From positions 24,035,870-24,099,869 of the forward strand of contig CM055111.1 in assembly GCA_029204225.1 (NCBI GenBank): a stretch of DNA of 64,000 nt, given 5' to 3'. Source of the DNA: Diphasiastrum complanatum (taxonomy: Eukaryota > Streptophyta > Lycopodiopsida > Lycopodiales > Lycopodiaceae). The position numbers and the translations under genes were made by a program. Below are positions 1-64,000 of the stretch, piece after piece; the first letter of the stretch is position 1; each line of letters begins with the position of its first letter. The notes beneath the pieces were generated by a model that was not told the DNA's origin, ran no database searches, and saw only the letters and a list, made by a program, of their open reading frames with translations.

Positions 1-109
1 TCCTTCTAGCATTAATTAAAGTGAAATTTAAAACAAATAGATGGCAATTGATGATGTCTTGGGTAGGTTTGTTTATTGTGTAGAATGCTTAATGGTAAGG
101 TGGAAAAAC

Positions 110-314
110 CATACATATTCGAGCAACAAGCATGTTCTATGTCTCCAGTCTCTTTTCTTCTGCTTTGACTCCCCATTCTTACTACTCTTGCAAATTCTGT
201 GGGATTGTCAACACTTATTTGTCTGAGTTCCACTTCTTCAAAATGATTCATTGTCTCGATGGATGTGTATGTATCTGATAGTTTCGACGATTCTGTAAGC
301 AATAAATCTCGAAT
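110..314 (-). CDS. KAC: KAC-like kinesin exon 7 (motor domain; 3' boundary uncertain)
   Basis: After a gtgcag acceptor (320-315) the exon opens with IRDLL, directly continuing NEQ of exon 6. It goes on with [15 protein letters not shown], matching KAC sequence around IELxQEKVDNPxEF. The reading is clear to about position 130. The donor is uncertain: GT at 109-108 or 127-126 are candidates, neither strong. The next exons would lie beyond the left edge. Confidence 0.85.
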
Positions 315-3300
315 CTGCACCTCAAGAGACAATAAAAGCATGTTAGATATTTAAATGTATATAGGCTTGATGCTAGCAAAAAGGTCTCCGAGTCAAAAAG
401 GCAAAATAAAATTGTGACATAAGATAATAGGACATTAAGTAGAAGGTACAGCACTAGTCATAGATGTACGAATATTTTTTTTCACACTATAAAATTCAAG
501 GACTATAGTCACAAGTGCCAAGAAAACACAAATGTCTACACTCTCATGTACCCTAATGAACAGAGGACAGTATAGGAGAACTGTACCAACACCTAGACAT
601 AGTCTTGGGAACATGATAGAGAAGACTTATATTGAAGTTATGTCTAAGATTGTACTCAATGTAAGAAAGGAGATATGCAATCTTCAACTTTATGGAGTCC
701 AACCGCAAAGTCCTAGACAATCAATCCTTTTCACACAGCATGGACCAATATTACACAATATCACCATTCACCAATGTTTTTGGTCCAATCTGAATTGGTG
801 ATTCGCTGGTTCAGAATCGGAACCCAACTTTTCAAACCACATAATCATTTTTCAGGTTTCAAAATTTACTTTAGATCTCTCAACAAAACCATACATTATA
901 GTTTCTATATCTTTGAACAAATAGTAGCATTTCCCATGAATCTCATAATAGGCTAGAAGGTAAAGTGCTCCTCGGTCTCTACCTCACCTAGGGAACATAA
1001 ATAGCTTATCCTATTCTCTCAAGGAGTACCTTGAAACCATCCAATCTCAATCTCAAGGTGCTACAAGAAGACACAAAACTGACCCAATATGAATCTGAGA
1101 CCATGTGATATCCCAACATATAGGTAGTGTGGTAGAGCTAGGATCCCTAACATATCTATCTCCAAAAAGTGAAGCCGATCAAGGTTACAAGCCGATTCGA
1201 ATCTTCTCGTGCTGGGACCAACTTTAGGTGGTAGCTGAACTTCTTGAACCTCTTCAACTTGCCCTTGATCTATGTCCATCAAACCTTCACCTACATCCCC
1301 CTGCCCCTGATCTGGATCAACTCCTTGTGGAGAGGCTAATTGTTCGTCATTCTTTATCATCTCCTTGGCTCGTGCAAGCTCCTGCGTGGCCATCTGCTTA
1401 TAAGAATCAAATCTGCCCTGAAATCTAGTCAAAGCTAACTTGTAACTATCAACCTTGTGGATCATGTAGTTGATTTCATTCTGAGTAACTGGCCAAGCTG
1501 CTACAGGAATGTTGAGCAAATTATTCCGCTCTGTGGCATTCGTTCAAAATTCTTTGTTTTTCCATCTGGACCATGTCCAACTGTCCTTGGAGAAGCGGCA
1601 CTTGTTGTCTTGCCTCCGTGACAACTTTATCGACTTGTTCCTGGGCTTTTGATAAAGCTTCTTGCAGCTTGCCCACATAATCTTACAAGACGTATTCATG
1701 CTATTGAGCAGCTTTAAGGTCCGCTGCTACTTTCTCTTCATGCTGCTTCGCTATCTACAGCTCTCTGTTAACCTTGATTAACCTTTGCCCCATCAAGGTA
1801 TTGTCGTTTCCCATTTCTGAAATTCTCTTTTCAAATGCCGCTTTCTCGTCTATCATTTTCTGGATCAGATTGCCAAGATGTGAATGGATGCCACCAGAAT
1901 CAAGAGAGGTTGCGGATGAGCTGGGTGCAGGTCCCGATCCAATTGCCACTTGTGTTGTCTTGGCCTGAAGAACAGCCTATGGATCCTCTTCTTCATATAC
2001 ATCTTTGCCCTCTAAACCCTCTGGCACTGTAGCATCAAATATCTTTGGGGATCTGGTACCAGGAGGGATCAACAGCGTGCCAGGAGCTTCGTAACTAGCT
2101 CATACGGACGCTGTACCTCTTGTTGCACGGCTTGCTCTTTCTCGTACTCTTGTATCTGATCAAATCCTGCTCCGGGAGAGGAGGCCTGGAAGAGAGGAGG
2201 ACTAGATGGCAGAATGAATGTCATCTACGTATCCAATGGGTTGGAATCATTGATCAAATCTAAAAACATTTGCGTTGATTGCAATACAATCGCTCACTGA
2301 AATGGCTTTTCTTGACAAACCTGGAAAAACTAGCCTTTGCGCTCTTGATTGGAGATAGATCTGACAAAAACAGATATATGGTAGGCTTGGTGAAAGTTCC
2401 TTTGGCGAAACATGGATGTTTTTCAGCTTTGATATTTTTGGAAAAATAACCTTTACTAGAAAAAATATTATGGAACTAACTCTCACCGAACTATTACTAT
2501 ATTTGGAAGGCTCAGTAGGACTAGAGAAGGTTGGAAGAGAGATATTGTGAAAAATTGTAGGTTTTCTTCTAAAAATGATCAGAAGCTCAAAAAACCTTCA
2601 CTAACTCTCCCCTGACTCACTGATAACCAAAAATAGTAGGAAGAAATGATTAATAAAGATAGAGAAGGTTCTTTTGGAGATCTGATATCTTTGCAAAGAA
2701 GTTAAACTTTCCAACAAAAGGTCACCAGAAACTAAAAAACCTTCAATATTCCTTCTACTTTTTTACTTAAACTTCGCCAACCTGGCTGTGAGTAGATCTG
2801 GGCCAAATCTAACTACAGTAGGTTGGGCGAGGGTTGGTTGATGTATTTTTTTTATTTTTAGGGATTTTTCCACTGTTTTTTGCTGTTTTTCTCAAGTTTC
2901 TAGAAAATGGCTGGGAAGTAACCTTCGCCCTGCAAACTGTAGCGTCATTGCATCAAGGACGTCATGCCTACAAGTTGGCGAAGGTTGGTTGCAAGGAACA
3001 GAAAGTTATGAATGTTCGATGAAGATTTTGTCCCATTTTGTCTCCAAATTGCAAAAAATGAGCGATTTTTTATGTTTCTCTGATTTCTTGAAATCAAATG
3101 GATCTTAAGAATGATGTATTGTGTATCTTTCCTTGCTCATCAATCTCGGGTAATTACAAGCAAGAAATCCACACAAAATCACAAAAATCTCCCAAAACTA
3201 ACCCTAAAAATGCAATTCTGACACTATCATGCAAAAACCAAGATGCCTTAATGCAAGCTAACATCCATCCAAGCATCATAGACATGCTAAAAATGAAAAT

Positions 3301-6300
3301 TTGGCGTAACTCCCCGGCAATGGCGCCAACGCCAAGAATGCAGCGAGTTTTCCTATCCACCTTCAACCCTAGATCTAAGCACTTGCAAAGCATCAAGAAT
3401 GGAAGAGAATTCCTTACATGTCACGCGGAAGTTCACACCCATGAGAGCATAATTTAGATTCATACACATGCTTATCATTCAACATCTAACACTATGATCC
3501 ATTAACCCTAATCACCAAGATCAAGCTTGCTTTTCTCTCTCTCTTTTCTCTCATAAAAATAGACACAAGATTCAATTCCAACAGTTAGCAAATCCAAATA
3601 AAATAAGATACCAAGAAAACATGAGAGATGGAGCAAGAAAGAAGAGCAAGGACATCCAAATCCAATTTGGTAGAGTTTCCACCACCTTGATTGAACATAA
3701 AAAAATGAACTACAAAGCATTACTATATATAGTGGATTTTAGGGCACTTGGCCTCAAGGCCTATTGGCCAATTTCTACCTCCCTCCTTATTTGAATTTGA
3801 ATTTTGGGGGGAACCCACTTTTATTAACTAACTTGACTATTAGGCCTTGAAACATTTAATTCCCACATTTGGCCTAAAGTCCTTTTATTAACAATTATAT
3901 ATCTAATAACTATGTGATCATTCGGGCTGGACCTACACACGCAGGCTGCCAAATCCCTCACACTTATTCAGTAATGTAGATCTATGATCTAAGAATTAAC
4001 TTGTCTCAATATCTATTTCCTTCCAAATGGTACCAGAGCCATTTGATACTTCAAAGCCTTGGACATGGCTTTGACTAGAACTATAGTTTTAGATATCAAA
4101 TTATTTTGATAGTTTTGTTTCCAATCAAATCAAGTTTGGAACATTCATATCTGAATCAATACTAGCAAGGATTCATTTGAGTTTCAAGTAGTAGCTTTAT
4201 ATTTACTTGTGGTCTACAAGCATTCTCAATCAGAGACACATCTCAATTGTGTGGCATGCATAGCATATTGAAGCTATGTTACAATTATCATGCATGCCTG
4301 AAAAAAGCATTTGGAGTTGTGATAACCACATCCAAGGCAAGTATACTATTGCATTCAAGCATGGAGGCATCTCTCTCAGTGGTTTAGCTAGTGAGCCTGT
4401 GTGAGATCTCAAGGAACGATTATTCCTTTCCCTATATTTCTCATACCATCCTATGGGGGTGAACCATCACATATTGAGATGATATATCAAGGATTTATGA
4501 GGCGGCGATCAGCCAGTCCATCAGGATGTACATACGCAGACACATATCACTACATTCTTCTCTAGCACACAGCATTGATGGCAACTAGACTCAGAGTCAA
4601 ATGACGAGGACACATTACACCCACATCAAAGACGTGTACATTATCGTATCAGCATCATCAACTATACTAGCTACATTATGTCCACACCAACAGAGTAAAA
4701 CCTCAAAGACAACATCAACAACGACACCAGCAGCCTGCTCCTGATCCATCCATTCTTACCATTCCTCAAGCAGATATCACATATTTTTTCAGCAGAGTCT
4801 AGGGAGAAACATCAATGGCCTCGACTTTTTCTGACATTTTTTATTCACATTTCTATGTTTAGTCTTTGGTCTGCAGTCTAGTCTAACATAGCATAGAGCA
4901 TTGTACCTTGCTATGTTCATTTATTTATGGCACCATCTTCTACGGAGCCTTCAGCGCCTTTTACATCTACATCTCCAGTTACCCCTGCTCTAGTGTCTCG
5001 ATCTAATCTGCCTTATGTCATTCCTATATCTCCTTCTATGTCTCATGTTGAATTGGATACAGCTTGGCATACCAAGAAAGACGTTAACACTCTTATCTTA
5101 CGCTTTACTTCATTGGAGTCTAGGTGAGAGGTGCTACAATGTTGGTGTAAACTAAAGGATACTAAGATCTTTCTAGATGAAGACCTCACTTTTGTACAAG
5201 TTGTGGAACGGAAAAAGGCCCTCCAAGAAGCGAAAGATACAGGCAGACGAATGATCAACAGCGATGGAAATATTCATTTTGTCGAGACCAAGCACAAAGC
5301 TACTATTGAGAGTGTAGTTTCGACTGATTTAGAGCAAGGTTTAAAGAAATGAGAAGTTGTCCAATTGAACATGTAAATCATATAATCTTGGACTATATCT
5401 CTCTCTCTTCTTAGTTGTCATTTTGTTATGTTCTAGTAGTTTAGATAATGCAGTAATTCTGTTTCGACGGCATTGATCCATCTAGTTTTTCTATCATACT
5501 TGGATGTACTTCTCTCATCTTATATGCCCTTTGGCATGAAAAGACATTAATGAATCTTCTTCTTCTTCTTCTTCCTCTTCAGCTCCCCTGATCCGCGCCC
5601 TCTCTCGCTGATTCGCTCCCCTGATGGCTCCCCGAATGGCGACCTGATCCGCGGTCCGCCCTGCACTGACCTCCCTGATCTCATGGAGATGGCTCCTCGT
5701 GGACCTGTCTCCCGCGCCACAGCTCCTCTCCCTCCACGCCGCACTACTCGCTCCCCTATCACCTCCCCCCCTCCCCACACTACCATCCCCTCCCCCCCCC
5801 CTCTTTGAAAGCAACACCCACCCCCTCGTTAAAACAGCACCCCCCCCACTCGTTGAAACCAACACCACTCTCGATGGTGGCTCAGACCCCTCGCTGTCCT
5901 CAGATCCGCCCTCCCCTTCGCTGCCTACAGATGTGCCCTCCCCCTCACTGTGCTCAGTTCTGCCCTCCCCCTCGTTGGCTACAGATTTACCCCCTCACTG
6001 CCTAATGATCTGCCCTCCCCCTCGCTGCCTATAGATCTGGTGGCACCCCCTTCTTCCTCCCCACTCTCGCTCTCTTCCTCCTCTTCTTCTCTCTCTTCTG
6101 TTGTTCCTTCCTCTCTTTCATCTTCTTCTTCTTCGGCCTCTTCATCATCTCCACTGATCTCCAACCCTATCGATCTGGCCATCCCTACCGGCCTCCTTCC
6201 TATCCCTATTTCCCAAGAACCCACAACTGCTTCATCTGCGGTACCCATCCCATACACCCCTTCCGAATCAACCAAACTATTTTCCTCCAGGGAAGTTGAC

Positions 6301-9300
6301 CAAATGAAACCCGACTTCCAGCTTTTGAAACAGGAACTCTTACAGTTGAAGGGAATAGTGGTCTCCTTACTCAAGGAAAAGAATGTGTTGCAATCCAAAG
6401 TCGCTTCATTGGAGCAAGTGGTCAATACTAAGCAGGTTGCAGCCTCGGAATCGACCACCACCATGATAAGGGAGCTTGAGAGTAAAATTGAGCAGCATAA
6501 AGACTCATGGGCAGCAGTCTTGAAAAAAGGCACCAAGCCTACGCCCCAATCTCCTCCGTCAACTCACCCACCATTTCGGAAGAGAGGTCAAGGGAGCAAA
6601 AGGCCCATAACATCAGGGTTCGTGGGATACGGGACACACAAGATGCCATTGCCAAAGCCACGAGATTTCTCGAGACCACTCTAGGATATATGACAGATGG
6701 GCTAGATACAGCTTGGAGGACCACCAGAGACGCAGCTACACTCATTACTCGTTTCACTTCCCTAACAAGCCGCTGAGATGCTTTGCGGTGCAGAGCTAAG
6801 TCACGTGGCACCACTACCTATATGGATGACGACCTCACATATATCCAAGTAGAGGACAGGCGTAAGGCCTTTCAGGCAGCACGCGAGTCTGGCAGACGAG
6901 TCATTTATCGAGATGGGCGAGTGCGCTTTCGCTCCTAGCAGATCCCAGTGCTAGGGATTTGGGGTGCCCGAGGTTCGTAGCACCCCGGGGCCCCATCTAC
7001 ACCACCTTCGAATTGGAGCATGGAATTGTGCTGGCATACACTCATCCTCTACGGCAGGGGACCTTGTTGATTCCAAGGGCAAGTTTCCACACTACAAGCA
7101 ATGGAGACACACAAGAGCCCGGAGCAAGCACTTCCTTCTTTTCCTAGATATAGATGGGATATTCTCCTTGCAGGGGATTTTAATGCACGGACATCCTCGA
7201 GACAGACAGAGTTCTTCAACACCACTGATCAGCTACGTGTTCGTGCCCTTGACAGTGATATGCTTGGAGTTACCAGGACCTCCGCGGACAGTTTGGGACC
7301 TACTACTTCATATGGTGAGCACTTACTGCAGTTTGGAGAGGCACATGAGCTAGCCATTTATAATGGCTTACCCAGTTGGCCACATTCAGACAGTTATACA
7401 TGCCACCCTCACAGTGCAGGACATAGTGTCGTTGACTATCTCATGGGGTCACCATCCTTTGTACCCATAGTTTCTGACTTCCATGTTTCCCCCACCACCC
7501 TTTTTGATCACTCATTTCTCTCCTTCGATATCGGCCACCTTCCACCCACTCATCATCTACACTACCCATGCTTACCCAAGCACCCACATACACATTTGAT
7601 CCCACTTACATGCCACTATACCGGCAATCCTTGGCTTCACTTTTACACTCCTTTCCTCACGAGAATCCAGTTGACACCCAAGCTAATTTTCTCACCACCT
7701 CTCTCCACACGGCTGCATCACTAACCCTTCCCACAAAACCCCATCTCAGAAAGACTCGACACACACCTCGACCATTGCATCCCCCATGGTATGATACCAA
7801 GTGTCGTTCTCTTCATCAGTCAGTAACCTATTCACGCATCCATGCCCCACATTTGCTTCGATCTTTTCGACATTCCTACCATCGTGCTCTCCGCCGTAAG
7901 AAGCGTTCCTATGATAATTCTGAAGGGAAACGTCTCACTGGCCTTCTTTTCAGTTCTTCTTCGGGCACTTTTTGGCATGAGTTCATTCCTCGCTCTCCAC
8001 CACCTCTCCTGGAGGACCTCCGCATTTGGACTGATTATGCTACTAGCTTGTACATTGTCCCTACCGACTCACCTATCTCTATATCTCCACGACCATCTGA
8101 GTTCTCCTTCTTCACATTTGACATGGTACTTGTAGCCATTTAGAAGATGAAGTTCCACATGGCCAGAGATATTGAAGACCTTGAATCTGAACTCCTCTCC
8201 CATGCCTCTGACTTACTCGCCCCCACCATAGCCACCCTTCTTAACTCCGCAGTTGTCTCCAGTTTCTCGTCATCCTGGTGCACTAACATTATCCACCCCA
8301 TCCATAAGAATTGTGAGCCCATGATTCCTAGTAACTACTGCACCATCATGATTGGGCATGTCCTGGAACTATATGGTACCATACTACAGTCTGTTGTGAG
8401 CTCAGAGGCGGAGACTAGGAGACTACATGGCATAGGTTAGGCTGGTTTTCGAGCCCATTATTCTACTGCAAATCACATCTTCACATTGCGAGCCTTGATT
8501 GAGGAGGCTAAGCACCGAAGAGAGTTACTGTTGTTTTGTGGACTTCAGGAAAGCCTTTGATTTTGTTCCTTGCTCACTGATCATCCAGAGACTCCGAGAC
8601 TTCGGTTTCTCCACCGACGGCTGTCAGGGGTCATTAGAGTTTATTTTCTCCGTGGGTGGAATCTTCTCCAGGGATAGTACGAGTACAGAACTTTCTCCAG
8701 GCTTTGATTGCATGACTTCATGGGGTTAATGCCATATTTAATGAGGTTGGGGTAATGTATATGGTTTTGAGGACCCAAGGAGCATTTTTTATGGTCCATG
8801 TACTCAAATTTGGAGGGGCCCATCTCATAATTGGGGGTCCATGGGGCAAGTGACGTTCTCCAATAAGCACTTGGCTGTCCAATGCCAAGACTTTTCATTT
8901 GCCTTTGTAACTCCTATGTAACACATGGCTCTTGGCTCTTGGCTTTTGGATATTCCACATTGGGAACCATTGGCCTTTGGATTTCTCTATCTCTACTAGT
9001 ATAAAGAGGCGGCCTCTTTCTGCTAAAGAAGGGAGGAAGAGCCTGAAGAGGCTGGAGAGACTAGAGAGAGTGGCAATACTTATAACATTAATGGGTGCAA
9101 ATTCAAGTGATGATTTGGATTCCTATCGGATCTTGTGTAACTTTTTGGATGATTTCTAAAAGAGGGACAGATCTGAAATTTTTGTTTTTAGCATGAATTA
9201 TGGTTGTCTACACCTTAGAACCATGTTGGGAATTTATTTTCTTGAAAAAATAGGAAGTTTCCTACCATTTTCAAGTTACATATTTTGAGAATTCATCACG

Positions 9301-12300
9301 CTGGAATCTCTTTTCTTGTTTATAGAGCTGGCTTTTTAGATCTGTTCTAAGATCATCTTTACATAGAGAATTGTGCACCAATAACGTTGGCCTTTTTGCC
9401 ATGTGTTAAAGTTCTATTTTGATGTGATAATCTTGTTAGGGAGGGTGCATTTTGGATCTTATTCTTGTGAATAGGGAGAGAAAAAGTATTAAGTCATTGA
9501 TTCCTTGTCATACATTTGATTTCCTATTAAGAATTTGGATACCAATGAGCATTTTAAATCCTATAAGACAAGTACACATCATGGGAGAGAGATTGGTGGA
9601 ACGCAATTCCATTGTTTGATCTGTTAGTAGGTACCTTGGAGTGAGCTTTGTTGGAGCATTTATGGTTGGGGTAGTGGTTCTTTTTCTATACAATACACAT
9701 GAACAAAAACCTTGAATCCATAACCCAAGGCAAAGAAAAATTTTAAGTGATATAACTGAATGGAAGTTTTCTGATTTGAAACTTTACTGCTATTTCTTCC
9801 ATGTGAAATCCTTTTGGGATTTCTTGCACACGGGTGGTCGTAAAGAAGGAGAGTGTTGAACAAGTTAGCCAAAGTTGCGTTATGCGCCTCAGCTTGGTCA
9901 CTGGATTTGAGACAGACTACCTGGAGTTACCTAAAGGTTCTGTTATAGAGGATCCTAATTTTTTTTTTGGTCTAAGCAAGTACCATGGGCACGACAGTCT
10001 GAAGACAATCTTCTTGGATGGTGTTTTTTTTTGGAGTACTGCAATTTCTTCCCTATGCTTCGAGGAAGTCTTATAATCTTTATGGATTGAGAGATTCTAA
10101 TTGGCAGTTGAGCACAGATATCTTGTTGCTTGGGAATGTTTATTTGTACCCCTAATGTTTGATTGGCCATGCCTACGTGCTATTATAGAGGTCAATTCTA
10201 TATTTAGTAAATCTAAAGTCAAGTCAATTAGACATCTTTGTAGGAGGGCGCACTAGTAATAGTATAGAGTTTGGTTTTACACCTAGAAATTCATTATGAG
10301 TCTTTAGCTTTTGAAATACACTAGAGAAACTATATAAGAGAGGCTGGTGCCCCACCTCATGTCATTCCGATGTATAGAGCTTTGCTCAATCTTTTAATAA
10401 TCAAAGTTCTCTTAATCTTTTATGCTGATGTTGTGTGTGAGTGCTAATATGATTAGTACACTCCTATCTAGAATTTGAGCATCAAATTCTAACGCATGTT
10501 ACAGTGTCAACTACTCAAAGAGTCCCACTTGGAGGACATGCCAGCATTGTCAACTGTGGTACATGGCATGTCCTTCATTTAAAGGTATCTTAAGAAAACA
10601 CAGCCTTCTCCACATCCAAATTTTTGCTAATATACTAAGTGTATGGAAATTAATCATTAACCATAACTTTGAAGCTAAAGAAGTACAAAGAAATACCTGC
10701 TCATTTTGGATCTCAAACATAGTAACACCAAATAGACACTTTGAGGAGGATGTTGAATCTGAATTCGAAAGATCAAACAACTCTTCAAACGTTCTAAAAT
10801 ATACTCCGCGATCATGGGTAGGCCCTTCCTGTAAAGGCCTGAGTCTCAATAATCTATGTTGGGGAAAGGCAATCTTGACATCATAGAAACACCTCAAAAA
10901 TAACCACTCATTGCCTAGCTGAGAGACCTGTTTTCTTGTAGGAGAAATAGCTTAAACAACAATTCTATTCACAAGTACGAGACGTTGCTATTTCTCAATA
11001 TGTTAAGATCTATGCATCAAATTAAGCAAAAAAGCATTATTTCCTTTTGTATTTCAAGTAAAATCTTTTAGAATCTGTGACAGATCACAATATCTTTCAT
11101 AGAGCAGTGCAAATGTGTATGTTGTAGTAATAGACTTTCATCTGCAACCTACCATTGTATATGTCTTTCCTGAACCTTCAGGGCCACATGCAAATATGCA
11201 CACATTGTATCCATCCAATGCTGACTGCATTAAAGACTGTAAATCTTGAAAAAGACCCCCTGAATACAAACAGTACATGATGTGATGATTGGTAATGCAC
11301 TGCAAGAGGTAAATAAGAACATTACATACGTTTGTTGCCTGTATAGCAAACTATAACGCATTACTAAATAAAAGTCAATTTCTCAAAATCCATAGCTGGC
11401 ATTTACAATTTGAAATCCTAATATTCCTAACCTATATGTCTTTTATGTAGATTTAGGAAACTATATCTCCAGAAATTTGGCATGGTAGGCCCAAAGGCCA
11501 ATTTATTTTATTTGAGGCTTTTGACTAGGGCATAACATGCATCTTGGTTTCTAAGGAGGGCTTGAACTTGGGACCAAAGAAACTTCGAATGCCAAGCTAA
11601 CCAACTGAGCCAACCCCGTTGCAATATGGAACATGTCTCATAAATGCCTCTAATAAATGACAGAGTCAACTCCCCTAACCAGTCCAAATGACAAATTACA
11701 TATGTCCCTGTCCATGCTATTTAGCATATAACTATTGTAGATTCACTTGACATATCCTGAACTGCACCAGGGACCTAAGTTGCAACTTGTAAACAAGAGA
11801 TACCAAGGAGTATAAACAAAGAAACTGGACATAGATATTCATTTCGAACATACCAGAAGTTCACTAGTGTCTACAACCCAAAGTTTATCCATGAGTTTTC
11901 TAAAGAGCAGCCTTTATGAGGTGGAGCAGTTATATTGCTATATATGTTACACGAGAATCTTCAATGGTACAAACTTCAAAAATGGGAAAATCTCCATATG
12001 TGATTATGGACAAGTATAGATGTAACCATATTCAAGCACCGACCGATCTATTAAGCAGATATATTGAAAGTCTCGATTTGATTTCGCTTGTAGAAAATTC
12101 AAGAACGTGCAATTGTCTCCCTATGAGTAAAAATTCACATGAATCTCCAAGAGAGATTTCCCTACCAATAACAACATGGTCTTTTTATAAAAACAGACAC
12201 ATCAAGATAAGGTCAGTCAACAATCCATCAGAAGTATAAGTTAATTTATGAACTTATGTAGTAAACAAGACAAGTGAAAAGTTAATATGCTATGGGAATT

Positions 12301-15300
12301 GCAGATATCTGTAGCCATGGGATAAGCATAAGATGTGTCACCAAAACAAGATCCCCTAAGCCAAGTTTCAGACCCAAAATTCCTATATAAAAAAATTCAA
12401 TCAGGTGAGAGGTTTTCCCCAATAAGTGCTAGACAAATTGATTAGAGTTCAGCATTCTAGAAAAATATTCCTACCTTGACCAACCTGTGGCCCATAAACC
12501 TGATCAAACTGAAATTCTTTGAAGGTGCTCATATCTGAAGGTGATGGTATGATTGATATAGTGTAAGGATTCGGGATAAAATATGGCATAGATGTCTCAC
12601 TTTCACCTTGCTGACGAACACGAACAAAGACTCGTATATTCCCTGCACATAACAAAAAAACGTTTAACTATCTTACTTTAAAATACACAACCTATTCATA
12701 AATTAGTCATAAAACTAACAAGAAAAGATGCACTATCAAAAAGTTCAAAGTTGCTATACTTAATAAACATGCAATATTTCACCTACCAGATCTTATGAGA
12801 AGAATGCAAGTCAACGTCACACATTACCAAAGAGAAAGATGTATATGACATACTCACATAAACATAATAACAGGTAATTATTGTAAACGCACCAAATTCC
12901 AACCATCTACTCTTACAAGGAGTCAATTTCATGCTATTTCATCAAACTTCCTAGCCTGCTGGCCCAGCACCCTTTTCTGGTGCCCACTGTGCAATACCAC
13001 TGTACATTTCAGAGGTAACCTCCTAAAGGTCAACCTTGGTAGTGCATCCCTTGATGTTTTACGCATTATGCTTCAAATTAACTCCTAAAATTTTTTGTTA
13101 GAGTATGCAAACCTACACTTCAAAGATCAAAACCCTTGTACTCACGAACAAGGAACTTCTTTTGGGGGCTTACACTCAAACTTTACGAAGTCCACCCAAA
13201 AGTCTTGTCTCTCGAGAATCTAGGCTTCCGAGTTGAATGCATGGGTGAATTTTTGTTATTTCAGAATTTTTTCAAATTTGCTGCCGAAATAAGTTGATCA
13301 AGCTTATGATTCTGATGCAAATACATTTCTATCATGCATGCATATATACACACATGCACCTCACATGCTAACCATCAAGCAAATTTTTTGGACAACACCA
13401 ATCAAAAAGTGGGGCCAAAGACAATGTTTAGAGAGCAAGGACATTCAGAAGTCCATTCCATAAGAGAAACAATCTGCTTGTATTGAAATGAAGATCTGAA
13501 CATGAGGAGCAACTCGAGTTTGCCCCTATTTATAGTAGAGAGGAGGGCCTTGGCCTCAAAATCCTATTGGCCCATTTCTACCTCCCTAACTATTCAAACT
13601 TAAAAAAGAGTGGGAACCCATTCAATAATTGGAGAGAACCAATTTAAATTTGAATTTGAATTTGAACCAATTTTGGTGGGAGACCCAACTTTATTCACAA
13701 ACTTGACATTTAGGCCCTGCGACATTAAAAGTCCCACAAAAAGGCCTAAAGTCCTTTTATTGACTTCTATCATCGGGTTGGACTTGCACACGCAGGGTGC
13801 CAAATCTCTCTCACTTATTAACTAGGGTTAGGGTTGCCTTGGGATCTTTTTTTAATCTCTATTAGATAGTTGGATTACTGGTAGAGAATATTTTGTCACT
13901 CAGGTTAAAATAACCTATAATCATGGAAAAATCCAGGTTGTAATAGTGTGGGACCTTTGTGAAACATCTATTACTGACTTTTTTATGATTTATGTAGCAT
14001 CTCCTCGTGCACCTTTTATAGAAATTGAGTTAATTTTTTCAAAAGGGGGTGAAGTGAAAAGTTGATTCTCTCAAAAGATCCATCTATTGCATAGATTTTT
14101 CGAAAAAATCCAAAATATAAACAAGACAGAGAACTATCTGAAAGTAATAGAGAAACTCTCTAGGGATTGTGAGGAACAATTTGAAACTAGAGAACATATG
14201 GGAATTAAATTTTAATTATCATATGCATGGATAGTCGAGGAAAAGATCAAATTTAAGTTGTAATGATCATAATTACCAACTGCAAAATTTGTTGTGAATT
14301 GGATCAAGACGGAATAAGTTTTGGTCTCAACCCTGAAATCCTACATGTTTGTATCGGTCAACTTAACCTTAGTATGTGTACCAAGATCTATTTGGGGTTT
14401 TAGTGTAAAAGAAATTTTGTTATTAGAAGTAAGATGGTTTGCAATGCTCATGAAAGTGGATATACTTCTCCATCTCAGGAATTTCCCATATATGTTATTT
14501 ACTCTGGAGAAATAGAATTCTTGTTTAGATGACTAAGTTACAACACTCTCAGTTAAATATGTGAATAACATATATAAATTATAAAAGAATTTGTCATATA
14601 TGTTTACGTCAAAGTTCCCCATGGCACAGGTGTCGTGGGGTCTGAGTGTCGTGGCAAGTGTCGTACCACAGCACGTGCGCCGTGGTACGGCACCTTTTTT
14701 TTTTTTTTTAATCCTAAGCTTGTTTAAGGGTGAATTCTATAACCTAAATTTCTTTTGGTTAGAGCGTTTTTGGGCGTGGAGGCTGCTAGGAGAGTCTGAT
14801 ATTTTGGAGGTGGTAGAGGAGGCAGATTGGGGAGAGAGAAAATCTGCAGGGTAGAGAGAGAAAAAGCGACCTAGTGTGAGGTGGTTAGAGAGAGAAAAGA
14901 TGATTTTGGGGTTCTTTACTAGCTTTTTTCAGATTTTGAGAAGGGTTCTGTTGCCGTTTTTTTAGAGCTCTTTTGGAGGTGATTTGGAGGGAAAGTTGGG
15001 GAGAGAGGTTGTTCAGCTGTAGAGAGATATAATTCCGAGTTAGAGAGAGAGTGTAGGTTGGGGTTTACAGTTTTAGTCATTTGCACCAAGCACCCTTCTT
15101 TTTTTCGTTTTTTGTGTCTCATTTGCTCTACGTGCATACCCACCCTGTCACGATGCCTGCTTACCCATATGATTGACTTATTATGGGGTGAGGTGGACCA
15201 GACATCTGACTATGTTAGATACAATACCCAGAGCGGGGACTTGTCGCCATTGCCATGTGTGCTTCCGTGGGACACACTGACTAGGCTTAAGGCCCACATA

Positions 15301-18300
15301 CTTGGCGTTGTTAGAGTTGACGGCAAACGTTTGGGTGCATCCCCATGCCCTAGTATGTCGGCCCAGGAGAGGCGTAGATTGATTGATATCTACAGGCCAC
15401 GTTTGATAGCCGATGGCTTGGCACTAGACCCTATAATCAGTAATCATGTGACCTCAGTGACCTCTGATCCCTATGTTGCACACCCTCCTCAACTGCAACT
15501 ACTGCATCTTCTCAGCCAGCTGGAGCACGTCCTCCTACAGCTTCCCACTCTGGTGCAGCACATCCTCTTATGCCAGCTGCCTCCCGAGCTTCCTCTGCTA
15601 GAGGAGCTGGGAATGCAAACCCTTTCCCGAGTCATCCACCCGCGGTCACGGTTGTGACTCGTCCCACCCACACATTTAGCTATCTTCGCAGCGACACACC
15701 CCCTCCCAGCCAGCAGGACCCTCTACCCACCCAGGATATACCGTCCACTTACCCCCCTCAACCTGATGACGAGCCACACTTGGGGGAGGACCTCCCATTC
15801 ACTGATCCGACTGACGGTGATGCATCTGTTGCCCCCCCAGCTCCACCTGCTCCCATTCCAAATCCTCCTGCCCCAGCACCACATGCTGCCCCACCATCCC
15901 ATGCTCCACCCACCCATCCTCGCCATCAGACCGCTTTCTGCCATACCTCCACCTGCCTCTCGATCTACCTCCCACACACCTGCTAGTTCACATACACACT
16001 GACAAAGGACCATGGGGGAGGCAGTGGCTCCTCGTCTTCTGAGAGAGGCCCAGCATGTTGTGGCCAACATGATATATGAGTTGAACCTCCCGTTCAACAT
16101 TGTCGACACCGAGCCTTTCAGGAGGGCTTTTGCAATTGCTGTAGCCGCTAGTACACGCTTCACACCACCTGGGGCTGAGCACATCCGCACTACTTTATTG
16201 TCAGAGAGGGTAGACGAGCTCTCCTCTCAGATGACCCCTCTCAGGAAGGCCTGGGAGAGTTACGGTTGTTCGATCATGTCCGATGGCTGGAGTGATATCC
16301 GTCGAAGGCCAGTGCTCAGCATCATTGTGTCCTCTTGCATGGGCAGTATGTTCTATCGCGTGTGAATCTGCAACCGAGAGATGTCACACCAAGTGTCTCT
16401 AGATAAACCTGGACACCATGTCTCTAATGAATATAGTGCAACTGGAGAAACAGTCGAAGAGAAGAGGCGACAATGTGTGTCCGGGTCATGCACATAATAA
16501 GTAGAGGAAAACTTGTCCATCTGAACAAGAGCAGAGCGCCCCTTGCGGAGCCTAGCCAATGCAGCCGGTCTAAAAGAAAGCAATGGACCAAAAAAGAGAA
16601 CACTGAGGTATGTGTATGGCACCACTATCTCTAGGAGTTGTCCATCAAAGTAGAACATAGTGTCTCTCATATGCTGTCTGTTGGTGTTAAACACCATAAC
16701 CTTAGTCTTACAAATGTTTACCCTCAGCACCCATATCTGACAGAAAGTATACAAGACATCCAGATGTCGTTGAAGTCTTGAGGCCGAACATGATAGTAGA
16801 ACCACATCATCTGCATAAAGAAGGATAGGGATAACATTATCTGCTAGAGGACAGCCATCACCACCCTCTTCCCGAATGATCCACTCAAGGTCATCAATGT
16901 ATAAAGCAAAGAGGGTGGGTGACAAAGGACAGCCCTGCTTTACTCCTACTGTACTATGGATATATGAGGACCATCCATCTCCATCACAAAAACGCGCCAA
17001 AACTCTCTCTTATAATGTGATAATAGCAGCAATTACCTCCTGTGAGATACCAAGGGATGCCAGACGCTGGAGCAACAAGTGTCTCGGAACCGAATCAAAT
17101 GCTTTGCGGAAGTCCACAAAGCAGCAAAAGACTCTCTTTCCTGGACTTCGCTGCCTCAATGATACATCTCAGTATGAATATCTGGTCTGCAGTGGAATAA
17201 CTTGCTCTAAAACCCGCTTGTCCCATAGCATATAACTCCTCTGTCTCTGCCTGAGAGCTGATGATAGACTGCATAATCGAACCATAGAGCTTAGCCATAG
17301 TGTGGCTGATCATAATCGTACGATAGTTGTCTACATTCAGAGGATCACCAGCCTTAAGTATAGGATGCAAGAGGTTAGTACACTAGGGTGTGGGAAGGCC
17401 AAAAATAACAGATTGGTTAAAAACGTAGGAGATGTATGGAGCAACAATATGGGCGATAGGTTTTAGAAAGTCCATACTTTGAGAGTCAACATCAATGGCT
17501 TTATGGTTTTGTTTTGACCATTTTTTATGGCGTTTTCAATCATGGATGGAGTGAAAAGAGTGAATTCTGATGGACGTGGTGAGAGAGAAATGGAAGGAGC
17601 AGCATAGTCAATCCAAGATTCAATGGAAATAGGAGCGGGCTTATGGATGTGGTGAGAGAGAAATGGAAAGAGAGTCCACTGTAAAAAGTCTTGCAACATA
17701 GTCAATCCAAGATTCAATGGAAATAGGAGCGGGCTTATATGGGTTTTTAGAAAACATCTTCCAAAAGAAGGTGGAAGAAGTGGAGTCCAAGGAATTGATG
17801 AGTTTCTATGCCAGAGATTGAAAGTAAAGTCTTTTTTCGTAAAGTCGTTCTCTGGTATTCCTTTTGTTTAGATGCTAAGGTGCCGAGAGAATGGTATTCA
17901 ACGTGGACAACCTGCTTGTGTAGGAAGAGGCACTCATCATCATACCATCTATTGTACGTGCGTTTATGAGATGAGAAATTTTTTGGAGGATAAGCAGTAT
18001 TGGCTGAGTGAAGAAGTGACTGAGATAAAAAGGCTACTTGTTGGTCTACTGAAGACGAGAAGGGAAAATCGTCGAGTAGTGTGGCTAGAGACGAAGTGTA
18101 AGTAGGGATACCAAGTGGAGAGAAAGAAGGACGAAGGCGACGTGTGGAACGAGGTGTCATAATAGTACCCGGAGTAATATGGCCAAGAGACAGGAGCAAT
18201 AAAGAGTGATCAAAGATGGTAGGGTGCAAAATATGAAAAGTATGAAGAAAAGGAATCAAGGTTGGTGAGCCAATGAAATAGTCAACCACGATGTGTCCAC

Positions 18301-19914
18301 CTTCGTGTGGATGGCAAGTAAAAACTGATGATGACGACCATCGAGACAGGCCATTTTGAATGGCTAAAGAATGAGCTTCTACAAGTCCAATCAACTATTC
18401 TCCAAAATGTGTAGCTGGGGTATCTGCATCCTCAGAGGTCCTGTCCAAACCCACATCCAAAGCCTGAATCTGAAGGAAATCATTGTCTGCATGAAACTCT
18501 GTCTGCCGGGAGCTGGTGCGAGCATTAAAATCTCCTGCTAGTAGAATAAGGCCCTGCTGTGCAAAGCTGGCTATATCATCTGAGAGATCCTGGAATGGAT
18601 CACCACCATAGTCTGCAAAAGCTGATGACTGAGGTGCAAAATAACGCCTATACGCGTTATTTTGCAAGAAGATGACTGTTGTGCAAAATAACACCTCAAG
18701 AAAGGCCTATACGCTGAATGCCAGGCACAATCCTGAATGGCAAGAAGAGGTCGATATAATGATTCATGGGTCTCTGCTAGGAACAAAATATCACATTTCT
18801 GCAAAAAAGAGTGAAAGTCTCCTGCTGAAGAAGATGAAAGCACACCGTTACAATTCCAAAAACCAATTTGCAATGGCTGAGGGGATCCTCGACTTCCTAT
18901 TGTGAAATTTTATCGTAGAATTTAGGCTTGCCTTCAATAAAGATCACTCTTTGATTCCTAGCATTGGCCTCATGAATGACCAATTTCCTCGCTTGCCATT
19001 GTGTATGTGTTAGTCTTCATCCATAAAAATAAAAGTACCTTTGAGCTTAGCTCGAAGGAGTAAAGCAGCATTGCGTTGTTCAATGGAACGAAACTTTAGG
19101 AATAAGACCTTATCGTGAAATTTGCTCCTCCAAGCAGTGTCAAAACCTTCAATAGTATGTGCAAGCTTAGATACAAGAAGGTCTTTCGCTTCATCAAGGG
19201 CCTTGTTTCCATTAGGAATACCCCTAACTCATATATTGAGAGCCTTCTTGGCTCTTCGCTCGTGTTTTGTAAAAACATCCTTGAAGGAAGAATTCATTAA
19301 CGAAGCCTGAACTTGGTTAGAGGAATTACCATCTTGCTTAAGAACCAAAGCCCATGTACGAGTTTCTTCCACTTCTTTTGACAACGATGAGATTTTACTT
19401 TCCACCTCTTGCTGCGAATGAAGATCCTGCATCCCTTTCATTTTCATCATGTCGATATTGCTTTGTAAATCCTTATTCTGAAGACCAACTTTGATAAGTT
19501 CTTCATGAAGCGTCTGATTCTGTAGATGCAATTTCTTGATAAATTGAAACACTTCTTGAACTGATATTGTAAGTAGTTGTGAAGAGAATCAAAGTCAGCT
19601 AAGTTGCTAGGTTGCAATTGCTCTGCAGAGATACGATAGGCATCTACCGAAGATAAAATCGGGATCGGTGCAACACTGGCCTGCAATGGAAGATGAGGTG
19701 AAGACTGTCCGACCAAGTCTGTTACAGAAGAAGAAGGAGAGCCAGCGAAGGCCAGGTCAGCGGGAGCAAATGATTGGCTAGTAGGAGAGGCCATAGCAAG
19801 GTGTGGACAGGTCCCTGAGCAGACCTGAGCGAAGCTGAGCGGACAGACAAGACAGGTCAGGAGGACCTGAGCTGAGTGGACAGACTGGAGCGGCAGACCA
19901 GGGGAGCACCATCG

Positions 19915-20000
<86 letters not shown>

Positions 20001-23000
20001 AAGAAAGCTTTATTAATGTCTTTTCCATGCCAAAAGGCATATAAGACCAAATGGAGTACATGTCAAGTATGTGAAAACCGTGGAAGCGTATATAAACGTC
20101 TCCAAGAAAAAACTATGCATAAAAGAGAAATGAACAACATAACTATAAATTACAAATTGCCGATTGTCCATATAGCTGCCAGGAGTAGAGTAATATCATG
20201 TAGTGCTATTGTTGAAGAAGGATGTGATACGAGCTGCAACATGAAGTAACATGGACCGTCGCTGACGTCGTCTAGGAGGGTGAAAACTGTGCGCTCTCGT
20301 AACATGGCGTGAAGTGCGAACTGCAGCATGACTATGAGTGATGCACTGTCTCTGACATTGGTGAGGTGGTGAAAGAAAGAAAGAAAGCTTTATTAATGGC
20401 TTTTCCATGCCAAAAGGCATATAAGACTAATGAAGTACATGTCAAGTATGTGGTAACCATGGGAGTGCATAAAACATCTCCAAAGCTGTAATAAAAAAAG
20501 CATCCAGTACAAACTAAATAGATACGTAAGCAAGAGTGTGTGTGCGCATAATAGTCATATGTATCCATGTCAAGATGTCAAGACTGTGCTGATGTTGTAG
20601 AAAGATGTAATGCAAGCCGCAACATGAGAAAGCACCTGGATGGACTTCGCTCTAGTTGAACAAGGGAGGCATGTCCCTTCCCTAGTCGAGTGGTAGCAGC
20701 TTGTCTCAACCCTGCTTCACCCCAATAGTGCTCCCAATGTGATCAGATATGCCACTGTTATGTCGAAAACATCCCAGGACACGCTCATAAAGTGCCATCA
20801 CAGCAAGAATGATGTCGGTGGAGAAGCCGAGGTCTCGGAGTCTCTGGATGAGCAATGAGCGAGGAACATATTCAAAGGCTTTCCTGAAGTCCACAAAACA
20901 ACGGTAAACCCTCTCTCTCCTATGCTTAGCCTCCTCAATCAAGGCCCGTAATGTGAACATGTGATCTGTAGTAGAATAATGGGCCCGAAAACCTGCCTGA
21001 CCCATAGCATGTAGTCTCCTGGTCTCTGCCTCTGAGCTCACAACAGACTGAAGTATAGTACCATATAGCTTCGCTAGGACATGCCCAATCGTGATGGTGC
21101 GATAGTTACTTGGAGTCATGGGGTCACCATTCTTATGGATGAGGTGGATAACGTTAGTGCACCAGGATGATGGAAAACCGGAAACAACTCCGCTATGGTG
21201 GGAGGTCAAATGCATGGGAGAGAAGTTTAGACTCAAGGCGTTCAATATCTCTGGCTTGTGGGACTTCATCTTCTTAATGGCTCTAGTACCATGTCAGATG
21301 TGAAGAAGGAGAACTCAAATGATCGTGGAGATATAGAAATAGGTGAGTCGGTAGGGACGGTATACAAGCTAGTAGCATAATCAGTCCACATGCGAAGGTC
21401 CTCCAGGAGAGGTGGTGGAGAGTGAGGAATGAACTCACGCCAAAAAGTGCCCAAGGAAGAACTGAAAAGAAGGTCAATAAGACGTTTCCCTTCAAAATCA
21501 TCATAGGAACGCTTTTTAAGGAGGAGAACATGATGGTAGGAGCATCGGGAAGATCGGAGTGGATGTGGAGCATGGATATGTGAATAGGTTACTGACTGAT
21601 GAAGAGAATGGCACTCTGTATTGTACCATGGAGGGTGCAATGGTCAAGGTGTGCGTCGAGTCTTTTTGGGATGGGGTTTGGTGGGGAAGGTTAGTGATGC
21701 AGTAGTGTGGAGAGAGGTGGTGAGAAAAGCGGCTTGGATGTCGACTGGACTGTCACCCCATGAGATAGTCAACGACACTTTGTCCTCCACTGTGAGGATG
21801 GCATGTATAACTGTTTGAATGTGACCAGCAGGGTAAGCCATTATAAATGGCTAGCTCGTGTGCCTCTCCAAACTGAAGTAAGTGCTCACCATATGGAGTA
21901 GTAGGTCCCAAACTGTCCGTCCTGGTAACTCCCAACATATCACTATCAAGGGCATGAACACGAAGCTGATCTGTGGTGTCAAAGAACTCTGTTTGTCACG
22001 AAGATGTCCGAGCATTAAAATCCCCAAGAGGAGAATAAGCCCCTGCTCTTAAAATCTGATAATATCCGATGAGATGTCCTGATATGGAGATCCAATACCC
22101 TCAGCAAAAGACGAAGACTCTGGTGGAAAGTAACATGCTGCAATAAAGACATCTCTATCTAATCCAATATCCTGACCCACAATGCGAGTCCATATATAAC
22201 GGGCCTGCTCGTCATGTCTGATGAAGTCAAGACTCGGGTGGAGAGACTCTCTGTATAAGCATGCGACCCCTCCTGAACCTCGGCCACTGGCAGACCTAGT
22301 CTCTCGTCAGAATACTGAGTCCCAACTATATCCAGGCAAAAAAGGAAGTCCTCGCTCTGGGCTCTCGTGTGTCTCTGTTATGTCCATGTCCTGTACAAGG
22401 GAATCGGAATTATTCCTGACGTGGATAGCCGGTCACTCCAGTTGTATGTGGTTATTAGTTATGCTACGTCATTCTGGGCGTGGTCGTATTAAATAATTAA
22501 TAATCATATGAGGGCCCAGACCTATAATTGGACATAGGAGCACATGCATGGTGAAGACTGCTTTAATGCAAGGATAGGAGATCAATAGCTCAATATACGA
22601 GCATGGGGAATCCTAAAGGGAATATTCTCTCTCTCTAGAGGAGAATAAGTCTAGTGGAAACTCGCCCCTCCTCCTATTGTGAATTGTGATTCTTGAGCCA
22701 GTGTTTCCTCTCCTCTTTTGTGTTCTTCACTGTGGCTTGGGGGTGGATTGGTTAGGGTATTAACTAGCCTCTCCATATTGGTTGGGTGGTTCATGCTCTA
22801 CAGGTGTCCTTTTGGTTTGCATGTGATTGGAATCCTGTAAATCTTCACTTGGTGGTTCTTACAGTGGTATCAGAGCTTGGATCACATCTACCAGGAGGTG
22901 GAGCTTGAGGATCTTGGATTTTGCAGTTCCTTTGGTGTAGCTCTTTGCTTCTTCTTCTAGGTGTTGGAATTCAATTTCAAGTAGGTGGATTCTCAAATCC

Positions 23001-26000
23001 TTGATGTACTTTCAGCCTAAAGTTCATGATTGTGGATTTGTTCCATGAATTTTGAAGGAAATCATTGGTTTTTTGATAAATTTAGTGAATTTTTCACCTA
23101 GAATTGATAGTTTTTGCAAGGAATTGATTATAGGATCTGGTGTAGTACGTTTTCCAGATTGTACTTGCTGTTTTACAGTCATTAATTACAGAATTTAAGG
23201 ATTGCATGTGGATTGAAAAGTCAAAAGGTTGATTAGATAGTGATTTTGGACCAAAAATTGGTGTTTTTGGACCATAAATGGGCTATAGAAACCATGTTTG
23301 ACTTAAATCAGAACTTTTAGTGCTTGCATGCAATGGATTTACAGGGATTTGGATTTGAAGGCACGAATTTGTGGTTTTCCTCCACAAAATTTGGTCAAAA
23401 TTGGTCAAATTTGGTCAAAAAACAAGGTTTTTTGATGATTTTTGGACTAATTTTGGGGTAGATCTCAAAATTCTCAGCCAAGAATTGGTATGATCGTTTT
23501 CAGAGATGTAATGAAGCTGTCCTTAAGCTGTCATGAAGTTTGGTTAGGATTAGACACCATTAGGGGGCTCAAAACCTTCAAAAATAGTGTGATGATTTTT
23601 GAGCATGAATACCTCTCAATTGGGGGTCTGAACCTGTTGGTTCTTGTTACAAGCTGAAAGATATGTTGGATTGCCTCTGATTTGAGCCATCATGCATCCA
23701 ATTTGGATAGATGTGCATTAGACACCAACATATTGAAGTTTTGCTTGTTGAAGGAGACCAAAAATGCATTTTTTGCATGATCTGAGCTAATGATTGCTTG
23801 TTGGACCTGTTAGAAGCTTCTATGCCTCTCTAATGAACCTTAGAAGAGTGCTTGTAACCTCTGATCCAAGGCTTTTGGGGTTGGGATGTGATTTTTGTAG
23901 ATACCTCTCCAAAAAAGTGCGCCCTCCTACCTGTTTTTCAGCCATTTATTGCTCGCACGTGTGAAGCCAGAGGTGCAAGGTGACGTGGCAAGTGCCTTGT
24001 AGACCCAATCTCCCTCCGTACTGTGCTTTACAACAACCAATTTGGTGTCCTGTAAAGAAAGTTATGGCTGTCTGAAGTTTGGCAATTTTTTGAACTAAAT
24101 TTGCAAAATTTTGGAATTGTTCTGATGCATGCATGCGTGTAAATCAGTATAGTGCTTTTCTGATGATGGAAATGTATGGATAGACTTGCATGCATGCTTA
24201 AATGCATGATGCATGCGTAACCAGTGATTTTGATCAATAGAATTCTTGCATGCGACTATTTTTAGCAATTCTGGATCAAAAAGAAGATTTCCTAGCAACT
24301 AGGCTATTTACGGAAAATTTTTACTTTTTCTGGAAAAGAATGTGCACGTCGAGCAGTTCCATGCAGGATCTTTCGAAATGTTATCGATTTGAGACAGTGC
24401 CTGTGTTTTTGAAAAATCGATCTGATTAATCGATTTTCACAGTTGGTCCATTTCGAACGGATTTCGAAAATCCCAGTTTTTCGTAAATTTTAATGATTGG
24501 TCATAAAAAGTGGTTGTTGTTTAATTGTTCTGATATTGATTTTGCGAAAAATTGCTCAAACAAGTGAAAGACCTTGCTAAATGATATCAGCCTGTTATGC
24601 AGGTTTTGAACGTTTCACTTATTAGTTGATGATTGGATCTCGACTAATTTAAGCAAATTTTGCATGTCAGGAAATCAATATGGCAGACGATAATGCAAAT
24701 GCAGCTCTCGATGGTCAGGTGCCAATGCCTACCTATCTGCAAATTTGTAAGCGCTTAATGAAACAAACAACAGGAATACTTTACGTCATCAACAAAAGGA
24801 AGCACTGTTAAACCAAGTGAGAGCTTTGTCTGCTCCAAATTTGGGCTTTCAGCCTGAAACATTTTCGGGGGAGAAGGAGAAAAAACCTGAAATTGTGGAT
24901 GACTGGTTAACCAAGTGGACCAGTTATTTTAACTTACACGGAATTCCTGAGGAGAAAAAGATTGAAAGTGTTATTCTATTCTTCCGTGGTAAAGCTTCGT
25001 CGTGGTGGCATGATTTACAACCTAAACCTACCACATGGGACGAGTTCATGGAGGTGTTCAGAGAGTCGTTTGTGGTTGTGGACGACTCGGATTTTTACCA
25101 AAGACTTGTGAATTGCAAAATGGGTACTCGGAGTTTGGACTCGTACCTACAAGATTTTATGGATTTATGGAATAAAATCCCCTCATTCGATGCAAAACTG
25201 GCTCTGTGGCAATTTATCCTAGGTCTGCCTGCAGATTATCAGAATGAGTGTAAGCGTAATTGCTTCAATCCTTTGATGATGTTGTTCATGTTGCGAAAGC
25301 TTACGACTCCACGGTTGTGGCATCTAGGAAGCAGTTACAGGGTAATCCATCTGGATCATCCGGACCCAGCCAGAAAAAAGGGAAGAAAAGAGTTCGTGGA
25401 AATAAGAATAAAAAATATTTCGACGAACTGGATCAAGCTGCATCTGAATTTAGACAAAAGAAAAAGTTGTCCCGGAAAAAGGGTAGAAGGACCAATGTTT
25501 GTTTCCATTGCGGTCAGCCTGGACACGTTATGAAATTCTGCCCAGAACGAAAGAAAGGCGCAGCTCAAGTGATTGAGATGCCAGGTAAAGAGAATCTTAA
25601 GCTGGAAATTAATAAAATTGATTGTGAGTGTGATTGTTCTTTCAGTACTACTTCATTCTTGCCAAATGATTTATTTCGTTTGAATGGCACTGTGAATGGA
25701 CATGAAATTAGTATTTTAGTGGACAGTGGATCTACTCAATATCTAGCTTCAAGAGCGGAGTTGGAGACGTAGGATGTGAAAGTTCCAAGACTCCCTGTTT
25801 GGATCCAAGACTATAGAGAGTTAATTGATTTCCATGTTTTAGATTTAGCACGTACGGATATAATTCTAGGATACGAATGGTTATTTAATAAGCATCCTGA
25901 AATAGATTTTGAGAAGCATGTTCTCTCTTTTCAGGAGGGTAAAGAAATAGTTACATTGTTTGGAGACAATTTTGTACATCCATCTGGGATGAGTTCATTT

Positions 26001-29000
26001 GCTAATGTAATGGAAATTTTTGATTCGCAGTATGAAGCTTATTCTTTATTTGCTAAGCCAATTTTGGATTTATCTGAAATGCATCTAAGTGGTTGTGAAT
26101 TGTCAAAAATTCTTAACTCGGTAGACTTAGATCATGAGCAAATTGAGAAGAATAAGTTACTGTCTGAATTCAAAGATGTATTTCCAGAAGAATTACCTCA
26201 TGGAATACCGCCGTCCAGATTGGTAGACCATAAGATTGAGTTAATTCCAGGTAGTCACCCTATCTCTAGACAACCTTACAGGTTTTCTCAGAAAGAAGAG
26301 GTAGAGATTACTAAGCAAATTGAAAATTACCTGAAGATGGGTCATATTCAGCCAAGTAAGTTGCCTTGGGGTGCTCCTGTTCTTCTGAAAGCGAAGAAAG
26401 ATGGAGGCTTCAGGATGTGTGTGAACTACAAAGGGTTGAATAAGGTAACTATTAAAAATAAATATCCTTTGCCTCGTATGGATGATCTGGTAGATCGATT
26501 AGGTGGAGCTAAATACTTCACAAAGATAGATCTTAGAACCGGATATCATCAGATTAGGATTCATCCAGATGACGTGCAGAAGACAGGTTTTCGGACGAGA
26601 TTCGGTCACTATGAATTTCTCGTGCTTCCTATTGGGTTAACGAATGCACCAGCTACGTTCCAACAGATGATGAACGATCTTTTTCGTCCATATCTAGGGA
26701 AGTTTGTGGTTGTATTCTTAGATGATATTCTCATCTACAGCAGGACACTTAAGGAGCATTTGAGTCATCTTAAGACTATCTTAGATATTCTCAGACGAGA
26801 GAAACTCTACGCTAAGGAGTCTAAATGTGAGTTCTTTAAGCATGAGTTGTTGTACCTCGGTCATAAGATCACCCGTAGTGGGTTAGAGATTGACGAGAGT
26901 AAGGTCAAGACAGTGCCTGATTGGCCGATACCGAAGACGGTTAGAGAAGTTAAATCTTTTCTCGGTTTTACAGTTTTCTTTCGTAAGTCAATTGAGGATT
27001 ATGCTAAAGTGGCAGCACCCTTAAATAATTTGATTAAAGGCAGAGTTAATAAAAATAAAAAGAGAGGTCAACCTAGCGAGCCTATCGAGTGGAATGATGA
27101 ATTGAACCAATGCTTTGAGAAACTCAAGCAAATGGTTGCTTCAGCTCCTGTTTTACAGATCGCGAATCCTGATATACCTTATGTCGTGCGAACTGACGCA
27201 AGTGATTCGGCGATAGGGGTAGTTCTTCTACAGGATGATAGGCCGATAGCGTTTGAAAGCAAGAAACTCACGGGGCCTCAGTTGCGTTATACAACTCAGG
27301 AGAAAGAGTTATTTGCTGTGATTCATGCACTTAAAACCTGGAGGCATTACCTTTATGGTAGTCAGTTTATAGTGTATACAGATCACCAACCTCTGAAGTA
27401 CTTTTGTAATCAGAACGATCTAAGGGGTCGTAAAGCTCGTTGGGCTGAGCTTATGCAGGAATTTGATCATGAGATCCGATATGTGAAGGGCAGCTCTAAC
27501 CAAGTTGCGGATGCACTTAGTCGGATTGGTGAATTGAATGAACTTTCTTTCACCCAGATTTCCACTGATCTATATCTTTCACTGAGAGGAAAATGTGAAT
27601 CAGATTCTCATTTTGGTCCCATCTGGAAGATGGTGGAGACAGGAAAAAATGCGAATGGAATAGAGATTTACTCACAGGGGTCTCAGGTTCCTAGGAAAGA
27701 TAAGAAGATAGCGGAACAGTTCTCTATCCGAGGTGGGTTACTATTTCGGGATAAGAAAATTTGTGTACCGGCGGTTGATGATTTAAAGAAAAAGATTCTT
27801 TATGAATGTCATGACGTTCCTTGTGCAGGTCATCCGGGTATACATAGGACTTTGGACTTGGTCAGAAGAGAGTTTTATTGGCCGAAACTCAAGCCATTTG
27901 TCGAATCTTATGTGGTTAAATGTAGACCTTGCCAGTTAGCCAAAGCTGAACGCTTAAAGACTGGAGGGTTGCTACATCCCCTAGATATCCCTCAGAAACG
28001 ATCGGAAAGTATATCTATGGATTTTGTGGTTGGACTTCCAAGGACCCAACGCCAAAATGATTCTATTTGGGTTGTGGTGGACAGGTTGACAAAGTTAGTT
28101 TCTTTTATACCAGTCAAGTCAACTGCTAAGGCTTCGGATTTAGCCCAGATCTTTGTGGAAAGATTATTTAGACTTTATGGACTGCCAAGTGATATAGTTA
28201 GTGATAGAGATCCTAAGTTTACAGGTCACTTCTGGTCAGCTGTATTCCATAAGCTTGAAACCTCGCTTAGTTTTAGTTCTTCTGATCATCCTGAATCAGA
28301 TGGCCAGACTGAAAGAACTAATCAGACTATGGAGGATATGTTGAGAACTTATGTGTCTCACAGGCAATCCCAGTGGGAAGATTATATTCCTTTGATTGAG
28401 TTTGCTTATAACAGTAGAAAACATTTTGCTACTGGTTATAGTCCGTTTATGTTGATGTACGGTTTTCAACCTAGATCTCCGGTAAATGTGGAGACAAAGT
28501 CTGTTAAGATCCAGAAAGTTGCAGATTTCTTGCATGATATGCGTGAAATGTTGCAAGTGGCCCGTGATTGTATCCGGAGTGCCTAGGATAGAGCTAAGCA
28601 CTATGCCGATCTTAAAAGATCTCCCAAAGATTTTAAAGTTGATGACTGGGTATATCTTAGAATACCTAAAGATTCTAAGACTATGAGTACAGGGAAGCAT
28701 TATAAATTGTCTACGAGATATTGTGGACCGTTTCGGATTATAAAGAAAATTGGTTCTTTAGCTTACGAACTAGATCTTTAGAACAAGACTACAGCTCACC
28801 CAGTGTTTCATGTAAGCCGATTGAAATTAAGTTTACATGAAGGTGAAGTAGTTGGTTCAGAGGAGGATCTTACCCATTTGGAGGACTCATCGCTTAGTGT
28901 TCCTTTGGAACCTGAAAAGGTACTCAAAACTAGAGATAAACAATTGAGAAATCGTTCTATCTCTGAGTGCTTGATCAGGTGGAAGGGCCGGACTGAGGAT

Positions 29001-32000
29001 GATGATTCATGGGAAAGGGTCGAAAGCATAAAGAAGAATTTCCCTAGTTTTCATTCTAGAGATAGAAATGGTTTAAGAGGGGAAGAATGTTATGTCCATG
29101 TCCTGTACAAGGGAATCGGAATTATTCCTGACATGGATAGCCGGTCACTTCAGTTGTATGTGGTTATTAGTTATGCTACGTCATTCCGGGCGTGGTCGTA
29201 TTAAATAATTAATAATCATATGAGGGCCCAGACCTATAATTGGACATAGGAGCACATGCATGGTGAAGACTGCTTTAATGCAAGAATAGGAGATCAATAG
29301 CTCAATATAGGTGCATGGGGGATCCTAAAGGGAATATTCTCTCTCTCTAGAGGAGAATAAGTCTAGTGGAAACTCGCCCCTCCTCCTATTGTGAATTGTG
29401 ATTTCTGAGCCAATGTTTCCTCTCCTCTCTTGTGTTCTTCACTGTGGCTTGGGGGTGGATTGGTTAGGGTATTGACTAGCCTCTCCATATTGGTTGGGTG
29501 GTTCATGCTCTACAGGTGTCCTTTTGGTTTGCATGTGATTGGAATCCTGTAAATCTTCACTTGGTGGTTCTTACAGTCTCCATAAAGAATAATAAATCCC
29601 GGCCGATAATAAAGTCAATCAGGTCCCCTGCAGTAGAAGATGAGTGTATGCCAGCACAATTCCACACTCCAATCCGAAGGTGGTGTGGATGGGGGCCCGG
29701 GGTGGGCCCGGGGTGCTCCCACCTCCGGGAACCCCAAATCCCTAATGAGAAGGTCCCGTGGTATATATGGCTCTCCTACCTGACTCTCTGGCTTCCTAGA
29801 AGGCCTTACGTCTCTCCACCTGGATGTACGTAAGATCGTCGTCCATAAAAATAGTGGTGCCTCGAAGCTTAGCTTTGCATTGCAGAGCATCCCGCCTAGC
29901 AGCCAATGAGGTGAAACGGATAATCAAAGTGGCCGTATCTCTAGAGGTCCTCCATGTCGTGTCCAATCCCTTTGTCTGGTGTCCTCGTGTGGTGTCCAAA
30001 AAACATTTGACTTCGGCTACCGCATCCTGCGTTTCTGGGATCCCTCTAACTCTGATATTAAGCTCCTTTTGTTCCCTGGATTTCTTGGATCGTGGCTGAA
30101 ATCACCGAGGTAATGGGAGCACTAGGTTTAGTACCCTTCTTCAATATCGATGCCCAAGAGAGAGTTTCTTCCTTCTGCTGCTCCAATGCTTTGATCATAA
30201 TAGTGGTGGATTCGGAGGATGAAACCTGCTTATCGCCCATTGCTTGTTCCAATTGCGAAATCCTGGCCTGCATAGCATTTCTTTCGTTGAGTAGCATTGC
30301 GACGGTCTCCTTAAGCTGGGAAAGCTCCATCTTCATACCCTGGAAATCAGTTCGGAACTGATCTTCTTGAAAAGGAGAGAATAGTTCGGTTGCTTTTAAT
30401 GGAGTATAGGGAATGGATGGAACAGTAGGTGGTTTAGGAAACTGTAGGATCCCAACAGAAGGATCTGTAGGAGCAGAGGCTAATGGTACGATAGTTGCCG
30501 GCTTTCATGGGATCACCGCCTTTATGGATAGGATGGATAAGGTTTGTGGACCAAGGGGAGGGGAAACCATATGTGATAGAGCGGTTAAAGAGGAAAGAGA
30601 GGAAGGGTGAGAGAATGTCAGCAGCCTGCTTCAAAAGTTCAGCTTCTAGATCATCAATATCCTTGGCCTTATGTAGGTTTAATCGGTCAATGGCCTCTTC
30701 TACTATGGCTGGGGAGAATATATCATAAGTACGCGTGTAGGGGTGTGTGGGAAGTGGAGGGGTGTCAGGTACAGTGTACAACGATGTGGCATAGGTTACC
30801 CATGTGCTAAGATCTCGTGAAAGGAATTTTTGCCAAAATGATCGTGACGAAGAGCTAAAGAGAAGGTCCAACATCTTCTTCCCCTGGCTGATTTCGTTAG
30901 GGGAAATGAGTCAGGAGGTCAGATAAGGCTTCCCTGTACCTAGGGGTGTTTTGAGGATTATAGCGGTATATGGTCTCGTCGCCAGGAGTTAGTGTACTAG
31001 TGCATGGGGTGTGAAGAAGGCCAATAGAGAGAGAGAGGTGTGAGTGGTCAGACAGGGTGGTACAGTGAACCATGAAAGATGAAATGTAGGGGAGGAGAGA
31101 CGGCAATCCCATGAAATAGTCAACAACACTACTCCTTCCGCTGTGTGCAGTATAAATGGCCAATCCATGAGCCTCGCCCAACTGAAGCATCTGCTCTCCA
31201 TATGCAGTAACTGGACCCTCTGCATCTGCTGATCGTCGCCGGAGGCCAAGATCATCCCAGTCTAAAGCATGTATCCGCATCCGCTGTGGATCATCCTCTA
31301 CTCTATGGAACTCTGTTTGCCTGGATCCAGTCCTGGCATTAAAGTCGCCAGCTAAACGAACATAACCCCACTCCTCGTATCTGATAATGTCTGAAGAGAT
31401 ATCCATGTAAGGTGACTCCTCATCTGATGTGAAAACTAATGTGTCCGGTGGGCAATAACAAATGGCCAGAAAGAGGTCATGGTTCAGTCCCATCAAAGTC
31501 CGGTCCACAACTCTGACTGTCGTGAAGAGATTCGGGCATTAAAATCCCCAGTGAGGAGAATATGCTCTGCGAATCTAATAATATCAGGCAATAAATCAAG
31601 GTAGGGTGAAGTTGTGCCCTCAGCAAAGGACGAAGACTCTGGAGGAAAATAACATGCTGCCACAAAGAGGTCCCTGTCCAAACCAATATCATGTCCAACA
31701 ATACGAATCCATGCTCGTCGTGTCTGATGAACTCGATGCTCGGATGAAGAGACTCTCTGTATAAGCATGCAACACCTCCGGATCCACGACCGCTAGCTGA
31801 TCTAGTCTCAGGTCTGTAATGATGAAATCGATCAAGTCGCCAGCTATGGAAGATGAGTGTATACCATCACAGTTCCATACTCCAATCCGGAGAGAGAGAG
31901 AGAGAGAGAGAGAAAATGTATTAATGTCTGTTGAGTGCCCAAGGGCACATAAGACAGAATGAATAAGCACATGTCTCGTAGGATTACTGTCCATGTCGAA

Positions 32001-35000
32001 CAACATAATAAAAAACGCTAGTCTAAATGGAAAAGACAATATAGAACTCTCTCGAGCTAGGAAAAGACATAGCCAATATAGAATCATAAAATGCATAAAA
32101 GAGCAGATACACAAGAGCTTAACCTCCAGCTTTGAAGAGGGTACAAGTGCAAGAGCTTAACCGCCTGCTCTGTTGAGGAAAGTAAAAGGATTGGCCTTAA
32201 GAAAAACAATGCATGGCCACGTGTCAGGTTGCCTGAAAAAAAATTTCGACACCTGTCACGCAACAAGTGTTTAGACATGTTGATGTGGCATGACACATGT
32301 GCACATACTCACCGGTGGTATGGATACCGTCTCCGTGTTGAGCGCGAATTGGTCAACTAAACTTTTTTCAAAATAGTGGGAACATATTTGCCTTATCGTC
32401 AAAAAGCAAGAAACAAAAGTAGCTTGCAAAACTCAATGCAAAAGTGCATTCTAATTTCTCTCAAAATCACTTTCCAATAGCGTAATTTATCAAATCGGTT
32501 GCAGACTTTGGAAATGCACATACCGTTCAACTGAATCCTCTCAAAAAAACCATGATTTAGTAAGAGAATCAAGAATCACACCACCAAGCTTTTGCTTCAC
32601 AAATCCAAGAATCAGGACCCCAACTTATAGATCCGTTCTCCAATTCTTGGCCTCTTCTTGAGCACTTTCCAACAGCAAAACTGCCTAGCTTTGGCTCTGA
32701 TACCACTATCACGTCCTCACCAAGGATACAAAAGCTAAGCAAACTGCAACAAAGAATCCAATAGGGAATCGGATGGTGGACAAACCAACCCAACCAAACC
32801 TAGATTGCTCGGATCTAGCCCACAGGCTATGGATCAATCACTCAAAAGGAGAGAGGAGTCACACTAGCAGCATGTAGCTACTAACATCAAATCAAGCATA
32901 CAGTAGTGAGAGCTCAATGGGTATACTTATACCCTCAAAGGCCCATGCACTACTAGCAGTGCACTGTGACACCTCATTAGATAGATCTACAGCCCAACTG
33001 GGCCATGTCATCCAATTCCAAAAGAGTCACTGATAGATCCATATAAATCCACCATCTTAAGTTATCCGACCATTAATTATGACCTTACACCTATGAGGGC
33101 CCCAACCCCTCATAATCATAATTAATTTATAGGTCGAGGTAGGGCTACTGACCTCCTAATGGGATAATAATCCGATATCCATCCAGTCATCGGAATGACA
33201 TATATAGACTATGTCCACGACACGAAGGACACCCTCCTTGCGATCATATCACTAAGATACCATCATATGCAACAAAGTTGGTGTTGGCACTTTCATATGG
33301 CACTCTCTGGCCATTCATATATTGAAAGAGTTTTATGTATAACATTCATGTTGTCACTTTGTGTTGCCACATGAAAAGCAATCCATTAGCGTACACACTT
33401 TTGTGGCTTTGTTTCTTTTAAATTTCACATAGAGGGCAATGTTTTTTGTGTGTGAGGAGTATTAGAGAGCTGCAGTACTTAATGACATACAAGGCTCATT
33501 TTTTTATGCATTTAAAGAGCACCTAACAGTTGGGTGCATTGTTTCCTGCCAAAAGTGCTACCTCTCTTATTTTTCAAATCACGCATTAAGGGTTTCTAAG
33601 ACGGTTCCTTTACCATTCCCAAAAAGTCTATATATAGGGATCAAAGGCACTCATTTTGTAGCTTTTGAATATTGAGATGCTTGGGCTCTTTGTCATAGAG
33701 CTCAACTACATTGCTCATAGGGCTTTGTATATGATTGCAATCGGTGATCTTGAATGAACTTTGAAGAGATTGCTCATTGTTAGTCATATATATTCCAATC
33801 TATGCTTCATGTAATGCCATATCTATTAAGCTATTCATTACCATGAATAATAATCATATAAAAGTGCTACTGTCTAGCATTAATAAAACATTAGCTTGCT
33901 TTGACACAACCAAGTAGTTGATGAATCATGCCATAGTTCTTCAAGCTATTGTGGGTAAGCACCTTTCAATGTGAGGAGGTCATTGAATAGTTGCTTCTTC
34001 TCTTTTCTAAGAAGTTCAAGCCTGTCTTCGCAATTTACGGCAATCAGATCTGCATACAACAAGAAAAGACTCAATAAAAATATTTTATCCAAACAGCTTT
34101 TCCTTTACTCGGTGCTCTTGCTACACTATCACTCATCATAATGACTTTTCTCTTTTCCATTTTAGAAAGCAACTTCTCACTCCTACGTTATATGCAATTT
34201 CTTGTTTACATGTCTTTAAAGTATTTACAACAAATGCAATCTGTACTTTCAAGTTTTCCAAAATAAGAAGATTCATACCTAATTTATTAATAACAAATTT
34301 CTTTCAAAATTCTAAAAATAGATGAGGAACAACAATAAATATTGGGTTTCCCAATACTTAAGGTTTATGCATTCATTCCTAAGCTCATAACAAGATATCA
34401 ATAACAATTTTGCAACCAATTCCGTATGGTTATAAAATTAGGAACGCAATATCGCATACAAAAATGCTGGACACCAAGACTGAAGAATCATAAAACGATT
34501 CCAAACTAAGATTGATATAAGAATATCAATGCATTGATCATAAGATGAATCACCACACTCCACTCTCAAAGGAACTATCGAGGAGTCTTTGGAGAAAGAG
34601 CTTTGATGAACCAAACAAATCAGTGTCAAACGGCAAGCATGTTACGACATTTCTAGTCTCCCAAGAGCCATGTAGGGTGGATTATACCCAAACCATAGTA
34701 TGTGAAATACAATTGAGTTACAACTACAGGCTAAATGTCTTAAAACTTTTAATGCCCAGAAACGTGTTTCTGGAGAAAAACGTTTCTAGAAACGCATTTC
34801 TGGATCCAGAATCGCTGGAAAAAAATCAGAAACAGGTCTTTAAAAATTCATAGGGATTGACAAAATCCAACAAGGATTGCTGCACCTAAACTGGACCACA
34901 CTGTAACCGAAACACTCGGCAACCTACATAAATGCAATGCCCTTGATTAGAGCTTTAATTTGATACCCATATTGCCCACAAAAATAAAAAATAAAAAAAC

Positions 35001-38000
35001 ATTTAAAAAAAAACGTTTCTGAGAAATGCATTCCCAAACCAGAAACGCATTTCTAGAAACGCAGTGCATCTATGCTTAAAAGTAGGCCTAATTGGAAAAA
35101 TGACCTAAATGGATTCAACGTAATTAACTCGTACATTAAGGGTGAAGAGGAATAAATGAAGCATCAAACACTCTAGAATATCAATTTCTTCCATCATAAT
35201 AAATGCATACCTTAGTTACCCATTCTGGAACGGGACCTCAAAAAAATTAAAAAAAATACGTATTTTTTTACAAAGTGTTTTGATGGTCTAGTATTTATGA
35301 TCTTGATGGTTGAATCTCTTGATGATGTTTAGCTTGATGATCTTTGTGTGAAGGATAACTCTGACAAGGACTATTGTAGTCTTTGGACACTACTAGAAGA
35401 TTTCCATTCAAAAAAATCATCAGAGGATTCAGGAATAAATGCCTTTTCTATAGCTGTAGAAATTAAAAGAGAAGTTGAATGAATGAGTGGGCTACACAGA
35501 AATGTATGTTCTTGTGGTGCATCATTGGAAGATCTTCCTCTCCCAAACGAGCAAAACGAACAATACTGATTATACATCTGCCTTAGAACACTGATCCTAT
35601 GCTTGTACCTCGGGTACAAGAAGTTGTGACAGATGATATGCATACAGATCCTTTGCCTTGTGAGCAGCCTATACTCAATCAAGACATAGATATAACTCAC
35701 AATATTATCTTGTACCCCATACGTGCAAAAATCGGTGCTTGTACCTTGTATGGCTCATCACCTTGATCTTGTGGTGCCTTAAACTCACCTTGTTCCATAT
35801 TGAGAAGTTTTCTTCTCACGCCCTTGTATTTTTTGTCCTTCTCTCATAATAGCAGCAAGTCTCCATCTTAGTTGCAAATATCTGGCGCTCATATTTTCCC
35901 TGCCCCTGATAAAAAAAACCTCTCTCATCCTAGAGTTGTCTCTAACTCTTAGCTGCAAGTGTCTCGTCAAGTTCTCTCAATAACAGTGGCATTATCTTTT
36001 TTTGATCTCCGCCATCTTTTGTAAATAGAAAGGCCCAAGTATTGACAAGACCAAGAAGTTCTTTTCTGACATGCTTGATTTCTCCAGAGGGAACCATCAA
36101 CCATGGAACCGTGAAGAACCCCAGAGAAATCAGTCGGAACATCGGCCATAATGGAATCAAGAGAAGGAGATATAGAGACCAATGTAGAAGATACTGCACC
36201 AACCACTGAACCAGGAGGGATATCTGAAGTATGCGCTGGAGCAATAGTAGAAACACCACCAAGGTATGCGACATCAGTATCAAAGAAACCAGGAATGACC
36301 ACTGCACACGGTATCTGTGAGTCAAGGCATATAGGTGCAAGGCACTCAGCAGCACCCTATAGGTCTGGAGCACCATCAACCTGTAAAGTTGGAGCAACAC
36401 CAAGGTACTCAGCATCAACCTATAGAGCTGACTCTAACTCGCTATGTGTATCCCTCTCGATCTGAGAGTCGATCACTATACAAGAAGACTCAACAAGTAT
36501 CGATATGTGTAACTCAATCTCAATAGAACTATGTGACTCAACAATAGGACTATGTGATGCGACAATAGGACTATATGTCTCGACAATAGGGCGATTATCA
36601 ATATCTCAGGACTATGTGACTCTATCACTATCTCAAGACTATGTGAAGACTCAACCTCACATGCAGAAGGTAATGCAGAAAGAGTGGTAGCAAATAGAAG
36701 ATCTTCTAGAAATATGCCCCATATGAGAGTAGGATGAGTGCGATGATAGATGGAAAACCAAACTTTTGGCCATCTAACCTCAAAGAAGCCATCCTGATTT
36801 TCATAACGTCTGAATATGAATAAGTGAATAAATAATCCTCAAAATTATTCACCCAGTCGGTGAATTCGACAATGCCACAATATGTAGAGGAAAAACTGAA
36901 ATACTTAGGGAAAGAGAAATGTGTCATCATTTTATCATTTTTTTTTAACAAAAGGGAAAATGAATAAAGAAAACGGAATCAAAATGGGAAAACGTAAATT
37001 GTGAAGGAAAACGAACAGGAAATATGACGAATGATCCAATTTTTTTTTCTAAACCAACATTGGAATGTGGAAGGCGCACAAACCCTGAGGGAGAGGACAC
37101 TAGTCGTCACCTCAACGTAGGCTCTAATCAACACCAATGGAAAAAGGCCATGAAACAAGGGAATGCCAAGAAAACATCACGAAAGGGAGCATCAAGTAAT
37201 GAAGTAAGCTGCCCAAATGTGATAGAAAATCCAACAAGTGATAGGTGGTGAAGAAGCTACGAAAAAGCTGGAAAAATGGCTGCTTAATGTGGGGCAGTAA
37301 GGTGTTGGACAGCCACAAAGAAAATTCGCAATGGGCTGAAGGTGATGTAGGGCACGTCTTCAAAGTGTAATATCTTGAGAATGAGACATCTGTTTGGCAA
37401 ACCGTAAAGTGCAATGAACTTGTTGAAAAACAAAATATGTAAAGATCCAAAAACAAAATCTTTTAGAACATAAAACAAAATGTTCCAATTTGACCAAGGT
37501 TTGACTTTTCAAAACCTTCACTTTTAAAAGGTAAAAAATGGATACAAAATGGATCTTAAGAATCACATATGCAAAAAGAACAACTAAAAAAAAATGAAAA
37601 GTGAAAAGAATACCCCTTTGGGAAACTTTGCAAGATCTTTGGATGTAGTCCTCGTTTGACATGAACCTTGGATCAATAGTCTTGTCTCAGCCTAGCACCC
37701 TCATCCATATAATTATTTTGAACTTCTATTGCAAGAAAGGATGAGTTTTTCCGAAACTAAAAATTAGGGTTTCCTACAAAACCGCCAGCAAAAAAATTAC
37801 ATCATCATAGGCATCGACTTGCTACGACACCAATGCAACTAACAAAACTCAAGTATGATCGCAAACAAAAAAGTTACGACTAAAGATGTGAAAAAAATTT
37901 CTAGAGAGAGAAAACGGCTAGAGAGAAAAAACAGCCAGAAAACTATCTAGAAAGAGAGCTGAAGATCCACCAAAAGATGAAAATCCAGCTAGAGAGAGAT

Positions 38001-41000
38001 GAAGAGAGAAAAGAGATGGCAGATCTTAGTCCTTCAATGAAGATCCTTAAACCTGCAAAGAAAATCATAAAAACAAACATAAGATGCAAAAGCCCACAAA
38101 GAAACATCATATGGGGAATAAGCGTCCGTGGCAAAAGAAATGTTATAGGTGGAAAGCAACACATTGCTATAAAGATGTCTCTATCTAGACCAATGCCCTA
38201 TCTACTGAGGCGAATCCAAAGATAGCGTGCATGTATATCAAGACCAATGAACTCAATAATAGGCTGTAAAATCTTCCGATACAAGCATGTCACCCCACTT
38301 GAGCCTCTGCCACTTGTGGAACATGTCATTATCCTATATGTTGAGTACCGTCAAAAGCCTAGAAAATCTGGTAAGCCTCTCTCACTACTCTCGTGTGGCT
38401 CAGTAAACAACAATATATCACATTGTGAAAATAAATCAACTAGATTGCCGGTTGTGGATGATAAGTGAATCCCATTACAATTGCACACTCCAATCCTCAC
38501 GTAGTGTCGAAGGGGGCCCCGGATGCTCTCGTGCATGGGGACCCCAATTACCTATTTTTTCTTGTTATCAATATATTTCACTTGGCCATCTCTATAAATA
38601 GCAATCTATCCCAAATCAGAGCAACCTGAAAAGCTTTTCTCCTCTCTTCAACCTGTAATGTTATTATGTAGAAACATAGTTGCCTTTGATTTGGCTTTAA
38701 AATGTGATACCGATCTTTGTTCTTCTACTGATGTAAAGCGGATGATCAATCCCTTTGTTAAAGATAATATCGTCCTACACATTATAAATGACAGTAACCA
38801 GAGGAAGTGTAGAATACATTGAAATCTACCTATGTATGAGCACTTCAAGAATCCTCTTTCTAAAAAAAACCTATATAGTTTGGGGATAAGGGTAGATGAG
38901 TTTATTAGAAATTAGCTTACTAGAGTCAAAGACATTAGAGATCAATTAGCTATTGTTGGTGAAAGAATCCCAAATTTTGATCGTGTTTCTATTACGCTCA
39001 ACTGTTTCTGAAAATCTTACCAAAATTTTGTGATGACCATAAATAAAAGAGAAAGAAGACGTTCATTCTAAGAGCTACATGTCATGCAAATGGATGAGGA
39101 GCTAAGAAGGCTAAATCTCTCTTCAAGAGACGATTTTCAAGAGCAAGCGTTTACTACAAGGAGGAACTTTATGGGGGCTTAAAAGAACAAGAGTTGGCGA
39201 AAATCTTCAATTGTGCCTATGATGGCAAATATGCATATTATTGGAGGTCAAGCAAGCTCTACTTCAAAGAATCCAACAAGCCACGTTTCTAGTTCCTCAA
39301 CAAGGCGAGGTGATTGCAACTATTGTGGCAAATGTGGCCACTTTGCTTTTGAATGCAAAAAAAAGGAGGTAGATTTGAAGAGAAAAAGCCCAAGGAGCAA
39401 TCATCACAAAAACCTTCCACATGGAGGTGATGTGCAACTATTTTCAATATCATCATATTCTCAAGAATTCACACGCAAGTGGTTAATAGATTTTGGAGGC
39501 ACACAACATATGACACCACATAAAGTGCAGTTCATCACATATGAAGACATTCATTCAGTATTACTTATCTAGGGTATTCATACGTTGGGATCTTTCTCGA
39601 TGAGTATATAGGTATCCTTCAGTCTCCTTGTATTTCTACATATAGGCTTGCTGCAGTCAATGCTGATGGTATACACTTTTGGGCCTTATACGCATTAGAG
39701 GCTTTTCATGCTACTGATTCATTTTTACCTCTTGATATTTAGCATTCCTGGTAATTTCGTATAGCTTGGATTTCATTTGGACCCGTTGCTCATGCTACTA
39801 CTTCATTTTAACCTATGGATATATGGCATTCCTGGTTATTACGTATAGCCTGGCTTTCATTTGGACCTGTTGATTGGTGCTAGTTTTTCCATATTATTGA
39901 TCGTCCATGGTGTGGATATCTTGGTTTTCATGATATACCTATGAAACTTGATCTGTTCCTTGAATTGTTGCTCGTTGTTAGGCTTGGCATCTCCTGATAG
40001 CTTGGGTTATTTTCCCTGGCATTTCTAGTTGCTCCATATCGCTTGGTCTCCGATGTTGTTACTAAGTTGCCACTTTTTTCTGGTGTTCCTGGACCATCAA
40101 AGTACCTTGAGAGAGTTTCTTCTCCTTTCTTGGTTATTTTTTGGGGATGTTGCCGCCATGTACTTCAATGTTGCTCACATGTGCTTTGATAATCATTTCC
40201 AGCTACAGGTGGATATTGCTCTGACACTTGCTACTAATGATGCGGATCTTGTTTTAGTATATCAGTTGAGCTTGTTATTCCTCGTTCCAGTGCATTTCTT
40301 CTTTCAGTTATTCCAGTGGCTTCAATTACTACTCTTCCTGATGCTAGTTCTCTGGTTGTCGTCTCCCTGCATGTGACTTTTCTTGTTCTTCTATTCCTCA
40401 CTTCTGCACCTGGTATGTACATTGGGATTGCACTTGCAGCTAGTTCTGATGGGTCATCCGATTCTCCATCCGTTTTTCTGCATCCTATGATGGCTTCGTA
40501 GGTCCATATGAGGTCCTTCTAGATGAGTATTTTGGCTATAGTTTCTCCGTTGGAGCCTCTACTATTTCTAGATTTGCTGCTACTGCTTTCATGCACCATG
40601 TCTTTTTAGATGATGCATTGCTTTCCTGGACCTTATGGATCTCTTGGCATGATGATCTTCTCGCAATACGTGCCTTCAGGATACCGTGTGCCATTGCTAC
40701 TTCTCATTCATGGGCCTTATGGATACCTTGGGCTTTTGACCATGTTGGTGCACATTTCTCCATTCTAGCTATCCTTTGTCAAGATGATCTCTTTATGCTT
40801 CATGTTTCCTGGCATATCGCTTGATCTTCCATGATATTGCAGCGTGACGGTTGTTTGCTTATGTTCCTACTCCTTGGTGTTGGTCTTCTAATGCTGCTAT
40901 CCTTTCTTGGGGCACCTATATCGCTGAGTTTGCACATATAGTTGATAGTTCCATATGCGATTGGGATCAGCATTTGTGTTTTGCAGAATACAGTTTTAAC

Positions 41001-43136
41001 AGTTCGGTTAGTACTAGCACAGGTGTGTCTCCATTTCAGTTGACTAATGGACATTTCCTGCCGCTACCAAGTATTCCACCCCCTCCTGATGATGTTCCTG
41101 TTACTTTATCTTCTTTTCCTACTAACACTCATGATTCTATTATGCAGGCACAACAACATTTGGCGCGAGCTCAACATCGTTCTAAATCCTTGATTGATTG
41201 TCATAGGTCTTTTCTAGAGTTTGCTGAGGGCCAATCTGTTTATGTTCGTTTATCTTTTGCACGTCATAAGTTTGTACAGGGTCGTTCTCTTACTGAGAAA
41301 TTGTCTGCACGTTACTATGGTCCTTTCCAGATTGTGGAAAAACTTAGGCCTATTACTTATCGTTTACAGTTAACTGCTACTACTCGTGCTTGTGACATTT
41401 TTCATGTTAGTCTACTTCGTTTGTCTCTTTTTCCTAGTGAACCTTGTGATCCTTCGTTTCCTATTGATCCTGAACTTTTTCCATTTTTACTTGCTGCTAT
41501 TTTACAAGTTCGGGTCGTTTTACGTCGTCGTCGTCGTCGTCTTATCCAATTTTTGGTCCAATGGGACAATCTTGATTGCTTCATTGTACTGAAAGCGGAT
41601 ATCCGCGACTGTAGGGGATTCAGCTTTTGGACTGACACCACAAGCACGAAATGTATAACCCAGGAAAGAAAACGACAATACAACGGTACTAAAGTAGCTC
41701 TAGTAGTTAAAATTTATAGCCCACATTGAGGACAATGTTTTAGAAGGGGGAATTGTTATGGACACGCATTATGGTCCATACTTCTCTACTTTCTACAGTA
41801 TTAGTGGACACACAATTTATATTACATGTGACGGGCCTAGAAATATAGGAGGTAAGGTTTGTGCACTATAAATAGCCACTAAGGCTGGTCATTTGCTAGT
41901 TTTGATCATTTTGAGTCTTGGGCTTCTCGTAGGGGAGTTGTACTATTTTGGAGATCTTAGTTGGAGATCTGCCTGAGCTATCGGCGGCCATTGATATTTA
42001 TACAGTTTCTTAGTTGGAGAATGCTATGTGAATGCCTTTTGCTGTTTTTTATGCATCATTGATACTACTACTTGTGAATCCGTTCATAACAATATTGATG
42101 CAATGGACATGGGTATTATCGGGACTTCACATATGACCTTGGACCTGTAACTACTTAAGGGGGTAAGCATTTACGTCATTTTGGAGGAGCCCATGAGCTC
42201 AACATTTTTTATGGCTTAGCTGGTTGGCCTGACACTGGGGGATTTACTTGCCACCCTCATGGGTGTGAAGTTTGGGGTGGTAGCATACCTCATGCTGAAT
42301 GGACTAAAATCGAGAGGGCATAAAAGAGGTTCCTGTCTTCTTATTTAAGTGTCATACAAACTAAAACATATGCTATCTTGTTGGCTGGTCATATGTACTT
42401 CCGTTGAAAGTGGTCGCATTGCTTGGAACAATCAAATATTTGGAAAGGATAGACACCTTACAAGATGATCATCTCTCAAAGATAGCGGTTCAAAATTGTG
42501 TGCTCCCTCAAAGACTAAGCAATGGTTGGTGGCTGGACATTGTAAATGCTGAATTATTGGAAAATCCAGCATTGTGGAGAAAAACTTTACAGAGAAAATC
42601 TGTAAGAGGAAAATGCAAAAGTACAAAGATTGGTTCAATTCTATACTTAGGGGACCCGTACAAAGGAATATCGAGGTGGACATCTCTATGTCCAAGAAGC
42701 AGGCCAAATTGAAATATGCACAAATTCACACGGGCTTAGATCGTAAACAGAAGATAGTGTTTATCCAAACCTTCCTTGGGAGGTACGTACATGCTTACTT
42801 CGAAAAGATGATCAAGTGGAAATGGAGCATTAACATCCTCTTTTATTGTGGCCACCTTCAACCATTCAAAAAAGACTTCAAACTTCAAAGGACTCTTCAA
42901 TGAGCCCTCGCTTTCTATGGCTAGTTTCTTTACTCATGATAACCTTAGCATGCTTTGTAGCTTTGTCATTTAAGCTAATGAAATACATAAGAATATGTTG
43001 AAACCACCCAATTAGACATGATCCTTTAAAGAGTTTTATTTTTAAGTTCATTTATCGGATGTGAAAGGCATTGGCATTGTACTTGTTACTTGGTTGCATA
43101 GACCTTTTGGTCGTCATGGATGTTAATAAGGTAATC

Positions 43137-43201
<65 letters not shown>

Positions 43202-46200
43202 AGTACAAATAGACAGACAGGTTTACTAAACATTGATACAAAAACGATGTTAGTAACTTAGAACATTGTAGAATCTTGTTTATTGTGAGCAACTAATAAC
43301 CTAATCTGTGGGCTTTTTCAGCAAGTACGCCTAGGTAGCGTGTCACTCTGGCTATTTTCGCATTTGAATACTCTTGCAGGTCGCTTGCTTCTTGTCTAAG
43401 CTCCAAAAAATCATCTCTTGTGGTCTGCAAAACGCTAGAAAAAGGCAACAAGTCATTTCTTGCCAATATGCTAGAACCAAGCTTTGCATTTCTCTATAGG
43501 TTCACTTTCAATCAAAAAAATAGGCCCACACAAAAATTACTTGACTACTTATGTCGATCTTTTTAGTACTTAGAAATTCATCTTGGGACTTTACCCAATA
43601 TAGGTAGTAATTATAGCAATTAGCTTTTGCCCTTTTGCTATTTGCTTTAGGCTCTTAGCTTTTCTCATTGATTATCGAATCTATTTAAGTAGGTTGGCCA
43701 CCCCACCACAATAATTCCATTCAATTCTATTATGCTAGAGCAATTGCTCAATTCTCCTATGATCTGAATTCTCTCTATGCTTGGTTTCGTGTGAGTGCTA
43801 CCTGTGCTCGCTTGAGTGGGGGTGTTGGAGGATGCAAGCTACACACAGTGGGCTGCTTCCGTAAAGGCACCAAAAGAGTGCATTTATCCCATAAGTAAGT
43901 GGAGACTAAAACATCACCCACATATAAGCACATAGTAGACACAATACCCTTGTCCCCTGGTACCAACCCTTTTGGGGTCAAGTGAGAAAAAGGCGGGTGG
44001 CTAGGCGGTGGGGTTGGGATCCCACACGCGGCCCGCAGGTGCGCACAATGCACGACATCGTCTACTGGACCAGATTGTTGCCGCTTTCCGTTGCCGACAA
44101 ACTCTGACATGGTATCAGAGCCATAGAAGAAAAGCTCATCATATCATCAACTTGTCAGTTAGAGATATAATTATACCTCATATCAGAGATGTTGCTAGAC
44201 CCAAGGAGGCTTGGGATATACTGAAGAACTTGTATGAGACGGTAAATCAATCACGAATCTTATTCTTGACTAATAAGCTTCATACATTGAAGATGGGTAC
44301 AGTGAATTAGTAACGGACTACTTTACTCGGGTGAAAGATCTGAGAAAACAATTTATTGTCGTTGGAGAAAGTGTTCAAGATTCAGTGTTGGTATCCATTG
44401 TGCTTAATAGTCTACCTTTGACCTATCAGAACTTTGTAATGATGCTATCGTTAAGAGAAACGAGGCCTTCTTTTGATAAGCTAAATGCCATCTTACTACA
44501 ATTATACGACAAAATACTATCAATAGGGATGATTTCAAGGAACAAGCATTTCTGGCAAAGAAGCAAAGTTCCAAGAAGGGTGGCAAAGGGAAGAAGAAGA
44601 AGAAGAAGAAGCAAGATATGGAGGAGAATCAATCAAATCGGTCAGAAGATGGAAAGAAAGTGGTTCAAAAAGGAAACTGCTTTATTTGCGGAAAATCAGG
44701 ACATTATGCAAAGGAATGTTGGCATAACAAGTTCAAGAAAAAGCAGGACAGGAATTTTGCTGAAGAGTACAAGTTCAACTACCTTCAGGGAAGATTGGAA
44801 ACATAAAGGATGTGCTTTATGTACCAAGAATCAAGAAAAACTTACTCTCAGTATCAGCTAAAGCAACAGTGGATCATCATGCAAGTGTTGCGGCTACTGG
44901 ATCATTGAGTAAGTTATGGCACGAGAGGTTTGGACATCTGAATTACAAAAGTCTACAAGTCTTGAGGAAATTTAACATGGTTACAAGTTTACCTCAAGTT
45001 GTTTCTGATCACAAGGTTTCTGAAGGCTGTGTCTTAGGCAAGCATCATATGAAGAAATTTTTGCCTAGTACATTCAGGGCGAAAAATGTTCTAGAACTTG
45101 TTCATACAGACTTGTGTGGTCCTATGAAGACTCAATCTTATGGGGGAGCAAGTTACTTTATGGTGTTTGTGGATGACTATTCTAGGAAGACATGGATCTA
45201 TCTTCTGAAGAATAAGGGTGAAGCTTTCAAGTATTTCACGTGGTTTAAGACAAGTGGAGAAAGAAACAGATAGACAAATTAAGATACTTCGCTCGGACAA
45301 AGGGGAAGAGTATCTTTCTACGGAATTTCAGGTGTTTTGCAAGGATCATGTTATAAAGAGACAATTTGCAAACACGGACACGCCTCAACAAAATGGAGTT
45401 GCGGAAAGAAAGAACCGGTCTATAGTGAAACTGCGAGGAGTATGCTCAAGAGTAAAAATCTTGCAAATATGTTTTGGGGTGAAGCAGTTAAGACGGCGGT
45501 TTATCTTTTGAATAGAAGTCCTACAAAGATTGTAGAGAATCGAACTCCAAAGGAAGCTTACACGGATCGGAAGCCAGATGCAAGTCATTTGAGAGTGTTT
45601 GGGAGTATTGCTTATTCTTACATACCTAAGGATTCAAGGAGCAAATTGGATTCTAAGGCGACCAAGTGTTTATTTCTTGGATATTGATAATCAAGAGAAG
45701 GGATACAGGTTATATGACTTGGAGGGTAAGAAAATAATCATAAGTAGGGATGTAGTCTTTGATGAGGAGGCAACTCATAAAGATACAGAGATATATTTTG
45801 ACAAGGATCAAGAAGGAGGAATCCCTATATTAGGTGATGAGTTATTACAGGAACCTGAATCGACACATGTATCGCCTACGCCAATTCAAGAACCTAGAGT
45901 GACTTTGGTTAATATAGGAAAGAGGAAGGAGAGATCAAGTACATGGGATACTTATTCACCTCCTACTTCACCAGGCAGGAAGCATCCTACATCAGAAGCT
46001 AGAAGATTGCCTAGATGGTACTATGAAACTATCAAGGATAGTGTCATTACAAAATAGTGAGAGTCCAGTACGCATGGAACTAGGAGATCGGTTAGACTTG
46101 AAAAGCAACATGACGATCAAGATCGACAGGACGTTCGGCAGAAGGATCATCATGAAGATAGGGATGTACATTTTGCATATATGGCCACAGTATTAGAAAC

Positions 46201-49200
46201 CAAGGATCCATCTACTTTCAGAAAGGCTGAAAAAGAGGATATTTGGAGGAAAGCTATGGATGAGGAGTACGACTCAATCATGAAGAACCAGACTTAACGA
46301 CTTGTTCAGTTACCTACAGGTAAAAAGGCCATTGGATGCAAGTGGTTCTATAGAACTAAGTACAAATCAGATGGTTCTATAGATAAACATAAGGCAAGAT
46401 TGGTGGCAAAAGGTTATGCTCAATGGGAAGGGATTGACTATGAGGAAACTTTTGCACCAGTTGCTAAGTCTACTACTATGAGGACTATTTTATCATTGGT
46501 AGCTCAGTTTGGATGGGATATTCAACAAATGGATGTAAAGAGTGCATTCCTGAATGGATTTCTAGAGGAAGAAGTCTACATGGAGCAGCCAGAGGGATAC
46601 ATAGTAGCAGGACATGAAGACAAGGTTTGCAGGTTGGACAAGGCACTATATGGACTTAAGCAGGCACCCAGGGTGTGGTACACGAGGATTGACACATACT
46701 TTGAGGAGCTTGGCTTTAATATGATAGTGGATGTAAGCTTCCTAAAGCTGAGGAAGATCCAGATGTAGATGAGACGTTATATAGAAAGCTTGTTGGAAGC
46801 TTAATCTATCTAACTACTACAAGACCAAATATTGCTTATGCTGAGAGTGTGGTTAGTCAGTTTATGGCTAAGCCTAAGCAGATTCATTGGAAAGCTGCTA
46901 AGCGAATACTCAAATATATCCAAGGCACTTTGAGATTTGGTATTCTCTATGGTAGACAGGATGATTTGAAACTACAGGGATGTGTGGATGCTGATTGGGC
47001 TGGAGATGTGGAAGACCGAAGATCTACTACAGGTTATGTTTTTAGTCTTGGTTCTGGTGCTATCTCTTGGAGTTCAGGGAAGCAGCATACTATTGCTTTA
47101 TCATCTACAGAGGCAGAATATCGAGCTACTACGAGTGCAACATGTGAAGCAATATGGTTGCGGAGGGTTCTACATGATCTACATATGGTACAAGATTCAC
47201 CTACGGTACTTCAATGCGACAATCAGAGTTGTATTAAATTGGCGAAAAATCCAGTTTTTCACAGTATGACAAAGCATATTGAAGTACAACAACACTTCAT
47301 CAGAGAGAAAATTCAAAGTGATGAAGTGGAGCTTATCTATTGCCCTACGGAAGAGCAAGTTGCAGATATCTTTACCAGAGGTCTTGGCAAAGAAAAATTT
47401 CAGAAGTTTAGAGAACTTCTAGGAGTAATAGATAACAAAGTAAACATTAAGGGGGAGTGTTAGGAATTAATGTTTATTTTAATACCCCTTGATGATAGTT
47501 TGGCCATGCCTGCGTGCTATTTTTAGGGGCCATTCTATTTATAGTAAATTCGTTTTTTAAGGCTTATACAACGAAATTAGGATCTATTTAGTACTTAGAA
47601 ATTCATCTTGGGACTTTACCCAATATAGGGAGTAATTATAGCAATTAGCTTTTGCTCTTTTGCTATTTTCTTTAGGCTCTTAGCTTTTCTCATTGATTAG
47701 AGAATCTATTTAAGTAGGCTGGCGCCCCACCACAATAATTCCATTCAATTCTATTATGCTAGAGCAATTGCTCAATTCTCCTATGATTTGGATTCTCTCT
47801 ATGCTTGGTTTTGTGTGAGTGCTAGTAGGACTAGTATCTTCATCTAGAATTTGTATCACAAATTCTGACAACATCTCATACTAATTTTAGCTTGAAATAC
47901 AAAAAAAGGTTAGCTATTACATAGAAATCAAAAAAGCTACTAGAAGACTATAAATAGAAATTAAGGACACTCATTTGATAGCTTTTTCATTACTAAGATG
48001 CTTGGGCTCTTCGTGGAAATAATCTATAGGTGTAGGAACAACGAGGAACTTCAAGTGGACTTTAGAGTTGGTCAATAAAATAGAAGTTTAGAGAGATGAT
48101 TTTAGGGTTTTGGTATGCTTTATAGGTAGTGCACATTTCTATGTCTAGGGGTCTTGTTGAGCATCATACACTAAAGGATTCAAAATGGCATGACTAGCTT
48201 TTGTGTATAGTTCCCTATACAAATTTCTAGAGAAATCACAATAAGATTGAATTACCGATGGCCCCAAAGTTCCAAAGTTCCCCTAAGTAGATTTCCTTTA
48301 GGTGAGTCACTCGAACCTTCAATAACAAGCAATCCATTTTATTCCCAGTAAGTTGCTATCAATAATTTGTTGCTTAGTGTGAATTTGTCCCCAAAAACAA
48401 GGGGACTAGCGATGTTTCGGGCTATTATTCATAATCTCTCAATTTTTTCCCAACAAAAATGCCAAGACTAAAGAATATGTGCACTGTTCAAGTATGACGC
48501 ATAGCGACTATAGAAGTCCTAGCACCACTCAAGCTTCAAGAGCCATTATTGAAACTTTTCAAGACCTCTTTCGATAGGGATATTGCATCCTAGCTCAAAC
48601 TAGATTTTGTGAAGCCCATAAACAAAGACAAGTATCATGTGCCCTAGTGACATGTAGCAACATTAAAATCTTCCAAAATATTTTTGCGGGGCTCTTATTC
48701 CCATGATTGCCCAACTTTTGGACCATAGTTGTGTCGAACCGCGGTTCAAATCGCCAATTCAAATCGGCCCAGTTCGAACCGTTGTTTTGGTTCGAACCGG
48801 TTTTAAAAAAATGGTTCGAACCATTTTTTTGGCATTTTCCAAAGGACTATCTTTCATCATGCCAAAAAAAACAGTTTGAACCATTTTTTTGGCATTTTCC
48901 GAAGGACTATCTTTCTAGTCATGCCAAAAAAACGGTTCAATTTTTTCAAAGGACTATTTTTTCTAGTCATGTATGGAAGTAGCTACTAGCTAATGTCACT
49001 GATGAAATCAAATAGATCATAGCTAGAACTACAGGCAACAGATGGATCAAGAACCCTAAATCACAAGTGACATGTATTGTTAGGTAACAAGACTCAGGAG
49101 TTGGAAGTTCAAAGCCACGTCAAAATTCACTATCGATTAATCACGAATTCAAAATTATAATTGAAGGGTAGAAATTAAGGGGGGGAACCCTAAAACCGAT

Positions 49201-50562: not shown

Positions 50563-53100
50563 CGCTTATGGCTTAATCTTGCTGCTGGCTAAATGAAACT
50601 CGTACCCATCTCTGCAGTGCAGGCACAAAGGCATGTAGCCTTGTTCAGCTGCACGTAGTGTTCATTTTAGCAGTATTGGTTGCTTTCTGCCATCACAAAT
50701 ACCTTTCCAATGCAAATCCCCAGAACATAAGACCGTACCTGAGCCAATTACCCGTCTACAAATTTACTCCATCCGACCGTACCACAACTGCTAATTTTCT
50801 ACTAATAGACTGCAAATTGGCTCTGCCCACATTCCTATTTTTCTCTTGCTCCACCAAACAGGTCCAGCTCTATACATATTCCTTCACTGCCTCCAGTTGA
50901 TTAACGAATCAAAGCATAACCCGCCACATCTTCAAAGCGACTGCCGGTGCGTTGGATTAGAGCCTACATGAGCTAAATAACGTTTTGTGGAGAGGAAAAG
51001 GAAACCAACATGGGAAAAAGAATTTTGCGCGCAACCAAGTGGGAAAGATGCAAGCTTTTGGGCGCACAGATAGAGTGTGGTGATGTTATGAGGTGTAGGG
51101 GGCGGTGACTCAAATGAATATTTGCTGCCTCCACCACTCACTTATATCGGTGCCTAGACCAGCCACCTATATTGGTCCATCTATCTTTAAGGTGGGGTTG
51201 GAATGATTGATGTGGTCAGCAAGAACGTGTGAATGGAGAAGGTTGTGTGGGGCAATGATTGTTGTGGTCAGCAAGGGATGTGTGAATGGGCACAAGGTTG
51301 TGTGGGGCCTTGGGGCTCTTGGCTTTGTTAACTGGTGGGCTAACAATCTTTACAATGCACAATCACCCCAAGTCTATGTGGATGTGCTTGTGCTTGAGCC
51401 CCTCATCCAATGATATGGAGTGTGTTGGATAAGAGATCAACAACTTGATAGGCTCCATCTTTTGCCTATTTTGTTTTTTGGCACGTTGCTTCAAGCTTGG
51501 TTTACCATTTTTGCTCTGGCGATTCTTGTTCTAGTAAAAACTATTCTATCAATGACAAAGCTACTCGCCTCCATCACGTGGGCATGGGTGTTGTTGACTT
51601 GGTTTGGCAAATTGACCTTGTAGGATTGTTTTCCTTGGCCTCTCTCCTATGTGGCTTTTGACTTCCTCATCTCCTAAGTGGCCTTTGATTTACACTTCCC
51701 ATATTTCTTCTCATTGGCTCATAGATGTTGTCTCATTGTCATGTCTAGCTAAATTAGGATTTTTCATAAGAATAAATTTTACATTATTCAATGAGCTATC
51801 GGCTTAGAGACTTACTCTAAATATCTAAAGTTGTCTGATGACCCTCGCAAAACTTTCAAGCTTTAAATTTATTAAATTATATTATGCCAAGTTTTTGAGA
51901 ATTCTTTTTGAATTCCAACCTCATAGCACTAACTTAACTCCTACTTTTCATTCTCTTCCCCCCTTCTTTTTTTTTTAGTCATCGAAAAGGATCATGGGTC
52001 CCATTGCCCTTTGTCATGACATATTTAGGAGTCCAAATTGATTTTATCCATGATTTTTCTATTTTTATTAAACACTACTATGATTTTTCTTTATTAAACA
52101 AAAAGAAAAGAAATTCTCCATGATGAAAAATTTTGATTCAAATGATGCCTATAGAAGTCCTTTATTAACGGGTTAGAATCAATCAGTTTATCAATGCTCT
52201 TCCTATCCAACCATAGGCTTCTATATACAAGAATTTTGTGAAAGCAGCTGTTTTCCGTTCCCAAAGTTTAATGAACCTAGACTAGTGCCATTCAATCCTC
52301 ACATTTTCTTTGTTAATAAATTTCACAAATTTTTCTTAAATGGAGTTCCCTATTAGACAAACACAAAATATACTTAGTACAATCCGATAAAAATGCAATT
52401 TTTTCGAATAGTAGTATCATGTTGTTGCATTTAAATGATCTAATTGATAACCAAAACTCAATGAGCAAATAAAATGCACAAAGTTTCAATAGATATGTGC
52501 AAAGAATGTATTGTAAGCATGACGCACACAAAAATGTCAATTTTTTGTGAACTCAATGCTTGTGACCAGTGAATTCCAGTCTTAAACTTGCCAATTCTTA
52601 AGCGACATTGTAGAAAAGCGTATGACATTGTTCCAAATTGTTCTAGCAAAGACCTCACCATGACATGAAACCAAATTACCAAAATTCAACTATATCCATA
52701 ATCTCATTCTTATGCCCTTTGCAAGCAAAGTAGAGATTAGAACTGCATGTAAGGTGAAATGTCGACATTCTTATTGATGGAATTTCCAAATTGTTAACGC
52801 TAATACCACCTAGAACAATTATTCCACAAATCTTATGCTAAAACACATCTACATTACAGTTCTAATTTATGGCAAACTTCAAGAGCTTAAGCAATAAATT
52901 TCAAATTCCATTTCACAAGCAATTTATTGTGCAAATTTGGGTAGCACGCTTATCTTGCAATCCAAAAACCTTCATGCTTGAATGAAAATTCACGAATTTG
53001 AAAGTCTCTAAGCTTCCGAATTCCCACCAAAGAATGTAAGACTTCCTAATTGCAAGATCTCCTCCAAATTCCTCCATTGCTTGCTACCTTTCAGCATGTG
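50563..53100. other. Region upstream of the kinesin gene
   Basis: No gene is supported. A tandem duplication of 53-55 bp lies at 51201-51253 and 51254-51308 (shared GTGGTCAGCAAG and GGTTGTGTGGGGC). The promoter of the minus-strand gene should lie in the first part of this region. Confidence 0.4.
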
Positions 53101-53111
53101 CTCCTAGCCGA

Positions 53112-53124
53112 GGCTTTGATACCA
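53112..53124 (-). other. Possible PBS remnant
   Basis: The minus strand reads TGGTATCAAAGCC, a variant of the tRNA-Met PBS. No LTR boundary could be fixed beside it. 53125-53940 has no recognised coding sequence. Confidence 0.3.
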
Positions 53125-53940
53125 ACATACATGCCACTCCATGGATTTTAACTAGAAGATTGAACAACAACTGCATCACATTGTTACGTATCCATAAGTG
53201 CATGTAACTACTTACTTGAGGTGATAGTTTCATAATACAATACATAACAATAGCCTGGAGCTATAGATTGTGTGGGTGCCATGGTTTGGACATGCACTAT
53301 AAAATATTGTGGTCTTTCTACGTAATTTGCCAAATATTATAATTTGTCGATATCTGACTCTGACTCTCATGAACATTTACCCAAAACAATGCTTGGCCAA
53401 TCGAAAAAATGTGGTGGCAACATCATTTCAAAATGGATGTCAAAATCCAATGGATTTTGTTAAAAGTAAAACTAGTAGTTGACTACAGCTATTCAAGTTA
53501 AACTAAATTATAGTTTATGGTTATAGTTGGACCCATTGAACACAACACTGCATAAGACACTTATGAATTCGATACGACAAGCACTAATCTATTCATGCCA
53601 ATGTATATCCAATTTGTGATCAATTTATGCTAATCTAGTTCTAAGAGAGATTTTGGAGTACAATGTGTGTTGCTAATCCTCCATGCTTTGTGATGAATAT
53701 AATTTTTCAATATTTGCTACTTCAATCAGCAAGATAGTCCTATTAATGGTATCATACCCATGGAGCGATTGTAGAACAATGGACTCAGTTTGGGAGAGTT
53801 GAGGCAGCAAAGCTAGATTGAGAGAGGAAGAAAATATTTATTTGAATTTTCAAAATCACCATTGCTAAGAAAGTGTGGAAGTACCAAAGGAAGACCTAAC
53901 TATATATACTCATCTTGCCACCATTCTTGTAGTGGAATGC

Positions 53941-54022
53941 TTCTTGGTTTCCAAGGGGAGGTTCGAACCTGGGACCAAAGAAACTTTGGATGCCAAGCTA
54001 ACCAGTTGAGCCAACCCCGTTG
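53941..54022 (-). repeat. tRNA-derived SINE head (copy 2)
   Basis: Minus strand box A TTGGCTCAACTGG (54014-54002) and box B AGGTTCGAACC near 53969-53959. The 80 bp match copy 1 (11541-11620) throughout, including the non-tRNA middle TTTCTTTGGTCCCA. Flanks differ, so this is a dispersed repeat. Confidence 0.65.
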
Positions 54023-54120
54023 GGTGAGCTAACCCGTTGTAGTGGAATGGATCAGATGATTCCTTAAAGATATAAATGAGAGGCTAGGTAGAAACTTGTG
54101 TATTTTTCTCAATCTCAAAA

Positions 54121-55010
54121 TGTCATAAATCAGAGAAAATTGATATTTGTAGCGGAAGTGGTGAGCAGGTGATGTAGTGGATAGGAAATGTGACAGTTAT
54201 CAGTAAAGATCGAGTTCAAGATGAATCGGATATTACAATGTGCAAATAGAACAGAACAGTAGTGTAGACACAAAAATGCACTCTGATAATAATCAAAACT
54301 GAGTACAATGCTTGAAGTTGGACGTAAATTAGAGGGCGCAATCAGTCTTCAGCTTAGTTCGTTAATGGCTAACTACTTAAACTCGAAAAACTGAACTTAA
54401 CACCTTTACAACAAAAATGCCTATAGGATGATAGTCTGATTAGTGTGTTGACTCCAATGTAGATCTTCCTTGATGATTGGAAGTCAGATGATCAGTACAT
54501 TGAAAACTGACATTAATCTACTTAATTAACTACATTCATCCTATAGTAGGTAGCCGTCATTTTATAGTGAATGTATGTACATGAGTAGGTGGACTATCAA
54601 CGTCGCGACGCGGGGTGGAATTCCAACAGTATCGAAATTTTACAAAGACTCGAGAATCTACAAGGACTCGAAAAATATACACTGACTCAAAAAATTACAA
54701 TGACTTAGAAAATTACAAATTTTTCGAGTCGATCCCATATCGAAAATTTCTGATTTTTGGGTATCGAAAAATCTTGGATTTTTCGAGTTGATACAGTATC
54801 AAAAATTTGTAACTTTTGGATCTCAAAAAATCTTGGATTTTTCGAGTCGCTACAATGTCAGGAAATTCTAAAAAAAGCGAGTCGGATTTTTGCTATAATA
54901 ATTTTTTGAGCCTTCTTTTCTTTTTTTTGTTTTTTCAAAGATAGGTATAAACAGAGGTTTTCAAGATGCTCATTACCTAATGGAATTGGGCTTGAGGATG
55001 AATTCCAACA
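54121..55010 (-). mobile_element. LTR of minus-strand copia element, with U3 minisatellites
   Basis: The minus strand starts TGTTGGAATTCATCC right after a purine tract (AAGGGGGAG, 55019-55011). A TATA-like CTATAAAATG lies at 54568-54559. The low-coordinate end is tentative (ATGACA at 54121). A second TGTTGGAATTC occurs at 54631-54621. Confidence 0.55.
54634..54890. repeat. Two nested minisatellites
   Basis: 54640-54715 holds about four units of 18-19 bp like ACAAGGACTCGAAAAATAT. 54717-54880 holds about 2.5 units of about 60 bp beginning TTTTTCGAGTCG and ending ATCTTGGA. Confidence 0.7.
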
Positions 55011-57340
55011 CTCCCCCTTAATGTGGATCCTAAAAAATTTTGATCTTCAGATTTAGTAGGTTGTTAAATCTGAGATGATGCTCCTTTGTTAGAGCCTTGG
55101 TGAAGTAATATGCTGTCTGTAACTCTGTCCTGTGGTAAACCAGAAAATCTTTACTGCTTTGCACTTTCTCTCTAAGATAGTGATATCGGATTTCGATATG
55201 CTTACTTCGAGAGTGGAATCTCGGATTTAGAGATAGTGCAATGGCACTTTGATTGTCATAGTAGAGGGTCGTTGGATGTGACTAGATAATTTTGATATCT
55301 ACAAGCAGGTTCCTCAGCCAAATTGCCTCTTTGGTAGTATTTGTGACAGCTATGTATTCCGATTATGTAGAGGATAATGCTAATGAGGTCTATTTCTAGC
55401 TGTTCCATGAAATTGGGTCTTGATTGAATAGGAACACAAATTCGGAGGTCGATTTTCTTGTTTCCATATCTCCTGCCCAATCTGCATTTGTGTAGCCCTC
55501 TAGAATGTTGGCAGATTGGCTACCTCCATAGCAAATACTGAGGTGTTTTGTAGCTTGGACATACTTCAGCATACATCAATGAACCGATTATGGAGTGCAA
55601 TGGATATTGCTTCATTTCCTCCTTCTCTGACTTGGATTTTGGACATTGCTCCTTTGACAGCTTCAAACCAGGGTCGAGTGGGAAGTGGCTCGGCCATTCC
55701 ATATTTCTTCAGCACATTGGTGAGGTATCTCTGCCGGCTGATGAAATCTATCTGTTGAGTCAAATTCAGAAAAATCTGAATTCTGAGACAGTAGTGAGCA
55801 GCAGGATCCATATTTGTCATCTTGTATTTCTGTGCCAACAAGCATTTGGTATCCTTCAACAAATTTAAATTGTTACTAAAAGGTAAGGTGTCATCAACAT
55901 AAAGAATGATGATATGAAGGAATCCGATATAAACTTAAAATAAACATTTGAGTCTGTCGAGTTTGGAATGAAACCATTCTTGATTAGAAATATATTTATT
56001 TTTTGAACGTGTGCTTGACCACTAGATTAAAAGTTTCAAAGTAGTTGATATTGGGAACTTGTGAAATCCCCTTGCCATGATTCGAGCTTTCCTTCTATCG
56101 ATGCTGCCATCTGTTTTATACTTGATCTTAAAGATCCACTTGCAGTCAATAATCTTCTTCTGCCTGCTGGCAGCTTGGTGGTAGTCCATGTATTATTTCT
56201 CAACAGTGAGCTGTATTCCTTGTCCATAGCCTCTTTCCAGAGATCTGAGTCGGCTTGTGACAAAGCTTCCTCAACTGCGGTTGTCTCCTGAATAGAATGG
56301 TGAGCAAACTCATCAGCATATCAGACAGGCTGAATTCGAATTCTTGGTGATCTTCTGCTTGAGGTTTCTAGCTACAAAATTTGACTTTGTGTCGACTGTG
56401 TTGGTTGTATCGGCTGATTCGATTGCTCCTGAGTTGCAACTTGTTGTTCTTCTTCTGAATCTAACTGTATTGAGTGACTACAAGTCTTCCGAGAAGAGTC
56501 AGTTGTCAGGGCAAAAATTGTAGACTGCATCTGGTCCTTGCCCTTCAAATCAATAAACTGATTTTCTATCAAAGTCACGTCCCTGTTAGTGAAAACTTTA
56601 CAGGTGTCTATATTATACAGTTGATACATACCATTAGAAGCACAATAACAAACAAAAATAGTTTTGAATTAATCCTCATCGAGTTTCTTTCTTTTGACCT
56701 TTGAGACATGAGCATAGGTTGTGCAAACCGAATACTTTCAAATGCTTCAATGAAGGTTTGGATCTTGTCCAAACTTCATGAGGAGTTTTGTTGTCAACAA
56801 GGCCTTTAGTAATCCATCGATTCTACACATAAGTTATTGTTGATACAGCATGTTGGGGGAATGATTTGGGCAGCAAAAGCATGAGTGATCATGCATTTTG
56901 GTAAACTCGACTAAAGTCTTGTTCTTCCTTTCAACCAGCCCATTCGACTGTGGAGAATAGGGAACATAAAACTACTGTTTGATACTAGTGGCTAAATAAT
57001 AGTCTTTGAATTCGTTTGAGATGTATTCACCGCCATTATCACTCCTAAAGATTTTTTATTCTTTTGCATGTCTGCAACTCTACATTCTCTTTGTATTGCT
57101 TGAAGAATTGAAAAGCTTCAGATTTGTGCTTCATAAAAATACATCAGTCCTTCTTGAATAATCATCAATAAATGTAATAAATAATTTTGCACCAAGTAAT
57201 GATGGTGTCTGCATCGGGCCACATATATTAGTATGCACAACATCCAGCAAATCTTAGACATGTGCTCTTGATTCGACTTAAATGGCCTTCTTGTTTGCTT
57301 TCCTATGATATGATAAATTTTCAGTTTTTAGGACAATAAT
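55011..57340 (-). pseudogene. Copia pol remnants (integrase, RT, RNase H)
   Basis: On the minus strand the integrase core is readable from about 57235 (LFITFIDDYSRRT, DNGGEYISNEFKDYY, QSNGLVERKNKTL), then HLKVFGL and a linker (CKVFTNRDVTLIENQF). RT starts near 56260 (SDLWKEAMDKEYSSLLRNNT). Later RT/connection has QRYLTNVLKKYGMAEPLPTR (about 55735) and RNase H has GYTNADWAGDMETRKSTSE (about 55500). Gag and protease are absent and the RT middle is largely deleted; stops are frequent. Confidence 0.85.
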
Positions 57341-57349
57341 GATTGTATT

Positions 57350-58170
57350 TAACAATCATAGAGAGTTATTGGTTGCTTAATCAATGGATCTATCAAGTTC
57401 TACACATTATATCTTGATCTAGATTCACTACGCATGGATTTAAGCAAGAGCAGGATCAACACATCATAAATTAGTGAAGGCGGCCTCACACATGTGGAGT
57501 ACTATCCACAATACGGCTTGCACCTGAAACAACAAGTACAGTAGTCCTAGATAGCAATCATTCATAGAAATCACAAGACAAATGACTAGAAATCTCACAA
57601 AAGTGTAGAATGCAAAAGTCTCATCAATCTTTTTAGCAAAATGATGATCCTTTTATGGATCAAGTACATCCATGAGTCTGGTACAGTCTAGCAGGTCTTC
57701 ACACATGTGAAGAGTGCCACATCACTCAGATCTATCCATTTGATCCATCCTTGATCCTTATCCAAAGTTGACCATCTAGAATATGGCTAAAATCCAAAGA
57801 GCTAGTCTCTTAGAATATAGGAATATTCCCTACAAGATAGGATCTAAGAAAAATGGTCAACTCTTATCTTCTAGAACTCTATACACACGTGTGAACATTC
57901 ATTTTCTATGTGGGAGCATTTACTCATGCACATGCAAAGAAAAGCTAATTCCTAGGTGACTAGTCAACTTGACTAAAAACTAGTCATATCATGTTCACAC
58001 TAACTAGATTGATACAAAATCAATTTAGATATATACAAGTATAAAAAAGTACATCCTTTCACACATGGGAACAAGCTCCACATTTGTGAAATCCGATCAT
58101 CAATATTGTTCTAATGTTTGATCATTATTTACAATAACCAATGTCAAGTGAGAAGTGACAATTTTCAACA
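57350..58170 (-). mobile_element. Probable LTR of the copia element at 58.2-61.0 kb
   Basis: The minus strand starts TGTTGAAAATTGTC at 58170 after purine-rich GAAGTGAGGAGGAG. The other end is not fixed. No coding sequence is seen within it. Confidence 0.5.
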
Positions 58171-60975
58171 CTCCTCCTCACTTCTAACTTGGCAAATCTA
58201 ATGTACATCTATCTACAATTCCAAGAGCATATCTTAACCTTAAAAATGGATCTTTGGACAATGTCTTGGTTAAGATATCAACTATGCATTTGGATGATGG
58301 TACATGATGTAGTTGCACCTCCTTGGATTGTACCTTCTCCCTCCCAAAGTGAGAGCTATCTCAATATGCTTTGTTCTAGCATGGAAGATAGGATTTGAGC
58401 AATTTGTTGAGAAGCTTGATTGTCACAAAATATGTAAGGGATCTCCTCGGCCTCTAGCACATGTAGCTCCATCAAGAGTCTTCTTAGCCATAGGAGCTCT
58501 TTGGTTGTTGAAGTCAATGCCTTGTACCTCGACTTCACAAGAAGATAGTGAGATAGTATCTTGCTTTTTGGAAAGCCAAGATATTACTCCTCCATAGAGA
58601 AATATAACAAATGCACTAATGGACTTTCTATCCATCTTGTCACCTGCAAAATCTAAATTCGAGTAGGCTCTCAAGTGCAAGTTAGATCCTTCATAAAGTA
58701 TGCCAGTAAAATCTAGTACTAGAAACAATATCTAAGTACTCTCTTGGCACTTTTCCAATGATGAACTAATGGAGCTTGCATACTTTGACTCAACTTGCTT
58801 ACACAAAAACTTAAGTTAGGTCTAGTGATGGTTAAATAGATTAGAGAGCCTATAAGCTTCCTAAGAGGGTGATGTCCTCAAAGGATGCTTCATCACCTTC
58901 ATTAGTTGCTTTCACAACATGCTCCATAGGGGTGTCAATCCCTTACAATCTTTCATACCAAATCTTTCAAGAATGGAAGTAGCATACTTAGATTGACTTA
59001 TGAAAGTACAATTGTTACTTCTAGACACTTCTATCCCAAGTATAAACTTTAGGAAGCCTAGATCTACCATCTTGACTCACTAGATAAATCAACTTTTACT
59101 TCTTGGATATAGGATCATATATCCTAATAGCCCTTGCTATTTTCTCCATAGCCAACAAAAATCCCTTTGAAGGAGGTAGCATCTTCCTTCCTTCTTGTCT
59201 CTGAAGGGATGTGGACATAACAATACATCCAAAGATCTTAAAATGTTTTACATTGGATTTCTTACCAAACAAGGCTTGATAAGGTGAGATCCCATCTATA
59301 GCACTACTAGGAAGTCTATACACAAGTAATTAGCACATGTTATAGCTTCTCCCCCAAAATGAGATGGGAAGTGATGCATCAAGTCTTTAAAGACTTGCAC
59401 ACTCACATAGACTCCTATTTTTCCTCTCGGCCACCCCATTTTGTTGAGGGGTGTAGGAACAAATGTATTGCAATTTAATGCCATTGATCTCGCAAAAGTC
59501 TTTCATTTTATTGGAGGTGTACTCTCCTCCATTATCACATCTTAGTGCTTTGATGGAAGTACTAAGTTGCTTCTCTACTAGAGACTTGAACTTAATGAAA
59601 GCTTCATAAACAAGACTATTCTTTGATAGTAACTCAATCCATGTGAATCTAGTACAATCATCTATAAAAGTTACATACATCAAAGCACCTCCATTACTTG
59701 CATGTGAAAAACTATGTACATCAGAATGTATGAGATCCAAGGGAGAGGTAGATCTTGATGAAGATCTCTTGTAAGAAGATTTGTGTGACTTTGCAAGGCC
59801 ACATGCCTCACACATCTTTCCACACTTCTTGAAGGCTCTTGGTAGGCCGAGAGCTAGTTTCTTGCTTGCCATTGACTCCATAGATTGAAGATTATGATGG
59901 CCTAAACTCTTATGCCATAGCTCCACTTGAGATAGCTCCTCCCTAGCCAAGTTCACACTTTCACTTGCAACATTAGCATCCAACTTGAATAGTCTACCTT
60001 CCTTAATGCCACTAGCTATGCACTTATCATTTTTCAAGATGGAACAAACTCCATTCTTGAAATGTACATCTAGTCCATTGTCCAATAATTGTCCTACACT
60101 AAGCAAGTTTCTTGAAATGGTAGAAACATACAAAACATTATCTAGATCTATCCTTTTAGATGTGCCTAAGCAAAGAGGAATAGATCCTATGCTATCTATC
60201 TTGAATGCTGATCACTAGCAGTGTATATTCACTTCTTAGAGTCATTACAAGATAGAAGAGTGAAGAAATAATGCTTGTTAAAAGACATGTGGGAACTAGC
60301 CCCACTATCTATCCACCATGTGTCTTGACTTGAAGTTCGTGTAGATGCAACCATCAAGGATGTATTGAATCCATCCTCATCTTCTTCCTCTTGAGAAATG
60401 TTCCCTTGATCTCCATTTTCTTGTTGATTCTTCTTCAAGTAGCATTCCGAGGCAAAGAGTCCTTCCTTTCCACAAAAGAAACACTTGAGCTTTGCCTTGT
60501 TCTTCACCTTGCCTTTGGAAGTAGATCCTCCATTCTTCATCTCAGCCTCCTTGCCTTGATTCTTCTTGAATGGATGTTGCTTCTTCTTTCTTTGGATGTA
60601 AAGTTTGCTTTCTCCTCTCCTCCAATAAGTGACATGCCATCCATTCTTGCCTTGAGGTGTAGAAGCCTACTCTCCTCGCCCACAAGAACATTGTGCAACT
60701 TTTCGATGGATGGAAGAGAGTCTTGAATAACAAATGATTGGACTAAGTTGGTGAACTCATCACCTAGGCCATTCAAGACGATTTGTACTAGCTCTTGATC
60801 TTGGATCTTCTCTCCTATTGAATTCCTTGTTAAGAGATTTGATCCTCAAGGGACATATTCTTGTCCACTCTCTCCACTTCCTTTCATGCTTTGGAAAACT
60901 TCATATTTTAGCATGAGGATTCTTGAATTATTATTGGATTCATAGATGATCTTTAATGAATCCCAAGTTAACTAA
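58171..60975 (-). pseudogene. Copia element internal region, RT deleted
   Basis: Reading down the minus strand: gag tail (TWDSLKIIYESNNNSRILML, about 60970; NGLGDEFTNLVQSFVIQDSL, about 60773) and CCHC knuckle CFFCGKEGLFASEC with the histidine replaced by Leu (about 60480). The protease reads WWIDSGASSHMS (about 60320). The pre-integrase/integrase frame 60133-59387 has LWHKSLGHHNLQSMES, FIDDCTRFTWIELL, LRCDNGGEYTS and [15 protein letters not shown]. After DPISKK (59096) RT is almost wholly missing. RNase H follows: NLDFAGDKMDRKS, ISWLSKKQDTISLSSCEVE and FCDNQASQQIAQ (58640-58390). Several stops and shifts. Confidence 0.9.
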
Positions 60976-60979
60976 GTTA

Positions 60980-61355
60980 AGTGGAATTTCCATGCAACTC
61001 CGCTATAGGAATTCGAGCCTCTTTGATGTAGGAAAACTTTGGCATGTTTTTCCATATTGTATATATTGAGATTTTGGTGTTTTGGGCTCATTCCTCTCTC
61101 TACTCGAGTTTATGTGTTGATTTTCGCTCTACTACTTGAGAGCAGGCTGTTTTTCCCATAGTGAGCACTTAGAATTATTTCTGACATTCATTCCTCATAG
61201 TAAGAAGTTAGTTTTTTCAGTTTGATGTATGCCATTGTGCTCTTGCCCTAGATTTTTCAAGTAATTTCGTTTTTGATCAATCTTGTACAATCAAAGCACC
61301 TCATTAAGGTCCCGTAAGGTGTGTGGTGAAGTTCACACGTGCTAAAAACTTCACA
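60980..61355 (+). mobile_element. Left LTR of plus-strand copia element
   Basis: It ends AAACTTCACA immediately before PBS TGGTATCAGTGC (61356-61367). The 5' limit is approximate, where copia gag sequence of the opposite-strand element stops. 61368-62127 is leader without an ORF. Confidence 0.6.
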
Positions 61356-62127
61356 TGGTATCAGTGCTTCATGCTTTGTAGAGGTGAGGGTGTATACATC
61401 AGAACATTAGTGCTTTTTCTTGCAGGAACTCGGATTTGGGAGTGGAATCCAAACTCGTTGACAAAAAAAGCCATCTGTGGATCATAAGTGGATCAAATGA
61501 AGTCTGATCAACTCCAACTGAGCCCTGTACGAACAGAGAGCTCACACGTGTGAATTAGCCCTTTTGTTTGAGTGCTACTCTCAAGGAATGATCCAAATTT
61601 GATGATCTATAGCTTGTTGGATATGTATTGAGGAGTAAAATGTGTTGCTCGAGTTTCTAAATCAATTTAATTTGTTTTTAGAAAAGTTTTAGGCAATCAG
61701 AGAGTTGGGAGAGTACTCATCTCTACTGATATGTCAAAGTGAGCACACATTAGTACTTTTTACCAATTTCTTTAATTTTCATTATCAATCAAGTAGAATT
61801 GAATAAACGTGAGTGTAGTGAGTCTTATACTTTCATTTCACACAAATTATTGTGTTTGAGTTGAAAATAAGTTCCTAGAGAGTTTATCAGTTCTTTGAAA
61901 CTTGTGGGAGAGGTAGACTTCATACTTGCATGTGCTTCATTTCTATGATTGAAGCAAGAATCCAAATTCAAGATAGACTGATTTTTTCAATTGAGAGTTG
62001 GATCTCACATTCTGTTGCTAGATTTCATAGGTTGGATCAACATTATAAGTGTTAGATCCTAGGTTGAGATAGCAAAGCAACATTTTCAACTTCATCTTTG
62101 TCATTACTAGAATTTCTCATAGAGAAA

Positions 62128-63640
62128 ATGTCTTCATCTGGTTCACATTTCTTGGAGCATAGTGAGAGATTAACATCTTCCAATTATGCAGTGTGGAAGA
62201 TTGGAATGGAATCATTATTGATTCTACAAGATGTAATGGGACATTGTGAGTGGAGCTGAAGAAGAACTACAACACCTAATGAAGGTGCAACATTCAATAA
62301 AAGAACCAGAATTGCTTTTCATTTTATAGAAATGAATGTCACAAATAAAGTGTTAAGAGAGATCAGTACATGCACCCACTACCAAGGACATTTGGGACAC
62401 TCTCAAAGAATCTATGAAATTAAGAATACTCTAGATTGCTTACACTTAGAACCAAATCTTTCTAAGTTATCAGAGAGTAGATGAGAGTGCTTCATCTTAT
62501 GTAATGAGACTAAAGGATCTTCATCAAGAGTTTGCTGGTATTGGAGATGCTCTTAAGACCATTGAACCTTGTTCAAGTAGTCCTCAATGGACTTAGAGAT
62601 GAGTATGACAATATTGTGCAGACTTATATTGTTTAGGGAGGAACTTCCATCCTTGGAGACACTGCAACGTGTTCTCATTGCTGAAGAAAGTAGACAAGAG
62701 AACAAGATGCTGAGGATCAATAGACTTTCATTGAAAGATGGTGAGATGACCAAAGAACCTCTTCACCAAGGACAAGTCAAAAGGCAAGGGAAAAAGGTCA
62801 ACAACACTTCAAGAAGGACAAAGCCAAAGAAGGTAGTGAGGATCAACCCTCACAAGTTGCAACATCCAGTGGCAAGAAGAAGCTGTCAAAGATCAAATGT
62901 TTCTTCTGTGGCAAGAAAGGCCACTATGCATCAAACTGTTTCAAGAAGAAGAACCAATCTAAGCAAGCTAACCTTACTAATGAGGATGAGAGTGAGGGTG
63001 TTGAGAGTGAAAGAGAGGATTCTTTAATTATGTCTAGCTTTTCATCCTTTCCTTTCAAGAATGCAGAAATCTGGTGGATAGACAGTGGGGCTAGTTCCCA
63101 TATGTCTAGTTCTAGAAACTCTTTCACAAGTCTCATGCAAAGGGATCAATCTATACAGCTAATGATGTAGAGTGTAGAATTGAAGGAATAGGTAGTATTC
63201 CACTACATGCATCATCATAAAAAAAAAAATTGTTTGCATGATGTACTTTATATACCTAGAGTAATAAAAAATCTCATTAGTGTAGGATAGTTGTTTGATA
63301 GTGGATTGCATGTCAAGTTTCATGTTGACAAGTGTATAATCTCAAGAGAAAATGAAGTTATTGCTAGAGGATCTAGAATTGGAAAGTTGTACAAACTAGA
63401 TTCTAGGGAGTGCTAACATTTCAAATATTGCTTATGAGACCAAGGTTCTTCAGGAGGATCTGTGGCATAAGAGATTGGGACATCTCTATTTCAAAGACAT
63501 GCAATCTATGGTCAAGGAAGGAAAAGTTGTTGGACTACCAAAGACACTGTCAAAGGAGCTTCAATCTTGTGAAGCTTGTGTTTTGGCAAAATCACACAGA
63601 AGGCTGGCCATCTTCCGGATGTCTTCGACCCTAGATTGGA
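62128..63640 (+). pseudogene. Copia gag, protease and pre-integrase, truncated
   Basis: The ATG at 62128 opens gag: MSSSGSHFLEHSERLTSSNY then AVWKIGMESLLILQDV. Stops and shifts follow (about 62245, 62420, 62580). The CCHC knuckle KCFFCGKKGHYASNCF lies near 62899, protease WWIDSGASSHMSS near 63072, and pre-integrase DLWHKRLGHLYFKDMQSM with SCEACVLAKSH near 63460-63600. Integrase, RT and RNase H are missing; homology stops near 63610. It is related to the minus-strand copia at 58.2-61.0 kb. Confidence 0.88.
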
Positions 63641-64000
63641 TCGGATCAGGTCTAATAAATCCGACAGTCTGTATAAATATGACCCTTTGTAAAATCTGAC
63701 CACGTGTATATTTTTTTGACCTAGTTATATTTCTAACCCTATGTAAAATTCCGACTCTTTTGTACTCTTTACAATGTCTATACTAAGGGATTTGGTCCCT
63801 CTATGGGGTGTCTCTTACCCAACAAATTTTGATGTCATTTGAGAAAGTTCACATCAGCCACTAGGGTTTGCATGTTTTCACTCATTACATCCATGTATGT
63901 AGGGTCAAAGATCTTGCGTAGTTATAGCCCTCCCGTCTGTCAACAAGGGTTAGATCACTGGATAGGTACTTAACTATGCATAGATGCTATTTTTTGGTTA
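63641..64000. other. Unassigned right-edge sequence
   Basis: A TATAAATATG stretch (63671-63680) and a short inverted repeat AGGGATTTGGTCCCT (63786-63800) are present. No gene or LTR end is supported. Confidence 0.3.

Follow-up and report, generated by a model that had tools for sequence, protein, structure and literature searches.

A probable start of a KAC-type kinesin gene spread over about 50 kb of transposon-bearing introns in Diphasiastrum complanatum

The window analysed here, a stretch of 64,000 nucleotides of Diphasiastrum complanatum (assembly GCA_029204225.1, contig CM055111.1, positions 24,035,870 to 24,099,869), very probably contains the 5' part of an ordinary KAC-type plant gene that extends over about 50 kb and whose introns are filled by transposons. 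Seven pieces on the minus strand (Table 1) fit one KAC-like kinesin colinearly and with matching phases, so that their membership in one gene is by far the simplest reading and is supported. Together the exons code for an acidic leader followed by a KAC-like neck helix and, P-loop included, the first half of a kinesin motor; they would be transcribed as one pre-mRNA, and the rest of the motor together with the C-terminal part would be located to the left of position 1. An earlier note on this DNA had proposed a single kinesin gene with the KAC/KIN-14 motif order over about 50 kb, a proposal that colinearity, phases, Pfam matches, and decoy searches support.

Gene structure

Joined on the minus strand from 50506 to about 110, the seven exons give 363 codons without a stop. 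All six introns (6,815, 9,251, 21,320, 1,215, 324, and 10,382 bp, in order) have GT-AG borders, the donor of exon 1 reading GTAAGT, and the carried phases are 0, 1, 1, 1, 0, and 0. Exons 4-6 are clustered within 2 kb; exons 1, 2, 3, and 7 are isolated. The seven exons, GT-AG borders, and matching phases claimed in the earlier note are thus borne out by the join, and sizes and distances agree with its description of exons 2 and 3 (124 and 87 bp) as islands 7-21 kb from their neighbours. Elsewhere in the window the seven exons have short partial matches only, so that it contains no second copy of the gene. A two-base GA/TC repeat at 50506-50558 (26.5 copies, 84% matches) immediately precedes the proposed start codon and lies in the presumed 5' leader of the kinesin gene.

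Placing the right border of exon 7 at 110 is uncertain, because the donor there, which agrees with the consensus at 4 of 8 positions, is weaker than those of the alternative ends at 115 and 183 (5 of 8 each) and than the six internal donors (5 to 7 of 8).

Table 1. Proposed kinesin exons and the transposable elements recognised in the introns between them
Feature	Position	Strand	Remarks
Exon 1	50506-50240	-	ATG start, acidic N-terminal region, then start of KAC-like helix
Exon 2	43424-43301	-	124 bp; neck helix
Exon 3	34049-33963	-	87 bp; remainder of neck
Exon 4	12642-12475	-	Beginning of motor core
Exon 5	11259-11153	-	Carries P-loop
Exon 6	10828-10697	-	Motor
Exon 7	314-110	-	Motor; right border uncertain (110, 115, or 183)
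Ty3-type LTR retrotransposon	22376-29575	+	Intron 3; both LTRs; gag and pol frames interrupted
Ty1/copia-type element	43556-47824	+	Intron 1; reading frames broken
LINE remnants	16353-22303 (16353-18706 and 20706-22303)	-	Intron 3; RVT_1 3.5e-15 and 3e-7; self-similarity
LINE-like remnant	29605-31809	-	Intron 3; self-matches to 6368-7070 and 21985-22303
LINE remnant	5857-8618	+	Intron 6; Exo_endo_phos_2 5.7e-5, below curated cut-off
Ty3-type integrase C-terminal fragment	40848-41729	+	Intron 2; SH3_Tf2-1 2.9e-14, Integrase_p58_C 4.3e-7

Similarity searches and family assignment

The tblastn searches used as probe an approximate Arabidopsis KAC1/KAC2-like sequence, which six of the seven exons matched singly, colinearly, and on one strand, with scores of 66.6 bits (exon 2), 59.7 (exon 6), 49.3 (exon 4), 47.0 (exon 5), 32.7 (exon 3), and 31.6 (exon 7). 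The match of exon 2 would correspond to a KAC-type helix directly ahead of a motor near the N-terminus and amounts to a strong 72% identity over 43 residues of this approximate probe, the first two aligned residues falling in the intron. Exon 1 gave no separate tblastn match to this probe, and its last 25 residues align with it once the exons are joined. Among the decoys, the best score was 26.9 bits for 30 windows shuffled in six-base blocks, a procedure that does not preserve dinucleotide content across block borders, and the reversed window and reversed probe gave 21.2 and 24.6 bits, respectively.

Pfam searches of the joined protein, which are independent of this probe, returned Kinesin (1.4e-34; 120 bits against a cut-off of 29.3) and Microtub_bd (6.4e-35; 120.8 bits against a cut-off of 27), the match to PF00225 spanning profile positions 38-193 of 327, so that the remainder would fall outside the window. 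When the exons were searched singly, three of the seven matched kinesin-type models: exon 5, the one exon above a curated cut-off (Microtub_bd 1.9e-13, Kinesin 1.1e-10), and, below cut-off, exon 4 (Microtub_bd, E = 0.002) and exon 6 (Kinesin, 2.3e-4). Single searches gave no Pfam match for exons 1, 2, and 3, and for exon 7 no kinesin match, just a weak unrelated one. It could be argued that GT and AG are frequent and that the borders are chance splice sites within transposon sequence, with no gene present; six colinear matches of 31.6-66.6 bits above decoys of at most 26.9 bits, combined with a Pfam E-value of 1e-34 for the join, nevertheless refute this explanation, the probability of which is negligible.

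Alignment of the joined protein with the approximate Arabidopsis KAC-like probe shows 52% identity across 287 residues, neck included; for scale, an excerpt of PMC7497455 gives 64% identity between the KAC2 proteins of Brachypodium and Arabidopsis. The gene is read as a probable member of the KAC family on the strength of this identity and of the neck match, and the family name, which is supported, depends on this approximate probe. Among the 60 of 150 PDB matches listed, KIN-14 and other kinesin motors are found, with Ncd (3.1e-28, for 8yue) and KCBP (3.2e-22), both KIN-14 motors, as the top solved relatives, and the best stretches start at residue 112 or later. The matches to the KIN-14 motors Ncd, KCBP, and KAR3 would also suit a KIN-14 kinesin from a non-KAC branch; however, the neck segment is 72% identical to the KAC neck of the approximate probe, and none of the best stretches of the 60 PDB chains listed, out of 150 matched, reaches residues before 112, so a non-KAC origin has a very slight probability.

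Transposable elements within the introns

Recognised elements make up at least 63, 14, 63, 0, 0, and 27% of introns 1-6, respectively, a lower bound that follows from our own list of spans. The picture of a gene hidden in transposon debris, drawn in the earlier note, is correct in part: introns 4 and 5 contain no recognised element, and in the Ty3-type element of intron 3 both LTRs and the target-site duplication are still present. Twenty open reading frames were run against Pfam for transposons, and 12 of the 20 matched at 0.001 or better.

The target-site duplication of this Ty3-type element reads GTCTC and lies at 22371-22375 and 29576-29580, and its LTRs agree at 97.55% over 490 bp (12 differences in 488 bases; K2P 0.025). 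A pol frame of 937 codons is carried, and gag, RT, RNase H, and integrase zinc-binding domains exceed the Pfam cut-off, with the integrase core below it. An insertion bordered in this manner shows how such an intron grew, and the length of about 50 kb would be owed largely to retrotransposons that inserted in introns 1, 2, 3, and 6 and would be spliced out with them. The Ty1/copia-type element of intron 1 has an LTR-like pair at 95.1% and copia gag, gag_pre-integrs, SH3_retrovirus, and RVT_2 domains (Pfam), and no clear target-site duplication was seen at its ends. As for the LINE sequences, the frame at 17750-18394 within the intron 3 remnants has no Pfam match, both frames of the LINE-like remnant in the same intron are likewise without one and the remnant is assigned by copy similarity, and the remnant in intron 6 has an 85-89% copy at 20814-22037.

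Several further observations concern the repetitive content of the window: minus-strand Ty1/copia-type gag-pre-integrase and integrase fragments lie upstream of the kinesin start (59387-60666); a 160-codon open frame on the minus strand of intron 6 (1061-1543), with no Pfam match, is perhaps a retroelement gag; and short tandem arrays with units of about 60, 18, and 59 bases occur at 48805-48932 and 54632-54871. Rfam at gathering thresholds and ARAGORN, applied over the whole window, found nothing, and four stretches matched by pattern in a viral-contig scan were rejected, none being a relative.

The heavy transposon load, a 3' half not seen in the window, and the lack of a strong donor at exon 7 would all be compatible with a truncated or decaying KAC copy, that is, a pseudogene or partial duplicate missing its 3' half beyond the left edge, whose exons survive by virtue of recent origin. 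Against such a copy stand 363 codons without stop or frameshift and GT-AG borders at all six introns. Moreover, the LTRs of the Ty3-type element in intron 3 are 2.5% diverged, which suggests that neutral decay has had some time, and yet the P-loop exon and the neck are intact. A decaying copy is thus considered unlikely, and the start of an ordinary KAC-type gene is retained as the preferred reading.

Motor motifs and the P-loop

The translation of exon 5 contains a Walker A P-loop of the form GxxxxGK[ST], read as GPEGSGKT. A six-frame motif scan for the P-loop, SSRSH, DLAGSE, and two more kinesin motifs returned only two chance matches near 54.7 kb; the P-loop was missed because GPEGSGKT lies outside the narrower kinesin P-loop pattern used in the scan. 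The single SSRSH (switch I) occurrence, at 54724 on the strand opposite to the gene, was rejected as a chance match, and no DLAGSE-type switch II was present in the six-frame scan of the window; both switches would be expected at or beyond the left edge.

In alignment, the P-loop ends in GSGKT, like that of the working kinesin Ncd, whereas the approximate Arabidopsis KAC probe has GQTHAGKT, a P-loop ending in HAGKT. Arabidopsis KAC1 and KAC2 are described in excerpts of PMC3472504 as showing no microtubule binding and no detectable ATPase activity, and similarly in excerpts of PMC3402901 and PMC7497455; these sources also report a role of the two in the movement of chloroplasts. Given the GSGKT ending, the KAC of this plant may keep an active nucleotide-binding site, which we regard as quite unlikely; were it true, KAC in this lineage could remain ATP-using, as an intermediate between a motor and an actin regulator.

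Intron length in other plants

Introns of many kilobases with LTR elements, like those of the window, are known from ginkgo and from a fern: excerpts of the respective sources give for ginkgo a mean intron length of 7,884 bp, with 12.45% of introns above 20 kb and repeats accounting for 65.48% of intron length (PMC5118899), and for the fern Brainea insignis an average of 4,939 bp (PMC12868710). Conifers have long introns as well, which form a small fraction of their introns according to an excerpt of PMC4108047, and repeats in the intron sequence of white spruce amount to 2.94%, as given in part of PMC5118899. Since long introns are few in conifers and spruce repeats are so low, four introns of 7-21 kb within a single gene would rank high by the conifer standard. 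Transposon-bearing long introns are common in ginkgo and occur in ferns and conifers. The gene is judged real but ordinary, belonging to an established family and with surroundings familiar from plants that have large genomes.

Altogether, a conserved chloroplast-movement gene can, on this reading, bear introns of 7-21 kb loaded with retrotransposons, amid which short exons are easily overlooked by annotation. With such introns already known elsewhere, the practical value lies in a gene model for the region.

Comparison with known kinesins

Arabidopsis KAC1 (AT5G10470) and KAC2 (AT5G65460), which belong to class V of kinesin-14, appear to share with the window gene a neck helix followed by a motor near the N-terminus. 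The window gene differs from them in its acidic N-terminal leader and in having introns of up to 21 kb. The C-terminal region of KAC, which in this gene would lie outside the window, is reported to interact with actin. The microtubule motors Ncd (claret segregational protein; 8yue, 2ncd) and KCBP (kinesin-like calmodulin-binding protein; 3h4s) align with the window protein over the motor core, in contrast to its leader and most of its neck, over which neither gives a match.

Excerpts of PMC4853393 report KAC orthologs from land plants and charophytes and link KAC to chloroplast movement in Arabidopsis, a fern, and a moss. The window gene would be expected to share family and role with the orthologs covered there from Adiantum (a fern) and Physcomitrella (a moss). 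Its protein would help to position chloroplasts by way of short actin filaments, the function of KAC in Arabidopsis and in fern and moss.
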